A DNA stretch of 64,000 nucleotides from Prevotella fusca JCM 17724 (GTDB lineage Bacteria > Bacteroidota > Bacteroidia > Bacteroidales > Bacteroidaceae): positions 1,054,001 through 1,118,000 of the forward strand of contig NZ_CP012075.1 in NCBI RefSeq assembly GCF_001262015.1, given 5' to 3'. The notes under the pieces are model-generated. The model worked only from the letters and a program-made list of their open reading frames with translations. It made no database searches and had not been told where the DNA came from. The position numbers and the translations under genes were made by a program. Shown one piece after another: positions 1-64,000 of this stretch (position 1 is its first letter; the number at the start of each line of letters is the position of its first letter).

Positions 1-169
1 TAATTTCCTTGACAGGAAGATGCTTTTTCTCCGGCAAATTTCAGAAGTATAATCCGTGCATGATGTGGATGCTTTCCGCTTTGTCCTGTGCGACTGTAAA
101 GTGTTGATAATTAGTTATATGTAAGGATAACACGTGAGCTTGTTTCGTGTTTTGAGATTTTATGTTTTT

Positions 170-266
170 CAATTGACGCCCTTTTGCATTGCAACTAAGG
201 CTTACTTGCGCTTCAATTGACGCCCTTTTGCATTGCAATTAACGCCCTATTGGAACGCAATCAAGC
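170..266 (+). repeat. CAATTAACGCCCTTTTG array (first cluster)
   Basis: Three ACGCCC blocks and one variant AAGGCTTACTTG block alternate with variable pentamers: cattg, cgctt, cattg and gaacg lie between a TTG and a CAA. The cluster ends in the outward block CAATCAAGCAG. It belongs to the same family as the clusters near 6.1, 11.2, 19.2, 22.9, 25.5, 28.3, 41.2, 49.7, 59.8 and 63.4 kb. Confidence 0.85.
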
Positions 267-711
267 AGATGTTGTTTTCACACGGTAAGTTTAGTAAAGT
301 TTTTTCGCAACCCTGTGGACTGCTTGTAGGTTGTGTTTATGGGGCATTGCAGGGCTACGGGTATGGGCTGTGAGAGAATTGTTGTCGGTCAGAAACTGGC
401 AGGCAGCTGTATGGATGGTGCCTGTCAACCGTGAAACAGGGATGCAGACAGCGTGCATTCCTGTATGGTTGCCGATAGTATTTTTTGCACCTCTTTACTA
501 TATAAATAGGTGTATATTATATAAGGTGGAAATAGCCGGCTGCTGTTGCGATAGCTTTCAGCACCCCTTTTCCATGCTTGCGAAGCTGAATTCATGGTAT
601 ATTATCAGCCGGTTATTCACGATGCAGAAGCGGACAGGAACAAGTGTCGTAACTGTCTGATTATCTTGTGTGCGAGAACAGGACGATATGCTTAAAAAAA
701 AGACTTATTCT

Positions 712-743
712 TTTGGTTTATATTGTATAAACTACTATATTTG
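712..743 (+). promoter_or_regulatory. Bacteroidota sigma promoter of the first susCD pair
   Basis: The -33 box TTTG is at 712-715 and the -7 box TATATTTG at 736-743, separated by exactly 20 bp. This matches the Bacteroidota primary-sigma consensus (TTTG, 19-21 bp, TAnnTTTG). Transcription would start near 750, about 20 nt ahead of the susC start codon. Confidence 0.8.
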
Positions 744-770
744 TGGCAGAAAACCTAAATCAGTAAATAT

Positions 771-3700
771 ATGTCTAATTTTATGAAAGTGGATCAGAAC
801 CGCAGAAAGCATCCGCCGTTTGTAACAGGCAGTCTGGCTTTCTCTTTAGTTGTCGGCTTGATGGCTTTTTCACCGTCATCGGCTTTGGCAAATGTGGACG
901 TGAATGCGATTACAAGTATTCAGCAGCAAAAACAGAGTATCAACGGTGTGGTAAAGGATGCTAATGGCGACCCTGTCATTGGTGCCTCCGTACTGGCTAA
1001 TGGTACTCCTGTGGCAGTGACCGACGTGGACGGTCGCTTCTCTGTTTCAGTCGCTCCGGGTACGGAGTTGAAAATCAGTTATGTTGGTTTTGCCACGCAG
1101 ACCGTCATGGTGCGAAGTGGTGTAAGCAACTACAATGTGACATTGAAAGATGACGATCGTGCTCTCAGTGAGGTCGTCGTTGTCGGTTATGGTACCCAGA
1201 AGAAGGCGAACCTCTCAGGTTCTGTTGCCCAGCTTGATGGAAAGACGCTTGAAAACCGTCCTATATCGAACGTTTCTTCGGGCTTGCAGGGTCTGTTGCC
1301 GGGTATTACGGTGACAGGAGCTGACGGTGCGCCGGGTCTTGATAACGGTACGATTCTTGTGCGTGGTGTGGGAACTTTGAACTCCGCTTCGCCTTATATC
1401 CTTATTGATGGTGTTGAGGCAGGAACGCTGAACTCGCTTGACCCGGAGGATATTGCGAGCATCTCCGTCCTGAAGGATGCTTCCTCGGCAGCCATCTATG
1501 GTTCAAAAGCATCCAACGGTGTGATTCTGGTAACTACAAAACGAGGGCAGAACGGTGCGCCGAAGGTTAGTTATTCAGGTTATTTCGGTATTCAGAATGC
1601 AACAGCCTTGATGGAAAGGATGAATTCAGCCGATGCTGCCTACTATTACAACAAGGCATTGGAACGTAGCGGTAAGGCACCCCGCTTCTCTGACGAGGCT
1701 ATTCAGAAGTTCCGTGACGGCTCTGACCCTTACAACTATCCTAATACCGACTGGTACGACCTTGCATTCAAGACAGCCTGGCAGAACCGCCATAACGTGA
1801 ATGTCACAGGTGGTAACGAGTATGTGAAATACCTTGCTTCTGCCGGCTATCTCAAGCAGAGCAGTATCCTGCCGAATGCCGGTCGTGAGCAGTTCAATGG
1901 TCGTGCAAACCTCGACATGGTGCTGTCAAAGCGCATCACTGCCCATCTTAACCTTTCTTATATCCAGAACAACTACCGTGATGCGAGCAGTGCATACGCC
2001 GGTGGCAGCAGTGACCAGATTATCCGCCAGCTGAACATCATCGCTCCGTGGATTCCTTATAAGAACGAAGACGGCAGCTATGGCACCGTTTCTGACGGTA
2101 ACCCGATGGCTTGGCTTGAGTCAGGCATGACCGTAAACCGCAACAACCGTAACTTTACGGGTATGATTGGCATTGACTATCAGATACTCAAGGATCTGAA
2201 ACTGACGCTCCAGGGAGCCTACGTTGATGCTTCCCAGCGTTACTCTTACTTCCAGAAGTTCATCCAGTACAATTCTAACAAGGCTACTGAACCAAACAAC
2301 TTGACGATTGCCCACTATGACTGGCACCGCACAACCTTCGATGCGTTCATGAACTATGACAAGTCGTTTGCACAGCATAACTTCAAGGCTATGCTCGGAT
2401 GGCATACTGAACGCTTCAAGTATCTGCCGGATTGGATGTACCGCAAGGGCTTCCCTAACAATGACCTGACCGATATGAACGCTGGTGATGCTTCGACACA
2501 GCAGAATGCTGGTCACACTCGTGAGCTGGCAATGGTGTCTTACTTCGGTCGTCTGAACTACGACTATGCAGGTCGTTATCTCTTTGAGGCAAACTTCCGT
2601 TCTGATGCTTCTTCACGCTTTGCCAAGGAACATCGCTGGGGCTTCTTCCCGTCATTCTCAGCTGCATGGCGTATCTCCGAGGAGCCGTTCATGGAGAGTG
2701 CGAAGTCTTGGTTGAACAACCTGAAGGTGCGTGCATCATGGGGTCAGTTGGGTAATCAGGACGCTCTGAGCGATTACTATCCTTGGATGAACACTTATAA
2801 CCTCGATGCGAAGTATCCGTTTGGCGGACAGCTCACACCGGGTTACTATCAGGGTAGCTATCATCTTGAAACAATTTCATGGGAACGTTCAACCACATGG
2901 GGTATCGGTATCGACTTTACGCTCTTCGGCGGACTGACTGGTTCGTTCGATTACTATAACCGCAAGACTACAGGTATCATCATGGACGTGTCAGCTCCGG
3001 CAGAGTTTGCACTCGGTGCATACAAGGATAATATCGGTGCATTGCGCAATCAGGGTGTTGAACTCTCATTGGCTTACGCAAAGCAGTTGAACAAGGACTG
3101 GGCAATCAACGTCGGTGCGAACTTCGCTTACAACAAGAATAAGATTCTCTACTTGGGTGAGGGAACAGAATATATTGAAGATAAGGATGACCGCAACCGC
3201 CGTACAGCTATCGGTAAACAGTACAAGAGCTATTATATGTACAAGGCAACTGGTAAGTTCTTCAACTCACAGCAGGAAGCTGATGACTACACAGCGAAGT
3301 ATGGCAACCCGTTCGGACGTAAGTTCATGGCGGGCGACCTTATCTATGAGGACACCAATGGCGATGGCAAGCTCGATTCAAACGACCGTATCTACACCAA
3401 GCATACGGACATCCCGGCTATTACTTACAGTTTCAACCTCGGTGCTACATGGAAGGACTTTGACCTGTCAATGATATGGCAGGGTGTCGGTTCAGTATCT
3501 CATATCTACAACCGTGAGGTTCTCGGTGAGTTCTCCGGTGATGCAAGCCACCCGTCAACACTGTGGAAAGACTCGTGGACAGACGACAATCACAATGCCA
3601 AGCTGCCTCGCGTATTCGAGACAGGAAACAGCCCAAGTGACATGACCCGTGCCATGTCAACCTTCTGGTTGTGGAATACAGCTTACTTGCGTCTGAAGAC

Positions 3701-3899
3701 TTTGCAGCTTGGTTACTCTCTTCCAAAGAGCGCACTCAAAGCCATCGGTCTTGAGAAGGTACGCATCTACTATGCAGGTGAGAACCTCCTTACCTTCGAC
3801 GCATTGCCATTCAATATTGACCCGGAGGTAACCAGCGAACGTGGATCATCTTATCCATTGCTGCGTTCACATTCTATCGGTATCAATATCACATTCTAA
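771..3899 (+). CDS. SusC/RagA-family TonB-linked outer membrane transporter
   Basis: This 1042-aa protein is an outer-membrane beta-barrel that, with its SusD lid, imports oligosaccharides or peptides using TonB energy. Residues 1-40 hold a basic stretch and a hydrophobic signal segment ending ALA. Residues about 56-125 form a carboxypeptidase-D regulatory-like domain (INGVVKDANGDPVIGASV). The SusC signature EVVVVGYGTQKKANLSGSV near residue 135 opens the plug domain, and the barrel ends in an aromatic F. Near the C-terminal third there is a calcium-loop-like DTNGDGKLDSNDR, common in this family. The susD gene follows 22 bp downstream and a promoter sits at 712-743. The substrate cannot be told from sequence; the GH2 beta-galactosidase nearby on the other strand hints at a galactoside, but that is inference. 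Confidence 0.95.
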   Translation: MSNFMKVDQNRRKHPPFVTGSLAFSLVVGLMAFSPSSALANVDVNAITSIQQQKQSINGVVKDANGDPVIGASVLANGTPVAVTDVDGRFSVSVAPGTELKISYVGFATQTVMVRSGVSNYNVTLKDDDRALSEVVVVGYGTQKKANLSGSVAQLDGKTLENRPISNVSSGLQGLLPGITVTGADGAPGLDNGTILVRGVGTLNSASPYILIDGVEAGTLNSLDPEDIASISVLKDASSAAIYGSKASNGVILVTTKRGQNGAPKVSYSGYFGIQNATALMERMNSADAAYYYNKALERSGKAPRFSDEAIQKFRDGSDPYNYPNTDWYDLAFKTAWQNRHNVNVTGGNEYVKYLASAGYLKQSSILPNAGREQFNGRANLDMVLSKRITAHLNLSYIQNNYRDASSAYAGGSSDQIIRQLNIIAPWIPYKNEDGSYGTVSDGNPMAWLESGMTVNRNNRNFTGMIGIDYQILKDLKLTLQGAYVDASQRYSYFQKFIQYNSNKATEPNNLTIAHYDWHRTTFDAFMNYDKSFAQHNFKAMLGWHTERFKYLPDWMYRKGFPNNDLTDMNAGDASTQQNAGHTRELAMVSYFGRLNYDYAGRYLFEANFRSDASSRFAKEHRWGFFPSFSAAWRISEEPFMESAKSWLNNLKVRASWGQLGNQDALSDYYPWMNTYNLDAKYPFGGQLTPGYYQGSYHLETISWERSTTWGIGIDFTLFGGLTGSFDYYNRKTTGIIMDVSAPAEFALGAYKDNIGALRNQGVELSLAYAKQLNKDWAINVGANFAYNKNKILYLGEGTEYIEDKDDRNRRTAIGKQYKSYYMYKATGKFFNSQQEADDYTAKYGNPFGRKFMAGDLIYEDTNGDGKLDSNDRIYTKHTDIPAITYSFNLGATWKDFDLSMIWQGVGSVSHIYNREVLGEFSGDASHPSTLWKDSWTDDNHNAKLPRVFETGNSPSDMTRAMSTFWLWNTAYLRLKTLQLGYSLPKSALKAIGLEKVRIYYAGENLLTFDALPFNIDPEVTSERGSSYPLLRSHSIGINITF

Positions 3900-3921
3900 C
3901 CGTAATTACCCGATATACATT

Positions 3922-5535
3922 ATGAAAACTATAAGAACATATATATTGGCAGGTGTGGCAGCATTGTCGCTGTCATCCTGTGATGATTTCCTCAACACTG
4001 TTCCGAAGGATGCAATGTCGCCAGCTACAACATGGAAGACAGGCGACGATGCAGCGAAGTTTCTTGTCGGCTGTTATGATGGTTGGGAAGAAGGTGCTGC
4101 CCTGCTTTATTGGGATGCCGGCTCCGACTTTGCCTACAACAACTTCCCATGGGAGGGCTTTACCAACATCGGTAACGGCTCGCTTTCACCCTCATCTCCG
4201 GGTTGGTCGTTCTACGACTTCACCATCATCGGCAGGTGTAACACCTTGCTTGAGAATGTTGACAAGTGTGTTTTCAGCAGCGATGCAGTAAAGAAAGACC
4301 TTATCGCGCAGGCGAAGGCCATCCGTGCTTATAACTATTTCCGCATGGGTTTCCTTTATGGAGGTGTGCCAATCGTCAAGCCTTTCACCAGTGCACAGGA
4401 AGCACGTGTGCCACGTAACACGGAGCAAGAGGTGAAGGACTTGGTATTCAAAGACTTGGATGAGGCTATTGCCGACATCAATACTACGCCTGCAGCACGT
4501 GGACGTATCGCAAAGGGTGCTGCCCTGGCTATGAAGATGCGTGCTGCCCTTTACTGGGGCGACTATCAGAAGGCGAAAGATGCTGCGCAGGCTATCATTG
4601 ACATGGGAAAATACGAGCTTGAGGCTGATTATACCAACCTCTTCAAGTTAGATGGCAGAGACTCAAAGGAGATCATCCTTGCCGTGCAGTATAAGAGCGG
4701 TACCCGCCAGTTGGGTACTATCGGACAGCTGTATAACAACGGTGATGGTGGTTGGTCATCAGTGGTTCCGACGCAGAAGTGTGTCGATAACTATGAGATG
4801 AGTAACGGCATGACCATTGACGAGGCAGGCTCTGGCTACGATGCAACCCATCCTTTCCACGGTCGTGACCCACGCATGGCGATGACCATTCTCTATCCAG
4901 GTTGTACATGGAAAGGCTATGTGTATAACACGCTTGGTGAGGAGCTGAACGGGAAAAAGAATCCTAACTATCCATCAAATGCTGCCAACTCTTCCAAGAC
5001 TGCGCTCACATGGCGTAAGTACTTGGATCCTATGAGCCAGTATTCTGATATATGGGATACCGAGTGCTGCCCGATCGTATTCCGTTATGCCGAAGTACTC
5101 TTGACATGGGCAGAGGCTGAGAATGAGTTGAACGGTCCTTCAGCAAATGTCTATACGATGATTGACAAGGTACGTACCCGCGTTGGTATGCCAGTTGTTG
5201 ATCAGGCAAAGTATAACACAAAGGAGAAACTTCGTGAGCTGATTCATCGTGAGCGTGGCTCTGAGTTTGCTGGTGAGGGTCTTCGCCGTGCTGACATCCT
5301 ACGCTGGAAAACCAATGGTAAGATGGTGGCAGAGATTGTGTTGAATGGTCCATTGAATCGTATCACTGGTACCATAGACAGCACTCTTGTCGATCCAACG
5401 ATGCGTGCCGTAGTCAGTGGAGCAAGCAAGGTAGAGGATCGTACTTTCCAGACTTTCCACAGATATCTGCCTATCCCGCAGTGGAATATCTCGGACAATC
5501 CTAAGCTGGAGCAGAATCCGGGCTACGCTAAGTAG
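3922..5535 (+). CDS. SusD/RagB-family nutrient-binding outer membrane lipoprotein
   Basis: This 537-aa SusD-type lipoprotein acts as the surface lid that binds substrate for the upstream SusC barrel. The start at 3922 is chosen because it gives a lipoprotein signal MKTIRTYILAGVAALSLSSC with the lipidated Cys at residue 20; the longer open frame overlaps susC and lacks a signal. The mature start CDDFLNTVPKDAMSP is typical of SusD. The TPR-like helical body (AIRAYNYFRMGFLYGGVPIV) and the C-terminal RagB region (VLLTWAEAENELNG, RERGSEFAGEGLRRADILRW, YLPIPQ) are both present, so the protein looks complete. A terminator follows at 5582-5612, and no surface glycanase or SusE/F partner is linked. 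Confidence 0.95.
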   Translation: MKTIRTYILAGVAALSLSSCDDFLNTVPKDAMSPATTWKTGDDAAKFLVGCYDGWEEGAALLYWDAGSDFAYNNFPWEGFTNIGNGSLSPSSPGWSFYDFTIIGRCNTLLENVDKCVFSSDAVKKDLIAQAKAIRAYNYFRMGFLYGGVPIVKPFTSAQEARVPRNTEQEVKDLVFKDLDEAIADINTTPAARGRIAKGAALAMKMRAALYWGDYQKAKDAAQAIIDMGKYELEADYTNLFKLDGRDSKEIILAVQYKSGTRQLGTIGQLYNNGDGGWSSVVPTQKCVDNYEMSNGMTIDEAGSGYDATHPFHGRDPRMAMTILYPGCTWKGYVYNTLGEELNGKKNPNYPSNAANSSKTALTWRKYLDPMSQYSDIWDTECCPIVFRYAEVLLTWAEAENELNGPSANVYTMIDKVRTRVGMPVVDQAKYNTKEKLRELIHRERGSEFAGEGLRRADILRWKTNGKMVAEIVLNGPLNRITGTIDSTLVDPTMRAVVSGASKVEDRTFQTFHRYLPIPQWNISDNPKLEQNPGYAK

Positions 5536-5581
5536 TCTGCCTGCCCTGCAAATGGATTTTTTATAGCTTTTTCATCGTTTT

Positions 5582-5612
5582 GCCCGGACATCACCAAGTG
5601 TGGTATCCGGGC
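5582..5612 (+). terminator. Terminator after the first susCD pair
   Basis: The arms GCCCGGA and TCCGGGC are extended by ATCAC/GTGGT around a CAAGT loop and followed by CTTTTCC. It lies 47 bp past the susD stop. Confidence 0.8.
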
Positions 5613-5825
5613 TTTTCCGTGGGTGCTTTCTGCTTTTATACACCTTCTTTTTCTTCCTTTCCCTTGTCATGGGAATGTCCTCTGCTGGCTTGCGACTACA
5701 CCATCTGATTTACAACAAGCTCTCGTCTTTACCTCTGCTTACTTCGTTCCTCCGTGTGAACGCCAATTAACACTTAATTGAGGTGCAAACAAGCATCTGT
5801 TGTTTTTTCTTATGATGATTTTTTA

Positions 5826-6426
5826 GGTTCTTCCGTTAAATGCGTAGATTGGAAAAGAACAAAGCCTTATACACCTGTATGGTATGATTATCCAAAATCA
5901 GATGGTCTTATAAGGGGGGGACAGGCTACAAGATAAAAATGCAGAAAAGGCAAACAGATACCATGTCTTTCCGTCTTCTTACAAACAATTTATTCCCATG
6001 CTGACCGCTATTTGTAAACTATTTTCGTACAACCCAAAACCAATACATGGTCTCTTGGCTTTGAAAAGACGCCCAATTGACTTGCAATAGACGCCCTTTT
6101 GAGGTCTAACTGACGCCCTTTTGAAGTCCAATTAAGCACCTTTTCTTGCATGACTTTATAACTGACTGATTTACTGTTGGTTGCAAACTTGCTTTTTACA
6201 CGTGTTTTTGTCTTTATCTGCAGGTGTTTTACCCTAAATTATGTCATGATTTTTCAATCTGCTGTCTGCGATTTTCAAAGTATTGACATGAAAAGGTTTT
6301 CTGTGTCGGAGGATGATAACAAAGTAGGTAGCCAAGACTGTCTTGGCTATCTTTTTGTTTAACGCACAACTTCGGTTCTTCCGTTAAAGCTATACGAAAA
6401 GCATCCACGCATTTAACGGATGAACC
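5826..6426 (+). mobile_element. MITE-like element with terminal inverted repeats and 8-bp target duplication
   Basis: The 601-bp element begins with GGTTCTTCCGTTAAATGCGT (5826-5845). It ends with the inverse of GGTTCATCCGTTAAATGCGT (6407-6426), giving 19 of 20 matching terminal bases. It is flanked by perfect 8-bp direct repeats ATTTTTTA (5818-5825 and 6427-6434). An internal copy of the end motif (GGTTCTTCCGTTAAAGC, from 6374) can pair with the right end as a hairpin. The centre (6060-6150) holds a CAATTAACGCCC-type array. No transposase is encoded; one 61-codon frame has only a TTG start and is frameshifted in sister copies. End sequence and 8-bp duplication resemble ISL3-family elements (inference). 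Related copies lie near 25.2, 49.4, 59.7 and 63.1 kb. Confidence 0.8.
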
Positions 6427-6636
6427 ATTTTTTATTACATAATCCGTGAAAGTCGGTTGCTTTTCACAGTTGACTGAACTGTAATCGTCAGCCTTTTACC
6501 CAACTCTTCAGAAAGCGGTTTCAGAGAACAGGCTACTTGAAAGGCAAAAGCATATCAGAGGATGGTGCATGAAAATAGGGACACACAGACTGTGCGCCCC
6601 TATGATTCTCTTTGATTATAGTATCTATACAGGTTC

Positions 6637-9600
6637 TTACTTCTCCAATACCTTGAATTCGGCACCTGTTGCAAAGTCCTGACCATTCTGCTCACTGAGG
6701 GCAGTCAGACGGACGAAGCGAGCCTTGACTGGTGTGGTGAGAAGGATAGCCTTTTCCTTTCTGTTGTTCTCAAACTCACCCTCGGCAACAGCCTTGCCCC
6801 ATGTCTTGCCGTCGTTGCTTACCTGAATGCTGTACTTCTTGATGTTACCATTGTTGCTGTCCTGACGTGGGAGGTAGGTGAAACCCTTGATAGTCTTCAT
6901 GCCGCCACAGTCGAAGTCAACCCAGTGTGGGTGGTTAGCCACCGTAACAGAGTACATTGTGTGCCAGTAACTGCTTGGATTGCCGTCGGTAAGATGGCTT
7001 GCATCACCCTCGCCACTCTCCTGACTTGAAGCGAAGACCACTGACAATGGGATGCTCTCGATGCGTGAGAAGGTCTGTGAAGCCTTGAGCCAAGCGTTCT
7101 CCTTCGTCCATGCAGTAATGGTTCCACCATTGCGCAGGCTGACAGCACCCGTGTACTTCATCGGCTTCTTGCTGTCGTTGGTCGTATAGAAGATGTCGCT
7201 TTCTGCACCGTTTGCATTGATAGTCACATTGCCTTCTGCGTCACGAACGATAGTAAGTGGTGTAGCACCGCCAAGACTTACGTTCGCATTGCTGACGAGG
7301 TCGTTGGTCTTTGCAGAGCTCATAGGACGAATCATGTAACCGAAGGTGTGTGGCGTTGCCATCACACGGTCGAGCATCAACGGTCCACCCTGTCCGCAGC
7401 TGTTACCACCAAGACCGGTGATAGCCATGTCAAGGTGCAGATGCGTGTATTCGCTCTGTGGCAACTCGTGCGGGTGATTAGCCATTGCGATGGTATTATC
7501 CGACCAAGGAAGAGCTGAGAAACTCATCTTGTCCTTTGCCACGAAGATAGCCCCATAAAGCGCATCGTTGCCATCATTGCCTGTAAGCGAGAGCCAACGA
7601 GTATCCTGATGGTTGCCGGTATCCTGTGGTTTAGGGAAGGCAACGAACTCATCCTCAACTTCCTGCTGCTCGTAGATACCAATCATCTGACCTGTCTTGC
7701 GGTCTGGATAGTTGTCAACCATACCACGACCATAGTAAGTCAGGAGGTTGAGATTCTTAGGAACACGAACGGTATAACCCAGCTTAGCGAGTGTAAGATT
7801 AGGCTTGTTGCTTGTGATTGCGCTCTCGCTCTCGATGCTACCGTCAGGGAAGATGGTGTAAACCACCTGCGTATTGAAGCGGAAGTCGTCCTTACCGAAT
7901 GGTTTTTCCTTGTACTCGATGAGCTTCTTCCAGTTGGCATTGCCACCCTCAAGGCGATAAGCGTGAGGTGCCTGTGACTCAACGTTGAATACAACTGATA
8001 CGGAACCGTCAGCATTTGCGTGGGTTGTATAGTTGGTACACTTGTGCTGCAGGTTGTTCAAACCATTCGCATACCATGCCTCGTAAGCCCAGTTGTCATT
8101 GTTGACCCATGCACGAAAAGCGTTCAACTCCGGTCCACAACCATCTGCAATGACGGTCTTGCCATCGTACTGAAGGTTATAGATCGTACCCTTAGCGAGG
8201 TCGAAAGTTGTGGTAAAGGTCTTGCCGGAGAAGACAATCTTATTGTCCTTCACCGCTGACATCGTCACCTTACCAGCTGCAGCGATTGCCGGACGAGCTG
8301 CCGCAGCCTGCACAGGCAACTGCTCCTCAGCCTGAACATAGCCCGCCTTAGCCCAAGGCATATCACGCTTGAGACGATAGGTTACGTGGAGGAGGTACTC
8401 CTTGTTAGGGTCAAGACTCTCGTTGAGTCCTGCGATTGTAATGCTCTTATGGCTTCTTGCCGGTACGCTACCCAGCTCAAGACTGCCCTGCTTGACACGT
8501 ACACCGTCAGCTGTCAGCACGTATGACATAGCGTAATCGCTGAGATCATCAGAGTAGTAGTTCTTATTGAACACATCCAAAGTGGCTGTCTTAGCGTCCT
8601 TCCAACTTGTACCGATATACTGGTAAACCTTCTTCACCTCATAATACTGTGGTTTCGGAGCCTCATCACCGAAGATGACACCGTTCATGACAAACTGTCC
8701 GTCATTAGGCGTATCACCGAAGTCACCACCGTAAGCAAGGTAACGCTTGCCATCCTTTGTGTAGTTGTACATACTCTGGTCAATCCAGTCCCAGATAGCA
8801 CCACCCATAAAGAAGTTGGTTGACTCCATCGCCTCCCAGTAGTCAACGAGGTTGCCCACGGCGTTACCCATAGAATGGGCATACTCCGAGATATGGAAAG
8901 GATACTTAAGACCCATCTTTCCCTTCACCGCATCACGTGTCCAAGCGATACTTGGATACTGGTTAGAACCCATGTCCACGATGTCGTTGTTGCGCTCATA
9001 CTGTACTGGTCTTGAAGCATCGTAAGCCTTCAAAGAGTCGTAGGCAACGACGAAGTTATGACCCGGTCCTGCCTCGTTGCCCAAACTCCAGATAACAACA
9101 GAAGGCTGATTGACCAACTGGCGTGTCATAGTCATTACACGGTCAACGTGGGCTGCTTGGAACTCTGGTACGTGTGAAAGCGACGCCTTGCCATAGAAGT
9201 ACTCATGGCTCTCGATGTTTGCCTCGCTCTCCAAGTAGATACCATACTTGTTGCAGAGATAATAGAAGTAAGGGTCATTAGGATAATGTGAGGTACGCAC
9301 GTGGTTAATGTTCGCACGCTTCATCAGCATAATCTCACGTTCCATCTGCTCACGAGAGATAACCTTACCCGTCAACGGGTTGGTGTCGTGGCGGTTTACA
9401 CCCTTGAGCTTCACGGGCTTGCCGTTGATATAATAATATCTTCCAGCCAAACCGAATTCGTCCTGACTTGCTGGTGTATCCTTGATTTCAACAGTACGGA
9501 AACCAGTTTGGAAGCTGATGGTCTCAACTACCTTCTTACCCTGCATCAGCTCACCGACAACAACATAGACGTTAGGCTCTTCAGCTGTCCATGCTGCCGC

Positions 9601-10668
9601 ATTGTCCACGGTAAGTGTCTGACGAACGTGAATCTGCCCCTTGCTGTTACAAGCGGTCTTTGCCTTCGCATCCTCGAAAGTAGCAACGAGTTCGTTGTCG
9701 TCAGCAAAGAGTCTGTTCTTGTATATGCTCCAACGAAGGTGCAAGTCCTTTGCATTCTTTGTCGTGAGGTTCTGCAATGTCGTGTTGAGGTCGACAGTCC
9801 CCTTGCCGTCAGCGTAGGAAGGGATTGCCTTCACGTCAGCCACGTGTACCTTTGGAGTCGCTGTGACATTCACGCTACGGAAGATACCCGGCAGACGAAA
9901 CATGTCCTGTGCCTCGAGGAAGCTACCGTCAGACGAACGATAAACCTCTACCGCCACCTCGTTCTTGCCCTTGGTTATATAAGGTGTAATATCGAATTGT
10001 GCCGTATTGCGCGAGTTCTTTGAGAAGCCCACGTAACGACCGTTGATCCACAAATAGAAGAATGAATCTACACCATCAAAGTTCAGGTAGACTTCCTTGC
10101 CGTCCCAAGTAGCAGGAACTTCAAAACTTCTTCTGAACGAACCCACCTCATTACGATACTCGTAAGTGGTGTAGTTCTTTGGCGGTTCACGCATGACACC
10201 CTTCTTCCAGTCACCCGGTTCGATGTTATACTTGAAGATAACCCACTGATTTACATAGATTGGCACACCGTACTTCAGCGTTCCATCCTTCTGAATACCA
10301 GCCATGTTCCAGCTTACAGGTACCTGCAGACGGTCCCACTTGCTGTCATCATAGCCCTTTGTGAAGAAGTCCTTTGGACGCTCATCAGGGTTCTTTGAGA
10401 AGTGGAAACTCCATTCTCCGTCGAGAGAAAGGTAGTCCTTTGCAAACTCTGGCAATACCTTTCTTGCCTCATCGACAGACGAGAAAGAAGAGAACAACGC
10501 ACGAGCAGGCAGCTTGTTGTAGCCCAATGCGCCCGGCGACTGCCATTCATTACCAGTTGGTGCTGTAGCCTGACCAAAGAGGTAGCCTCCTGCAGGATAG
10601 TCATCAGCCTGCATTGGCGCAGCTGTTAATGACGATAATAATAAACCGAATAGTAATTGTTTATACAT
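6637..10668 (-). CDS. Secreted GH2 beta-galactosidase with C-terminal F5/8-type C domain
   Basis: This large glycoside hydrolase of about 1340 aa would remove terminal beta-galactosides in the periplasm or outside the cell. The start at 10668 gives the signal peptide MYKQLLFGLLLSSLTAAPMQA; an ATG nine codons upstream (10689) is also possible. Domains in order: GH2 sugar-binding jelly roll (LDGEWSFHFSKNPDERP), Ig-like domain, TIM barrel (LKGVNRHDTNPLTGK, HVRTSHYPNDP), a Bgal small-chain region, and a discoidin-like F5/8 C domain over about the last 140 residues (GDASHLTDGNPSSYWHT). The acid/base Glu lies in LGNEAGPGHN (about residue 532) and the nucleophile Glu in HISEYAHSMGN (about 595), so it should be active. 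It is convergent with the first susCD pair. Some GH2 relatives are beta-glucuronidases, but length and motifs favour LacZ type. Confidence 0.93.
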   Translation of the reverse strand: MYKQLLFGLLLSSLTAAPMQADDYPAGGYLFGQATAPTGNEWQSPGALGYNKLPARALFSSFSSVDEARKVLPEFAKDYLSLDGEWSFHFSKNPDERPKDFFTKGYDDSKWDRLQVPVSWNMAGIQKDGTLKYGVPIYVNQWVIFKYNIEPGDWKKGVMREPPKNYTTYEYRNEVGSFRRSFEVPATWDGKEVYLNFDGVDSFFYLWINGRYVGFSKNSRNTAQFDITPYITKGKNEVAVEVYRSSDGSFLEAQDMFRLPGIFRSVNVTATPKVHVADVKAIPSYADGKGTVDLNTTLQNLTTKNAKDLHLRWSIYKNRLFADDNELVATFEDAKAKTACNSKGQIHVRQTLTVDNAAAWTAEEPNVYVVVGELMQGKKVVETISFQTGFRTVEIKDTPASQDEFGLAGRYYYINGKPVKLKGVNRHDTNPLTGKVISREQMEREIMLMKRANINHVRTSHYPNDPYFYYLCNKYGIYLESEANIESHEYFYGKASLSHVPEFQAAHVDRVMTMTRQLVNQPSVVIWSLGNEAGPGHNFVVAYDSLKAYDASRPVQYERNNDIVDMGSNQYPSIAWTRDAVKGKMGLKYPFHISEYAHSMGNAVGNLVDYWEAMESTNFFMGGAIWDWIDQSMYNYTKDGKRYLAYGGDFGDTPNDGQFVMNGVIFGDEAPKPQYYEVKKVYQYIGTSWKDAKTATLDVFNKNYYSDDLSDYAMSYVLTADGVRVKQGSLELGSVPARSHKSITIAGLNESLDPNKEYLLHVTYRLKRDMPWAKAGYVQAEEQLPVQAAAARPAIAAAGKVTMSAVKDNKIVFSGKTFTTTFDLAKGTIYNLQYDGKTVIADGCGPELNAFRAWVNNDNWAYEAWYANGLNNLQHKCTNYTTHANADGSVSVVFNVESQAPHAYRLEGGNANWKKLIEYKEKPFGKDDFRFNTQVVYTIFPDGSIESESAITSNKPNLTLAKLGYTVRVPKNLNLLTYYGRGMVDNYPDRKTGQMIGIYEQQEVEDEFVAFPKPQDTGNHQDTRWLSLTGNDGNDALYGAIFVAKDKMSFSALPWSDNTIAMANHPHELPQSEYTHLHLDMAITGLGGNSCGQGGPLMLDRVMATPHTFGYMIRPMSSAKTNDLVSNANVSLGGATPLTIVRDAEGNVTINANGAESDIFYTTNDSKKPMKYTGAVSLRNGGTITAWTKENAWLKASQTFSRIESIPLSVVFASSQESGEGDASHLTDGNPSSYWHTMYSVTVANHPHWVDFDCGGMKTIKGFTYLPRQDSNNGNIKKYSIQVSNDGKTWGKAVAEGEFENNRKEKAILLTTPVKARFVRLTALSEQNGQDFATGAEFKVLEK

Positions 10669-10788
10669 AATAGAATAGGTGTTAGACATTGTCAAATGTG
10701 TCTCCGGCCTCCCTTCTCAAGGACTCTCCAAAGACGGCTATGAGACTGTAACTCAGCATGCAAGCCTCACTTCATTTTTCAACGCAGG

Positions 10789-10819
10789 CAAAGTTAATAA
10801 AAAAAAACAAATAAGCAAT
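10789..10819 (-). promoter_or_regulatory. Probable promoter of the GH2 beta-galactosidase
   Basis: Reading leftward, the -7 box TAACTTTG is at 10789-10796. A weak -33 ATTG (10816-10819) sits 19 bp upstream. The leader would be about 110 nt. Confidence 0.55.
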
Positions 10820-10867
10820 AGGAAAGGGAGGATATTGCGTAAATAATACACTATTATCGGATAAGCT

Positions 10868-10899
10868 GGCAAGTGAACGAGTTGGCAAGTGAACGGGTT
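10868..10899. repeat. Tandem 16-bp repeat, GGCAAGTGAACGRGTT
   Basis: Two adjacent 16-bp units, GGCAAGTGAACGAGTT and GGCAAGTGAACGGGTT, differ at one base, and a degenerate third copy (ACAAGTGAACAAGG) follows. Read on the other strand, similar ACTTGTCAACYCGTAAA units occur at 28590-28650 and 62935-62975. Confidence 0.7.
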
Positions 10900-11215
10900 G
10901 ACGAGCAGACAAGTGAACAAGGTGCTTGGGAGGAAAGGGTAACAGGAGGGCGGAATGGCAGAATAACATATTTCTCTTCTCTTTTATCGTTTTCCCTTTT
11001 ACCTTTCCCTACCAAGCACCCAGCTCTCTTTTCACACCTTTATTTCTTATAAGACAATAGAATTCCATCAAGACCTAAAGCCCGTGGATGGCACAGAGGC
11101 TACGTAACTCTTAATGCAATGTCCGGAACTCTGAAGTAATCAAATTATTTGACAATATCGCAAGGGCTAAAATGCAGATTATGGACTCTGATTTTATATC
11201 AATCATCAATAGCGT

Positions 11216-11304
11216 CGTTATTAACGCCTAATTGCATTGCAACTAACGCCCTTTTGACGTCTAACTAACGCCCTTTTGCAATGCAATTAAGCACCTTTTC
11301 TTGC
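11216..11304 (+). repeat. CAATTAACGCCCTTTTG array (11.2 kb cluster)
   Basis: The order is TTAACGCCTAATTG, pentamer cattg, CAACTAACGCCCTTTTG, acgtc, TAACTAACGCCCTTTTG, caatg, CAATTAAGCACC. The cluster ends in TTTTCTTGCA, the same terminal block seen in the long elements. It lies between convergent or independent units, outside any gene. Confidence 0.85.
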
Positions 11305-11540
11305 AGCACCCTGTAACAGATTGATATGCTGATGGTTATGGGGACGGATAAAACCCACTGTTTTTGATGGAATTTCAGGACTGAAATGAATAGAAACGGC
11401 AAGCAGTCTGAGGACTGTTTTGGTAAAAAATTTTGCGTAAAACGGAGGAGAAAGGAAGAAGGGGATGTGCGGAAAACACGCAGTGGGAGGATGAGCCTGC
11501 CCCTCCACAGGTGCATTAGCCCCCGATGTGCATTATTTAA

Positions 11541-11584
11541 AAAGACCATTTCTTCACTCGAAAACGAGTGTTGAAATGGTCTTT
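11541..11584 (-). terminator. Terminator of the Ig-like lipoprotein gene
   Basis: The arms AAAGACCATTTC/GAAATGGTCTTT and CACTCG/CGAGTG surround an AAAA loop. On the leftward strand it is followed by a T-rich tail. Confidence 0.85.
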
Positions 11585-11675
11585 CGTTTGTATCTAAGGA
11601 GAGATTCTATTTTTACTTACAGACAAGAAGCTGTCAAGTCATTAGTTGACACGCCCTTTTTCTGTAGTAATTTCT

Positions 11676-12239
11676 TTATTTTACAGTTACGGTTATTGTA
11701 CCTGCCAGTTTGTTCTTGTCAAGCACGTTGACAGTTGTTGTTCCGGCCTTCACCCCCTTGATGATAACATTGGACTTCTTAACGGAAGCAGTTGCTATCT
11801 TCTTGTCCATTACGCTAACCATATATGGAGCATTCCCATTTTTGACAGTTACAACTCCCTCCTTGCCAACAGCAATCTCTAAGCTCGACTTGTCAAAGGT
11901 AAGCGGGGTAGCCACATTGACAGAGATGGTGCCGAAGAGCTTATTCTTGTCAGTAACGGTGATAGATGTACTGCCTTCTTTGACACCTGTAACAGTTATG
12001 ATATTCTTGTCAACTTTTGCGGTAGCAATCTTCTCGTCAGTAGACTTAACCGTGAAAGGCTGTGCTCCGTTACCAATCTTAACTTTTGCAGTGGCTTTGG
12101 GAGCTACATTGACTTTAGTAGTACTGAACTTCAGTCCAGTGTTTTTGTCATCATTGTCATCACCGCAAGATGCGAAGGTTACCGTACCAAGGCAGAGGGC
12201 TGCCATTACCATTGTTTTGAAAATACTTTTCATTTCCAT
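11676..12239 (-). CDS. Putative lipoprotein with two Big2-like Ig repeats
   Basis: This 187-aa protein is probably anchored in the outer membrane or periplasm. The N-terminus MEMKSIFKTM...FASC has a lipobox with Cys 25, followed by a short Gly/Asp-rich linker. The remainder is two copies of an Ig-like module of about 75 residues. Both carry the same landmarks: DEKIATAKVDKNIITVTGVK and DKKIATASVKKSNVIIKGVK, then DKNKLFGTISVNV and DKNKLAGTITVTV. This resembles bacterial Ig-like (Big2) folds used as stalks or adhesive modules. The function is unknown. It is monocistronic, with a strong terminator at 11541-11584. Confidence 0.75.
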   Translation of the reverse strand: MEMKSIFKTMVMAALCLGTVTFASCGDDNDDKNTGLKFSTTKVNVAPKATAKVKIGNGAQPFTVKSTDEKIATAKVDKNIITVTGVKEGSTSITVTDKNKLFGTISVNVATPLTFDKSSLEIAVGKEGVVTVKNGNAPYMVSVMDKKIATASVKKSNVIIKGVKAGTTTVNVLDKNKLAGTITVTVK

Positions 12240-12671
12240 TGTTTAATTTATTTTATTAGGTTGAAAATAATCTTTCTGTAAATTGTTTTCGCCTATATAA
12301 AAACAGTTTTCCAAATATCTTGCCTCGTGTAAAAGCAAATTTTTATTAAAGAATGAGTGCTTTATGAAAACTGCCACAAAGCGGGACAGGATGTACTTCA
12401 GTATCATTTGCTGTCCGTTTTGTTCCTCTGCCTTTCCTTCCCCCGTCTTTATCCACATTAATCTCAAATCATAACAGCCTGCTTGAAATTCTCTATTTTA
12501 TCTATTATCTCCGTCTTCAGACAGGGTTTTACGGTATAAAAAAACATAAAAATACAAAACATAACGCTACCAAGTTTGGTTATTCACATAATTATATGTA
12601 CCTTTGCACGCCGTATCGAATTTGGATAACGGGAAAATGCTATGTTTTAAGGAGGAAATAGTACACAATTC
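12240..12671. other. Divergent intergenic region between the lipoprotein gene and rpoD
   Basis: It holds the rpoD promoter at 12575-12606. No clear -7 box was found for the leftward lipoprotein gene, and no gene is evident. Confidence 0.6.
12575..12606 (+). promoter_or_regulatory. rpoD promoter
   Basis: TTTG (12575-12578), a 20-bp spacer and TACCTTTG (12599-12606) match the Bacteroidota consensus exactly. The predicted start is near 12613, with a leader of about 60 nt. Confidence 0.85.
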
Positions 12672-13544
12672 ATGAGACAACTTAAGATTTCAAAAAGTAT
12701 CACCAACCGATCAAGTGAGGCACTGGATAAGTATCTTGTTGAGATCGGTCGTGAACCGATGATTACCGTTGACGAAGAGATTGAGCTGGCGCAGGAAATC
12801 CACAAGGGCGGTCGCAAGGGCGAGCGTGCCAAGGAGAAACTGATTAAGGCTAACCTCCGTTTCGTCGTTTCTGTGGCTAAACAGTATCAGCACCAAGGAC
12901 TCTCTCTCACCGACCTTATCGACGAGGGAAACATCGGACTGGTGAAGGCTGCCGAGAAATTCGATGAGACCCGTGGTTTTAAGTTCATCTCATACGCTGT
13001 CTGGTGGATTCGCCAGAGTATTCTGCAGGCTATCGCTGAGCAGAGTCGCATCGTGCGCCTTCCATTGAACCAGGTGGGAGCCATCTCTAAGATTAATCAG
13101 GTGACGAATGAGTTTGTGCAGCAGCACAACCGTCGCCCGTCTATCCACGAGCTGGCAGAGCTGACCGGCATTGACGAGGCACGTATCCGCCAGAGTCAGA
13201 GCGCAGACAATCATCACATGAGTATCGACGCACCGTTCAGTGATGACGACGACAACTCAATGAGCGACATGCTGTCATCGGGTGATGATTCACGTACCGA
13301 CCGTGGCGTAGACTTCGAGTCCATGTCTGACGACCTCCGTGCTGTTCTTCAGAACACACTGAAGGACCGTGAGATAAAGATTGTCACTGAGTGTTTCGGC
13401 ATCGGATGTCAGGAGAAGGGTCTGGAGGAGATCGGAACAGAGATGGGTCTTACCCGTGAGCGTGTCCGCCAGATTCGTGAGAAGGCTATCGAGAAGATTC
13501 GCGAGAGCGGCAATGCACGTGTGCTGATGAAGTACTTAGGCTAA
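12672..13544 (+). CDS. Primary RNA polymerase sigma factor RpoD/SigA
   Basis: This 290-aa protein directs RNA polymerase to housekeeping promoters. As in other Bacteroidota primary sigma factors it lacks the long region 1.1. Region 1.2 begins at [20 protein letters not shown]. Regions 2.1-2.4 run from [17 protein letters not shown] through [17 protein letters not shown] and the promoter-melting segment [18 protein letters not shown]. Region 3 ([17 protein letters not shown]) follows, and region 4.2 carries the helix-turn-helix ([20 protein letters not shown]). All core residues look intact. The promoter is at 12575-12606 and the terminator at 13572-13602, so it is transcribed alone. Confidence 0.97.
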
Positions 13545-13571
13545 AACAAACAATATAATATAATCCTTCCG

Positions 13572-13602
13572 AAAGTCCTGCAATGTTGATTGCAGGGCTT
13601 TT
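13572..13602 (+). terminator. rpoD terminator
   Basis: The perfect stem CCTGCAAT/ATTGCAGG surrounds a GTTG loop (13577-13596), with flanking AAAG/CTTTT pairing, then GCTTTTGCTTTT. Confidence 0.85.
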
Positions 13603-13713
13603 GCTTTTGAGCCAAATCTGCCATTAGAAAAATCCAACTTCATTTTATCTGAGATACTGCCGAATGTGTGTAGATAGACAATAAAACAAAAGCCTCTACG
13701 TTATATAAAAGTT

Positions 13714-16101
13714 ATGAAGCGTAAGGATATTCAGAAATACATATTATTACTTTTGTTCATGGTGACAGCGCAGCTGGCATTGGCACAATCATTCATGCTG
13801 CAAGGCAAGGTTTCCGACAAGGATGGCAACCCGATTGAACTGGCATCTGTCATGGTTGTGTCGCAGGGAAAGCTGTCGATGACCAACCTCAAGGGCGAAT
13901 TCAATATGCAGCTGCAGAGCGAAGACTCCGTAAAGGTGCGCTTCTCTATGATTGGCTATAGGACCAAGACAAGGGTACTGGTGCGTCCAAAGGGTAAGCA
14001 GACGCTGCTCATCCAGCTTGCTGACGACAACGAATTACAGGAAGTTGTTGTAGAAGGAAAAAACAAACAGCACGGTACAACAGAAGAATTGGATATTCAA
14101 AAGACTAAACAAGGACCATCGACTTCGGGCAATGCCGTGGAAGAGATGGTGCAGACACAGGCTGGTGTTTCAACCCACTCGGAGCTGTCTTCACAATATA
14201 ACGTCCGTGGTGGTACGTTTGACGAGAACTCTGTATATATCAACAACATAGAAGTGTTCCGCCCCTTCCTTGTGCGCAGCGGACAACAGGAGGGTCTCTC
14301 CATCATCAATCCCGATATGGTAGAGAGCATCGGCTTCTCAACAGGTGGCTTTGAAGCGAAATATGGTGACAAGATGAGTTCTGCCTTGGACATCACCTAT
14401 AAGCGTCCTAAGAAGACTGAAGCCTCCGTTTCAGCCTCACTCTTAGGTGCCAGTGCCTACCTCGGACTGGCTACGAAGCAGCTGACGTGGACCAACGGCG
14501 TGCGATATAAGACCAACCGCTACCTCCTCGGTTCACTCCAGACAAAGGGAGAATACCGTCCGTCGTTCCTTGACTATCAGACTTATCTTTCGTGGCAGCC
14601 TAACAAACGCTGGCAGGTAGACTTCATCGGTAACATCTCAGACAATCATTATAACTTCGAGCCGGAAGACCGTGAGACGAACTTCGGTACGCTGCAGAAC
14701 GTAAAGAAGTTCCGTGTCTACTTCGACGGACAGGAGAAAGACCTCTTCCGCACGTTCTTCGGCTCATTGGGCATCACCCGACATCTCAGTTCCCGCACGG
14801 ATATAAGACTGCTCGCATCGGCTTTCTCGACGAAGGAACAGGAACGATATGACATTCAGGGACAGTACTGGCTTACACAGACGGAAACATCTGAAAACCT
14901 CGGTGTGGGCACTTATATGCAGCACTCACGCGACTATCTCAATGCTAATGTAAAGAGTCTGAAGCTGATGATGCAGCACCGTGCAGGCAAACATAGGATT
15001 GAGGGTGCTGTGACCTATAAGATTGAGAACATCAAGGAGAACTCGGCAGAATATGAATACCGTGATTCTGCGGGTTATAACGTTCCTCATACAGGGCGTG
15101 ACCTGAAGATGATTTACTCGCTCCGTGCCCGCAACGAACTCAATGCGAAACGCTTTGAGACTTATCTGCAGGATACATGGAACTTCCAGACACGTGACTC
15201 TGTCCCTACCCTCTTCACACTGAATTACGGCGTGCGCTTCGCACATTGGGACTTCAACGGCGAGAGCCTGTTCTCTCCACGTGCATCGCTCACCATCACA
15301 CCGGGCAGAAACCGTAACCTCAGCTTCCGCATTGCAGGCGGCATCTATTACCAGGCACCTTTCTATAAGGAACTCCGTGACACGACAAAAGTCAATGGAG
15401 TCACCTACGCAACGCTCAATAAGAAGATTCGGGCACAGCAGTCTATCCACGCATTGGCAGGTATGTCCTATCGCTTTGAAATGTTAGGTCGTCCCTTCAA
15501 ATTCACTGCCGAGGCTTATTATAAAGCGCTCTCACGGCTCGTACCTTATTCAGTTGACAATGTAAAGGTAACTTACTACGGTGAGAACACGGCAACAGGT
15601 CACGCCACAGGTCTCGACTTAAAACTTTTCGGTGAGTTTGTACCGGGTGCCGATTCATGGCTGACTTTCAGCGTGATGAACACCAGCATGAAGTTGAATG
15701 GCAAGAGTATTCCACTCCCAACCGACCAGCGTTATGCTCTCAACCTTTATTTCACGGACTTCTTCCCGGGCACAACCCGCTGGCGTATGTCGCTGAAGCT
15801 GGCTTATGCGGACGGTCTGCCTTTCTCTGCCCCACATCAGGAACTGGAAAACAACACCTTCCGTGCACCAGCCTATAAGCGTGCCGACATCGGTATGAGC
15901 TACCGGCTGCTGGACAATCACGACGGTAGTCGCAACACGATTTTCAAGAACATCTGGCTTGGCATTGACTGCCTTAACCTCTTCGGTATCAACAACGTCA
16001 ATTCCTACTATTGGGTAACTGACATCGCCGGACAGCAGTATGCTGTTCCTAACTACCTTACCGGACGGCAGATTAACGGAAGGATTACGGTTGATTTTTA
16101 A
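13714..16101 (+). CDS. TonB-dependent receptor with CarboxypepD_reg-like domain (not SusC type)
   Basis: This 795-aa outer-membrane receptor imports an unknown ligand. The signal peptide (MKRKDIQKYILLLLFMVTAQLALAQ, in part) is followed by a carboxypeptidase-regulatory-like domain at about 28-110 (LQGKVSDKDGNPIELASVMV). A TonB-box-like ELQEVVVEGK then leads into a plug with QYNVRGGTFDENSVYINNIE and a beta-barrel ending in RITVDF. It is shorter than SusC proteins, lacks the SusC GYGTQKK signature and has no SusD partner. It therefore belongs to the general TonB receptor group (siderophore, haem, cobalamin or peptide). No metal-uptake genes adjoin it. Confidence 0.88.
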   Translation: MKRKDIQKYILLLLFMVTAQLALAQSFMLQGKVSDKDGNPIELASVMVVSQGKLSMTNLKGEFNMQLQSEDSVKVRFSMIGYRTKTRVLVRPKGKQTLLIQLADDNELQEVVVEGKNKQHGTTEELDIQKTKQGPSTSGNAVEEMVQTQAGVSTHSELSSQYNVRGGTFDENSVYINNIEVFRPFLVRSGQQEGLSIINPDMVESIGFSTGGFEAKYGDKMSSALDITYKRPKKTEASVSASLLGASAYLGLATKQLTWTNGVRYKTNRYLLGSLQTKGEYRPSFLDYQTYLSWQPNKRWQVDFIGNISDNHYNFEPEDRETNFGTLQNVKKFRVYFDGQEKDLFRTFFGSLGITRHLSSRTDIRLLASAFSTKEQERYDIQGQYWLTQTETSENLGVGTYMQHSRDYLNANVKSLKLMMQHRAGKHRIEGAVTYKIENIKENSAEYEYRDSAGYNVPHTGRDLKMIYSLRARNELNAKRFETYLQDTWNFQTRDSVPTLFTLNYGVRFAHWDFNGESLFSPRASLTITPGRNRNLSFRIAGGIYYQAPFYKELRDTTKVNGVTYATLNKKIRAQQSIHALAGMSYRFEMLGRPFKFTAEAYYKALSRLVPYSVDNVKVTYYGENTATGHATGLDLKLFGEFVPGADSWLTFSVMNTSMKLNGKSIPLPTDQRYALNLYFTDFFPGTTRWRMSLKLAYADGLPFSAPHQELENNTFRAPAYKRADIGMSYRLLDNHDGSRNTIFKNIWLGIDCLNLFGINNVNSYYWVTDIAGQQYAVPNYLTGRQINGRITVDF

Positions 16102-16409
16102 TTGGTCTTCTATGTTACTTTCCAAATAAATCGGATAATGTTTATTTATTTATCAATTCCGCAGCATTTCTCCTTGTAATACAATTTCATATATTGAGAT
16201 GTCTTTTGGGACTCTATACATTGACAGGATGATTCTTCAGTCCACGCCTCACAGCGATGGATGGGATATGGGGCAAGCAAGCCATTCTTCCCTCTCTGAT
16301 GCTCCGTATTTTCACTTGAAACACGAGGGCTATGGCAAATGAACCGTAGCTGGCGAAAACTGATGTAGCAGCAGAACCGTACAAGAACAGATCAATCAAT
16401 TCTTATAAG
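16102..16409. other. Gap between the TonB receptor and the first small SUKH-like gene
   Basis: I see no gene, clear promoter or repeat here. A reverse frame at 16214-16399 has no supporting features. Confidence 0.5.
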
Positions 16410-17060
16410 ATGGAAATCAACCGCATTTTAGAATCTAATGGGATATACGGTGCAAGGATATTATCATCGTGCGATTGTACAGCTGTACCTGAGCAATGGC
16501 ATCCCATACTGAGGGAAGAGGATAAAGGTTTGCGGAAGGATTTTATACTGGACTACTGGAAACCCTTTCATCACCTTCTCCCCAAGACCATTAAGATATT
16601 TGAGCAATATCTTGCTGATGCGTTTCTAATCCTACACGACGATCAGGTAAAGATGGCTTACTTGTTCCTGATAGATAACGAGCATATCATATACGTGGGC
16701 AATCCTCCTAAAACAGATAATCTGCCCACTATCCTTCCCGGACGACTGCTTGACTTCTACACACACATACATGACGGGTGGCTTGAAGGCATCAGCGGAG
16801 GATTAGGACTGCTGCCGACAGAGAACATCCGGTTTCTTGCTGAATCAGAATGGGGACTCCCTGACGAAATGTTACAGTTGGTTGATTTGTCAAGAACCTA
16901 CTATGTTTTTCATAATGGCGGGGGTGGTTTTCTTTGTATTAACATTGAAGAGGCTGAAAAGCCCAAGTCACTTGTCTGGTGGACAACCGAGCAACCGAAG
17001 CTGGACGTTGACTTCTGGAGTTTCTTAGATGCCTGGATAGAAATAGGTTTTCTGTATTAA
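16410..17060 (+). CDS. SMI1/KNR4 (SUKH)-like protein, probable immunity-type gene
   Basis: This 216-aa soluble protein has no signal peptide. The central segment MAYLFLIDNEHIIYVGNPP and the later FHNGGGGFLCINIEE, followed by WWTTEQPKLDVDFWSFLDAW, resemble the beta-strand core and C-terminal tail of SMI1/KNR4 folds. In bacteria these are mostly immunity proteins against secreted polymorphic toxins. The match is by pattern only. It is the first of four small same-strand genes (16.4-19.0 kb), each separated by about 90-255 bp. No toxin gene is visible. Confidence 0.55.
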   Translation: MEINRILESNGIYGARILSSCDCTAVPEQWHPILREEDKGLRKDFILDYWKPFHHLLPKTIKIFEQYLADAFLILHDDQVKMAYLFLIDNEHIIYVGNPPKTDNLPTILPGRLLDFYTHIHDGWLEGISGGLGLLPTENIRFLAESEWGLPDEMLQLVDLSRTYYVFHNGGGGFLCINIEEAEKPKSLVWWTTEQPKLDVDFWSFLDAWIEIGFLY

Positions 17061-17174
17061 GTTCAGTTGTTTCTGTCTCGGGAAGGGTTCTTCCTTCAAT
17101 GATGGCGGATGAAATCTGACGGAGAAGCTGTAAGATAGTACGGTCACTGCCATGAAGAATAAGATTATTTTTCC

Positions 17175-17182
17175 TATCTTTG
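17175..17182 (+). promoter_or_regulatory. Possible -7 box ahead of the second small gene
   Basis: TATCTTTG matches the -7 consensus. The -33 position holds only CATG. The start would be near 17189, about 125 nt before the ATG. Confidence 0.35.
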
Positions 17183-17313
17183 TCGGGACTATGGTCCCTG
17201 AATCGACAAGAGAAGAACAGTTGCTCGGGGAAGGGAAGGGACATGTTGATAGGAAAGAACGTCAACCATTGTAAGGAAAACAACATAATAGAAACCCTTG
17301 AAACGAGCTGATT

Positions 17314-17760
17314 ATGGCATATACACAAGAGAACTTTCAAGACTGGATATTCTTCATCCCTGACAAGATGGAGTATTTCACAGGCGAATTTGCACAGGAA
17401 AACGGCTTGACATTGGATTACAGTATCAAGTCATTGGATGAAATAGAGGGGTGGATTCTCGCTAATTTCAAGCATCATAACGACTTGATAGCAGAGAAGA
17501 AGCTGCTGGACTATATAACTATTTATATCGGTGAAACCTTCAGAAAACACATCGGTGGCAAATGGTATATTGACTTAGAGAACAAGAAGAACGCCTATTA
17601 CTCGATGCCTGTCCTCACTGACCCAGCTTATATCGGGGAACGATACGTAGCTTCAATGACCTATGCCACAGCCTGTATCAGCAGACAAAAAGGCAATTAC
17701 ATCAGTACTATTCTGTTAAATTGTATGGAAGACATGGGAATTGTTCCGAAAGACAGATAA
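17314..17760 (+). CDS. Hypothetical 148-aa cytoplasmic protein in an immunity-like cluster
   Basis: I do not recognise the family. The protein is soluble, acidic and mixed alpha/beta, with no signal or membrane segment. Visible landmarks are the N-terminal WIFFIPDKMEYFTGEF, a central KLLDYITIYIGETFRKHIGG followed by KWYIDLENKKNAYY, and a C-terminal helix with ISTILLNCMEDMG. Size, composition and position between SUKH-like genes suggest an immunity-type protein, which is inference from context. Confidence 0.6.
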   Translation: MAYTQENFQDWIFFIPDKMEYFTGEFAQENGLTLDYSIKSLDEIEGWILANFKHHNDLIAEKKLLDYITIYIGETFRKHIGGKWYIDLENKKNAYYSMPVLTDPAYIGERYVASMTYATACISRQKGNYISTILLNCMEDMGIVPKDR

Positions 17761-17852
17761 CCTTTTAGAAGCCGTTTTGCTTATCCCTTCTCGTCATAGA
17801 AGTTCCGGCTTACTGCTACCAAGCTGACAAAAGCAAACTAAACAGCATTTTT

Positions 17853-18422
17853 ATGGAAGATTTACTTAACGGAATCAGCACAGAGTTCCTTCATCGTATG
17901 CCTTTTGGAGAGCTCTTCAAAGATTGGAACATCTCAAAAGCGGGTGCAGAGGAAAGGTTAGAATACCTGATGTATGCAGCCTATTGCGCTTATTTCGACA
18001 AGAAGGACGCTACTGCAAAACAGTTTCTGAGCATCCTGACAAAAGAAGAATTTGAGGGAAACTATGATAAATGGACTTGGACAGAAGGGGCTATCCTTCT
18101 GCAAATTCATCTGGATAATTATGCAAACCATCGGTTAAAAGAGAAGCTAAAAACTACCTTGGACTATGCAGAAAGTGAGGCTGTAAGGAAAATATGCAGA
18201 AAAGCATTCCAAAGAAGGGCTAAGGGTTTCCTGCTAAACAAGAGGGAATTCCCTTTCCAGGAGGAAGATAAGAGAGTGGATTTTCTTAAAGTCATCCCAT
18301 ATTTTAGCGAACTTATATTCATAAGAACATTCAATGAAAGTGACCTCACCGATGAGCAACTGTCATTAAAGATGTCATTGATAGAGGATAAGATAACGCA
18401 GGTTATTTCTTCTTATAAGTAA
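17853..18422 (+). CDS. Hypothetical 189-aa helical protein in an immunity-like cluster
   Basis: The family is not recognised. The sequence is almost entirely helical and charged (EERLEYLMYAAYCAYFDKKD, LKEKLKTTLDYAESEAVRKI), with a repeat-like character that could be a TPR/HEAT-type helical stack. There is no signal peptide or membrane segment. It starts 92 bp after the previous gene, and base composition is more AT-rich than the rpoD region. Immunity or toxin-associated function is inferred only from its neighbours. Confidence 0.6.
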   Translation: MEDLLNGISTEFLHRMPFGELFKDWNISKAGAEERLEYLMYAAYCAYFDKKDATAKQFLSILTKEEFEGNYDKWTWTEGAILLQIHLDNYANHRLKEKLKTTLDYAESEAVRKICRKAFQRRAKGFLLNKREFPFQEEDKRVDFLKVIPYFSELIFIRTFNESDLTDEQLSLKMSLIEDKITQVISSYK

Positions 18423-18535
18423 GCGTTTCGCCACAAAAACAATGGTGAAGCCGCACGATTCATAAAGCAGGAACAAGGCTGTTGCGGTTCGGAAAAAGGA
18501 CAACAAGAGGCTATCATCTACTTAAAACAGGCAAT

Positions 18536-18952
18536 ATGGAATTTGAACAAACAGAACAACAACTGACAACCGCTGAATTAGCTGCTTTTGAACAGCAGTT
18601 CAACATCAAACTTCCGATGGCTTTCAAAGAGCATTATCTGAAGCATAACGGCGGCTACCCTCCATACGAATACGTGAAAGGAATTGCGAATGTTCTTACC
18701 ATAAACGGTTTCTACCCTATAAAATACGGGCGGCTGCCTGTCGAGAAGATAATAGCTGATTACGGTAAAAGCGGCATTGTCTTTGACGGGAAAATACCCT
18801 TTGCCTACGATAATGGTGGCAATATGTATCTCATATCGTTAGAAGCAGACACGTATGGGCATATATTCATCATTGAAACGGAGTTCTTGGAGGATAAGAA
18901 CTACACTTTGGTGTCAAAGTCATTCACTGATTTCCTGGGTTCATTTCATTGA
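18536..18952 (+). CDS. SMI1/KNR4 (SUKH) family protein, probable immunity protein
   Basis: This 138-aa protein belongs to the SUKH superfamily, whose bacterial members usually neutralise nuclease or other polymorphic toxins. The N-terminus shows the classic pattern: a helix ending AAFEQQFNIKLPMAFKEHYL, then KHNGGYPPYE. The later GIVFDGKIPFAYDNGGNMYL and the C-terminal SFTDFLGSF strand and helix also fit. The start at 18536 is preferred because the upstream in-frame start is a TTG that adds an unrelated basic stretch. It is last in the four-gene cluster and followed by a repeat array. Confidence 0.8.
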   Translation: MEFEQTEQQLTTAELAAFEQQFNIKLPMAFKEHYLKHNGGYPPYEYVKGIANVLTINGFYPIKYGRLPVEKIIADYGKSGIVFDGKIPFAYDNGGNMYLISLEADTYGHIFIIETEFLEDKNYTLVSKSFTDFLGSFH

Positions 18953-19185
18953 TTATAGGCTGGCTATAAAAATATGTTCAGCCTCAAATGACCCGCCTTG
19001 GACTGAAACAGAATAAGGTTAACTCCCTGTCTTTTCGATAAAAAACGAACATCGTTTTGCCGTAGCCGGAACTTTGAAATATATTTACATAAAAGTTTAT
19101 CTTCCTGCCTTGAAACACGTATGAAAACCCTTTTCGTTTCGCACATATAACTAACTGCTGTCCAATACATTACAAAGCTATGCAG

Positions 19186-19266
19186 AAAAAGGTGCTTAAT
19201 TGGACTTCAATTAACGCCCTTTTGGACTTCAATTAACGCCCTATTGAACGTCAATTGGGGCTTAAT
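19186..19266. repeat. CAATTAACGCCCTTTTG array with outward-facing ends (19.2 kb cluster)
   Basis: The order is AGGTGCTTAATTG, gactt, CAATTAACGCCCTTTTG, gactt, CAATTAACGCCCTATTG, aacgt, CAATTGGGGCTTAATT. The left edge is the inverse of the CAATTAAGCACCT end block found in other clusters. Two successive slots carry the same pentamer. Confidence 0.85.
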
Positions 19267-19323
19267 TCGAGTGCTGGAAAGCATAGATTGAAAATGACAA
19301 GAGGAAAAAACAGGACAAAAAAG

Positions 19324-19362
19324 ACTCCCCCGACCCCTCCTTTTCGGAGAGGTCGGGGGAGT
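19324..19362 (-). terminator. Terminator of the AspT/YidE-type transporter
   Basis: The perfect arms ACTCCCCCGACC/GGTCGGGGGAGT have an inner CTCC/GGAG helix. On the leftward strand they are followed by TTTTTT. Confidence 0.9.
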
Positions 19363-19425
19363 TCCAGTATGGAATAACTGAAGTATTCCGAAGGGATTAA
19401 AGAGGATTATATGGTTTTATTACCC

Positions 19426-21126
19426 CTACATGTGACAGAAGAACAGCACGAGCACCTGTGCCGTGAAGATTCTGAGGAACATGCTGAGCGGATAAACCGT
19501 TGAGTAACCGATGGCTGGAGCCTCACCTGCACAGATTGAATTGGCGTAAGCCAGTGCTGGAGGGTCGGTATAGGTTCCGGCAAGCATACCCATGATGGTG
19601 AAGTAATTGAACTTATACTTCAGACGGGCGATGGTTCCAACGATGAGAATCGGGATAATGGTAATGATGAAACCTGTGTAGACATACTTCAATCCGTCGC
19701 CCTGAATAACTGTCTGCCAGAAGCTCGCTCCAGCCTTTATACCTACGGACGCAAGGAAGAGTGCCAGACCAATCTCACGCAGCATCATGTTGGCTGACGT
19801 TGTGGTGTAGGTCACAAGTCCCATACGATGACCGAAACGACCTAACAGAATGGCGATAATCAGCGGACCACCAGCCAGACCGAGCTTCATTGCTACAGGC
19901 ATCTCGGGGATAGAGATAGGCAGACTTCCGAAGATGACACCGACGATGATGCCGATGAAGATGGTTGCGATGTTCGGCGTGTAGAGACGTTTCTCGGAGT
20001 TACCCATCAGCTGGGCAACACGGTTCACATTCTCCTCCGGACCGACAACCATGATACGGTCGCCCACAATGAAGCAGTGGTTGCGACCGGCAAAGAGGTC
20101 CATACCCTGACGGCTGATGCGTGTCACGTTCACGCCATAGACTGAACGGAAGTGCATCTTGCCCAGTGTCTTACCGTTGATTGCGCTGTTCGTGATGATA
20201 ATACGACGGCTGATCATACGCTGCGGCTGGTCTTCTTCGTGCCAGTCAACCTCGATTTCCGGACCGATGAATGCCTGAATAGCCTTTGCGTCACTCTCGG
20301 CACTGACGATGAGTATCTCGTCACCCATCTCAAAGACGGTTTCAACCGTCGGAAGGGTCAGCTCACCGTTGTGCATGAGACGCGTGCAGACAATGTCACG
20401 GTTGAGGAACTCCGAAATCTCTTTCAGCTTCCGCCCTGCGATGTAGGTGTTCTCCACCCTAAGATACATCGAATGGGGCTTCGCCTGTGGATTCTCAGCC
20501 TCTTCCTCCTGCAGCTTATCGTTCTCTTCCTTGAGGTTCACCTTGCAGATATAACGCACGGCAATTGTCGCACCGATAATACCAAGTACACCCAACGGAT
20601 AGGCACAGGCATAACCCGAAGCAATGTCGAAGTTCATGCCATTCTTGAAGACACTGTACAGTGCCTCATTGGCAGCACCGAGACCCGGCGTATTCGTTAC
20701 GGCACCGTAGAGCGTACCTATCATCATAGGCAGGCTGCTGCTATCCTTGGTATCGAAGAAGATAAAGTAGCAGGCAAACATCACAAGGATGTTAAGCAGT
20801 ATCGCTACAGTCGAGAGGATGTTAAGTTTAAGACCGCCTTTACCGAAGCTCTCGAAGAAGCCCGGCCCCACCTGTAGACCAATCATGAAGACAAACAGAA
20901 TCAAACCGAAGTCTTGCAGGAAGTTAAGGATAGGCAGTGGTCCCGTAAAACCAATGTGCCCGGCAACGATGCCCACAAACAAAATAAAGGTAACGCCAAG
21001 CGAGATACCTCCAATCTTAATCTTGCCAAGATAGACACCCAAGGCAATAACACAGGAATACAATGCCACAATGTGAACTACAGTATCCTGTTTGTCCGGA
21101 GAAAAAATATCAGTTAACCAAGTCAT
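19426..21126 (-). CDS. AspT/YidE/YbjL-type antiporter with two TrkA-C domains
   Basis: This 566-aa inner-membrane transporter belongs to the aspartate:alanine exchanger family. Topology is symmetrical: about five membrane helices (IVALYSCVIALGVYLGKIKI to LNILVMFACYFIFFD), two cytoplasmic TrkA-C (RCK_C) domains at about 215-290 and 305-385 (MGDEILIVSAESDA; VGDRIMVVGPEENV), then a second helical half. The duplicated antiporter motifs FVFMIGLQVGPGFF and ALFLASVGIKAGASFW and the GxxxGxxTDPPALAYA-type segment near the end are intact. The substrate is unknown. It is monocistronic, with promoter at 21147-21178 and terminator at 19324-19362. Confidence 0.92.
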   Translation of the reverse strand: MTWLTDIFSPDKQDTVVHIVALYSCVIALGVYLGKIKIGGISLGVTFILFVGIVAGHIGFTGPLPILNFLQDFGLILFVFMIGLQVGPGFFESFGKGGLKLNILSTVAILLNILVMFACYFIFFDTKDSSSLPMMIGTLYGAVTNTPGLGAANEALYSVFKNGMNFDIASGYACAYPLGVLGIIGATIAVRYICKVNLKEENDKLQEEEAENPQAKPHSMYLRVENTYIAGRKLKEISEFLNRDIVCTRLMHNGELTLPTVETVFEMGDEILIVSAESDAKAIQAFIGPEIEVDWHEEDQPQRMISRRIIITNSAINGKTLGKMHFRSVYGVNVTRISRQGMDLFAGRNHCFIVGDRIMVVGPEENVNRVAQLMGNSEKRLYTPNIATIFIGIIVGVIFGSLPISIPEMPVAMKLGLAGGPLIIAILLGRFGHRMGLVTYTTTSANMMLREIGLALFLASVGIKAGASFWQTVIQGDGLKYVYTGFIITIIPILIVGTIARLKYKFNYFTIMGMLAGTYTDPPALAYANSICAGEAPAIGYSTVYPLSMFLRIFTAQVLVLFFCHM

Positions 21127-21146
21127 AAGTATTATTTATATGGGTG

Positions 21147-21178
21147 CAAAGGTAAGGATTTAAAAGCATATAAACTAA
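21147..21178 (-). promoter_or_regulatory. Promoter of the AspT/YidE-type transporter
   Basis: Leftward -7 TACCTTTG (21147-21154), 20-bp spacer, and an imperfect -33 TTAG (21175-21178). Confidence 0.65.
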
Positions 21179-21359
21179 TCTTTGGTGGCGAATTTTAAAT
21201 AACTGTCTGCTTTTCGGGGTAGTTAGCTGCGCCTGATATGTGTGAGAACTTCTTTGAAAAGACACAGAAAGCCATCCGGAACACCATCAAAAGCCTCCCA
21301 GACTCCAACAATTATCACCGTTTTTCATCACAAATGGCTGATAATAGGAAGATTTTGTC

Positions 21360-21367
21360 TATATTTG
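21360..21367 (+). promoter_or_regulatory. Probable -7 box of the HAD hydrolase gene
   Basis: TATATTTG matches the -7 consensus and lies 27 bp before the chosen ATG at 21395. No good -33 box is present at the expected place. Confidence 0.5.
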
Positions 21368-21394
21368 CCGATTAAAACGAAGTCCAGAACAGAC

Positions 21395-22333
21395 ATGTCA
21401 ATCAAAAACAAACTACAAACGCTCTCTTTCCGCACAGGTGTCATCGTGCTGCTTATGTGCGTACCTTTCTATGTCCTTTCCTTTGCCCAGATGTTTCTGC
21501 CAGTGTCAACTGCCACGAAAGGAATACTGCTGACCGTGTTCTTCGGACTGGCAAAGAGCTTTCAATATGGCGGCATTGCAATCCTTGGAAAGGAAGGATA
21601 CAAGCGTGTGAAAGGTTATTTCCGACGGAAGAAGGCACAGGAAAACAACGAAGCACCGACATACAGTGAGCCCGTCCGCTGCTGTCCCGACCTCTTCTCC
21701 AATCCCGATATTCTCGCAGGAATCCGTCTTGTCATCTTCGACTTCGACGGAACTCTCGGCGACTCGCAGCAGCTTATCACCGACACGATGCTTGCCACAA
21801 TCGAGAAACTCAACCTGCCCGAACGTACCCGTGAGGAGTGTGCCCGCACGATAGGCTTACCGCTGAAGGAATGCTTTTCCTCTATCATCCCCATGACCGA
21901 CGAGCAGGCGGAACAGTGTGCCGAAACCTATCGGGAGATATTCAATGTGAAGAACGTTCCCGGTGCCGTGACTGCCTTTCCCGGCGTCAAAGAAACCCTT
22001 GAAAGGCTGTCGGAACGGGGTATAAAGATGTCTATTGCAAGCAGCCGAAGCCACCACTCCCTCGCCTCTCTTGTACAGGATTTAAAGCTATCCTCATACA
22101 TCACCTATCTCATTGGTGCCGACAATGTTACGAATCAGAAACCGGCAGCAGAGCCCGTCACCCGTACCCTGCATCACTTCAATGTAGAGGCTCACGAAAC
22201 ACTTGTCGTAGGTGACACCGAGTTTGATATTCTCATGGGACGGAATGCAGGTACACATACCTGTGGTGTGACCTACGGAAACGGAAGCCGGGAGAGTCTG
22301 GAAGAAGCAGGTGCAGAGTGGATAATGTGTTAA
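21395..22333 (+). CDS. HAD-superfamily phosphatase fused to a small two-helix membrane module
   Basis: This 312-aa protein has a C-terminal phosphoglycolate-phosphatase-like HAD domain (about 115-312) with all four motifs: IFDFDGTLGDS (nucleophile Asp), SIASSRSHHS, the Lys in NQKPAAEPV, and VVGDTEFDILMGRNAG. Ahead of it, residues about 10-75 hold two hydrophobic helices (TGVIVLLMCVPFYVLSFAQM and TKGILLTVFFGLAKSF) then GYKRVKGYFRRKK. This resembles the short transporter-suffix module seen alone or at transporter C-termini in other bacteria. The start at 21395 is chosen because a -7 box lies just upstream and the longer frame adds no conserved sequence. The phosphatase is expected to face the cytoplasm. 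Confidence 0.85.
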   Translation: MSIKNKLQTLSFRTGVIVLLMCVPFYVLSFAQMFLPVSTATKGILLTVFFGLAKSFQYGGIAILGKEGYKRVKGYFRRKKAQENNEAPTYSEPVRCCPDLFSNPDILAGIRLVIFDFDGTLGDSQQLITDTMLATIEKLNLPERTREECARTIGLPLKECFSSIIPMTDEQAEQCAETYREIFNVKNVPGAVTAFPGVKETLERLSERGIKMSIASSRSHHSLASLVQDLKLSSYITYLIGADNVTNQKPAAEPVTRTLHHFNVEAHETLVVGDTEFDILMGRNAGTHTCGVTYGNGSRESLEEAGAEWIMC

Positions 22334-22437
22334 ATTATGTATAATCATTTGGCGGTTACACAGAAAACCACTACCTTTGCACTCGCAATTCAGGAATGCA
22401 CTTCGGTTCATGAATGAATTTCATTGATAATTAACAT

Positions 22438-22510
22438 CGCGGGTTGGAGCAGTTGGTAGCTCGCCAGGCTCATAACCTGGAGGTCGCATGTTCGAGTCCT
22501 GCACCCGCAA
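22438..22510 (+). tRNA. tRNA-fMet (CAT), initiator type
   Basis: The 73-nt cloverleaf has acceptor stem CGCGGGT/ACCCGCA with the C1-A72 mismatch diagnostic of initiator tRNA. The D stem is GAGC/GCTC, the anticodon stem-loop CCAGG CTCATAA CCTGG, and the T arm GCATG TTCGAGT CCTGC, with one T-C mismatch. The discriminator is A and CCA is not encoded (CTA follows). Confidence 0.93.
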
Positions 22511-22515
22511 CTACA

Positions 22516-22552
22516 CAGCTTAGAAACGCTTAGAGATAAGGTTTCTAAGCTG
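22516..22552 (+). terminator. tRNA-fMet terminator
   Basis: Perfect 12-bp arms CAGCTTAGAAAC/GTTTCTAAGCTG are followed by TTTTCG, beginning 6 nt after the tRNA. Confidence 0.85.
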
Positions 22553-22573
22553 TTTTCGTATGTAATAATCTGC

Positions 22574-22713
22574 GAAAACCGCTCCCCTGGAAACCTCCGC
22601 AAGCTCCTCCGAAGGAGGCGATGTTGCAGACAGCAATGGGATGCCATAGATGACGATGGGGGTTTACAGGTGGCAACACACGCCCCCCTTCGGAGGAGAC
22701 AGGGGAGGTTTTC
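22574..22713. repeat. Imperfect long inverted repeat
   Basis: The left arm GAAAACCGCTCCCCTGG...CTCCTCCGAAGG pairs imperfectly with the right arm CCTTCGGAGGAGACAGGGG...GGTTTTC across about 70 bp. Confidence 0.6.
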
Positions 22714-22744
22714 ACCCTTCATCCGCCTGAAATATATTTACAAC

Positions 22745-22788
22745 AAGACCTGCCTTTCCTTGTTCTCGGACAGGGAAAGGCAGGTCTT
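22745..22788 (+). terminator. Strong hairpin terminator with no obvious gene upstream
   Basis: A perfect 15-bp stem AAGACCTGCCTTTCC/GGAAAGGCAGGTCTT is followed by TCTTTATG. It lies about 190 bp beyond the tRNA terminator. Confidence 0.8.
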
Positions 22789-22858
22789 TCTTTATGCTTT
22801 ATAACAATCAGACAACCAATCGGTTACAAGACAGTGCACGAACTGGTGCTTAACAGCG

Positions 22859-22934
22859 TTGCTACTGACGCCTAATTGCAGTCCAATTAACGCCCTTTTG
22901 CATTACAACTAAGCACTGATTGGAACGCTATTGA
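22859..22934 (+). repeat. CAATTAACGCCCTTTTG array (22.9 kb cluster)
   Basis: The order is CTGACGCCTAATTG, cagtc, CAATTAACGCCCTTTTG, catta, CAACTAAGCACTGATTG, gaacg. Confidence 0.8.
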
Positions 22935-23094
22935 TGCTTGCTTCAAAGAACGGATGCATAATCTTATGATGTTTTATTTACAAAGGGAGCGTTCAGAACG
23001 GACGGATACAAACTTTCCCTTGACCCTCCACGTGCTTTATCCACACCTTATTAATATGCAATCTTGTCAACAGCCGCCTTCGTGTACACGTTGA

Positions 23095-23481
23095 TCAATA
23101 TTCAATCTTGTCGATTGTCGGCTTCTTGATTTCCGGCATCGGAGCCTTTACGCTTGGTTCCGCCTGTCCTTCCGGAACATCAGGAACGATGACTGGCTGC
23201 TCGGGTTCTGTAGGTTCTTCCACCTTTGGCGCAACCTCCTTGGGTTTTTCCTCCTGCTGTTTCTCCTCTTTGACTTCCTTTTCCTCGATTTCCTCCTTCG
23301 TGAACACAGGAGTCTTCGGACCGTTGTCAATACCGATGACCTCACCCGACATATCCACCTCATACTTACGGGGCGGTGCCATCTGGCGAGTCTCCATAAG
23401 GATTGCAAGGATTATCGCACCTACAACCAGAGCGATGGCGCAGATGGACACAGGGGTCTTATAGGTTGGTTTCTTCTTCAT
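23095..23481 (-). CDS. Single-pass membrane protein with Glu/Pro-rich stalk (TonB-like N-terminal part)
   Basis: This 128-aa protein has a short basic N-terminus, one membrane helix (VSICAIALVVGAIILAIL) and a long Glu/Lys/Pro periplasmic stalk (EEIEEKEVKEEKQQEEKP, then VEEPTEPEQPVIVP). The layout is that of a TonB-type energy transducer, but the C-terminal TonB domain is absent and the protein stops at IDKIEY. It may be a natural stalk protein or a truncated TonB. It follows a secreted-protein gene by 48 bp and is probably co-transcribed with it from the promoter at 24086-24117. Confidence 0.65.
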   Translation of the reverse strand: MKKKPTYKTPVSICAIALVVGAIILAILMETRQMAPPRKYEVDMSGEVIGIDNGPKTPVFTKEEIEEKEVKEEKQQEEKPKEVAPKVEEPTEPEQPVIVPDVPEGQAEPSVKAPMPEIKKPTIDKIEY

Positions 23482-23529
23482 TCTGTCTTGCCTTTATCTG
23501 TTTGTTCCTGTTTTTCTTTCCGTTCTACT

Positions 23530-24012
23530 TCATTCCGTAATCTGCATGCAGTACGGCAGAGGCTGCTGGAGAATAAGGAAAGTAACCGTCGGCTGGTTCT
23601 CCTTCGTGCAGATCAGCGTACTCTTGTCGCCCTTCACAGCGTTGCCCATGTCATAGCCCATCGCCTTCACCTGCGACTGCAGCCCTGCGAAGGCTGTGCG
23701 GTTGAACACATACACGTAGACCGTCTTGCCGTTCTGTGCAAGAAGAACCATGCTTGAGTTGCCACGCTTCATGGCTGTCGGGAGGAAATCCTTTGTCAGA
23801 TTCATGTTCTTCACCCAGTTATAATCCTTCCCGAACTCGTCGGACGAGACGCCTTTATAGCTGTATCCCTGCCTTTCCAGCACCTGCTTGCCCGTGTAGA
23901 GCGTCTTTGCCTGGAAAATCTTGATGGCATCAGCCACCGAGACAACATCTCTCTGCGCCTGCATCCCCGTAGCGAAGAGGAGGGCGGTGAGTAGGAGTAG
24001 TATCTTTTTCAT
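23530..24012 (-). CDS. Secreted hypothetical protein, 160 aa
   Basis: The family is not recognised. A clear signal peptide (MKKILLLLTALLFATGMQAQ) sends the product to the periplasm or beyond. The mature part is alpha/beta with NWVKNMNLTKDFLPTAMK, QNGKTVYVYVFNRTAFAG and a final CTKENQPTVTFLILQQPLPY. It precedes the TonB-like stalk gene by 48 bp and shares its promoter (24086-24117). A role in envelope function is inferred from location and signal only. Confidence 0.65.
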   Translation of the reverse strand: MKKILLLLTALLFATGMQAQRDVVSVADAIKIFQAKTLYTGKQVLERQGYSYKGVSSDEFGKDYNWVKNMNLTKDFLPTAMKRGNSSMVLLAQNGKTVYVYVFNRTAFAGLQSQVKAMGYDMGNAVKGDKSTLICTKENQPTVTFLILQQPLPYCMQITE

Positions 24013-24085
24013 TCTGTTTCGTTAGGTTTATCCCATGCCTGCGAATGCCCGCTTTCCTTGCGTGCAACCGTAATATGACACGTTA

Positions 24086-24117
24086 CAAATTTATGAAAAA
24101 TATGGATAATAAGCAAG
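24086..24117 (-). promoter_or_regulatory. Promoter of the secreted protein/TonB-like stalk operon
   Basis: Leftward -33 CTTG (24114-24117), 20-bp spacer, and -7 TAAATTTG (24086-24093). Start near 24079. Confidence 0.75.
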
Positions 24118-24269
24118 AAAAGGAAGAAAAAATGAAAAAAGCACACATCATCGGGCATATTCCCAAGCTGTTTACTGCCGTGATTTGCCGGTATCAGCGT
24201 GGTTTATATACTATGAGCAGCGGCTGGTTTCTGCATATCCTGCACCGACAAGCAGACTGGACAAAACGC

Positions 24270-24329
24270 AACTGTGGCTGTATCGAAACAAGCATTGACA
24301 CGCTCCAGTGCTTCGATACAGCCACAGTT
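24270..24329 (-). terminator. OhrR-type gene terminator
   Basis: A perfect 18-bp stem AACTGTGGCTGTATCGAA and its complement frame a 24-nt loop. It lies just past the regulator stop codon. Confidence 0.8.
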
Positions 24330-24349
24330 TATTTCTTTCACGCAGCAGG

Positions 24350-24856
24350 TTATTTCCTCAACGTGGCACGTTCCTCACGGAGCCTTGTATAGGCAGCCTC
24401 CTTTGCCTTGGTGCGCTGCTCGGAAAGACGTGCAATGATACCGTCAAGCTCCTGTGTAACAGGCTTGATTCTTTCCTGTCCCTCCGCTCCTCCAAGCACC
24501 TTGTCAACCATGCAGAAGGGGATGTCCTTGGCCATCTCTTCCAGTTCCTTTCCGTGTTTGGTAAGCGAAACAAAGGTCTCACGTGCATCCTTTTCATTTT
24601 TTACACGGTTGACAAGCCCTACCTTTTCCATGCGCTGGACAAGCGGTGTCATCGTGTTTGAATCGAGATAAAGGCGTCGTGCAAGTTCCATTACTTTCAA
24701 TCCGTCTTTCTCCCACAGCACCATCAGTACGAGGTATTGCGGATAGGTGATGCCCAGTTTGTCGAGCAATGGATAATACGTCTGTGTGATAAGTCGGCTG
24801 GCTGTGTACAGTCTGAAACAGAGTTGGCTGTGGAGTTTTAATTGGTCGTATGCCAT
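24350..24856 (-). CDS. MarR-family organic peroxide sensor, OhrR type
   Basis: This 168-aa winged-helix repressor usually senses organic hydroperoxides or hypochlorite. The N-terminal LHSQLCFRLYTASRLITQ places a Cys at residue 13, equivalent to the reactive Cys of OhrR. The following YYPLLDKLGITYPQYLVLMVLWE supplies the tyrosines that normally hydrogen-bond it. The winged helix covers VMELARRLYLDSNTMTPLVQ and RVKNEKDARETFVSLT. No ohr peroxidase gene adjoins it. About 20 residues of charged C-terminal tail exceed the usual family length. A -7 box (TATCTTTG) lies at 24941-24948. Confidence 0.85.
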   Translation of the reverse strand: MAYDQLKLHSQLCFRLYTASRLITQTYYPLLDKLGITYPQYLVLMVLWEKDGLKVMELARRLYLDSNTMTPLVQRMEKVGLVNRVKNEKDARETFVSLTKHGKELEEMAKDIPFCMVDKVLGGAEGQERIKPVTQELDGIIARLSEQRTKAKEAAYTRLREERATLRK

Positions 24857-24940
24857 CTTTCTTCTTAATAATGCTTTTGAGAGTCAATAATATTTATTTT
24901 ATCCTGATCTATTTGTTACCAGAAGCGGTATTAATTTCTG

Positions 24941-24948
24941 CAAAGATA
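24941..24948 (-). promoter_or_regulatory. Possible -7 box of the OhrR-type gene
   Basis: Leftward TATCTTTG sits about 85 bp before the start codon. No good -33 box is seen. Confidence 0.45.
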
Positions 24949-25210
24949 CAATAATTTCCACCTAACACTACTGATACAAGAAAGGATTTAACATTTATTG
25001 CACGGAAAGCAAAACTCTTTTAAATACTCTGAAATCCCCCATTAACACTTTCGATATATTCAAATAGCTGTTCCGAAGGGAAACTCCGAGCTCATGAAAG
25101 CAATGGTCATAGAGGAAAAGAAAACCCAGAAAGGAGGGAGATTTAACAGGGAGAAGGGGGAGATGGGATGATAAAAAAGGAGAGGGAAGAAAGGAGAACA
25201 GAGGGAAAAG

Positions 25211-25753
25211 GGTTCTTCCGTTAAACACATAGATTGTAATTATAAAGGATTACATACCTGCATGGTATGACTATCCGAAAACAGATGGTCCTACAAAGGG
25301 GAACAAGTTACAAGATGTAATGTAGAAAGACAAACAAAATATTTTGCCTATCTATTAACAAGTTTGCCGTCTTCTATAAACAACTCATCCCCATACCCAA
25401 CCTATGTTTGTAAACTATTTTCATGCACCTCAAAACCAATACATGGTCTTTTGGCTTCTAAAAGACGCCCAATTGAGTTGCAATAGACGCCCTTTTGAGA
25501 CCTTACTGACGCCCTTTTGAAGTCCAATTAAGCACCTTTTCTTACACGACCTTATAACCAGTTGATTTACTGTTGGTTGCAAACTTGCTTTTCATGCGTG
25601 TTCTTGCCTTTATTAGTAGATGTTTTATCTGAAATTATGTCATGATTTTTCAACGCCTTATCTGCAAAGCAATATATTATCTTCAACAACTGATAGCAGC
25701 TCATAACACTTTGCCCTCCAAAATCTCTAATGATTTGGGCTTAACGGATGAAC
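25211..25753 (+). mobile_element. Degenerate copy of the MITE-like element
   Basis: The left end GGTTCTTCCGTTAAA is intact and the internal body with its array (25464-25550; slots agttg, agacc and aagtc) is closely similar to 5826-6426. From about 25653 the right part is replaced by unrelated sequence, then a remnant of the right end, CTTAACGGATGAAC, appears at 25740. No clean target duplication is seen. Confidence 0.7.
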
Positions 25754-25803
25754 AGAAAAAGGACAGGAACAGGACGGGACTCAGAGTGGGAAAAACAACG
25801 GAA

Positions 25804-25852
25804 ACAGGCGTTTACAGGTGCATAAAAACACTTGCAAACGCCTGTTCTATAA
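25804..25852 (-). terminator. Terminator of the MaoC-like gene
   Basis: The arms ACAGGCGTTT and AAACGCCTGT, extended by imperfect CAGGTG/CACTTG pairing around a TGCATAAAAA loop, lie 25 bp past the stop. Confidence 0.75.
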
Positions 25853-25876
25853 CAGATAGGGGCAGCTTACTGCCGA

Positions 25877-26341
25877 TTACTCAAAGTAATAAAGGAAGGT
25901 AGCGATGCCCTCAAGTGCCGGCTTGCGCTCACCCTCAATCTCAATCTGGAACTTGATGCCAGCCTTGCAGATACCACGGAGGTTCTCGATGCTGTCGAGC
26001 GATGCAACAAGACGGATACGTGAACCGGTGAGAACCGGACGACCGAAGCGCATCTTGTCCATACCGTAGTTGACCATCATCTTGAGATTATTCACCTCAA
26101 TGATTTCCTGCCACATGTGCGGAAGCAGCGAGAGCGTCAGATAACCGTGGGCGATTGTGCTCTTGTAAGGGCTTTCCACTGCAGCACGCTCCGGCTCAAC
26201 ATGAATCCACTGATGGTCGAGGGTTGCGTCAGCAAAGAGGTTTATTCTTTCCTGGTCAACGAGAATCCATTCGCTCTCGCCGAGCTTTTCGCCCAGACGG
26301 GCAGCAAGCTCATCGTAATTGTTTACTGTTAATTTTGCCAT
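25877..26341 (-). CDS. MaoC-like (R)-enoyl-CoA hydratase / NodN-type hot-dog protein
   Basis: This 154-aa soluble hot-dog fold protein is expected to hydrate trans-2-enoyl-CoA or a related thioester. The catalytic segment FADATLDHQWIHVEPERA carries the conserved Asp and His about five residues apart, followed by STIAHGYLTLSLLP, the standard MaoC helix. Length and spacing match NodN/PhaJ-type MaoC proteins. It appears to be transcribed alone and no fatty-acid genes adjoin it. Confidence 0.88.
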   Translation of the reverse strand: MAKLTVNNYDELAARLGEKLGESEWILVDQERINLFADATLDHQWIHVEPERAAVESPYKSTIAHGYLTLSLLPHMWQEIIEVNNLKMMVNYGMDKMRFGRPVLTGSRIRLVASLDSIENLRGICKAGIKFQIEIEGERKPALEGIATFLYYFE

Positions 26342-26713
26342 AGTTATTGTTTTCTTGAAGTTTAGGGGTTGGGGGATGCATGGGAGACAAGCGGCGACAG
26401 GCGGAGATAAGCGGTTACGAGCCGCTTGCGAATGATGCTGGCGGGTGCCGCTTATGGGTGGCTTATGTGTCGCTTATGGTTGCCAGTGGGGCTGCAATTG
26501 TTGGAGTGGCAAGGTTTATTACAGGCTTTGACCAATGCCTCCTGCCAGTTATCACCCTGCAAAAATACTAAAAACTTTCGGATTTCCCAAATCAACTGAC
26601 AGGACTGAAGGTGTTGCGAATCACTCTTCCAAACCAACTGGCAGATGTGAAAGTGAGGTGAAACACGCCCCGGAACTGGCGGGAGAAGCAGGGATGACGT
26701 GAGACTTCCTGAA
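26342..26713. other. Gap with short AAGCGG/CCGCTT repeats
   Basis: Between 26390 and 26480 AAGCGG or AGGCGG units alternate with CCGCTT units, able to form several alternative hairpins. A 25-bp imperfect direct repeat (CCAAATCAACTG...GAAGGTG and CCAAACCAACTG...GAAAGTG) lies at about 26588-26656. No gene is seen. Confidence 0.5.
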
Positions 26714-28024
26714 TCATCTGATGCCCGTAAAGGCACTATGGAAAGAGCGGAAGTAGTAGAGTGTCTCGTGACGTGCCTCGCTGTTGAGCCACCACATCGG
26801 CTCCTCCCCCGATGCATGGCGCTGCAAACGCTCCAGACAAAGGGCGATCTTACGCCTGTTATTGCGCATCTGGGTCATATCAGCCTGTGCAGGCGACTTC
26901 TTCGCCAACGACTCACAGCGCAGCCGTTGCATGAAACGGTCGTAACGGTTATAGAGCCGTGCCAGTTCCATCATCTTCTGCTGGTCCTGCTCAATGCCGT
27001 CAAGACCGAGCAAGTCAGACAGATGTTCATAGCCCCAGTCGTCAGCCTTCAGCCAGAACCACTGGAACGCCAGCTTCTCTTCCCTCACAAGCAGTTCTTC
27101 TGCCAGTGCGTCCTCGTCAACACCTTCCTCCTGCAGACGCTGGAAGACAGAGCGTGCAAGGCGTACCGGGTCAAGCTCGATTCCCTCGACTGGCACCGAG
27201 CCCTTCGCCACCATGATGCGCCAACGGCTGTCCTTATGCTTCACAAGGGCATTGAACGAGCCCATCATCAGTGCCGACAGCTTGCCCGTAGCAGGCTGGT
27301 CGCCTACCTTTTCCATATTTCCATACCGGTTGCGAACCGACAGTGTGCCGTCCTCGTACCATATATACTGATACGACTGACCGAGGTCGCTCAAACTGAC
27401 AGCAAAACGGTCGTCGCTGCTGTTGCCCACAAAACTATAGTTAAAAACCGACAATTCAGCGACGGATATTTTCAGTTCGCCTGTCACCATCCTACCATCA
27501 GGGTCGGTGATATTGAATCCTGCGAACGGCAGATGAAGTTCCAACGTGAACGGAGTACTGCCATCAGCAGGCATCAGCGTGCAGAGCAGCGGCCTGCCGT
27601 CACTGAGGTCGGCTTTGTGCACCTCGTATCCGTCGTCCACTTTCCGTGCATCCTCCACCTCAACCTCACCGTGATTCCAGTGAATGCTGAAGACGGTAGA
27701 CTTTGGCTCCAACCGTTCCACCTGCAGGAATTCCGCCGGTTCCACGCCCAGGCTGATTATCCCGACGGGCTTCACCTCCTCGCCTTCATCGCCGATTACC
27801 TTTGCCTCGATGCGTCCCACGGGGGCAGTATCACCCCACTCCTCCGTACCTTTCCGACGGAAGACGACGGAGCTCTGTTGCACCTGCTTTGCCTCCTGCC
27901 CTTCCCGGCAGAGGCTGAAACGTGTAGACTTGCCGAGGAGCGGAGTCCTCACGAAGGAGCTATAGTTATCGGGTTGATAATTCACCTCGGTCCACGCCTG
28001 TGAGCCCAATGTCGTATTATCCAT
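26714..28024 (-). CDS. Unrecognised 436-aa cytoplasmic protein
   Basis: I do not recognise the family. There is no signal peptide or membrane helix. The first 270 residues look beta-rich (FRRKGTEEWGDTAPVGRIEA, TLELHLPFAGFNITDPDGRM, YQYIWYEDGTLSVRNRYGNM). The last 150 residues are helical and charged, with ARLYNRYDRFMQRLRCESL and MTQMRNNRRKIALCLERL. A promoter at 28084-28115 supports expression. An antisense open frame of nearly the same length exists, but the sense strand has the promoter and the more protein-like composition. Confidence 0.65.
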   Translation of the reverse strand: MDNTTLGSQAWTEVNYQPDNYSSFVRTPLLGKSTRFSLCREGQEAKQVQQSSVVFRRKGTEEWGDTAPVGRIEAKVIGDEGEEVKPVGIISLGVEPAEFLQVERLEPKSTVFSIHWNHGEVEVEDARKVDDGYEVHKADLSDGRPLLCTLMPADGSTPFTLELHLPFAGFNITDPDGRMVTGELKISVAELSVFNYSFVGNSSDDRFAVSLSDLGQSYQYIWYEDGTLSVRNRYGNMEKVGDQPATGKLSALMMGSFNALVKHKDSRWRIMVAKGSVPVEGIELDPVRLARSVFQRLQEEGVDEDALAEELLVREEKLAFQWFWLKADDWGYEHLSDLLGLDGIEQDQQKMMELARLYNRYDRFMQRLRCESLAKKSPAQADMTQMRNNRRKIALCLERLQRHASGEEPMWWLNSEARHETLYYFRSFHSAFTGIR

Positions 28025-28083
28025 ATCTTGTGTTTATTGACTGATTATTTGTAATGCCATGCCCTTGGAGCAATATGATGGGA

Positions 28084-28115
28084 CAAATTTACAAAAAATA
28101 TCCGAAACGGAGAAA
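28084..28115 (-). promoter_or_regulatory. Promoter of the unrecognised 436-aa protein gene
   Basis: Leftward -33 TTTC (28112-28115), 20-bp spacer, and -7 TAAATTTG (28084-28091). Confidence 0.65.
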
Positions 28116-28265
28116 GGGGAAGGACGGGAAAAGCGGGACTGGGCAGCGGAAAGGCTTGAGGAAAGACGGGAGGAGGTTGTTCCGAGGCAGGGCATCGGAA
28201 GCAGGAAACGGATAAGGGAAAGACTGCCATGGATCAGATAATTATAGAACTGCAGAATTATCAGT

Positions 28266-28356
28266 GCCGAATTGCGTTCCAACTAACGCCCTTTAAGCGT
28301 TCAATTAAGGCTTAGTTGCAGGTCAATTAAGGCTTAGTTGCAATGCAATTAAGCAT
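28266..28356 (+). repeat. CAATTAACGCCC-family array (28.3 kb cluster)
   Basis: The slot/block order is TTG cgttc CAACTAACGCCC, then CAATTAAGGCTTAGTTG twice with slots caggt and caatg, ending CAATTAAGCATCTGTT. Most blocks here are the AAGGCTTAGTTG variant instead of ACGCCCTTTTG. Confidence 0.8.
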
Positions 28357-28497
28357 CTGTTATATTCCATGCGTGACTTTATTCTTACAAAAGGGTGTTT
28401 TGTTTCTGACGGGGTCAGTGGAATCCTGCAACATTATGGAGCTGTGAGAATATGCCCGGATTATCAAGGTTTCACACGGAGCGAAGGAGTGAAAAGC

Positions 28498-28534
28498 AAT
28501 CAGGCATTAGCTGCGATGCAGCTAATGCCTGATT
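28498..28534 (-). terminator. Terminator of the first SusCD/metallohydrolase operon
   Basis: A perfect 17-bp stem AATCAGGCATTAGCTGC with a 3-nt loop lies 130 bp past the last gene of the operon. Confidence 0.85.
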
Positions 28535-28663
28535 CTAAGCTATAAATCTGATGTCTCCGAGTTTCTTGCAGCAAGTAACAGGCAACACATGAATCCGTAA
28601 ACCTGTCTACTCGTAAACCAAACAAGCAACTTGTCAACTCGTAAACTTGAAACTCTCTCACTC

Positions 28664-30022
28664 CTAAACCTTTGCCATCGCCTTGAGCATTGGCAGACTT
28701 ACCTTTGCTCTTTCCCGAAGGAGGTCAGCCGGCTTGGCATTAGAGCCTTGCGGCAGCATGTGATAGAGCAACGGAACCTGAAGGAGGAGCAATGGCTTCT
28801 TGAACTTATCCTTCTGTCCGACCCGGGTGTACTCGTAAACGCCTAACATGTTTGCGTTGAAGTTATTGATAGGGAAGCCCAATTCCCCCAAGCCTTTCTG
28901 CTTGCCTATGAAGTCGGCATTGGTACCACTGTCCGCAAAGAGTCCCATGACCACACCATCTTCCTTAGAAGCAAGCATAGGGGCAGACATAGACAGGTAT
29001 CTTGATGCAAAGATGTCAAAGATAGCCGGCACCGTTGAGCCGACGAAGCTGTTGTATTCGTCATCACTCAGCTTGCCTGCTGAATGAGCCTGCGTAGCCT
29101 GATTGAACAACTTTGCCAAAGCAGCATAGAAATCCTTGTCCCAGATTGCCGTCTTGCGAAGCGTAACACCGCTTGCAGCCGTCTCCTTCAGGATAACATC
29201 ATTGCCCTTGATGCTAAAGCTCAGCGTTGAAGGGTCAAAGCCGAAGTGCAACTCCATTTCAGAGTTATTGACATCAAGTGCCACCTCAGAATCAGAAACC
29301 TTCACCAGCTTACCCGAAATCTGGGTTACGAGTTCATCCATACTCTTAGTAGAAGACGTGAGTTTCAGCAGGTCATACCCATAGAGATGATATTCCTTTC
29401 CGATAAAATCGTTCAAACTTCCCTGTGTTACCATGATGGTATCACACTTGTCCTGATTCTTCAGAACAAGATTGACTGTGCGCACCTCGCCCGTTGTGTT
29501 GGCATTGAAATGCGCCACGAAAGCATTACCCTTGTCCTCGGTTGATGCTACTACTGGTGCATCGCCATTGTCGGCAAGACTGATGGCAGGCTCTGCTCCC
29601 ACCTTCGTGTAAGGCAGTGTGAGTGTTGTTGCCTCATCGCTGACAACGTAATACTTCTCACCCGTGTACTTGAAGACAGCCCCGGTCTGGAGGATTGGGA
29701 CATTTGTCGAGTCAGCTCCGTTCTTGATTGTCAGCACAGCAGAACGACTGTCAACAGCCGCATTGTTGGTAACACTGACAACTACAGAATCGTTCTTCAG
29801 CTCGGCAGTAGCCCATGTCTCACTGACGGATACCGTTGAGCCGGCAGGTGCGGTAAACTTCACACCACCCTTCTGTGCATTGGCATTGAAGAAGAGGTTT
29901 GAACTGACCACCTGTACAGGGTTCTCGCGCAGGTAGCTGCTACCCGCATCGTTGTCGTCACTGCAGGCAACGAAGCCTGCAGCGACAGCAAAGAGGAAAC
30001 CGATATTGAATATCTTTTTCAT
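28664..30022 (-). CDS. BACON-domain surface lipoprotein, last gene of the first Sus operon
   Basis: This 452-aa lipoprotein has lipidated Cys 20 (MKKIFNIGFLFAVAAGFVAC). Residues about 38-115 and 120-205 form BACON-like Ig domains (TVSVSETWATAELKNDSVVV, SAVLTIKNGADSTNVPILQT), often used as spacers or carbohydrate/mucin contacts at the cell surface. The C-terminal 240 residues are not recognised and look alpha/beta. The gene starts 7 bp after the DUF4302 gene and has no counterpart in the second, paralogous operon. It is probably an accessory substrate-binding protein in the position of SusE/F. Confidence 0.78.
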   Translation of the reverse strand: MKKIFNIGFLFAVAAGFVACSDDNDAGSSYLRENPVQVVSSNLFFNANAQKGGVKFTAPAGSTVSVSETWATAELKNDSVVVSVTNNAAVDSRSAVLTIKNGADSTNVPILQTGAVFKYTGEKYYVVSDEATTLTLPYTKVGAEPAISLADNGDAPVVASTEDKGNAFVAHFNANTTGEVRTVNLVLKNQDKCDTIMVTQGSLNDFIGKEYHLYGYDLLKLTSSTKSMDELVTQISGKLVKVSDSEVALDVNNSEMELHFGFDPSTLSFSIKGNDVILKETAASGVTLRKTAIWDKDFYAALAKLFNQATQAHSAGKLSDDEYNSFVGSTVPAIFDIFASRYLSMSAPMLASKEDGVVMGLFADSGTNADFIGKQKGLGELGFPINNFNANMLGVYEYTRVGQKDKFKKPLLLLQVPLLYHMLPQGSNAKPADLLRERAKVSLPMLKAMAKV

Positions 30023-30029
30023 AAGCCAA

Positions 30030-31790
30030 TCACTTATTTAATTCTACTTGTTTCTTATTCCATGCTGGAAGAAAAGTGTTCCAGTCCACATCAAGGCGGG
30101 CAACACGGTTAGGCATATACTGTGGCATCACGAGTGCCGCACCGCCGTTTCCACCGTCCAGATGCTCGTCAAGCGACTCTGCAGGCTTTGCCGGTGATGA
30201 ACCTGAAGCCTTCTTCGTCAGCACAGGGTTGAGCCATCTGTCCCAATATCCTGCCATGTTATCCTGTGAGAACGGCTCACCTGTGTATGCCCAGAGGACG
30301 ATGCGCTCTGTGGTCAGACCCGTGTACTGAGGCTGTCCGTTGGAAATCAGGAACAACGGACCGCACAGTGACGCACTGATGTCGCCATTGTCAGCGATGT
30401 TGAAGGTAATAAGGTTGTAGGCACCATTGCCTGCTCCTGTACCACGGCTTGCATCAATATTGAAGGCATTACCGATATAGTAGGTTGCACTTGAGCTTCT
30501 GAGAGTCATCACCTTCTGTCCTGACTGCATCAGGAAGGCATGTGCCGAAGCCACGTAAGTAAGCTGGAAGAGGTAGTTTGCACCGTATGGACTCTCTACA
30601 TCGAGGAAGTACTTCCTGTTGTTTCCGCTGCCCACGTATCTGATCTTGGCAGTACGTGTGTTCTGGACAAACTTCATCTGTCCGCCATCGCGTACGAGAG
30701 AAGTCATCGTGAGCTGGTAATTACCCAACAGAGCCGGCAGGTCGAACTGCAGCACCTGTACCTGAGCCTCGTCAGCACCGTTTGAAATCTTGATCTTTGC
30801 ACCACGTGCCTGTGTAGCCATTGCATTGGCATCCACCGTAATGGTCAGCTTGTTGCCTTCCTTGCTGAGGTGAACCCATGAAGCATCGCAGCTGATGTTG
30901 AGCTTGTCAAGATAAGGAATGACCTTCGTGACGGTCTTTTCACCATTTGAAACGCTGATGTTACCAAGAACCTTGGCAACGGTATTGACATCAACATACG
31001 ACTCTGTTGTCTCAACACCGTTGGCAGACAGCTTCGCAGTTGCGGTATCAAACGTCAGGTCATGCACCCGTACACCGTTCAATGTAACCGGCTGGTAGAG
31101 GCGGATGCCCTTGTCGGTAAAGGCATAAGCCGAAGCCACGACACGTGTTGTGCCGTCATAGATAGCCAGCTGGCGTGAGTCAGCATCGGTGATGACGAGC
31201 GTGTACGGCTTTCCGCCGATGTTCAGCTTCACCTCCGAGAAGATGAAGATGCTGGAAAGTTCGGTCACCTTCTCCATGTATTCAGCAGCATCAGCAGAGA
31301 GTTTGCGGAGATACATGTGGTTCAGCGAACGCTTGCCGTGCACCTTGATGCAGTCAGAACCGATGCTGTCGATAACAAACTCGAAGTCACCTTCCTTGCC
31401 ACGGAACTCGCCCTGCTTAGGGGTTGCATAGGTGTGGAGGAACGTATTGTAGGTATCGAACGACAGAACCGGTCCGCTGTCCTCCTTCATCTTGTAGAGC
31501 GACTTCACCTCTCCGTCGTCAGGCTTGTTCTCATAACGCACGATGGCATTGTCACGGGTGAACCTGATGGTATAAGCCACACCACCGTAAGACTGGTTGC
31601 TCTCAGGATAATAGTCGAAAGCCCAGCCATGCTGTGCCTTCACCAGCGTGTCCTGTGCCTGCTGCAGGAACTTCTCCATACGGTCAGAGTAAGACGAGTC
31701 GAAGACATCATCCTGATCTGTCAGACATGACTGGAGGACAAGTGCCGGCAAGGCAAGCAGAAGATATATAAATAGTTTTTTTGCTTTCAT
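30030..31790 (-). CDS. DUF4302 lipoprotein with an embedded BACON domain
   Basis: This 586-aa surface lipoprotein has lipidated Cys 22. The N-terminal DUF4302 signature is clear: CLTDQDDVFDSSYSDRMEKF, GWAFDYYPESNQSYGGVAYT and SFDTYNTFLHTY. A BACON domain sits at about 275-355 (VIPYLDKLNISCDASWVHLS, AKIKISNGADEAQVQVLQFD), followed by another beta-rich region. The paralogue at 52321-53601 has 426 residues and lacks the BACON part, so this copy gained it or the other lost it. DUF4302 proteins are regularly linked to SusCD and the zinc lipoprotein; the biochemical role is unknown. Confidence 0.88.
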   Translation of the reverse strand: MKAKKLFIYLLLALPALVLQSCLTDQDDVFDSSYSDRMEKFLQQAQDTLVKAQHGWAFDYYPESNQSYGGVAYTIRFTRDNAIVRYENKPDDGEVKSLYKMKEDSGPVLSFDTYNTFLHTYATPKQGEFRGKEGDFEFVIDSIGSDCIKVHGKRSLNHMYLRKLSADAAEYMEKVTELSSIFIFSEVKLNIGGKPYTLVITDADSRQLAIYDGTTRVVASAYAFTDKGIRLYQPVTLNGVRVHDLTFDTATAKLSANGVETTESYVDVNTVAKVLGNISVSNGEKTVTKVIPYLDKLNISCDASWVHLSKEGNKLTITVDANAMATQARGAKIKISNGADEAQVQVLQFDLPALLGNYQLTMTSLVRDGGQMKFVQNTRTAKIRYVGSGNNRKYFLDVESPYGANYLFQLTYVASAHAFLMQSGQKVMTLRSSSATYYIGNAFNIDASRGTGAGNGAYNLITFNIADNGDISASLCGPLFLISNGQPQYTGLTTERIVLWAYTGEPFSQDNMAGYWDRWLNPVLTKKASGSSPAKPAESLDEHLDGGNGGAALVMPQYMPNRVARLDVDWNTFLPAWNKKQVELNK

Positions 31791-31808
31791 ATTATGATCC
31801 TTTCTTAA

Positions 31809-32732
31809 TTAATTAAGATTTGTCAGATTATAACTGCCGCTGACAACGTCGTTCTCACGTTCGATAACCGCATCACGCACCTTGTCAAGGTCGATATTGA
31901 ACGACTCCTTGTAGTAACGTTTGCATATCTCGAGCTTCTTGTTGATGGCAGTCACACCCGGCTGGTCGCTCACCGCCTTGCCGTTTGCATCGACGATGAC
32001 AGCCTTCTTCAGGATAGCATCCCACTGCTCCTTGGTAGAGATGATATAAGTACTTACCATCTCGGCAATGTCCTCACGCTCTTCCTTCTGCGAATAGGCA
32101 GTTACGAAGCCACGCTGTTCGAAGCCTGTTCCGTACTTGCTTGAGCTCCATGAGTCGTTGACATAACCGCCCGGCGTAACCTTTCCGAACTCGCGCGGAT
32201 AGTCCTTCGTCTGGTTGACGATGTGCACGAACTCGTGGTGGATGGTCTTGAGATAATACTCATCCAGGTAGGTACGGTTGTTCTTGTACTCATCCAGATG
32301 GTTCACACCCAGGAGACGGATCTTCTTTCCGCCCTCGGCAGTACCCAGCTTGAACGACCCGCTGTTCTCAAACTCGAACTCACCGAGGAAGCTGAAGAGC
32401 TTCGGGAAGTAGCGGCGTGTGAAGTCGATGCCGGCTGCCTGCGTGTAAGCCTCTACACAGGTGTACTTGATGATGTGTGCCAGTTCAACTGACTGGGCAG
32501 AGTCGGCAGGAACATCATAGTAAGACATATCCGACTCGTTATCCTCATAACGCCACTGAACCTGAATGTTATAAGGTACGACGAAGTTCTTGTGCAACCA
32601 CTTGTCAAAGACAGTCTCTGCCGTCTTTGAGGGCTTGATGACGCTCTCACTTGACAGGTCTTCGTCCGAACAAGCAGTGAAGCCTGCTGCGACAGCTGCC
32701 AATAGCGACAATGCCAATATATTCTTCTTCAT
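31809..32732 (-). CDS. Substrate-import-associated zinc metallohydrolase lipoprotein
   Basis: This 307-aa lipoprotein (Cys 21 in MKKNILALSLLAAVAAGFTAC) has a zinc-peptidase motif TIHHEFVHIVNQ at about residues 164-175, giving HEFVH as the metal-binding core. A downstream FVTAYSQKEEREDIAEMVST supplies the extra acidic ligand region (EDIAE). It belongs to the family repeatedly found with SusCD pairs (TIGR04549 type, by recollection). It likely trims peptides at the surface before import. Overlap-free spacing of 18 and 23 bp to its neighbours supports one operon. Confidence 0.9.
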   Translation of the reverse strand: MKKNILALSLLAAVAAGFTACSDEDLSSESVIKPSKTAETVFDKWLHKNFVVPYNIQVQWRYEDNESDMSYYDVPADSAQSVELAHIIKYTCVEAYTQAAGIDFTRRYFPKLFSFLGEFEFENSGSFKLGTAEGGKKIRLLGVNHLDEYKNNRTYLDEYYLKTIHHEFVHIVNQTKDYPREFGKVTPGGYVNDSWSSSKYGTGFEQRGFVTAYSQKEEREDIAEMVSTYIISTKEQWDAILKKAVIVDANGKAVSDQPGVTAINKKLEICKRYYKESFNIDLDKVRDAVIERENDVVSGSYNLTNLN

Positions 32733-32755
32733 TTCTTTTCCTTTTTAATTAGCTG

Positions 32756-34468
32756 TTAAAACGTAATGACACCCGGGCTGAGTGGACGCTGGTTGACCAG
32801 CGAGAGCTCAGGCTTCTTGTACTGTGAGATGTCAACGAGCTTTGTAGAAGAGCTGAGTGCCTTTGTAGGGTTGCCCGCTACACCAGCCTCACGGATGCTC
32901 TGTGGTATCTGTACAGTCTGACGTGGGTCATCCTTCACCAGCCAGTCGAGGTTCTTCAACGGCTTGCCATTGGCACCGATCAGACGGCGTGGTATCTCGA
33001 TGTTGTAACGACGGATGTCGAACCAGCGCATTCCCTGATGTACGGTCTCGATACGACGGAAGTTGAGCATGCACTGCAGCAGTGACTCCTGTTCAGAACC
33101 TTCAGCACCGATGGTGAAGCGTGGGCTGATGTGTTTCTTGAAACTCGGCACCAGCTTCTCAGCATCATCGTAGGCATAAGGAACGGAATTGAAGTAAGCG
33201 GTCACACTTGCCGGTGTGAGCGTTACTGACGTGTTAAAGTAGTTCTGCATCCAAATTGTCATGTCAGCGCAGGCTGCATCGTTCTGACCGAGCATGATTT
33301 CAGCCTCAGCACGGTTGAGCAGTGCCTCGTCAATAGTGAAGTCGACGTTCAGCGTACGGAGATAACCCGAACCGGTTGTCACGTTGACAATCTCCACCTC
33401 ACGTGGGAGCTTCATCGTCATGGCACAGTTGCTCTCACCCTGGTTGATGGTAAACGGCTTCCAGATAAGGTTCGACTCCGTCCCCCAGATGTTGTTGCTC
33501 TCAACCACCTCCGTCTGTGAGAGATAGTTTGTCAGGGCATAACGCTTGTAGTAGTTCCATGGTGCAAGTGCCATACCGGCATTGCTGACGCTGGTCTGGA
33601 TAAGCAGGTTGCACTCAGCCGCAACGTTACAGTAAGCCTCGGCAATCTTCACAGCCTGGTCAGAGTTACTCAGCGGCATTGCCTGCAGTGCCTTGTAGTC
33701 GCGGAGTGAGGCTGCCGGATTGCTGCCCAAGAGCCTGTCAGCATATTCCTTTGCCTTGGCCCACTTCTCATAATAGAGGTAGAAACGGGTTGCAAAGGCG
33801 TAGGCAGCCTTCTTGTTGAAGTGGTACTTCTGCACCTCGTAGGTGTCATTGATCAGCGGGATACCAGCCTCAATGTCAGCAGCTATCTTCGCATAGACGT
33901 CAGCCACGTTGCCACGCTCACCCTGCTGTGCACCTGCCGAGAAGTCAGCAATGTCGGTTGCATAGTAGATACCTGCATCGGTCGTGCTGGTCTTGCCATT
34001 GTAAGGACGGCAGAACTCGTTGGCAAGGATGAAGTGGTTATAGGCACGCAGCAACAGTGCCTCACCCTTTGAATTGCGGAGCGACTCATTGTTTGCACCG
34101 CCGAGTTCCTCGATGGCAGCTAGAGCCTCGTTAGCCTTGTAGATGCCTTCGTAATAGAACATCCACACCTGCTCTGGTGAGTCATTGCCACCCTCCGTAT
34201 GTTCCTGCCAGAAGAAGTACTGGTCACCGCCACGGTCGCCCAGGCTATTGCGTGGTCCCATGTAGTCAGTATTGTCAGACATCCACTCGTTGAAGAGTGT
34301 CGGTGTACGGTCAGGATAGGCTGTCACCAGCAGTCCCGCAACCTTCTTCGGTGTATCCAAAGTCGTACGGTTGTCGGGCAGCGTATCCAACTGGTCGGAA
34401 CAGGATGCGAGCATCGCTGCGGATGCAAGCACCAGACTGCTCTTGTATATGATATTCTTTATTTTCAT
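32756..34468 (-). CDS. SusD/RagB-family lipoprotein of the first metallohydrolase operon
   Basis: This 570-aa SusD-type lipoprotein has lipidated Cys 23 (MKIKNIIYKSSLVLASAAMLASC). It shows the SusD start CSDQLDTLPDNRTTLDTPKK, TPR-like helices (LLLRAYNHFILANEFCRPYN) and a C-terminal RagB region (MLNFRRIETVHQGMRWFDIR). It should cap the SusC barrel encoded upstream. The intercistronic gap to susC is 209 bp and carries three 22-bp palindromic tandem repeats, unlike the 30-bp gap in the paralogous operon. The paralogue at 54565-56127 is 50 residues shorter. Confidence 0.94.
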   Translation of the reverse strand: MKIKNIIYKSSLVLASAAMLASCSDQLDTLPDNRTTLDTPKKVAGLLVTAYPDRTPTLFNEWMSDNTDYMGPRNSLGDRGGDQYFFWQEHTEGGNDSPEQVWMFYYEGIYKANEALAAIEELGGANNESLRNSKGEALLLRAYNHFILANEFCRPYNGKTSTTDAGIYYATDIADFSAGAQQGERGNVADVYAKIAADIEAGIPLINDTYEVQKYHFNKKAAYAFATRFYLYYEKWAKAKEYADRLLGSNPAASLRDYKALQAMPLSNSDQAVKIAEAYCNVAAECNLLIQTSVSNAGMALAPWNYYKRYALTNYLSQTEVVESNNIWGTESNLIWKPFTINQGESNCAMTMKLPREVEIVNVTTGSGYLRTLNVDFTIDEALLNRAEAEIMLGQNDAACADMTIWMQNYFNTSVTLTPASVTAYFNSVPYAYDDAEKLVPSFKKHISPRFTIGAEGSEQESLLQCMLNFRRIETVHQGMRWFDIRRYNIEIPRRLIGANGKPLKNLDWLVKDDPRQTVQIPQSIREAGVAGNPTKALSSSTKLVDISQYKKPELSLVNQRPLSPGVITF

Positions 34469-34562
34469 ATTCTTTCTATATTAAGTTACTTCAGTTCCCG
34501 ATTCAGCTTCCGGAGGCGGAAGACAGTGGCAGAACACCGCCGTTCTTTGTCATTCCACGATG

Positions 34563-34628
34563 TTACAAACGGCTTGTAATCATGTTACAAAGGCTTTGTA
34601 ATCCTATTACAAACGGCTTGTAATCATG
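34563..34628. repeat. Three tandem 22-bp palindromic units between susC and susD
   Basis: The units start at 34563, 34585 and 34607. Each contains TTACAAA and TTTGTAA-like arms (TTACAAACGGCTTGTAAT; the middle unit TTACAAAGGCTTTGTAAT). Units 1 and 3 are identical over all 22 bases. Each can form a small hairpin in the susC-susD transcript. Confidence 0.9.
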
Positions 34629-34677
34629 TTGCCTGTGCCGGCAAACCTCCTGCTGAGCATGAACCTCAGTTAAGATA

Positions 34678-37600
34678 TTAAAGACCTAATCTCAATGTCA
34701 GGGTGAACTGCTTTGGAACCGGGGCAGCCACACCACCCGTATTGAAGAACTCCGGGTCCTGACCGTTCAGCTTCTTGTCAGCATAGAACAGGAAGAGGTT
34801 GGTTGCCTGCAGCTTCAGTGCGAGACTGTTTGCACCGATGTGTCTGATCATTGCAGCCGGGAAGGTGTAGCCCAGTGAGATTTCCTTCATGCGGATGAAG
34901 TCACCCTTTGCAATACGTGCATCTGAATAGTTATAGGCATTGTAAGCCACGTTCAGCTGTGGGTTATTGCGGTTCTGACGGCGTGAAGCGATGACAGGGA
35001 TGTCAGTAGAAGCCTCGTCGCCACCGTGTGTCCAGCGGTTGCGGAACTCCTTAGGCAGTGCGTCCATGTCGTCATAGGTACGGTTGAACACCGGGTTGAG
35101 ACGTACCTTGTTGCCGAAGCTGTAAGTTACGAATACGTTGAGGTCCCAGTTCTTGTAACGGAAGATGTTACCGAATGAGCCGGTTGTCGTCGGGTCAGCA
35201 GGACCTTCATACTTCAGATACTTGATCTTCTCCTGGTCACGCTCCTGGAGGTTGATGTCGGAGATGGTTCTGTTGCCGTCCTCGTTCATGAACGTCGGCA
35301 GACCCTCGCCGTTAAGTCCAGCGAACGGGATGCTGAAGATGGAGTTGACAGGATAACCTACAAGACTGTAACCTGTTCCCTGTACGAGGTCGATGACACG
35401 TGCATGGGTGAAGAGGCTGGTAATCTCATTGTGGGTCCATGAGAAGATGAAGTTCGTCTCCCAGCTGAAGTCCTTGCCCTTGATGTTATGTGTGTTCAAG
35501 GAGATTTCCATACCGTTTGACTTCATTGAAGCAACGTTGGCAAGGTTGTAGGAACCCAGCTGTGGATGGTTCACGTAACCGATAAGGTCACTATTGCGAC
35601 GCCAGTAGAAGTCGGTGGTAAGGTTGATGCGGTTGTCAAGGAAACCGAAGTCGAAACCGAGGTTGAACTCACGCTTCTTCTCATAGGTAAGGTTCTTGTT
35701 ACCGAACTGCTCGTCGTAACCAGTCTCCTGTACGGTTGTGAACGGACGCCAAGGCACTGTTGCCGAGAAGATTGGCAGTGAGTTCGTAACAGGAGGACGG
35801 TCACCGGTGAGTGAATAACTCAGACGGAATGTCGCATGAGTCAGCGCCTGCTTGAACAGCTTGCTGAACCAGCCTTCCTCGTGTGCGTTCCATGCACCGG
35901 AGACGTTATAGGTCGGCAGCCAGCGGGCAGAGGTAGCCTTGCCCAGATAGTTCGTACCTTCATAACGGAAAGTACCAGTCATCTGGTAGCGGCCCTTATA
36001 AGAATAGGTACCTGTACCGAAGTAAGCAAGACTGCGGATGTGGGTGTTTGATAAAGAGTAATAGTCCGTACCCTGCTCCTGGAACATCTTGAAGGCACGG
36101 TAGTTCAGCTTGGCAATCTCGCCAGCATCGAACATCATACCCCATTCACGGTCGAAGGTCTGCTTACGGTCAACGCTGTTGCTTTCCACACCGGCATAGA
36201 GATTCACGATATGAGTATCGTTGAAAACATCATTATATGCAGCCGAAAGACGTGTGTCCCAGCCGAAGAAGTGGTTACCTGTCCTGTCGAGAATACCGCC
36301 CTCAGGGAGGATTGACTCAGGAAGGGCGAACGGATTGTCCGGATCCTTGTAGAGGTAAGGGTTCGCATCACGGATGGTCGTCGTACCCATAGCACGGTAA
36401 GCCAGCGCCTGGTTGGAGTTCTCGCGAACGGAGTGCTCCATGGTTGAAGCCGCACTCTTGACAGCCACCAAGGCAGTAAGTTTCACCTTCGTGACAGGTT
36501 TATAGTCAACACTTGCCTGTACACGGAAGTCGTGTACGTTAAGGTCCATATAGTTGTTGTTCAACTCGTTGAAGATATTGAACGGAGCATAGTTACGTGT
36601 GTAGAACTCGTTAGGGTCGAGTGTACGTGACGTATTCAGAGAGTAAGAGTAAGGGTTGATGTCGAACGCACGGCTTACGGCACCTGTTGCAGGGTCGATG
36701 GTACGGCTCAGTGAGCCCGGAGCCCTCTGCTTACGGTAAGAAGCATTGGCAATAAGGTTCAGACCGATCTGCTTGTTGATGTTGTAAGTGGTATTGATGT
36801 TACCAGTGTAACGCTGCACACGGCTTGACTTGTACCATCCCGGGTCATACATTGCAGAGAGGGAAGCATAGTACTGCCCCTTGTCCGTACCGCCTGATGC
36901 ACTGACAGAGTGGTTATGCATGATTGAGCTTGAGAAAAGCTGGCCGAACCAGTCGGTGTTGCGGTATTCCGCTGCACGCAGGTAAGCATCACGTGCTCTC
37001 TGTGTGTTCTCCAGACCGAACTGTCCCTTTGTAGTGTCATACTGGGAGAGCAGCTGGTACATACGACCGTAGACGCCACTCGTTGAGGCATTTGCAATCT
37101 CGGCATAGTTCAGGTAACCCTTCTTCTCCAGCTCACGGTAAACCTCCATCTGGTCCTGTGAGTTCATGATATTGAAGTTCCTGTAGCTTGGCTTCAGACG
37201 GAGGGTGTACTCGCCGGTATAGCTCAGATGGCTCTGACCAGCCTTACCCTTCTTCGTCGTCACGACAATCACACCCGCCATGGCGCGCGCACCATAGATA
37301 GATGTAGCCGAACCGTCCTTCAGAATCTGGAAGCTCTCAATGTCGTCAGCGTTCAATCCGGCAATGGCTGAAGAAATCAAGGTCTTCGCATCACCTGATG
37401 ACAACGAACTTGCATCAACATTGGCAATGTCTTCCATGATGACACCGTCAACAACCCAAAGCGGCTTTGACGAACCGAAGATTGACGTGGCACCACGCAC
37501 ACGGATCTTCGGAGCAGTACCGAACGTACCTGACACGTTCTGCACGCTCACACCGGCAGCACGCCCTTCGAGCGAACGGCTCACGTCAGCCATACCATCC

Positions 37601-37986
37601 AGCTTCGCCTTTGAAGCGTCAATCTTCGTGGCAGCACCTGAGAAGAGGCGCTTGTCCTGCTGGGTCATACCCGTCACGACAACCTCGGTGAGCTGGTGAT
37701 TGTCATTGGCAAGCACTACCTTCATGCCATCCTTGGCAGCAAGGGTCTGCGTGACCATACCGATGTAACTGACTACGAGTTTCTTTCCTGCAGGAACATC
37801 GAGCGAGAAGTGACCGTCAATGTCGGTGACAGTACCCGTCGTGGTACCCTGTACCATGACTGACGCACCGATAACGGCTTCCCCGTCGTCCTGAGAAACT
37901 ACGGTACCATTGATTTTTGCCTGACCGAATGCCGTGCCCAAAGACAGGATAAGACCAAACAAAAACAGAGTAAATCTTTTCTCCAT
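34678..37986 (-). CDS. SusC/RagA-family transporter, first metallohydrolase operon
   Basis: This 1102-aa TonB-linked barrel begins with a signal peptide ending TAFGQ (about residue 22). A carboxypeptidase-regulatory domain follows (INGTVVSQDDGEAVIGASVM), then ELTEVVVTGMTQQDKRLFSGA and the plug (KIRVRGATSIFGSSKPLWVV). It is exactly as long as the SusC at 56158-59466, and the first 290 residues are nearly identical, while the barrel has diverged. The group resembles the oligopeptide-importing SusCD described in Bacteroides (BT2261-BT2264, by recollection), so peptide import is likely but inferred. The promoter is at 38227-38258, with an untranslated leader of about 230 nt. Confidence 0.95.
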   Translation of the reverse strand: MEKRFTLFLFGLILSLGTAFGQAKINGTVVSQDDGEAVIGASVMVQGTTTGTVTDIDGHFSLDVPAGKKLVVSYIGMVTQTLAAKDGMKVVLANDNHQLTEVVVTGMTQQDKRLFSGAATKIDASKAKLDGMADVSRSLEGRAAGVSVQNVSGTFGTAPKIRVRGATSIFGSSKPLWVVDGVIMEDIANVDASSLSSGDAKTLISSAIAGLNADDIESFQILKDGSATSIYGARAMAGVIVVTTKKGKAGQSHLSYTGEYTLRLKPSYRNFNIMNSQDQMEVYRELEKKGYLNYAEIANASTSGVYGRMYQLLSQYDTTKGQFGLENTQRARDAYLRAAEYRNTDWFGQLFSSSIMHNHSVSASGGTDKGQYYASLSAMYDPGWYKSSRVQRYTGNINTTYNINKQIGLNLIANASYRKQRAPGSLSRTIDPATGAVSRAFDINPYSYSLNTSRTLDPNEFYTRNYAPFNIFNELNNNYMDLNVHDFRVQASVDYKPVTKVKLTALVAVKSAASTMEHSVRENSNQALAYRAMGTTTIRDANPYLYKDPDNPFALPESILPEGGILDRTGNHFFGWDTRLSAAYNDVFNDTHIVNLYAGVESNSVDRKQTFDREWGMMFDAGEIAKLNYRAFKMFQEQGTDYYSLSNTHIRSLAYFGTGTYSYKGRYQMTGTFRYEGTNYLGKATSARWLPTYNVSGAWNAHEEGWFSKLFKQALTHATFRLSYSLTGDRPPVTNSLPIFSATVPWRPFTTVQETGYDEQFGNKNLTYEKKREFNLGFDFGFLDNRINLTTDFYWRRNSDLIGYVNHPQLGSYNLANVASMKSNGMEISLNTHNIKGKDFSWETNFIFSWTHNEITSLFTHARVIDLVQGTGYSLVGYPVNSIFSIPFAGLNGEGLPTFMNEDGNRTISDINLQERDQEKIKYLKYEGPADPTTTGSFGNIFRYKNWDLNVFVTYSFGNKVRLNPVFNRTYDDMDALPKEFRNRWTHGGDEASTDIPVIASRRQNRNNPQLNVAYNAYNYSDARIAKGDFIRMKEISLGYTFPAAMIRHIGANSLALKLQATNLFLFYADKKLNGQDPEFFNTGGVAAPVPKQFTLTLRLGL

Positions 37987-38543
37987 AGATCTCTTTTTGT
38001 TATTAAATGAATTATTATTGTGTTACTGTTTCGCTAAACTGCATGTATAAAAGTTTCGCTCAACTTATGCGCAACTGTTTGCTTTACCTACGTTTAACAG
38101 TCTCCTGAACTTACGTATCCTTGTTCGCAGCACAATCCTTTCACAAGGAATAAGTCGTACTCATTATATAATAAGGGCATACCGCCACTCATTCATAATT
38201 CTTAAAATCTTTTACCATATAGGCTGCAAATTTAGAAATTATTTATAACAACCGCAAGTTTTTATCATCTTAAATTACATTTTCTATTAAATTTCAGCTT
38301 ATTAATTACTAATCCTAATAAAAACCGCATAAATAACACCTATAACAGCAAACCAACACCGATTCATCTATGAACCGCCCGTAAACCATCTATAAAACCT
38401 TTTATTTGCTGACTACTAACTCCATGAAGCAACACCTGTTCATGGGTATTGCGGAGAGGAAAATAGGGATTGTCAGAAGTTTACCGCACACCAATACTTC
38501 AAAATACTTATGATAATTATTCTTTTGCAACAGTATAATCTAA
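37987..38543. other. AT-rich gap between the Sus operon and the defence pair
   Basis: It contains the operon leader and promoter. The rest, 38260-38543, is AT-rich with no gene or repeat that I can support. Confidence 0.6.
38227..38258 (-). promoter_or_regulatory. Promoter of the first metallohydrolase Sus operon
   Basis: Leftward -33 CTTG (38255-38258), 20-bp spacer, and -7 TAAATTTG (38227-38234). The leader contains a direct repeat GTTTCGCT(A/C)AACT at about 38027-38070. Confidence 0.75.
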
Positions 38544-39398
38544 TTACACCTCGCTCTTCTTCCTTATCTCTTCCAAATTAATTTGCTGCTGTTTAAGATA
38601 TGCATCGTACTCGTTGGCATTCGCATTCATTCTACCTATTATAAACTGAGCCAATCTGTGCATTTGAGTGGCGAAAAGAACAGGAATATCATTATTGTCC
38701 TCCCGATAATGCTCAAGACTATGTTCTACACCTTCCTGTAGATGTTCAAAAGCATATTGCCCGTGAAGACCACCTTTTACAATTTCATTACAAACCTTTT
38801 TTAATCTTTTGCTTCGTTCTACAACTGTTAATGGTTCTATACAAGCCAAGTCGTGAGTGGAGTCATTCTTATAACAATAGTAAAGCCATATCTCAAAGCA
38901 TGGATTACTTATTATCCAGTTGCCTCGGTCAGCAGCTGGCTTAGAAGAAAGAATCTTCTGTAACTGCTCATAGAATTCATCAACATCAGACAACAGGAAC
39001 ACCTCATCCATCTTGTCTAAATGATGAGACAGATTGTTAAGTACAAACTCACCAGCATCACAAATGCTCTGCCATTTTTCCTGCATTTGATATGGCTGTA
39101 ACCCTTGCCTTTCTTCTGTAAAGAACAATACCTTTAAAGCTGAAATCTTCTGACCATTAATAAGCTCTTTCAGGAAATCTTTTTCTCTTTTTTCTCCACC
39201 AGAGATAATAAGAACAAGTGATGGTGTACGGAAACTGTCACCCTTCTGATAGCCGAGAGGCAGAGCAGAAGGTGTATCAACGCTGACAGTTTCATTTTCT
39301 TCTACATTTGATTGTTCAACTTCTTCTTCGTGCTGAACAGGCTTTTCCAAAGTCTCTTCAGACTCACCTTTTTTGTATGTTAGCTTTGAAAAGTCCAT
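38544..39398 (-). CDS. RloB/AbiLii-like protein of a two-gene phage-defence pair
   Basis: This 284-aa protein carries the RloB core: LVLIISGGEKREKDFLKEL (GGEK at about 67-70, the Toprim-like acidic motif), FLLSDVDEFYEQL, and the hallmark SNPCFEIWLYYCY (about 163-175). The first 55 residues are an acidic, low-complexity extension not typical of the core. RloB-family proteins pair with AAA ATPases in abortive-infection systems such as AbiL (AbiLi/AbiLii). Here the ATPase gene ends 6 bp upstream, so the two are co-transcribed. Base composition is clearly more AT-rich than the flanking Sus operons, suggesting horizontal transfer. Confidence 0.87.
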   Translation of the reverse strand: MDFSKLTYKKGESEETLEKPVQHEEEVEQSNVEENETVSVDTPSALPLGYQKGDSFRTPSLVLIISGGEKREKDFLKELINGQKISALKVLFFTEERQGLQPYQMQEKWQSICDAGEFVLNNLSHHLDKMDEVFLLSDVDEFYEQLQKILSSKPAADRGNWIISNPCFEIWLYYCYKNDSTHDLACIEPLTVVERSKRLKKVCNEIVKGGLHGQYAFEHLQEGVEHSLEHYREDNNDIPVLFATQMHRLAQFIIGRMNANANEYDAYLKQQQINLEEIRKKSEV

Positions 39399-39404
39399 AA
39401 GCTA

Positions 39405-40715
39405 TTACATATTCAGCTCTCCAATAAAGGGAATTGCACCATAACGTCCTTCCATATATCCGTTTTCAATCTTGATGGTATTATGAATCTTAAACTCATT
39501 TAGTGAGTACATCCTGGTGCTACCCTCCTTCTTCTCCACCATCCAAACCTCATCTGTACGGATAAAGTCCTGATTCAACAAACAAGTCTGGTGAGTAGTG
39601 AATATCAGCTGACCTGTTGTTTCCTGCCGGGAGAAGTATTTTACCAACTCTCTTATGAGATGCGGGTGAACACTATGATCCAGCTCATCAATCAATACAG
39701 TTTTCCCCAGCTTTATCGCATCATAAAATGCAGGGACAAGCGTAAGTAAACGAACGGTGCCATCTGACTGAGCCATGATATCCATATCCTTTGAGAAGCC
39801 GTTTTTTCCGAACTGCTCAAACATCAATTGGCTGACTTTTCTGACTCCTTCCTCTATAACGACATTTCTTATATTCCTATTTTTATCAAATGTAGAAATT
39901 GCTCCAGACTGCATGTTCTTTAATCTTTCAATAGGCACATCGGTTTCATTATGAGCGCGAATCCAATCATCAAAATCCTCTGTTTGAACCTTAACCTCAT
40001 TGATTCCTAAGTCAACAACCTTAAAAAGGTCAGATGCAAATTTATTGATATCTTCATTTTTTCTGAATATCTCTATTAAAGTCGGGCAGATTGTATTTAG
40101 ACCTATTAAAACCAACTCTTCATGAAACCACCTCTTGGCAATTGCGATGTGCTCATCAGTTAACACAGGCATATCATCATTAATCGTCAATAAACTTGCA
40201 AAAGGGTTCTTCTCTAACCATCCTCTAATCATCCGCTCCACCTCATCTGACGGCTTTACTGCGAAGAATAAGGACTCACCATCTCTTGTAAACACATCTC
40301 TGTTCTCTTTAAAGCCAAGTCCGGATTCCTTTAATATTTCAGACTTAATCCCATCTTTAGCGATTTCCACAGAATAGAGGTATGCTTTTCCTATTTCTGT
40401 AACAAACTCTATTGCCAGTTCTATCGGTTGGGAGTCGGACTCTTTCCTTAAAGCATAAAAATATCTGGAGACTTCTGATTGATTTAAGAACTCTTTATCA
40501 GTTACCAACGACTTGATAAATTCAACTCCCTTTAACATATTAGATTTGCCTGCACCATTAGCACCATATATGGCAGCCATTCTCAGTACAGGTAAAACGC
40601 CTGCTGCCTTTGAGATATGATCAGGAAGCGATGTTCTTTTCATATTAGGGAACATATCAAACTGGACCTCATCTTCAAATGACAGGAAGTTCTTTAATAT
40701 AACTCGGAGTAACAT
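39405..40715 (-). CDS. AAA-family ATPase, AbiLi/RloA-like phage-defence partner
   Basis: This 436-aa ATPase belongs to the AAA_15/AAA_21 (OLD/RecF-like) group. The Walker A motif YGANGAGKSNML is near residues 50-60, a long insert separates the lobes, and the C-terminal part holds Walker B TVLIDELDHSVHPHL (about 337-350) and the switch-like LIFTTHQTCLLNQD. The N-terminal IKNFLSFEDEVQFDMFPN is the usual start of this family. With the RloB-type gene it forms an AbiL-like abortive-infection module; activity against phage is inferred. The promoter is at 40790-40821. Confidence 0.88.
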   Translation of the reverse strand: MLLRVILKNFLSFEDEVQFDMFPNMKRTSLPDHISKAAGVLPVLRMAAIYGANGAGKSNMLKGVEFIKSLVTDKEFLNQSEVSRYFYALRKESDSQPIELAIEFVTEIGKAYLYSVEIAKDGIKSEILKESGLGFKENRDVFTRDGESLFFAVKPSDEVERMIRGWLEKNPFASLLTINDDMPVLTDEHIAIAKRWFHEELVLIGLNTICPTLIEIFRKNEDINKFASDLFKVVDLGINEVKVQTEDFDDWIRAHNETDVPIERLKNMQSGAISTFDKNRNIRNVVIEEGVRKVSQLMFEQFGKNGFSKDMDIMAQSDGTVRLLTLVPAFYDAIKLGKTVLIDELDHSVHPHLIRELVKYFSRQETTGQLIFTTHQTCLLNQDFIRTDEVWMVEKKEGSTRMYSLNEFKIHNTIKIENGYMEGRYGAIPFIGELNM

Positions 40716-40789
40716 AATGCACAGATTTTAAATGAACATAATTGAATAAATACAGATAATATCTAAATATATCTATTATTTCACAAGTG

Positions 40790-40821
40790 CAAATATATAA
40801 AAAAAAGATTAGTCCGTGAAA
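40790..40821 (-). promoter_or_regulatory. Promoter of the AbiL-like operon
   Basis: Leftward -33 TTTC (40818-40821), 20-bp spacer, and -7 TATATTTG (40790-40797). Confidence 0.65.
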
Positions 40822-40867
40822 TTTTCACGCAAAAACGCGACATGTTATCCTATTTTCAGCGCAGATC

Positions 40868-40980
40868 AGTTCATTAGAGCCTGAACAGGTTTTGTTTTAC
40901 TATCGAGCTGCTGGTCTTTGTAACAAAGGCGTAGCAGGCTACGGCAAGCTAAAATGGACTGACACGATACCGACAAGAAA
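40868..40980 (+). repeat. Left arm of an inverted repeat flanking the C10 protease gene
   Basis: The blocks GTTCATTAGAGCCTGAACAG, GGTTTTGTT and GGTCTTTGTAACAAAGGCGT recur in inverted orientation at about 44300-44420, with overall similarity near three quarters by eye. Confidence 0.75.
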
Positions 40981-41148
40981 ACAAAAGATGTCAGGAAACA
41001 GTACGATTAATAAGGATAATGAGCCTATTGTAGTCAACTTAGAGAGTGGGATTGAATTTCCTCACGACTCCAAAAGGCTTCGTTACCCCACGGAATAATT
41101 TTGGAACGACACGTCCTTTTGTAAAAATAAAATCAATCACGGAAAACA

Positions 41149-41230
41149 ACAGGTGCTTAATTGCGCTGCAACTAAGGCTTAATTGGACGCTTAAAGGGCG
41201 TTAATTGGAACGCAATTAAGCACTGGTTAT
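41149..41230. repeat. CAATTAACGCCC-family array with inverted ends (41.2 kb cluster)
   Basis: The left edge CAGGTGCTTAATTGCG and right edge CGCAATTAAGCACTGG are inverted copies of each other with two mismatches. Between them lie AAGGCTTAATTG and the reverse block AAAGGGCGTTAATTG. Confidence 0.8.
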
Positions 41231-41482
41231 TTTACGACTTTACAATCAGCTGATACTCTGCAGATTGCACGTTTGACGCCTCACCCTGCCTTTTCATGAT
41301 TTTAAAAAGGTTTTTCCGTTTTTATGTAAGAATATTTCATCGCTTCACATCAGCTGTCCGGTCTCCTTTTTCATACTTCTCTAAAAGAGGCTTTATGTGT
41401 CTATACAAGGAAAAACAAGGAACAGGGAAGGTGAAGAAAAGCATTGCCGGCGCAGTGCTCTTTCACCTTCAGCACAAAAAAA

Positions 41483-41506
41483 GGGGCGTACAAAGCTGTA
41501 CGCCCC
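41483..41506 (-). terminator. C10 protease gene terminator
   Basis: A perfect 10-bp stem GGGGCGTACA/TGTACGCCCC with an AAGC loop is followed on the leftward strand by TTTTTTTG. A second hairpin (GAAGGTGAA/TTTCACCTTC) lies just beyond. Confidence 0.85.
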
Positions 41507-41542
41507 TGCTTGATTACAAATCTCATTTCCAACACAGGATTC

Positions 41543-44104
41543 CTACCTGACACGTACCTTCCTGCCATTGACGACATAGACGCCCTTGGCAAGACTGCTG
41601 AAATCAGAAACAGCCTTGGCTACGCAGATGCCGTCAAGCGTAAAGACATCGAATGTGGCGGATGGAGCTGCCTGCGGAGTGGGGGATATTCCATTGGCAG
41701 CAGACTGGACGGTGAGCTGTGCGGGGAAGTAGTTGAAGAGATAGTTGTCAGCAAGACCGCCAGCTACTTCAATGACATACTGGCCGGGCACATCGAAAGA
41801 AGAAACCACCTTACCATCACTGTCCTTAACGGTGAACACAGGTGCTTCCGTGAGTTCCACGGCCGTTTCGTTGTTCTGCAGTCCGTCCACAGTGTAGCCG
41901 AAGACCGGCGTTTCCCCTATGCCCACAGTCAGGTTCTTTGCACGGAGATTGGCAGTGGCTTTCTGTACATAGAGGTATCCGCTGGAAAATTCCACCTCCT
42001 CTTCCGTGATGGAACCACGGGAAACACTGATAACATATCTTCCCACAGGAGAAGCAGGCGTTGCCTCGCATGTCAGCAGAGGCGTACCATCGACATAGTC
42101 ACCCTTCATCTGCCACCCGAACTTCGGATTTGCCTTGCCATAAGTTCTTGAGGCATTGCGCACCTTAATGGTAGTACCGAATTCAACGACGTTGAAGTCC
42201 TTCCACTGGTCACTGCTTTTATAGAGATTCTTTGTACCTGACGGAATCTGGAGCCGGGTAACAATCCTGTTAAGGTCGGCGAACACGTTGCGCCCTAACG
42301 CTGGCACTTTCCTTGCATAAAGACGGATAGCAGAGAGGGTGTTATTGCCGGCAAATGCCTCATCACCAATTTCCTTGAGCGTATTGGGCAGCGTTACCTT
42401 CGTCAGACTGCTGCAACCTGCAAGCCCATAGCTGTGAATCCTGACAACACCTTTCCTCACTGTAAGTTCTCCTGTATTGCAAGGCAGCACGGATATGATT
42501 TCCGTTGTGTCCTTTGTCATCAGTATCCGCCCGTCAAAGATATAGTTCCGGCTGTCGTCTGCAGGTATGGATATGGAGTCAAGGCGTGACAGCTTGCCAA
42601 ACGCCCCGTCTGCGATGGAAACAGTTGTCTTGGGAAGAATGAGCCTGTGCAGGGTCTTGCAGCCATAGAATGCACGCTCTGGAACTTCATGCTTCACGGT
42701 GGTCAGCTGCCGTTTACCATCTATAAGGTAAGGCTCTCCCCCATCAATAATCTCCGCATCACCGAGGTCGAGTTCTGTAAGTGAACTGCGCAGCATCATT
42801 CCGTTCACGTCACATCCCGCAATCTGACGGATGGTGCGCAGGTCGGTTGAGTTGATTCTGCCGTTCACCTTCAACTTTGAAATCCTGTTATAGGTGGAAT
42901 CACTGATGAGTGATGACAGCTTTCCGGGTTCGCTGACACTGACAGTATCCTGGAGCAGTTCGCCATGTATCCCCTCAAAGCCTATAATCATGTCCTGATG
43001 TTCCGAAAACTTATTGCCTGTAGGGTTCAGAAGACTTATATCATAGAATCCATCAAAGTTTCCTTCCCATCCCCAGTTAACCCACACCTTGCCGCTGGCA
43101 TCGTATCCGCACAGCACGAAAGCGTGTCCGCCGTTCTTGGAATCCAGTCCTGTATAGAGGATGGCACGGCGTGCGTTGAGCTCGTTGAACACCATGTCCA
43201 TCCATGCTTCCTCACTGTAGTCCTCACGCACGAGCATCTGGGTTGTCTCCGAGTAGCCGAAGTTACGCCTTAGTCCTTCACAGGCATTCTGCATATAGGT
43301 TCCCGAAGCATCAGTGGCATACATCATATCGGCTGCCACACCGCAATCAAGCATCAGCTTTGCCACAGCCTTTCCCTGCGCCTCGCTGTACTTACCCTTG
43401 TAGCTGTCAATCATGTTTGCCCAGTCATACACACTCTCGTCATAGTTGACCGTCACCAGCTTCTTCGTTCCGTCAGCCTGTTTGACGCTCACGGAGTGCG
43501 TGCCTGTCCCCTTCTTAGGATAGCCGTTGTAGCTCATTATCTGCGCCATGGCTGTAGCCACACATCCCGTTACGGCTCTTCCCGTACCGCCATAGCCCTG
43601 CCAGGCACCTGTTCCTGAGGCTGTTGCTTCAGGACAGAGGTCATTGTAAGGTCGTTCCTGTCCCCATTCCGACGAGATGAACGAGGATACCTGCGGGGCA
43701 TACTTGTCAGCATTGGGCATGACCATCTTACTTGGAGTGCCCTTTGCCACTATGTTATTGATGGCGTTCTCGGCAGCAGTGAGATACCATTTGAAGCCCT
43801 CGTTCTTAGTGTTCTTGTCGAAAACAGTGCTCGAACAGGCAATAACAGCCGGGACGAGGTCGTCATTGCTGATGATAACGAACCCTCCTTTCTTATATCC
43901 CATGACGGTATATGCCTTGTTCGCCTGTAGCGTCTTGAGCTCGTCTCTGTGCGCACCGCTCATACTCAGTGCCGGCGACTGGCTGAACACCTGTGCTGCT
44001 GCGGCTCTGATGGCAGCCTTTGTTCTTGGTGCGGCTGAGATTGACAAAGCTATGCTTAGTGCCAACAACAGACTCATGGATAATCGTTTTCTGAAGTTCA
44101 TCAT
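41543..44104 (-). CDS. C10-family cysteine protease (interpain/SpeB type) with LRR, MBG and T9SS sorting domains
   Basis: This secreted protease of about 853 aa starts at 44104 (MMNFRKRLSMSLLLALSIALSISA signal); upstream codons lack a signal. Residues about 30-140 are a SpeB-type propeptide. The C10 peptidase domain has catalytic Cys about 181 (GRAVTGCVATAMAQ) and His about 327 (NGGHAFVLCGYD), with the supporting VNWGWEGNFDGFYDIS. Next come BspA-like leucine-rich repeats (VTLPNTLKEIGDEAFAGN), one or two MBG-like beta domains (ASRTYGKANPKFGW), and a C-terminal sorting domain ending LAKGVYVVNGRKVRVR, typical of type IX secretion. Size and layout match interpain-like enzymes of oral Prevotella, which degrade host proteins. 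The gene is flanked by an inverted repeat. Confidence 0.92.
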   Translation of the reverse strand: MMNFRKRLSMSLLLALSIALSISAAPRTKAAIRAAAAQVFSQSPALSMSGAHRDELKTLQANKAYTVMGYKKGGFVIISNDDLVPAVIACSSTVFDKNTKNEGFKWYLTAAENAINNIVAKGTPSKMVMPNADKYAPQVSSFISSEWGQERPYNDLCPEATASGTGAWQGYGGTGRAVTGCVATAMAQIMSYNGYPKKGTGTHSVSVKQADGTKKLVTVNYDESVYDWANMIDSYKGKYSEAQGKAVAKLMLDCGVAADMMYATDASGTYMQNACEGLRRNFGYSETTQMLVREDYSEEAWMDMVFNELNARRAILYTGLDSKNGGHAFVLCGYDASGKVWVNWGWEGNFDGFYDISLLNPTGNKFSEHQDMIIGFEGIHGELLQDTVSVSEPGKLSSLISDSTYNRISKLKVNGRINSTDLRTIRQIAGCDVNGMMLRSSLTELDLGDAEIIDGGEPYLIDGKRQLTTVKHEVPERAFYGCKTLHRLILPKTTVSIADGAFGKLSRLDSISIPADDSRNYIFDGRILMTKDTTEIISVLPCNTGELTVRKGVVRIHSYGLAGCSSLTKVTLPNTLKEIGDEAFAGNNTLSAIRLYARKVPALGRNVFADLNRIVTRLQIPSGTKNLYKSSDQWKDFNVVEFGTTIKVRNASRTYGKANPKFGWQMKGDYVDGTPLLTCEATPASPVGRYVISVSRGSITEEEVEFSSGYLYVQKATANLRAKNLTVGIGETPVFGYTVDGLQNNETAVELTEAPVFTVKDSDGKVVSSFDVPGQYVIEVAGGLADNYLFNYFPAQLTVQSAANGISPTPQAAPSATFDVFTLDGICVAKAVSDFSSLAKGVYVVNGRKVRVR

Positions 44105-44299
44105 ACTGAATGGATGTGATTGTTTCTGACTTTCCTGCCTGCCGACAGCATTCCTGTGGCAACTGGTTCTCAGCAAACAGGTATTTTTCTTATTGTATTT
44201 TTACTGCTGTCCTGCCCCCGACACCATTGGTGCTTACCAACAACACCACATGTGACAGGCAAAAACACACTGGTCGGAAACGGTAAGAAAGTTCATTGT

Positions 44300-44420
44300 T
44301 GGCATTATATAGTCGGTTTCTTGTCCGTCTCTGGAACTCGGCGTGATCCGCTACGCCTTCGTTACAAAGACCGACCACCTGCCCGACTGTAGAACAAAAC
44401 CTGTTCAGGCACTAATGAAC
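44300..44420 (-). repeat. Right arm of the inverted repeat flanking the C10 protease gene
   Basis: On the minus strand it reads GTTCATTAGTGCCTGAACAG, GGTTTTGTT and GGTCTTTGTAACGAAGGCGT, matching the arm at 40868-40980. A related piece, CCCCAATCATTCATTAG, occurs near 49830. Confidence 0.75.
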
Positions 44421-44470
44421 GATTGGGGATTACCAGACAGCATAAACTGTAGTTATAAACACGAAGATAT

Positions 44471-44504
44471 GGAACCGCAACCCTTCAATGAGGGTTCCGG
44501 TTCC
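44471..44504 (-). terminator. Terminator of the large Fn3 protein gene
   Basis: Arms GGAACCGCAACCCT and AGGGTTCCGGTTCC with a TCAATG loop (one mismatch) lie 40 bp past the stop. Confidence 0.8.
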
Positions 44505-44543
44505 ATTAGTGTCAATTATGTGACTGCATCAGATGACTGCATT

Positions 44544-47500
44544 TTATCTGATGACTGTCTTTCTGCCATTGACGATATAGATACCCTTTGCCAAGGTGCC
44601 CAGACTCCGGGCTCCCTTCAGAAGCTGTTTGCCGTCGATGGTATAGACATCGTAGACTACTTCACCGTTGGCATTGACTTTCTGGATGGCTGTCGTAATA
44701 TCAATCTCCACTGGCTGCGACTCTGCTCCATCCGCATAGACTGCTGTAACGCTGTACTTATGCGCCGCATTGTCATACTGCATCTCATCACTGGTTACCT
44801 TGTAGGAACTGCCGATGCACACGCCATCACGGTAGATGTTGTATGAAATCGGACCAGAACCCGTCTCGAAAGTAGCGTCATCAACCATGAATACAAACAC
44901 GTTGTTCTTACCGGTAATGTGATGGATGGCAAAGAACTTGGTGCCTTCAGGAACATCAACGCTGATTTCCGTCCACTCGCCAGAAGCCTGTACATACGTA
45001 TCACCCTTCTTGACGAAGTGTGCCGTATCATTGTCTGTCTCTGAAACGAGCACGTCGAAGTTCTCCGTACCATAGCTTGCATCCTGTGCCTTGAGGTTGT
45101 TGACCCAGAAGCGTACGGTCTGTGCCTTGCCTGAAAGCTGTGGACTGATGAGCCAGTTGTCAGCATCGACATAGTCGTTAGCCGACTCGTCTACCTGATA
45201 AATAGCAACTGCGGCCTTCCCACCGGAGTGTGCATTGAACTCCTTACTTGACTCGAAGATGTCAGCCGGCTGCCAGTTGATGAAAGCAAACTGCTCACCC
45301 TGGTGCTGATAGCGTGCCCCCTCGATGAGTCCACCTGCATATCCATGGTCATTGTCGACGGTCGTCCAGTCGCCGAAGTCAGTCCCCCAAGCCTCATAAC
45401 GCTCGAAGTCATCCGTCCTGTCAGCAGCTTCCGATGCCGGTGCATCCCATGCCAGCTTCACGGTTGAAGCATTCCCACCTACCGCACGGAGATTCTGTGG
45501 TGCAGGAACATCAGGTGTCTCTAACTTGACGGTAGCATCCGATTCGTTGTTCTCAAGGTCGAGGTCGCCGTCTACAGTAACCGTTGCCTTGACGTTGAGC
45601 TTCTCGGAAGCCTCGAGACTTGTGGTCTTATAGCTGATGAAGACTTCTTCATACTGAAGCAGTGAAAGGCTCTTGCTGACGGTTTCTTCCTTGACAACCT
45701 TACCATTGACCGTAAGGGCAACCTTTACATTCTCGATCTTGTCAAGACCGAGATTGGTCACCTTCACATTGAACTTGGCAGTCTGTCCCTTCCTTACACT
45801 TTCAGGTGCAGTCAGTTCTACGGCTGCATCCTTCTGGAACGGGTCAGCAATGTTGATATTGTCAACATATACAGGGTCATCGGAAACAGCATCCGCCGTG
45901 CCGACAACACGCAGCAGGACATAGTCTTCCTCTGTCAGCTCCTCTGGAATATTCACGGTATAGGTCGTCCATACGCCATTCGTAGAAGCCTGTGTGTTTA
46001 CCCATATAGGTTCGGTCTTACTGCCATCCTTCTTCTGGAAGAGCATTTCAACCTTTTCCTTCGGTGTACCGTCACCTCGATAGTCGAAGACAAGTTTCGG
46101 GCTCATTGCACCACGAAGGCTTATCTTACCTGTGAGGATAGTCGACACACCCGGCTCTGACGGGCGGAAGATGATGGCGCCGTTGTCGTTATCAGAAGAT
46201 ACATCATTCGTGACAGCCCATGTCGTATTTCTTCCTGACGACTCGAGCCCTACAAACTGATCCTCGATGGTACCACCCTTGAAACTGTTGTGGAACGGGA
46301 GTGTGTAAGGAGCACCTACGACAACCGCTCCTGCTACCCAGTTACCTGGTCCGGCGACATTCTCAGCATTGACAGCCCATCGCTGGTACTTCTGTTCACC
46401 TTCGTTGGTGTTCAATCCGGTAACGGTATATTCCGTCGTACCCTTGATTTTGGCAATCTGATCACTGAGTTTGCCTTCGTCACTGATATTATGAATCTTG
46501 TATGATACCTCTGCCGGCAGTATGACACCATCGTGGACTCCTGTCGGAACTTCCCACTTGAGATTGACTGCCGTAGTCAGGTCAGTAGCCTTGACCTTTC
46601 CCAACAGCGGGGTATCCTGCCCCACATAGACTTTGGCAGTAGCTTTCAAACCGAAGTCATGAGCATTGTATGCAATGACGGTATAGATATTCTCACCGTT
46701 TACGGCAGCCTCATCAACAACTGTCTGCATACTGCCCGGAGCCGGGTTAGAGATGGTCTTCACCATACGGTCGCCACAGCTCACCTTAATCTCCGTGATG
46801 TCCGTAAGTGCTGAACCGTCAACCGCCTTGGCAGGAGCATTGAACTTCAGTGTAGCCTTCAGTGCAGCCGTTGCATCGGCAGTAGCAGCCAGATTGTCAA
46901 CAGCGGCAGGTGCTTTCGCGTCGGCAGCACATTCCACAGAGATGGAATCAAGAACAATCGTATATTTGTCAGGAGCGGAGATAGCATGGAAGCCCAGACA
47001 GTAATCACCGTCAGCAGCCGGCTTAATCGTTCCCGTGAACGTCTTGTTGTTGATACCTGTCAGCTCAGTTGCAGGAAGCAGCACTCCTTCCATGTTCTCA
47101 ACGGAATTTCCTGCGCCCCACTTCACTTCCAGGCGTTCAGCATAATCCTTCAGTCCTGCCGCAGCCGTGAATGAAACGTTATAGGTCTTGCCTTCCTTCA
47201 TGTGGATTGGAGGTGACATCAACCAGTCATCACCGCTGTTTTCCTTATTGAAATGATACTGGTAGACACCACCCTTGGCACCGGTCCATTCCCATGTACT
47301 CCGGTCATTGTTCTCATCGAGAACCGTATAGAGTCTGGCACTTGCAGCAGTCGCAAGGTCATCGAAGAAAGGTACTTCAAGCGCATAGCCGAAAACCCTT
47401 CCCTCGGTCGTTGCCAGTGCACTCTTCTTTGTCGTATTGACAGCCTGTACCGAGTAGGAGTAAGATGACAGCTTCCCCTTGGAGATTTCCTCACTGAACA

Positions 47501-48983
47501 TGGTTGCGGAAATACCCTCAGCCACCTTCTCGCTTTCTCCGTTTACGTTGCGGAAGACATCATAGGTGAGACTGCCAAGATAACCCTTGTGGATACCTTC
47601 CGTCGGTTCAGTCCATGTCACGACGGCATTACCCGATTCGTCAATATCCAGCAACAGATTGTCAACAACATCCGGCACATCATAGCCGACATAGGTTGTC
47701 AGCTTGGCTCTCGGACTCTTACCGGCATCATTGCTGAGGACGATGATGAAGTTGACAACACCCTCGTTTACAGTCACGTTGGCAGTCGCCTGCTTGCCAG
47801 CCTCAACACTGCCCTTGGCTACCTCTGCATCATTGGCAAACACGGTGTATGCCAGATTTCCAGTCAGATTACTCCCGTCATACTTCTTGTCAGGAGCCAT
47901 AAAAGTTACCGTACCGCTGTTGGCTGCCTTAACAAAGTTGGCTGCGATGCCTGTTGCGGCAGCTGGTGCGCCGGCGGCGGTCGGTGCCTTCGGGAAGGTA
48001 AGTGCCATGACTGATGCCGTCTCCGAATAACTGCCTACGGGCGTTGCATGACCGTTGGTCAGGTCAATGGTATAAAGCTGGAACTTACCGTCTTTGTCAG
48101 TTGAAGCCCAGTAGAACTCATTGGTTCGTGGATCAAACTCTCCACTCTGGGTGTAGTATTTCCCGTTGGCATCAGACACCTGCACGCCTGTTGAGCCTTT
48201 CAGCGTCTCAGTACCCGTTGTACGGTCAATCTGGTAGAGGTCGCCATCGCTGGAAACGCCATAGGCAAAGCCGTCATTGGCAATTCCCAACGCCACATAC
48301 TTATGAGTGGCAGGGGCAATGGAGGTGCGCTTGAGAGTGGCATAATCAATGACACCCCACTCATGTCCGCTGAGATCAGACTTGAAGAACTCACCGAAGA
48401 TTTCACCCGTAGCAGGGTCGGTGGCAGTCTCGGTGGCAATCAGACTAAAGTCGTTCAGCTCCTCGGGCTCTATCGCCACCTTCCATGTCTCCGTGTCGAA
48501 GGCGTAGTGATACAGCTTGATGATACCGAAGCTGGCATAGCTGGTATCAAGGAACATGCCGTGCAGCACACCATCAACCAGTCCACTTCCGGCATTGAAA
48601 TAGCCTTTGTAGTAGTCGGAAAGAAGTTCAAAGTTAATGGTGGACGTAGGATGGAACGAATAAATTCCCAAGAGGTCATTGGTGAGAAGATTACCCCACA
48701 TGGTCAGGTCGGGATTGACCATCAGCATGTTCTTCGGTGCCGGGGGCTGGATAGTAACTGTCGGACTACTGAAGGGCGACTTGACACCTCTCGGCAGTGT
48801 CTTCGCCAGCAATGTGGGAAAAACCTTCAGCGGGTCAACCTTTTGCTGTACCGCTTTCTGTCCGGACAGCTTTCTGGAAGGACTTAGTGGCGTCTTGTTT
48901 ACTGGCATCACTTGTGCGGATGCAGGCAATATCGCCATTGCCATGGCAAATACTGCAATCAGTCTGGTAATTTTTTTACTCAT
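44544..48983 (-). CDS. Large secreted Fn3/choice-of-anchor-J protein with T9SS sorting domain
   Basis: This surface protein of about 1479 aa starts at the ATG at 48983 (a TTG lies two codons earlier). The signal peptide ends PASAQ. The first 330 residues look like a beta-propeller-like or solvent-exposed beta region (YKGYFNAGSGLVDGVLHGMF). Then come several Fn3-type modules (VVTWTEPTEGIHKGYLGSLT; VNLKWEVPTGVHDGVILPAE; VKLAWDAPASEAADRT) alternating with choice-of-anchor-J jelly rolls (DDWLMSPPIHMKEGKTYNVS; DNWLISPQLSGKAQTVRFWV) and a CARDB-like stretch (AVELTAPESVRKGQTAKFNV). The tail GTLAKGIYIVNGRKTVIR is a type A T9SS signal. It may be an adhesin or lectin; no catalytic motif is visible. The promoter is at 49040-49071. 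Confidence 0.83.
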   Translation of the reverse strand: MSKKITRLIAVFAMAMAILPASAQVMPVNKTPLSPSRKLSGQKAVQQKVDPLKVFPTLLAKTLPRGVKSPFSSPTVTIQPPAPKNMLMVNPDLTMWGNLLTNDLLGIYSFHPTSTINFELLSDYYKGYFNAGSGLVDGVLHGMFLDTSYASFGIIKLYHYAFDTETWKVAIEPEELNDFSLIATETATDPATGEIFGEFFKSDLSGHEWGVIDYATLKRTSIAPATHKYVALGIANDGFAYGVSSDGDLYQIDRTTGTETLKGSTGVQVSDANGKYYTQSGEFDPRTNEFYWASTDKDGKFQLYTIDLTNGHATPVGSYSETASVMALTFPKAPTAAGAPAAATGIAANFVKAANSGTVTFMAPDKKYDGSNLTGNLAYTVFANDAEVAKGSVEAGKQATANVTVNEGVVNFIIVLSNDAGKSPRAKLTTYVGYDVPDVVDNLLLDIDESGNAVVTWTEPTEGIHKGYLGSLTYDVFRNVNGESEKVAEGISATMFSEEISKGKLSSYSYSVQAVNTTKKSALATTEGRVFGYALEVPFFDDLATAASARLYTVLDENNDRSTWEWTGAKGGVYQYHFNKENSGDDWLMSPPIHMKEGKTYNVSFTAAAGLKDYAERLEVKWGAGNSVENMEGVLLPATELTGINNKTFTGTIKPAADGDYCLGFHAISAPDKYTIVLDSISVECAADAKAPAAVDNLAATADATAALKATLKFNAPAKAVDGSALTDITEIKVSCGDRMVKTISNPAPGSMQTVVDEAAVNGENIYTVIAYNAHDFGLKATAKVYVGQDTPLLGKVKATDLTTAVNLKWEVPTGVHDGVILPAEVSYKIHNISDEGKLSDQIAKIKGTTEYTVTGLNTNEGEQKYQRWAVNAENVAGPGNWVAGAVVVGAPYTLPFHNSFKGGTIEDQFVGLESSGRNTTWAVTNDVSSDNDNGAIIFRPSEPGVSTILTGKISLRGAMSPKLVFDYRGDGTPKEKVEMLFQKKDGSKTEPIWVNTQASTNGVWTTYTVNIPEELTEEDYVLLRVVGTADAVSDDPVYVDNINIADPFQKDAAVELTAPESVRKGQTAKFNVKVTNLGLDKIENVKVALTVNGKVVKEETVSKSLSLLQYEEVFISYKTTSLEASEKLNVKATVTVDGDLDLENNESDATVKLETPDVPAPQNLRAVGGNASTVKLAWDAPASEAADRTDDFERYEAWGTDFGDWTTVDNDHGYAGGLIEGARYQHQGEQFAFINWQPADIFESSKEFNAHSGGKAAVAIYQVDESANDYVDADNWLISPQLSGKAQTVRFWVNNLKAQDASYGTENFDVLVSETDNDTAHFVKKGDTYVQASGEWTEISVDVPEGTKFFAIHHITGKNNVFVFMVDDATFETGSGPISYNIYRDGVCIGSSYKVTSDEMQYDNAAHKYSVTAVYADGAESQPVEIDITTAIQKVNANGEVVYDVYTIDGKQLLKGARSLGTLAKGIYIVNGRKTVIR

Positions 48984-49039
48984 GTCCAATTGATTTAATT
49001 AACAATTAAGGTTTTCCAGATTAGGGAATATAACTGGCG

Positions 49040-49071
49040 CAAATATATAAATATATCACAAAACATCCAAG
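49040..49071 (-). promoter_or_regulatory. Promoter of the large Fn3 protein gene
   Basis: Leftward -33 CTTG (49068-49071), 20-bp spacer, and -7 TATATTTG (49040-49047). Confidence 0.75.
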
Positions 49072-49351
49072 AAAAATTGCAAATTGTTTTATACTCTCCT
49101 TAAAATATTATTAAATATTGCTCAAAAACATCTTTCCGTGCTATTTCAGTCCTGCCTGTCCATGCCCTCATAATGCAATATTCAGCCTGTGATTACATCT
49201 GGGATAGAGAGCCGAAACAAATTCATAACCTAAGCCGATGCCCTTCCTGTATGCCCCTGCCCCGCCCTCCTTGCAGGCAGGATAATCCGTTACGCTCCGG
49301 ACAGTGGACTGACATGTCCGTGTTTCGTCATTGTTCTACAATCTGAAATAT

Positions 49352-49846
49352 GGTTCATCCGTTAAATGCGTGGACACATTTCGTATAGCTTTAACGGAAG
49401 AACTGGAATTATTCATTAAGCAAAACATAGCCAAGAAGGTCTTGGCTGTCTATCCTGTTATCATCCTCCGACGCAGAAACCTTTTCATCTTAATACGTTG
49501 AAAAGCGCAGACAACAGTTTGAAAATTCATGACATAATTCCGGGTAAAACATCTACAGATAAAGGCAAAAATACGCATAAAAAGCAAGTTTGCAACCAAC
49601 AGTAAATCAGCTGGTTATAAAGCAGTGCAAGAAAAGGTGCTTAATTGGACTTCAAAAGGGCGTCAGTTAGACCTCAAAAGGGCGTCTATTGCAAGTCAAT
49701 TGGGCGTCTTTTCAAAGCCAAAAGACCATGTATTGGTTTTGAACTGTATGAAAATAGTTTACAAACGTTGGTCGGCATGGCGTAAACAGAGCTGGAGACA
49801 ATCAAAAAAATCAGCCCGGTTTCTAATGAATGATTGGGGCTAACGG
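49352..49846 (-). mobile_element. Reversed copy of the MITE-like element
   Basis: It starts with an intact end GGTTCATCCGTTAAATGCGT (49352-49371), includes the conserved body and an array at 49628-49722 in reverse (AAAGGGCGTC blocks), and fades near GGGGCTAACGG (49836-49846), a degenerate version of the other end. The far part preserves GTTTACAAACG and CCGACC of the complete copy. No target duplication is seen. Confidence 0.7.
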
Positions 49847-49890
49847 TCTCAAAATCTTGCCTTGTTGGCATAATTTAACGTATATAAAGT

Positions 49891-49920
49891 TTTGAAAAAC
49901 AAATAATTCATGTAATTTTG
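49891..49920 (+). promoter_or_regulatory. Promoter of the small-peptide/fimbrillin operon
   Basis: TTTG (49891-49894), an 18-bp spacer and TAATTTTG (49913-49920). The leader is about 175 nt. Confidence 0.65.
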
Positions 49921-50101
49921 CACCGTAAAAAGATTTTTTAAGGAAGAAAGGGTGCACGTTTTCACACAGGATAAGGCGTGCCCTGCATTTGGGATAACCT
50001 GTCAGAAAGAACCATTAAGAGTTATCTACAAACATGATTTTCCATAACTCAGAATTCTCACAGGAAACAGCAATTTGTCCACGTATATAAATCATATAAC
50101 A

Positions 50102-50314
50102 ATGAGGAAAGAACAAATCATCAGAACAGTTTACTCCAAGCCGGAGGTTGAAATCATGCGCATCCACATGGATTGCCAGTTAATGGAAGCATCCTACCCG
50201 GGCGACCACAAAAAAGGAAACCACAAACAGGGACCACAGGAAGAGTCGAGTGAGGGAGCAAAGAAAGCGTTTTTCACCAGCGAAGAAAGCACAAGTATTT
50301 CATGGGAGGAATAA
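50102..50314 (+). CDS. Small 70-aa protein preceding a fimbrillin gene
   Basis: Chosen start MRKEQIIRTVYSKPEVEIMR, since the ATG at 50102 fits this common opening; the longer frame adds nine unrelated residues. The rest is IHMDCQLMEASYPGD followed by a His/Lys/Gly-rich linker and an acidic end (STSISWEE). There is no signal peptide. Short proteins with a Y-x-K/S-P-x-V-E opening often sit ahead of surface-protein genes in Bacteroidota; their role is unknown. It is 34 bp upstream of the fimbrillin gene and shares its promoter. Confidence 0.6.
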   Translation: MRKEQIIRTVYSKPEVEIMRIHMDCQLMEASYPGDHKKGNHKQGPQEESSEGAKKAFFTSEESTSISWEE

Positions 50315-50348
50315 AAACAACAACGTAAGACGACAAAACAAAACACGA

Positions 50349-51905
50349 ATGAAAATGAAAATATCATATCACTGGGTGCTGGCAACACTGCTGGCGGTAG
50401 CGGCTGTGGGCTGTTCGAACGATGACATGACGACGGAAACACCGACAAAGCCAGAAACCGACAAGGGCGGAACAGCACAGGCAACCTTCCTTGCCGGCAA
50501 CGAAGGCACACGTACATCGCTGAACTACGACAACAGCAACTTCTACTGGGAAGCTGGAGACAAGATCTTCGTAAAGGATGACGACAACAAGTTCTATGGC
50601 AGCTCCAATGCCGTAACGGGCACGAACGTGCCGAGCTTCAAGTTTATGATGCCTGGAAAATACAGCCAGAACAAATACATGGTCTACTATCCAGGTAAGG
50701 ACAAGACGAATGACAACGTGACAATTGCCGCAACACAAACGCAGAATGGAGCTGACAATACGATGCACTTTGGCACGTCAGGCGACTGTGGTGTCGGCGA
50801 GGCAACGCTGGAGGGCGGACAGTACAAGTTCAAGCTGACACACGCTGCCGCATATCTTTGCTTCAAGCCGTCATACGACCACCCGCTGGAGACAAGCTAT
50901 GTAACCAAGGTTGAGGTGACTGCCGACCAGAACATTGCGGGCAACTACACGCTCGGAAGTGACGGCAAACTGACGGCAAAAGGCGGAGGTAGCAAGACCA
51001 TCACCCTCACTCCCAAGGAAACAGGCAGCACCGAGGGCTTCCAGCTGAAGAATAATCTGTCTACAACAGGCTGTGAGACAGGTCGCATGTTCATGGTTAT
51101 AGCACCGGGAAAGTACAAGCTGACAGTTAAATACTACATAAAGGATACACAGACGGGCACCATGGGAACTATCACCAAAACCTTCGGCTCATCTACCTAC
51201 GAGGCTAATGGCTACTATGACATGCCTGCAAAACTGACCATGAGGGCGTTTGATGCAAAGTACTACACATGGGATGCAAAGCAAGATTACTGGTTCGGAC
51301 ACGAAAATGACCAGCCAAAGGTGAATGGGATGAACAACATCACGACCTACCCGACCAGCGGTGACGCCCAACGCTGGTACAACGCTGTTAAATACAAAAA
51401 AGGTACCAATAACTCTGCCAGCAACTCTGCCAAGAACTGCCCGAACATCAACGAGCTTCACTGGTACTGTCTGAAGGGTGGTCCACGCTGGGACACCACA
51501 ACGATGTGGACAGTATGGGGACATATCTATACAAACGGTATGTGGTTCAAGAAAGCAGAGGTCATTGCCAAAGAGAATAGTAAACCCAATGCTGCTGCAC
51601 TCAAAGCCGTATCTCCTGATGGGAGAGATCGTGTTAAAGCTGGTATTTACGAAACTCCACCTAACAACAATAATGTTGCAGTGGGTCCACCAACCAATCG
51701 CAATGACTATTTCTTCATACCTGCTATGGGATTCTATGAGAAGAATGAGTTTAAGGACTTCAGAACTGCTGGATACTTTTGGACGAGTACGCCAGAGGCT
51801 GTCATTTCCAATAGGGCATATAATCTTCATTTTGTAAGCAATAACGTGACAGTAAGTAACCTCCGAGACAGAGAGAACGGACTCAAGTTATGGACTTCTG
51901 AATAA
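50349..51905 (+). CDS. Fimbrillin-family lipoprotein
   Basis: This 518-aa lipoprotein (start at 50349; lipidated Cys 22 in MKMKISYHWVLATLLAVAAVGC) shows the fimbrillin/Mfa-like pattern: ATFLAGNEGTRTSLNY, FYWEAGDKIFVKDDDNKFYG, and LTHAAAYLCFKPSY, followed by Ig-like strands VTADQNIAGNYTLGSDGKLT. The C-terminal 190 residues form a different domain rich in Trp and Asn (WYNAVKYKKGTNNSASNS; FFIPAMGFYEKNEFKDFRTA; GYFWTSTPEAV), resembling the fimbrillin-associated FISUMP-type tail. It probably serves as a surface adhesin or pilus subunit. A terminator follows at 51934-51976. Confidence 0.85.
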   Translation: MKMKISYHWVLATLLAVAAVGCSNDDMTTETPTKPETDKGGTAQATFLAGNEGTRTSLNYDNSNFYWEAGDKIFVKDDDNKFYGSSNAVTGTNVPSFKFMMPGKYSQNKYMVYYPGKDKTNDNVTIAATQTQNGADNTMHFGTSGDCGVGEATLEGGQYKFKLTHAAAYLCFKPSYDHPLETSYVTKVEVTADQNIAGNYTLGSDGKLTAKGGGSKTITLTPKETGSTEGFQLKNNLSTTGCETGRMFMVIAPGKYKLTVKYYIKDTQTGTMGTITKTFGSSTYEANGYYDMPAKLTMRAFDAKYYTWDAKQDYWFGHENDQPKVNGMNNITTYPTSGDAQRWYNAVKYKKGTNNSASNSAKNCPNINELHWYCLKGGPRWDTTTMWTVWGHIYTNGMWFKKAEVIAKENSKPNAAALKAVSPDGRDRVKAGIYETPPNNNNVAVGPPTNRNDYFFIPAMGFYEKNEFKDFRTAGYFWTSTPEAVISNRAYNLHFVSNNVTVSNLRDRENGLKLWTSE

Positions 51906-51933
51906 TATTTTTTATCATCTATATATATTAATG

Positions 51934-51976
51934 ACAGGTGTGTGGTTTGGGGATTTATCCCTGTCCGCACACCTGT
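51934..51976 (+). terminator. Fimbrillin gene terminator
   Basis: Arms ACAGGTGTGTGG and CCGCACACCTGT (one G-T pair) lie 28 bp past the stop. Confidence 0.75.
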
Positions 51977-52254
51977 TCCTGTCTTCTGAAACAACTGTCA
52001 GGAAGGCTGTAACTCCAATACTACGAATGACACTTATTACACTAAGAAAGGATATAACAAAGACTACGAATGACACGAATAGATGTACTAAAAGACTACG
52101 GATGGAAATGAGAAGATAAAAACGGTGGAGGCTTCAAAGGATCTGTCATAAGCCATTCTCCGACTGTCATTCGAGTAAGTCGGACAAGTCGTAGTCAGAA
52201 GAAACATTCGGGCAATTCGCAATCCGTCAACAGTGGTTTGCAGGAATGAAGAAA

Positions 52255-52288
52255 GGCTGCCCCAAAGGTATTACCCTTTGAGACAGCC
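52255..52288 (-). terminator. Terminator of the second SusCD/metallohydrolase operon
   Basis: Arms GGCTG...CAAAGG and CCTTTG...CAGCC surround a TATTA loop, then leftward TTTCTTCATTCC. Confidence 0.75.
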
Positions 52289-52320
52289 TCATTGCTGTAT
52301 TGTAAGCCTTTATGAGCACA

Positions 52321-53601
52321 TCAGAAGTCCACACGCCAGACACCTCTGTCAAAGACGAAAGAGATGTTATCGTCGCTGTTGCAGGTCATGCGCAGCATCG
52401 TAGGGTTCTTAGGATTATTGGTTGTGAGAGTATAGGTCGTAGGAGCACCGTTGACCAGAAAGGTCTTAGCTATCTCATCCATCTTGTACTTATTGTAGAA
52501 GACGGCACCGTTCTTCTCGCCAGTAGTTCCCTTTTTATTGATTTTGAAGCCGCTGATAGTGAGCTGGTCAGTACCACTGACACTATAGAGCGTCCTGATG
52601 TCGCCCCAGGCATTCCCCACATACTCTGCCAAGCTAAGGAAGCCCGGCTGCGTGCTGAAGTAGACGGTAAATATCTTCATGTTCTGACTTAAGGCATAGT
52701 CAGCTGCCGTTTTCCAGATGTTCATCTCCGCAGTACTGCTATAGCCCACGTTGATGGTCCAGTCATTGGCAAAGAATGCCTCAAGCGGTGTTGTAGGACG
52801 AGGCTGGAGCTGGATGGTCTTGTCGTTCTCATCGAGCCACTTATCGTCAGAAGAATACACGAAGGTAGTCAGCTTCTTGCCGTTCAGCGACTTATCCTGC
52901 ATCGCCCTGAGTCCCTTCGTCGTATAGATGAAGGGGATAGCAACATCCTTTCCTGCAGCATCCGTTACATGCAGGGTGTGCTGGTTCATCCTTGCCGGGA
53001 AGGTATCATTGCCGATGATAACATTATAATGTTCGGCATACATTGCCTGAATGACGCTTGACAGCTGGCTGAAGTAGCTGTCCCATGTGAGGTTCTCCGG
53101 CATCGGCGTCATGACGACACGGTCGCCGTGCTTGCGCCCCTCCAGTACGACACTGTCCTTGGTACATGACATGACCCGGAACTCGAAGTCGCCAAGGAAG
53201 CCTTTTCCGTTCTTCCCGACAGCCTTTCCGTTGAGGTTGCCCACAGGGTCGGAATACTTGTGCAGGGCAGCATTGAAGGAGTCAAAGGAAAGGAGTACGC
53301 CCTGTCCCTGCAGCACCGTATAGTGCGATGTGCTCTTGACGTTCTGCGTTTCCTCCTCACAGCTCACACTGTTATCAGCTCCGAACTTGCAGAGGATGTT
53401 GTAACCACCGAAGCCGCCAGAGCCCTGATAATCCATCCGCCAGCCGTTCGGGGCAGCCACCAGGACCTCCTTTGTATTCTTGATAGCCTCAGCAATGCGT
53501 TCAGCAGACGGCTTGTCGAAAGCGTCATCCACCTCTGGCGTACATGAAGCCACGAGTAAGAATGCCGGCAAAGCAAACAGTAAACAAAATATCTTTTTCA
53601 T
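52321..53601 (-). CDS. DUF4302 lipoprotein of the second metallohydrolase operon
   Basis: This 426-aa surface lipoprotein (Cys 20 in MKKIFCLLFALPAFLLVASC) has the DUF4302 start CTPEVDDAFDKPSAERIAEA, NGWRMDYQGSGGFGGYNILC and LLSFDSFNAALHKYSDPVGN. It aligns in order with the first 270 residues of the protein at 30030-31790 but has no BACON insertion. It ends in a beta-rich region (SVSGTDQLTISGFKINKK). As the last gene of its operon it probably presents substrate next to the SusCD complex. The biochemical role is unknown. Confidence 0.87.
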   Translation of the reverse strand: MKKIFCLLFALPAFLLVASCTPEVDDAFDKPSAERIAEAIKNTKEVLVAAPNGWRMDYQGSGGFGGYNILCKFGADNSVSCEEETQNVKSTSHYTVLQGQGVLLSFDSFNAALHKYSDPVGNLNGKAVGKNGKGFLGDFEFRVMSCTKDSVVLEGRKHGDRVVMTPMPENLTWDSYFSQLSSVIQAMYAEHYNVIIGNDTFPARMNQHTLHVTDAAGKDVAIPFIYTTKGLRAMQDKSLNGKKLTTFVYSSDDKWLDENDKTIQLQPRPTTPLEAFFANDWTINVGYSSTAEMNIWKTAADYALSQNMKIFTVYFSTQPGFLSLAEYVGNAWGDIRTLYSVSGTDQLTISGFKINKKGTTGEKNGAVFYNKYKMDEIAKTFLVNGAPTTYTLTTNNPKNPTMLRMTCNSDDNISFVFDRGVWRVDF

Positions 53602-53611
53602 AATCCAAGTC

Positions 53612-54544
53612 TTAATTTAAAGTTTCGAGATTCAGTGTACTCACTTCATTCGCACGGCGCAGCACGATGGTACGCAGCTTGTCGATGTCGACACCCCATG
53701 AATCCTTGAGGTAAGTGCGGATGATGCTCAGCTTGGCAAGGATGGCTTTCTTGCCGCTCTCGTCGCCATTGGCAGCCGTAACAGCCTGCTCAAGCCGCAT
53801 CTGCCACATGGCATCCGTATCGGTCACATAGCAGGAGAACACCTCGGCAAAGTCCTCATTGTACTCACTGCTGGCATAACCCGTCACGAATCCTTCAGCT
53901 CCTGACTTCTTGTCCGTCACGTTCACCCAGTCGGCAGAGTGATACACCTTTGAGATGGTGCGGAAATCAGTTGAATAGTCTTTCAGCTGCGTAAGGATAT
54001 GCGCAAACTCATGGTGCATCGTATGGAAGTAGGCACGGTTCAGGTCGAACGCACTGGACGTACTGTACGGTGTCGACTGCTCGATATAGATGTTGGCAGG
54101 GTCAAGGGCATTCACCTGGAAGAGGTTTACACGGATACCGCCCTCGGCAAATCCAAGGACGATAGACCCGTTGCTGGTATACTCCGCCGAACCGATGAGC
54201 TGGAACTCACGGAAGCAGTGCTGCTTGAGGAAGTCGGCACCCATCAGCTCCGTATAAGCATCAAGCCACACGTGTTTGATGATCTTTGCCAGTGCAATGG
54301 ACTTCTTGATGTCAGCCGGACTGACATTATAAGACATGTCACTGTTCTGGTCAATATAGAGATAGTTGAAGCGGATGTTATAAGGGTCAGTATAGTTCTT
54401 CCGCAGCCACTTGTCGAAATCAGTCTGCCCAGCCGTCGTACCCTGCTTCGGGAAGATGGAGTTGGCAGTATCGACATCGTCGTTTGAACATGCAGCAGCC
54501 AAAGCAACAACCACTGCGATGAGCAAGAATTTTATTGTTTTCAT
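53612..54544 (-). CDS. Substrate-import-associated zinc metallohydrolase lipoprotein (second operon)
   Basis: This 310-aa lipoprotein has Cys 19 (MKTIKFLLIAVVVALAAAC). The metal motif TMHHEFAHILTQ lies at about residues 174-185 and the acidic region FVTGYASSEYNEDFAEVFSC follows, with the same order as its paralogue at 31809-32732. All zinc ligands of the HExxH core are present. It is expected to cut peptides near the SusCD pore. Gaps to neighbours are 10 and 20 bp. Confidence 0.9.
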   Translation of the reverse strand: MKTIKFLLIAVVVALAAACSNDDVDTANSIFPKQGTTAGQTDFDKWLRKNYTDPYNIRFNYLYIDQNSDMSYNVSPADIKKSIALAKIIKHVWLDAYTELMGADFLKQHCFREFQLIGSAEYTSNGSIVLGFAEGGIRVNLFQVNALDPANIYIEQSTPYSTSSAFDLNRAYFHTMHHEFAHILTQLKDYSTDFRTISKVYHSADWVNVTDKKSGAEGFVTGYASSEYNEDFAEVFSCYVTDTDAMWQMRLEQAVTAANGDESGKKAILAKLSIIRTYLKDSWGVDIDKLRTIVLRRANEVSTLNLETLN

Positions 54545-54564
54545 ACGTTATGTCCTCCTCTTGT

Positions 54565-56127
54565 TTAGTTCGTACGTGGGTTTGGTTCCATACCTGACTC
54601 AATGACGTCAGCCGGCAGCTGCAAGGCACCACGCAGGTCGCCAGCCTTGAAGTAGATGGGCTTCTCGCCGTCAATCAGATGAGGGAACTCAATGCCATAG
54701 CGTTTGATGTCCATGAAGCGCAGTCCCTGCATGCAGGTCTCTATGCGGCGCATCTGCAGCAAGGCATAGAGCAGGTTGGTCTGTGTCTCGTCAATCGTAA
54801 ATCCCTGTGGATGCAAAGGCTTCTTGATACCCATGCTTTCGCTCGTATCATACTCGGCAGGGACGGTTGTCTGGGCGTCGAAGAACGACTTGACGGAAGC
54901 GACGGTCAGCGTGGGACGCGTCATGTTACCGTAAGAGGGAGAGCAGTGAACCGTTATCCACGTGTTCATATCGTTCAGTGCCTCGGTGTACTTCTTCTGC
55001 ATGATCTCAGCCTCAGCACGGACAAGGATTGTCTCGTCAGCCGTCAGTACCGGGTTGACCACATGCACATATCCCCTGCTCTTGGCATTATCAATGTACT
55101 CCCACTCGTCTGCCAGCTTCGGATAAACCACCTGCTGGTTGGAACCGTAGAGGAGATGTGACTCATAGAGCGTGTTATTGGTCGTACCCACGCCCCAAGG
55201 CATCTTAGCCCAATAGATTTCCTTGCCGATGAGGAAGTTGGCGAAATTATATCGGGCAAAGGAACTGTAACGGGTGGCATAACCTAAATAAGAGACAGCC
55301 GTCTGGAGCATGAAGTTGGCATTCTCACTGGAACTGATGTAGTTGTCGTGGATTTCCTTACGTCCTCCTGACAGGGTTCTGTAACGTGCCACATTACGCA
55401 TGAGCGATTCAGGCTGTGTGCCGAGTGCCTTGGAAGCATACTCTGCCGCCTTCTCCCACTTCTGATAATAGAGGTTGAAACGAGCTGCAAAGGCATAGGC
55501 AGCACGTGGATTGAAGTGGTACTTGGGAACAGCCATATACTCCTCGCTGACATAAGGCAGTGCAGCTTCTATGTCGGCGTTGATGTTCTCATAGAGTTCA
55601 CGCAGCGTTCCACGCCTGTCAACCGTCTGGTTCGCCTCTTTCGGATAAGGCAGCCCGAGGAATTTGTCAGCCTTCGACTCATCGTAAGCCATACAGAAAG
55701 CATTTGACAGACAGAACAACGCCCATGCACGGCAGAGGAGAGCCTCGGCACGCACAGCAGCCACGTTGCCGTCCGTCACCTTGCTGAGGTCAGCCAGTGC
55801 CTGATTGGCATTGCCGACGGCATAATAGGCATATCCCCACACCTGCCGCGGGTCGTCATTACCGTTTGTATTGACATCCTGCCAGCGATATACCTGGTCC
55901 TGGCTCGGCTGATAATAGAAAGTCTTACCGTTATCCGTGACGTTGTCGCTGCTCCACTCCATCAGGAAACCCGGAGAAGCCGTCGCATAGGCTGAGGACA
56001 CGAGCTGCGTAACCTTCTCAAAGGTGTTCACCTCGGCACGGTCATCAGGCAGCTTGTCCAGGAACTCGTTGCATGAAGAAAGGCTCAGAAGCCCTAATCC
56101 AAAAAGCAAAACACTTATCTTTTTCAT
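54565..56127 (-). CDS. SusD/RagB-family lipoprotein, second metallohydrolase operon
   Basis: This 520-aa SusD-type protein has lipidated Cys 19 (MKKISVLLFGLGLLSLSSC) and the mature start CNEFLDKLPDDRAEVNTFEK. The helical SusD body includes EALLCRAWALFCLSNAFC and YHFNPRAAYAFAARFNLYYQ. The C-terminal RagB part (LLYALLQMRRIETCMQGLRF) is also present. It pairs with the SusC encoded 30 bp upstream and differs from its 570-aa paralogue mainly by being shorter in loops. Confidence 0.94.
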   Translation of the reverse strand: MKKISVLLFGLGLLSLSSCNEFLDKLPDDRAEVNTFEKVTQLVSSAYATASPGFLMEWSSDNVTDNGKTFYYQPSQDQVYRWQDVNTNGNDDPRQVWGYAYYAVGNANQALADLSKVTDGNVAAVRAEALLCRAWALFCLSNAFCMAYDESKADKFLGLPYPKEANQTVDRRGTLRELYENINADIEAALPYVSEEYMAVPKYHFNPRAAYAFAARFNLYYQKWEKAAEYASKALGTQPESLMRNVARYRTLSGGRKEIHDNYISSSENANFMLQTAVSYLGYATRYSSFARYNFANFLIGKEIYWAKMPWGVGTTNNTLYESHLLYGSNQQVVYPKLADEWEYIDNAKSRGYVHVVNPVLTADETILVRAEAEIMQKKYTEALNDMNTWITVHCSPSYGNMTRPTLTVASVKSFFDAQTTVPAEYDTSESMGIKKPLHPQGFTIDETQTNLLYALLQMRRIETCMQGLRFMDIKRYGIEFPHLIDGEKPIYFKAGDLRGALQLPADVIESGMEPNPRTN

Positions 56128-56157
56128 TTTTATTTCTCCTTATAGTTTTTGAATGTA

Positions 56158-59100
56158 TCAGATTCCAAGACGCAGTGTCAGCGTGAACTGACGTGGAACA
56201 GGCAGTGCCACACCACCGGAATTGAAGAACTCCGGATCCTGACCGTTGAGTTTCTTGTCAGAATAGATCAGGAAGAGATTGGTAGCCTGCAGCTTCAGAC
56301 TCAGCGAACTGAGCGCAAGATGGCGTACCAGCTGCACGGGGAAGTCATACGCCAGGGATATTTCCTTCATACGGATGAAGTCGCCCTTTGCAATGCGTTC
56401 GGTCGAATAGTTGTAAGCATTGTATGCACGGCTCAGATAGCCGTCCTGCTGGATAGAACGGAGGTCAGCAATGGCAGGGATATTTGTGTAAGCCTCATCG
56501 CCCGCCTTTGTCCATCGGTTGCGGAACTCCTTCGGCATGGCTGACATGTCAGAATAGTGTGTGCTGAAGAACGGGTCGAGGCGCACCTTGTTGCCGAAGG
56601 CATAGGTGGTGAAGATGCTCAGGTGCCATCCCTTATAGGAGAAGGTGTTGCCGAACGAGCCGGTAACGGTCGGGTCAGTAGGACCTTCATATACAAGATG
56701 GTCAAGGTCATAGCTCTGGAAGTCCACCCCACTCGTCGTCAGCTTTCCGTCCTGATTGATTACCTGTGGTATGCCGTGCTTGTCGAGTCCCTTGAAGTCC
56801 CATGAGAAAAGGGCACGATAAGGATAGCCCACCATGGTGAAACCCGATCCGCTCACCATTGACATGATGCGTGAACGGCTGTCGAGGTCTGTAACACGGG
56901 TCTTCACATGGGAGAAAATGAAGTCAGTTGTCCACTGGAAGTTCTTCTTCATAATGTTCTTGCTCGAGATAGAGAGTTCCTCACCATGCGACTTCATGCT
57001 GGCAACGTTGGCATACTCGGTGATGGTTCCCTTTGTTCCGTTGGTTGTACGCGGACCGATGAGGTCATAGTTGTTACGTGTGTACCAGTCAAAGACAATG
57101 TTCAGACGGTTGTTCAGGAAGCCGAGGTCGATACCGAGGTTGAACTCATGCTTCTTCTCATAGGTCAGGTCGGGGTTGGCAAAGCGTGAAATCTGCAGTC
57201 CCGACTCCTTGTCAACAGCGAACGGACGCCATATATTCTTGCTTCGGATGATTACCTGCGAGTTGGTGACGGCAGGCTTGTCACCCGTCAGCGAGTAGGA
57301 TGCACGCAGCGTGGCATGTGTCACGGCGTTCTTGAAAGTCTTGCTGAACCACGGTTCTTCATGCGCATTCCATACACCCGAGATGTTCCATGTAGGCAGC
57401 CAGCGTGCCGAACGTGACTTGCCCAGACGGTTACTGCCCTCGTAGCGGGTTGTGAAGTTGGCCGCATAGCGTCCCTTCCATGAATAGTTGGCTGTACCGA
57501 AGAACGACACATCACGGTTATAACTGTTGTAGAGGTCGTAATACATGTTGTTATCCTCCAGCGCATGCTTGAAATAATGGTAGTCATAGTTGGCAAGATA
57601 ACCCATGCCGTACTGCATACCTATACCCTCGAAATAGCTCTGTGTGCGGATGGTGTTATTGATTTCCATACCACCATAGAGGTTGAGGATATGCTTCTCA
57701 TTGAAGACGTCATTGTAACTTGCCGTCGCACGGAAGTCCCAGCTGTTCATGCGGTACTTGGTTTCATTATAGAAACCACCCTTTGGCAGCACCGAGAACT
57801 TCAGCGAGTTAGGCTGGTCGGGGTCAAGGTAGAGCCATGGGTTGGCATTGCGGATTGTGGCATCGTCCATGGCACGGTAAGCCATTGCCATGTTGGACTG
57901 CTCCCTGATCTGTGAAGCCTGCGATGTGATGGAATACTTATAAGCTCCGAGGACAGCAAGCTGCACCTTGCTGACAGGCTTGTACTTCAGCTCAGCCTGC
58001 ATCTTCAGGTCGAGGACATCGAAGTCGATGAAGTTGTTTGCCAGCTCATTGTGTATATTGAACGGTGCATAGTTGCGTACGTAGAACGTATTGGGATCCA
58101 ATGCACGTGATGAGTTGATGGCATAGGAGTAAGGATTAATATCAAAGTTACGGTTTACAGCTCCCGACACGACATCCACCTCCTGGTTCACCGATCCCGG
58201 TGCACGCTGCTTGCGGTAGGAAGTATTGCCGATGAGGTTCAGCGTCACCTTCTTGCTGATGTTATAGTTGGCATTGATGGAATAGGTCATGCGGCGCACC
58301 TTGCTCTGCTCGCTCCATCCCGGGTCGTCCATGAAGGAGAAGGAGGTGTAGTACTGCGCCTTGTCAGTTCCTGAAGACATTGAAATAGAGTGGTTCATTG
58401 ATACGGAATTCCTGAACAGCTCCTTAAACCAGTCCGTATTCCGCATCTCAGCCTCCCGGAGATAATCGTTGATGGCTTCCTCCGTATGTGCAATACCGAA
58501 ACGCCCGTTGGTGGAATCGTAGGTATTGAGGAGGTTGTACATCTTACCGTAGATACCGCTCGTGGCTGCACGGAGCGTACGTGAGAAGGAGAACAGTCCG
58601 TCGGCAGCCATCTCCTTGTAGATACCCATCTGCTCCTGGGAGTTCATGATGTTGAACTGGGAGTAGCTCGGACGCAGGCGCATGGTGTATTCGCCGGTAT
58701 AGCTGATGCGGTTGCTGCCCGCCTTACCCTTCTTTGTCGTTACGACAATCACACCACCCATGGCACGTGCTCCATAGATGGAAGTTGCCGAACCGTCTTT
58801 CAAAATCTGGAAACTCTCGATGTCGTCAGCATTCAGTCCTGCAATGGCTGACGAAATCAGCGTGGCAGCATCACCTGACGAGAGGTTGTCAGCATTGACC
58901 TCGGTAACGTCTTCCATGATGACACCATCGACAACCCACAGCGGCTTTGACGAGCCGTAGATTGACGTGGCACCACGCACACGGATCTTCGGGGCCGTAC
59001 CGAACGTACCCGACACATTCTGGACACTCACACCGGCAGCACGTCCTTCGAGCGAACGGCTCACGTCTGCCACACCGTCGAGCTTCGCCTTCGTGGCATC

Positions 59101-59466
59101 AATCTTCGTGGCAGCACCCGAGAAGAGGCGTTTGTCCTGCTGGGTCATACCTGTCACGACAACCTCGGTGAGCTGGTGGTTGTCATTGGCAAGCCCCACC
59201 CTCATGCCATCCTTGGCAGCAAGGGTCTGCGTGACCATACCGATGTAACTGACTACGACTTTCTTTCCCGCAGGGACAACGAGTGAGAAGTTTCCATCGA
59301 TGTCGGTGACAGTACCCGTCGAAGTACCTTGTACCATGACTGACGCACCGATGATGGGTTCACCATCGTCCTGAGAAAATACAGTACCATTGATTTTTGC
59401 CTGACCGAACGCTGTACCTACTGACAGGACGATCCCTAACAAAAAAAGAACAAATCTTCTCTCCAT
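56158..59466 (-). CDS. SusC/RagA-family transporter, second metallohydrolase operon
   Basis: This 1102-aa TonB-linked barrel starts at 59466 (MERRFVLFLLGIVLSVGTAF signal); an in-frame extension upstream lacks signal character. The regulatory domain INGTVFSQDDGEPIIGASVM, ELTEVVVTGMTQQDKRLFSGA and the plug KIRVRGATSIYGSSKPLWVV match the SusC at 34678-37986 almost residue for residue through about residue 290. The barrel then diverges. Equal length and shared order of downstream genes show that the operons are paralogues. The promoter is at 59658-59689. Confidence 0.95.
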   Translation of the reverse strand: MERRFVLFLLGIVLSVGTAFGQAKINGTVFSQDDGEPIIGASVMVQGTSTGTVTDIDGNFSLVVPAGKKVVVSYIGMVTQTLAAKDGMRVGLANDNHQLTEVVVTGMTQQDKRLFSGAATKIDATKAKLDGVADVSRSLEGRAAGVSVQNVSGTFGTAPKIRVRGATSIYGSSKPLWVVDGVIMEDVTEVNADNLSSGDAATLISSAIAGLNADDIESFQILKDGSATSIYGARAMGGVIVVTTKKGKAGSNRISYTGEYTMRLRPSYSQFNIMNSQEQMGIYKEMAADGLFSFSRTLRAATSGIYGKMYNLLNTYDSTNGRFGIAHTEEAINDYLREAEMRNTDWFKELFRNSVSMNHSISMSSGTDKAQYYTSFSFMDDPGWSEQSKVRRMTYSINANYNISKKVTLNLIGNTSYRKQRAPGSVNQEVDVVSGAVNRNFDINPYSYAINSSRALDPNTFYVRNYAPFNIHNELANNFIDFDVLDLKMQAELKYKPVSKVQLAVLGAYKYSITSQASQIREQSNMAMAYRAMDDATIRNANPWLYLDPDQPNSLKFSVLPKGGFYNETKYRMNSWDFRATASYNDVFNEKHILNLYGGMEINNTIRTQSYFEGIGMQYGMGYLANYDYHYFKHALEDNNMYYDLYNSYNRDVSFFGTANYSWKGRYAANFTTRYEGSNRLGKSRSARWLPTWNISGVWNAHEEPWFSKTFKNAVTHATLRASYSLTGDKPAVTNSQVIIRSKNIWRPFAVDKESGLQISRFANPDLTYEKKHEFNLGIDLGFLNNRLNIVFDWYTRNNYDLIGPRTTNGTKGTITEYANVASMKSHGEELSISSKNIMKKNFQWTTDFIFSHVKTRVTDLDSRSRIMSMVSGSGFTMVGYPYRALFSWDFKGLDKHGIPQVINQDGKLTTSGVDFQSYDLDHLVYEGPTDPTVTGSFGNTFSYKGWHLSIFTTYAFGNKVRLDPFFSTHYSDMSAMPKEFRNRWTKAGDEAYTNIPAIADLRSIQQDGYLSRAYNAYNYSTERIAKGDFIRMKEISLAYDFPVQLVRHLALSSLSLKLQATNLFLIYSDKKLNGQDPEFFNSGGVALPVPRQFTLTLRLGI

Positions 59467-59657
59467 AGATTCTTTAAAATTAACTGAATTCTTACTGTAG
59501 CATAATTCAAACGACTTCACCTTTCCTGTACTGACAGGAAAGCAAGACTAACGGAACAGTGGCTAAGATAATAGTCTGTGGGGCTACACCTTATTATATA
59601 TCGGCATTGTAATATTGATTGTTTAGGTTCCTTTATATTTATCACTGCCGCTGATTG

Positions 59658-59689
59658 CAAAAATAAATAATATTTGGATAAAAAGCAAG
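59658..59689 (-). promoter_or_regulatory. Promoter of the second metallohydrolase Sus operon
   Basis: Leftward -33 CTTG (59686-59689), 20-bp spacer, and -7 TATTTTTG (59658-59665). The leader is about 185 nt, close to that of the paralogous operon. Confidence 0.7.
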
Positions 59690-59734
59690 CAATAAGTATA
59701 AAAAAATAAGCGGTAGTTATTTTTTCTTAGGACA

Positions 59735-60193
59735 ACTTGTTCCCACGTCATCGGCACTTGTAAACTATTTTCATACAGTTCAAAACCAATACATGGTCTT
59801 TTGGCTTCCAAAAGACGCCCAATTGGCTTGCAATAGATGCCCTTTTGAGGTCTAACTGACGCCCTTTTGAAGTCCAATTAGGCACCTTTTCTTGCACTAC
59901 CTTATAACCGGTTGATTTACTGTTAGTTGTGAACTTGCTTTTTACACGTGTTTTTGTCTTTATCTGTAGGTATTTTACCCGGAATTATGTCATGATTTTT
60001 CAAACTGTTGTCTGCGCTTTTCAACGTATTAAGATGAAAAGGTTTTGTGTCGGAGGATGACAATAAAGTAGACAGCCAAAACCTTCTTGGCTATGTTTTT
60101 GCTTACAGATAACTTCGGTTCTTCCGTTAAAGCTATCCCGAAAGTCACCCACGCATTTAACCCAAACGGTCATATGGGCTTAACGGAAGAACC
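59735..60193 (+). mobile_element. Copy of the MITE-like element lacking a clear left end
   Basis: From TTGTAAACTATTTTCATAC onward it closely follows the complete copy, with the array at 59808-59895 and a right end with GGTTCTTCCGTTAAAG and its inverse CTTAACGGAAGAACC (60179-60193) forming a hairpin. The left 150 bp are diverged beyond confident recognition. Confidence 0.7.
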
Positions 60194-60308
60194 CTGTAAA
60201 ACATTGGTTGAAAAGGGGAAGGGAGGCTCATTATCATGACACATTATATAACAAGACACGCTAAAGACCACCTCATGCGGAAGTGTTTACCTGACTGTAC
60301 TGACCTTC

Positions 60309-62789
60309 TTATATGAACAGCATGCCCACCTGGAACACAACGGCACTGACCACCCACGCCAATACCGTGGTGTAGCCGGCGGCAAAGAGTGCCCATCCCC
60401 AGCTGCCGGTCTCGCCCTTGATAGCCGCTATCGTGGCTATACAGGGGAAGTAAAGCAGGACAAAAAGGAGGAACGAGAAGGCTGTCAGCGTGGCTACCGG
60501 CTCTGCCTCTTCGTAGCTGATGCCGTGGAGACTGGCAACGTCCTTCGTTATCAGCTTGTGCAGCTTGGAGTATTTTCCCGTCTCGCTGCTGTAGCCGTTA
60601 TCGTCGGAGAAGCTGTCGTCATTGGAGTAGAGCACGCCCATCGTCGATGCCACGATCTCCTTTGCAGCCACGCCGGTCAACAGACCGACATCCAGCTTCC
60701 AGTCAAATCCCTGCGGACGGAACACCGGCTCAACCGTCTTTCCTATCCGCCCGATAAAGCTCTGCTCCTGTCGTGCCTGCTTGTCCATGTCCGGATCATC
60801 GGGAAGAGGGAAATAGCCCAGCGCCCACACGATGATGGAGGCAACGAGGATGATGCCTCCCATCTTCCTGAGATACTGCTTGCCCTTCTCCCACGTATGC
60901 CGTCCGATGGCTTTCCATGTCGGGAATCGGTAAGGCGGCAGCTCCATCACGAACGGCGTGTCCTCACCCTTGACGACGAAGGCGGAGAAGAGGCGGCTCA
61001 TCACCACCGCCATCAGCACACCTATTACATATAAGGAGAGCATGGCTAACGAGCGGTACTTCAGTGCGAAGAACGAGCCTGTAATCATGACGTAAATGGG
61101 CAGACGTGCCGAACAGCTCATCAGCGGCAGGATGAGCATGGTTATCAGGCGGCTCCTACGGCTCTCAATCGTGCGTGTAGCCATCACTGCAGGCACGTTG
61201 CACCCGAAGCCCATGATGAGCGGGATGAATGATTTTCCGTGCAGACCCATCTTGTGCATCAGACGGTCCATGATGAAGGCGGCACGCGACATGTAGCCGC
61301 TGTCCTCCATATAGGAGATGAAGAAGTAGAGAATCAGGATCTGCGGCAGGAAGACGATGACTGCTCCCACACCACCGATGACGCCGTCGACGAGCATATC
61401 CTTCACCGGTCCGGCAGGCATGTACGTTGAAATGAAATCGCCCAGCCAGCCCACACCAGCCTCAATCCAGTCCATCGGATACTGTCCGATGACGAATGTT
61501 GCGGTGAACATCACCAGCAGGATGAGGAAGAAGATAGGGAAACCAAGGTATTTGTTCGTAAGAATCCTGTCGATAAGATGTGTCGTCTGGTAGGTGTCTT
61601 TCTTGTCACCTGTCGAGAATTCGGCCTCTTCCAGCGCACCGTGTATGAAGCCGTACTTGGCATCCATGATAGCCGTTTCGCTGTCGTTGCCCGTCTCTTC
61701 CTTCACACGTGCGGCAGCCTTGTCACGGTGCCGGAATATCTCAGCCGACTCGTCCAGCGGTCTGACGAGCTGTTCCACATCCTTATCGTGCTCCAGCAGC
61801 TTGATGGCGAGGTAGCGGGTGGAATAGCGGCGGCACAGTTCAGGGTACTTCTTCAGGTGCTCCTGCATCTCCCTGATGCCGTACTCAATTTCATGTCCGT
61901 GGTTGATATGTATATGACGGAACTTCGGCGACTCGTCCTCCTTGCCCTCATAGACGGCGATGACCTGACGGAAAAGCTCCTGCACGCCACGCCCGTTAGT
62001 GAATACCGTCGGCACCATCGGCGCACCGAAGAGCTGCGACAGCTGCTGATAGTCCACGTGGTCGCCACGCTGTTCGGTCTCGTCGAACATGTTAAGCGCA
62101 CAGACCATACGGATGTGCATGTCGATGAGCTGTGTGGTGAGGTAGAGGTTGCGCTCCAGATTGGAGGAGTCGATGACATTGATGACGACATCGGGAGTTT
62201 CATCGACCAACTGCTTGCGCACATAGAGTTCCTCCGGACTGTAGGCTGAGAGGCTGTAGGTGCCGGGGAGGTCGACGAGGTTGAACTCGTAGCCCTCGTA
62301 TTCAGCACGTCCCACCTTCGCATCCACCGTCACACCCGAGTAGTTCCCCACCCTTTCGTGTGCCCCTGAAGCAAAGTTGAAGAGCGAAGTCTTCCCGCAA
62401 TTCGGGTTTCCCACGAGTGCCACGTTGATGCTGCGGCGTTTGCGTCGGGCAGCATCCGACAGCTCTTCGGGCGTAAGTTCCTTGTCCGTGCTGTCATCCT
62501 GTGCAGCGACAACCGCATCGTTGCGGTCAGCACCGTCGCCACCGCTCTCCAATGCACGTGCCTCCTCTTCCGACAACACCTCAATCTGGTCAGCCTCACT
62601 GTGTCGCAGACTGACCTCATATCCCATAATCTTATATTTCACCGGGTCCTGCAAGGGTGCGTTGAGCAACACCTCAACGGTCTTTCCCTTGATGAATCCC
62701 ATCTCAATAATTCGTTTCCGAAAGCCACCGTGTCCCAAAACCTTCACGATGACGCCGGTCTCGCCGGTCTTTAACTCTGATAGTTTCAT
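60309..62789 (-). CDS. FeoA-FeoB fusion, ferrous iron transporter
   Basis: This 826-aa protein imports Fe(II) across the inner membrane. Residues 1-75 are a FeoA SH3-like domain (LKTGETGVIVKVLGHGGFRK). A charged linker leads to a G domain with G1 GNPNCGKTSLFNF (about 126-138), G2 Thr in YSGVTVD, G3 DLPGTYS and G4 NMFDE. The membrane part has gating motifs such as FIPLIMGFGCNVPAVMATRT and a later GLLTGVAAKEIVASTMGVLY, each with the expected conserved Cys or Gly residues. Fusion of FeoA to FeoB is usual in Bacteroidota. Two CATAATTATG palindromes lie 40-75 bp upstream and may bind an iron regulator (inference). Confidence 0.95.
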   Translation of the reverse strand: MKLSELKTGETGVIVKVLGHGGFRKRIIEMGFIKGKTVEVLLNAPLQDPVKYKIMGYEVSLRHSEADQIEVLSEEEARALESGGDGADRNDAVVAAQDDSTDKELTPEELSDAARRKRRSINVALVGNPNCGKTSLFNFASGAHERVGNYSGVTVDAKVGRAEYEGYEFNLVDLPGTYSLSAYSPEELYVRKQLVDETPDVVINVIDSSNLERNLYLTTQLIDMHIRMVCALNMFDETEQRGDHVDYQQLSQLFGAPMVPTVFTNGRGVQELFRQVIAVYEGKEDESPKFRHIHINHGHEIEYGIREMQEHLKKYPELCRRYSTRYLAIKLLEHDKDVEQLVRPLDESAEIFRHRDKAAARVKEETGNDSETAIMDAKYGFIHGALEEAEFSTGDKKDTYQTTHLIDRILTNKYLGFPIFFLILLVMFTATFVIGQYPMDWIEAGVGWLGDFISTYMPAGPVKDMLVDGVIGGVGAVIVFLPQILILYFFISYMEDSGYMSRAAFIMDRLMHKMGLHGKSFIPLIMGFGCNVPAVMATRTIESRRSRLITMLILPLMSCSARLPIYVMITGSFFALKYRSLAMLSLYVIGVLMAVVMSRLFSAFVVKGEDTPFVMELPPYRFPTWKAIGRHTWEKGKQYLRKMGGIILVASIIVWALGYFPLPDDPDMDKQARQEQSFIGRIGKTVEPVFRPQGFDWKLDVGLLTGVAAKEIVASTMGVLYSNDDSFSDDNGYSSETGKYSKLHKLITKDVASLHGISYEEAEPVATLTAFSFLLFVLLYFPCIATIAAIKGETGSWGWALFAAGYTTVLAWVVSAVVFQVGMLFI

Positions 62790-62828
62790 AAAAACCTACT
62801 CGCTCCTCACTACTCGTATTTCAAAACT

Positions 62829-62863
62829 CATAATTATGATTATTCTGTCAATGCATAATTATG
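62829..62863. promoter_or_regulatory. Paired CATAATTATG palindromes ahead of feoAB
   Basis: Two identical 14-bp direct repeats CATAATTATGATTA start at 62829 and 62854, each containing a perfect 10-bp palindrome. They lie 40-75 bp before the FeoAB start codon and downstream of the only recognisable -7 box. Confidence 0.55.
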
Positions 62864-62979
62864 ATTACTTCCAATTCACCGTTCAGAACTTGCCATTCAA
62901 TATTCATGAACCTGTTTCCTTATTGACTGGTCAAGCAACTGGTCCACTTGTCAACCCGTAAATCCGTCAACTTAACAAA

Positions 62980-62987
62980 CAAAGGTA
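62980..62987 (-). promoter_or_regulatory. Probable -7 box of feoAB
   Basis: Leftward TACCTTTG lies about 190 bp before the start codon. No matching -33 box. Confidence 0.45.
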
Positions 62988-63124
62988 GTTAAAAAAAACA
63001 GAATAGAACGCTTTTACCGCTTAAATACCTAATAATGGGTATAACTCAAGTCCACATCAGATGCGTTTGCGCATCATCATACAGAAGTGGTTTCAAAAGC
63101 GACAGTTTACTTTTAAGTTTTAAT

Positions 63125-63535
63125 TTTGGTTCTTCCAAAGATGCTTTTCGCATAGCTTTAGCGGAAGAAGCGGAGTTGTTTATTAAATAAAAACATAGCC
63201 AAGACGGTCTTGGCTGTCTACTTTATCATCATCCTCCGATGCAGAAAACCTTTCCATTTTAATACTTTGAAAAGCGCAGACAAAAGTTTGAAAAATCATG
63301 ACATAATTTCGGGTAAAACACCTGCAGATAAAGGCAAAAACACGTGTAAAAAGCTGGTTTGCAACCAGCAGCAAATCAGTCAGTTACAAGGTAGTGCAAG
63401 AAAAGGTGCTTAATTGGACTCCAAAAGGGCGTCAGTAAGGCCTCAAAAGGGCATCTATTGCAAGCCAATTGGGCGTCTTTTGGAAGCCAATAGACCATGT
63501 GTTGGTTTTGAACTGCATGAAAATAGTTTACAAAC
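63125..63535 (-). mobile_element. Reversed, degraded copy of the MITE-like element
   Basis: The end is decayed (GGTTCTTCCAAAG at 63125, where GGTTCTTCCGTTAAA is expected), while the body and array (63401-63485, AAAGGGCGTC blocks) are well preserved. The element stops after GTTTACAAACG near 63535. Confidence 0.7.
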
Positions 63536-63613
63536 GAAGAAATCGGACGCTATCATGGTCATGAATTATGAAAATCTATCGCTGTGCTTTCGCACATTCC
63601 AACAATTATTAGT

Positions 63614-63621
63614 AAATTTGC
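63614..63621 (+). promoter_or_regulatory. -7 box of the LacI-type gene
   Basis: TAAATTTG lies 34 bp before the ATG. A TTTC at 63588-63591 could be the -33 box with a 22-bp spacer. Confidence 0.55.
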
Positions 63622-63655
63622 ACGGCATAAAGAAACTTATTCATCCCCATACCTA

Positions 63656-64000
63656 TGGCAGAAAAAATCAGAATAAAAGACATTGCAGAACGTGCAGGCG
63701 TAAGTGTCGGAACCGTTGACAGAGTATTGCATAAACGACCGAATGTGTCGGCAACAGCACTGAAACGGGTGGAAAAGGTATTGAAGGAGATGAATTACCA
63801 GCCCAACGTCTACGCCAGTGCGCTGGCTTACAACAAGAGCTACACGTTCTATTGTCTGATTCCGAAGCATACCAGCGAGGCTTACTGGGAAGAGATTGAG
63901 ATTGGTGCAATGAAGGCTGTAGAGGCACGCAGGGACTTCTATATTGACCTGGAAATCATGTATTACAGCCGTCTGGACCCGCACTCCTTTGTCGAGACCT
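63656..64000 (+). CDS. LacI-family transcriptional regulator, N-terminal part (cut by window end)
   Basis: The first 115 codons are visible. Residues 5-27 form the LacI helix-turn-helix (IRIKDIAERAGVSVGTVDRV), followed by the hinge region VSATALKRVEKVLKEMNYQP that normally enters the minor groove. From about residue 66, SYTFYCLIPKHTSEAYWEEI opens the periplasmic-binding-protein-like sugar-sensing domain. The protein runs off the window, so the effector is unknown. Promoter -7 at 63614-63621. Confidence 0.88.

Follow-up and report, generated by a model that had tools for sequence, protein, structure and literature searches.

RK2-type iteron origins consist of 17-bp direct repeats with 5-bp spacers, which gives a 22-bp period. 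CRISPR arrays have long unique spacers and are accompanied by cas genes, and REP/BIME and REPIN sequences occur as hundreds of palindromic intergenic copies. BrickBuilt is a MITE of Porphyromonas gingivalis with an internal 23-nt tandem repeat; the available text of its description gives it as intergenic, with a leader and a tail, 1 to 22.8 repeat units, and IS5-type GAGACC ends (PMC4596501). Naito et al. described PINSR, a repeat in Prevotella intermedia/nigrescens that is 188 bp long (PMC4755523). According to the available text of that report, it is intergenic and non-coding, has no TIR, and is present in 177 copies in one strain and 184 in another, with about three quarters of the positions common to both; by PCR, it was confined to one clade (PMC4755523).

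The window analysed here is the whole 64,000-nucleotide stretch of Prevotella fusca JCM 17724. The original prediction for it described dispersed intergenic clusters of a 17-nt block and a variable 5-nt slot.

Layout, location, and relatives of the element

The 22-bp block-slot pattern was real. CAATTAACGCCCTTTTG had 18 matches at ≤3 mismatches, for which shuffles gave an expectation of 0.14, and CAATTAAGCACCT had 9 matches in the window at ≤1 mismatch against 0.13 expected. Genome-wide, the pattern gave 154 matches at ≤3 mismatches, and the reversed control gave 0. In the window, Tandem Repeats Finder called 22-bp arrays at seven element sites (near 170, 6067, 19199, 28301, 49652, 59801, and 63449), and a whole-element profile found 11 copies with nhmmer (Table 1). 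A further 22-bp array called by Tandem Repeats Finder at 34560–34630 was a separate repeat and not the element.

Table 1. Element copies and associated features in the window (window positions).
Feature	Position	Strand	Basis
Partial element, array region (model positions 111–219)	168..276	-	nhmmer profile, 66 bits
601-bp MITE enclosing element 6014–6256; ends like GGTTCTTCCGTTAAATGCGT; 8-bp duplication ATTTTTTA	5826..6426	.	coordinate converted from sample position 345825
Full element, long-leader subfamily B	6014..6256	-	nhmmer profile, 177 bits
Partial element (model 39–227)	11186..11374	-	nhmmer profile, 117 bits
Left end motif TTGAAATATATTTACATAA of element at 19075	19074..19092	+	sequence; motif element-specific
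Full element, subfamily A, MITE flanks not recognised	19075..19319	+	nhmmer profile, 163 bits
105-bp array, five 17-bp blocks and four slots; parser saw three slots	19186..19290	+	parse, array start C2:1073186
Full element	22728..22965	+	nhmmer profile, 118 bits
Full element, subfamily B	25409..25652	-	nhmmer profile, 167 bits
Partial element (model 87–247)	28232..28392	+	nhmmer profile, 110 bits
Element, 223 bp, model positions 2–247	41117..41339	-	nhmmer profile, 122 bits
Full element, subfamily B	49520..49764	+	nhmmer profile, 177 bits
Full element, subfamily B	59761..60002	-	nhmmer profile, 170 bits
Full element, subfamily B	63288..63532	+	nhmmer profile, 176 bits

The copy number was 104 in 1.264 Mb of the genome, which extrapolates to about 250 copies per genome. 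With genes predicted by a purpose-made hexamer caller, gene overlap beyond about 30 bp was seen for 0 of 67 copies in an 864-kb sample. Both the dispersed family and its intergenic location were as predicted. The array was not open-ended: the slot number was fixed at four, and the array was the middle of a fixed intergenic element of about 247 bp. From left to right, the element consists of the left end, a conserved stretch of 46 bp, an array in which five 17-bp blocks alternate with four 5-bp slots, and the right end. Four slots were present in 133 of 170 parsed copies from an unbiased sample plus targeted loci (81/115 outside the long leader family and 52/55 inside); the parser was bound to the 22-bp register and dropped copies with indels, so the apparent length constancy is inflated. 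The distance from left end to array was 112 bp in 87 of the 123 orientable four-slot copies and 111–114 bp in 113 of them, and of 56 full copies, at least 43 were 241–248 bp long.

The conservation among copies was 1.32 bits per column at the left end, 1.37 at the array edges, 1.04 in the block cores, and 0.93 in the slots; slot information nearly equalled that of the cores. A middle of about 47 bp, lying between the conserved left end and the array, was weakly conserved (0.36 bits per column), and its length was nonetheless kept. Solitary copies finished at the identical two end motifs, and at the ends of the 247-bp core neither a target-site duplication nor an inverted repeat was seen. Distinct slot strings numbered 17, 25, 29, and 24 at positions 1–4 in 66 copies, and slots were specific to position and subfamily. 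GACTT occupied slot 1 in 30/66 copies of genome G000 and 17/31 copies of G196 and G182, and CAAGC occupied slot 3 in 20 of these 31 against 8/66 in G000. Pooling of the four positions with both orientations and several subfamilies is what makes the slots seem hypervariable. Block symmetry was lower in the G196 group. Each subfamily had longer flanks of its own in common, as compared among copies with at least three slots.

Full-length matches to the element profile were obtained in G196, G182, G397, G174, G026, and G360. A screen across genomes scored at most five candidates in each, so it counts genomes rather than copies, and its E-values are rough. DNA matches in P. denticola and P. jejuni spanned the element. 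In distant species, the 22-bp layout was kept with different blocks. The copies in G134 were 189 bp long in 4/4 cases, against about 247 bp in the window, and one of them was 83% identical to P. nigrescens over 189/189 bases. The G134 profile also matched one G196 element (E 1e-7) and one G003 element (E 1e-9). The 189-bp element is very probably the published 188-bp PINSR. Judged from these matches, PINSR very probably belongs to the same Prevotella superfamily as the window element, and it was the only named relative found. The original prediction knew of no named family with this design. That statement fails if PINSR is a homologue, as the length in G134 and the P. nigrescens match indicate. 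PINSR, a one-clade repeat, would then become part of a wider Prevotella element with conserved geometry and a sequence free to change.

Carriage in MITEs and change at orthologous loci

Nineteen TIR pairs of 490–614 bp were found, each enclosing exactly one element. Duplications were 7–8 bp in 6 pairs, 3–4 bp in 2, and absent in 11. The TIRs belonged to subfamilies B and D, and most copies had none. The MITE ends were first seen with 12/30 loci aligned and were recovered again on other data. The suggested mobile unit holds for the copies carried inside MITEs, which are part of the family only.

Close relatives carried the elements at corresponding loci. In the ortholog presence data, several rows marked present had gaps unfit for one element and many lacked a flank; only loci with consistent junctions were used. 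When G000 was compared with relatives whose genes are about 80% identical, 7/12 flank-matched loci had no G000 element within 900 bp. With 10 orthologous loci each counted once, slots changed at 12/200 sites and block cores at 21/550 (p = 0.23). The non-array parts of the element changed at 171/1420 sites, a count inflated by one locus pair that was one base different in length and was not realigned. In 20 related comparisons, slots changed more (34/400) than block cores (35/1100, p = 4e-5) and matched the middle plus pre-array region (166/1860, p = 0.85). Block cores were substituted at 3.2% against about 9% in the middle plus pre-array region (p = 3e-10; 20 comparisons at 10 loci, not independent). 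At the TTG/CAA block edges, which are conserved among copies, 43/600 sites changed between orthologues, similar to the unconstrained parts, and the most changed segment was the 12 bp after the array (48/240). The 20 comparisons of close relatives contained four gapped element columns, every one at the right end.

These rates bear on a reading in which the elements are selfish remnants only. The 247-bp core would be the inside of an old MITE with GGTTCTTCC ends and an 8-bp duplication, solitary copies would have shed their TIR flanks, and the array would be unbound. The TIRs of subfamilies B and D, the 7–8-bp duplications at 6/19 pairs, the longer flanks shared within subfamilies, and the 7/12 loci without the element are consistent with this. 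However, decay alone predicts neither conserved blocks next to an unconserved middle of constant length nor the slower change of block cores, and solitary copies share both end motifs. We regard this explanation as unlikely, though a serious possibility.

Special diversification of the slots was not borne out, since slots changed no faster than unconstrained element parts; slot variation no greater than neutral drift is an outcome that the original prediction named as refuting. Gain and loss of units was rare: length was near-constant, and in a single case two genomes differed by exactly one 22-bp unit. Active generation of slot diversity, through recombinase coupling sequences or slippage, would fit this unit difference and the many strings at each slot position. 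It is largely refuted by slots that are position-specific, partly common across species, and substituted at the rate of unconstrained parts, and its probability is close to negligible.

A candidate protein-docking array and other functions

With somewhat better than even confidence, we propose that the clusters represent a single interspersed repeat, non-coding, intergenic, and about 247 bp long, which is this species' form of the Prevotella superfamily, spread partly by MITEs, and carries an array that serves as a cooperative protein-docking strip. Docking of protein is the most likely function inferred for the element. Four mirror-symmetric sites, one per 22 bp (two helical turns), would lie on one DNA face, with the 5-bp slot as the central spacer of each site. 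A dimeric DNA-binding protein may assemble cooperatively on this candidate strip. The element would have spread in part as a MITE passenger and in part by another route, and would have persisted afterwards. The geometry fits the protein-binding array named among the original possibilities; no binding protein for the array was found, and the only candidate followed was a Rep_3-like protein. This protein was rejected as the binder: it was 84–99% identical in ten genomes, yet the blocks differed between some of them, and it had no match in three genomes with diverged arrays. Further points against docking are the lower block symmetry of the G196 group, the lack of a visible regulatory target, and the ortholog changes at the TTG/CAA edges and just after the array.

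The arrays could also be iteron-like initiator sites, serving as decoy or titration sites or surviving as fossil iteron plasmid origins, with a 17-bp iteron and a 5-bp spacer making up 22 bp. Four 22-bp iterons accompany a Rep_3 gene on C2, each made of GATAAGTAACCTTTTGG and 5 variable bases. Ahead of them stands TGTAATCAATTGATTTACA, similar by eye to TGTAATCAATTAGTTACA of the element. The iteron reading is improbable. The iteron sequence was unlike the element blocks, the best E of the element profile at this origin was 0.013, from an alignment that did not pair array with array, and the core Rep_3 gene had no consistent upstream array in 11 genomes. The whole genome had two Rep_3 matches against 104 elements in 1.264 Mb; one element lay 726 bp upstream of the C1 Rep_3 gene. 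One window element compared with a plasmid collection gave no match.

A structured RNA, either a rod or a chain of hairpins whose loops are the slots, is very improbable. Single arrays folded as long hairpins, and local hairpin 4 paired above the permuted level in G000 (z 5.5). However, hairpin 2 and the pre-array stem paired below the permuted level, and no helix exceeded z 1.7 in 31 copies of two relatives. RNAalifold, with 117 of the 133 four-slot copies aligned, gave no structure in 66 copies outside the long family and a fold with no covariation in 51 inside (z −1.2 and 1.1). No window element reached the Rfam gathering score. Slot complementarity between mirror positions was rejected, with no pair above z 1.6.

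Element position was not associated with the starts or ends of genes (p = 0.20), so no regulatory target was visible. Transcription terminators were rejected, as the element in tandem gene pairs lay a median of 271 bp past the end of the upstream gene and 373 bp ahead of the start of the downstream one. The element was oriented along tandem genes in 27/37 cases in G000 (p = 0.008) and 8/14 in relatives. A promoter with fixed orientation was set aside, yet it is possible given the pooled value of 35/51 (p = 0.011).

Of the 163 short-period arrays in 1.264 Mb, 113 had period 22, and every other period of 12–40 was represented by at most five. The two largest families were the element, with 30 copies on C1 and 74 on C2, and a second one, family X, with 22 and 7 (Fisher p = 8e-6), the replicon excess of family X coming mainly from one of two samples. 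Sites per array, about four, were counted for the element and read by eye for the other families. Several Prevotella array families that lack evident sequence similarity but share near-palindromic sites exactly 22 bp apart might be platforms for replicon-specific architectural or segregation proteins, with sequence turning over and geometry kept; this generalization is speculative and rather improbable. Should a protein dock on the element, a Prevotella with two chromosomes would possess a binding system of a few hundred sites across its genome. Block differences between species would then be a natural record of a protein and hundreds of sites changing together.

Comparison with known systems

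The element has hundreds of palindromic intergenic copies like REP/BIME and REPIN, but it is fixed at about 247 bp in a 4 × 22-bp register. Unlike CRISPR spacers, its slots are 5 bp long and recur by position. The 17 + 5 bp layout is that of iteron plasmid origins, and such an array adjoins the C2 Rep_3 gene; unlike those origins, the element has hundreds of chromosomal copies, nearly all without an adjoining Rep gene. As far as the available text on BrickBuilt goes (PMC4596501), the likeness lies in a MITE with a near-equal internal period, intergenic position, leader, and tail, and the difference in the 22-bp period, the fixed four sites, the GGTTCTTCC ends, and the usual lack of a TIR.

PINSR and the element are both intergenic (67/67 for the element) and high in copy number (104 in 1.264 Mb), and neither has an inverted repeat at its ends, taken for the element as those of the 247-bp unit. 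The element differs in its length of 247 bp, its block sequence, and the two subfamilies within MITEs, B and D, which have TIRs further out. By PCR, PINSR was reported as confined to the P. intermedia/nigrescens clade, whereas element matches occurred in further Prevotella species. The 22-bp internal period is a feature of the element, and no mention of one for PINSR was found in the available text (PMC4755523). What is new here is the 4 × 22-bp architecture, together with the occurrence outside a single clade and the presence of further 22-bp arrays in this genome.

Layout of the element and behavior of its slots

The 22-bp pattern of 17-nt blocks and 5-nt slots described in the original prediction was present in the window (C2:1054001–1118000 of the 3.26-Mb, two-contig P. 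fusca genome), far above chance. Collecting the blocks genome-wide gave 154 block–slot matches with at most 3 mismatches and 0 in the reversed control. A second genome-wide pattern with at most 1 mismatch gave 358 matches, compared with 2 in the reversed control. The predicted location outside genes also held, as all 67 sampled copies were intergenic.

A total of 170 arrays from 864 kb of contiguous stretches (window included) and from targeted loci were parsed in 22-bp register. The long leader family contributed 55 of these arrays, with four slots in 52, three in 2, and one in 1. The other 115 had four slots in 81, three in 21, two in 7, one in 4, and five in 2. In a typical copy the array is therefore 105 bp of fixed length, made up of five 17-bp blocks with four 5-bp slots between them. 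When flanks were compared, homology was seen to extend past the array, and the alignment of the whole element had 247 columns (117 copies). In the 123 copies that could be oriented, the left end, TTGAAATATCTTTACATAA, lay 112 bp ahead of the array in 87 and 111–114 bp ahead in 113; 10 further copies were not orientable. The right end, of the form GGAAATATTTTTACAAAA, lay about 12 bp past the array. In the sample, the left end motif occurred 53 times within elements and 8 times outside (reversed control 8), and the weaker right end motif 17 and 14 times (control 15).

The slots were specific to position and subfamily (81 copies oriented). In 66 P. fusca copies, mean information per column was 1.37 bits at the TTG/CAA edges, 1.04 in block cores, 0.93 in slots, and 0.36 in the middle of the element. 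The values for 31 non-orthologous copies of two relatives were 1.39, 1.53, 1.30, and 0.50, respectively. Slot 1 was most often GACTT in P. fusca and in the relatives alike; the most frequent strings of slots 2 to 4 differed between the two groups.

Substitutions were counted in 20 related comparisons over 10 orthologous loci: block cores 35/1100, slots 34/400, edges 43/600, middle plus pre-array 166/1860, left end 35/380, right end 21/357, and the 12 bp past the array 48/240. Only 4 gapped columns fell inside the element, all at the right end; the 150-bp flanks had 302, some of which were misaligned insertions. The slot and core rates differed on the 20 related comparisons (p = 4e-5), but not significantly when each locus was used once (12/200 vs 21/550; p = 0.23). 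Slots did not differ from the middle plus pre-array (p = 0.85). The special variability ascribed to the slots was thus not borne out, and the slot is an ordinary spacer under weak constraint. The constrained features were block sequence, 22-bp spacing, site number, and distance to the ends, which would be the requirements of a putative cooperative DNA–protein assembly. RNA folding of the elements gave no supported consensus structure. The 67 copies lay in 37 tandem, 12 divergent, and 18 convergent spacers (expected 39.9, 14.6, and 12.4), with no significant preference for any type (p = 0.20).

Mobility and persistence at loci

Subfamilies B and D lay within miniature transposons (MITEs) with GGTTCTTCCGTTAAATGCGT ends, presumably ISL3-like from their look. 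These terminal inverted repeats (TIRs) were absent from the other subfamilies. MITE end matches numbered 77, compared with 7 in the reversed control. Paired ends within 4 kb were found 22 times; 19 pairs spanned 490–614 bp, each with exactly one element. Duplications at these 19 pairs were of 8 bp in 4, 7 bp in 2 (one a run of T), and 3–4 bp in 2, with none in 11. No target duplication was found at the ends of the 247-bp element itself. In several subfamily A copies (e.g., at window 19320–19400), the right end was followed by another repeat with a hairpin, of CCCCAACCCCTCTCCGAGTGGAGAGGGG type.

Three mutually close relatives, with syntenic blocks mostly 90–97% identical, provided ten reliable orthologous loci. 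No empty locus was scored in them among loci with both flanks matched. Genes of P. fusca were about 80% identical to those of the three relatives. In this comparison, a P. fusca element lay within 900 bp at 5 of 12 loci with a well-matched flanking gene, some of them perhaps by chance. Both flanks matched at only two of the 12, one with an element and one with none. At C1:390130 (L096 near 10100), a distant Prevotellaceae genome (L181 near 5000) was near-identical rightwards of the array edge and not leftwards, identity rising by eye to over 90% at the edge. The distant genome had exactly one 22-bp unit fewer. The identity jump suggests a breakpoint at the array, left by recombination or horizontal transfer.

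Other 22-bp arrays and Rep_3

Each 88-bp window of 1.264 Mb of P. fusca was scored for its best period between 12 and 40. Of 163 short-period arrays, 113 had period 22 and at most 5 any other period. The 113 comprised 69 elements, 25 arrays of family X (sites TTTTCATGAAAA), and 19 others. In 800 kb of three relatives, period 22 accounted for 31 of 81 arrays and the next period for 7; family X was not found in these 800 kb (one replicon of each). One array of another family, with TTACAAACGGCTTGTAA sites, occupied window 34560–34630, with a similar one near C2:981598.

The element occurred 74 times in 664 kb of C2 and 30 times in 600 kb of C1, a higher density on C2 (p = 2e-4). Family X was denser on C1, with 22 arrays in 600 kb against 7 in 664 kb of C2 (p = 0.002). 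Each of the two samples showed the element bias (C1, 50 and 50 per Mb; C2, 101 and 135). The family X bias was uneven between them (C1, 35 and 40 per Mb; C2, 4 and 25). It is improbable that the 22-bp families are docking platforms of putative replicon-specific architectural or segregation proteins, and the uneven family X counts made this reading slightly less probable still.

Rep_3 was tested as the binder because four 22-bp iterons accompany the Rep_3 gene on C2, an arrangement that looks like a plasmid-type origin. The C1 Rep_3-like protein had 84–99% identity in ten other Prevotella genomes. A link between Rep_3 and the element was not supported by profile comparison, by conservation of the core Rep_3 protein, or by core Rep_3 upstream regions. 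Separately, three relatives (L309, L310, and L311) had CACCAATGGTGTTG repeats upstream of their Rep_3-like genes, and the similar CACCAATGGTG motif makes 22-bp arrays elsewhere in P. fusca.

Locations of family X and of the Rep_3-associated features (L numbers, sequence stretches taken from genomes)
Feature	Location	Examples
Family X, intergenic TTTTCATGAAAA arrays every 22 bp, ends GAATTATTTTCATG...CATGAAAATAATTC	L081–L100 (C1:80001–480000)	C1:94301, 155230, 344276
Rep_3 gene on C2	L302:1438–2685	
Four 22-bp iterons (17 + 5 bp) of the C2 Rep_3 gene	L302:1127–1214	
Full element 726 bp upstream of the C1 Rep_3-like gene	L303:214–459	
C1 Rep_3-like gene	L303:1186–2355	

Relatives of the element and PINSR

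A first pattern search gave one or two matches in 5 of 118 other genomes, not above the reversed control, because block sequence varies between species. With a sequence-only profile model, 62 of 398 genomes had matches at E ≤ 1e-5, of which the weak ones may include chance matches; 11 of the 62, P. fusca included, had matches below 1e-20. Among the weaker-matching genomes, loci of G400 (blocks CAAAAGTGCCACTTTTG), G273 (CAAAAGAGCCTCTTTTG), and G134 (TAAAAGCGGCTCTTTTG) kept a 22-bp period and a similar layout but differed in block sequence, and the 22-bp layout was poor at the single locus of a fourth, G302; all were picked by a model that has this period, so the agreement in period is not independent. 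The left end motif of G134 was, by eye, reversed and closer to the array.

The literature searched, which covers few subscription journals, yielded no account of the 22-bp architecture for Prevotella and no paper on PINSR besides that of Naito et al. (PMC4755523). That paper describes PINSR as a 188-bp intergenic repeat that lacks TIRs and has no known function. Two P. intermedia strains had 177 and 184 copies, and the repeat also occurs in P. nigrescens. The G134 copies were 189 bp long in 4 of 4 cases, and a profile built from them matched some elements of other species. One G134 copy matched P. nigrescens over its full length with 83% identity, and the 568-kb P. nigrescens record had 11 matching places.
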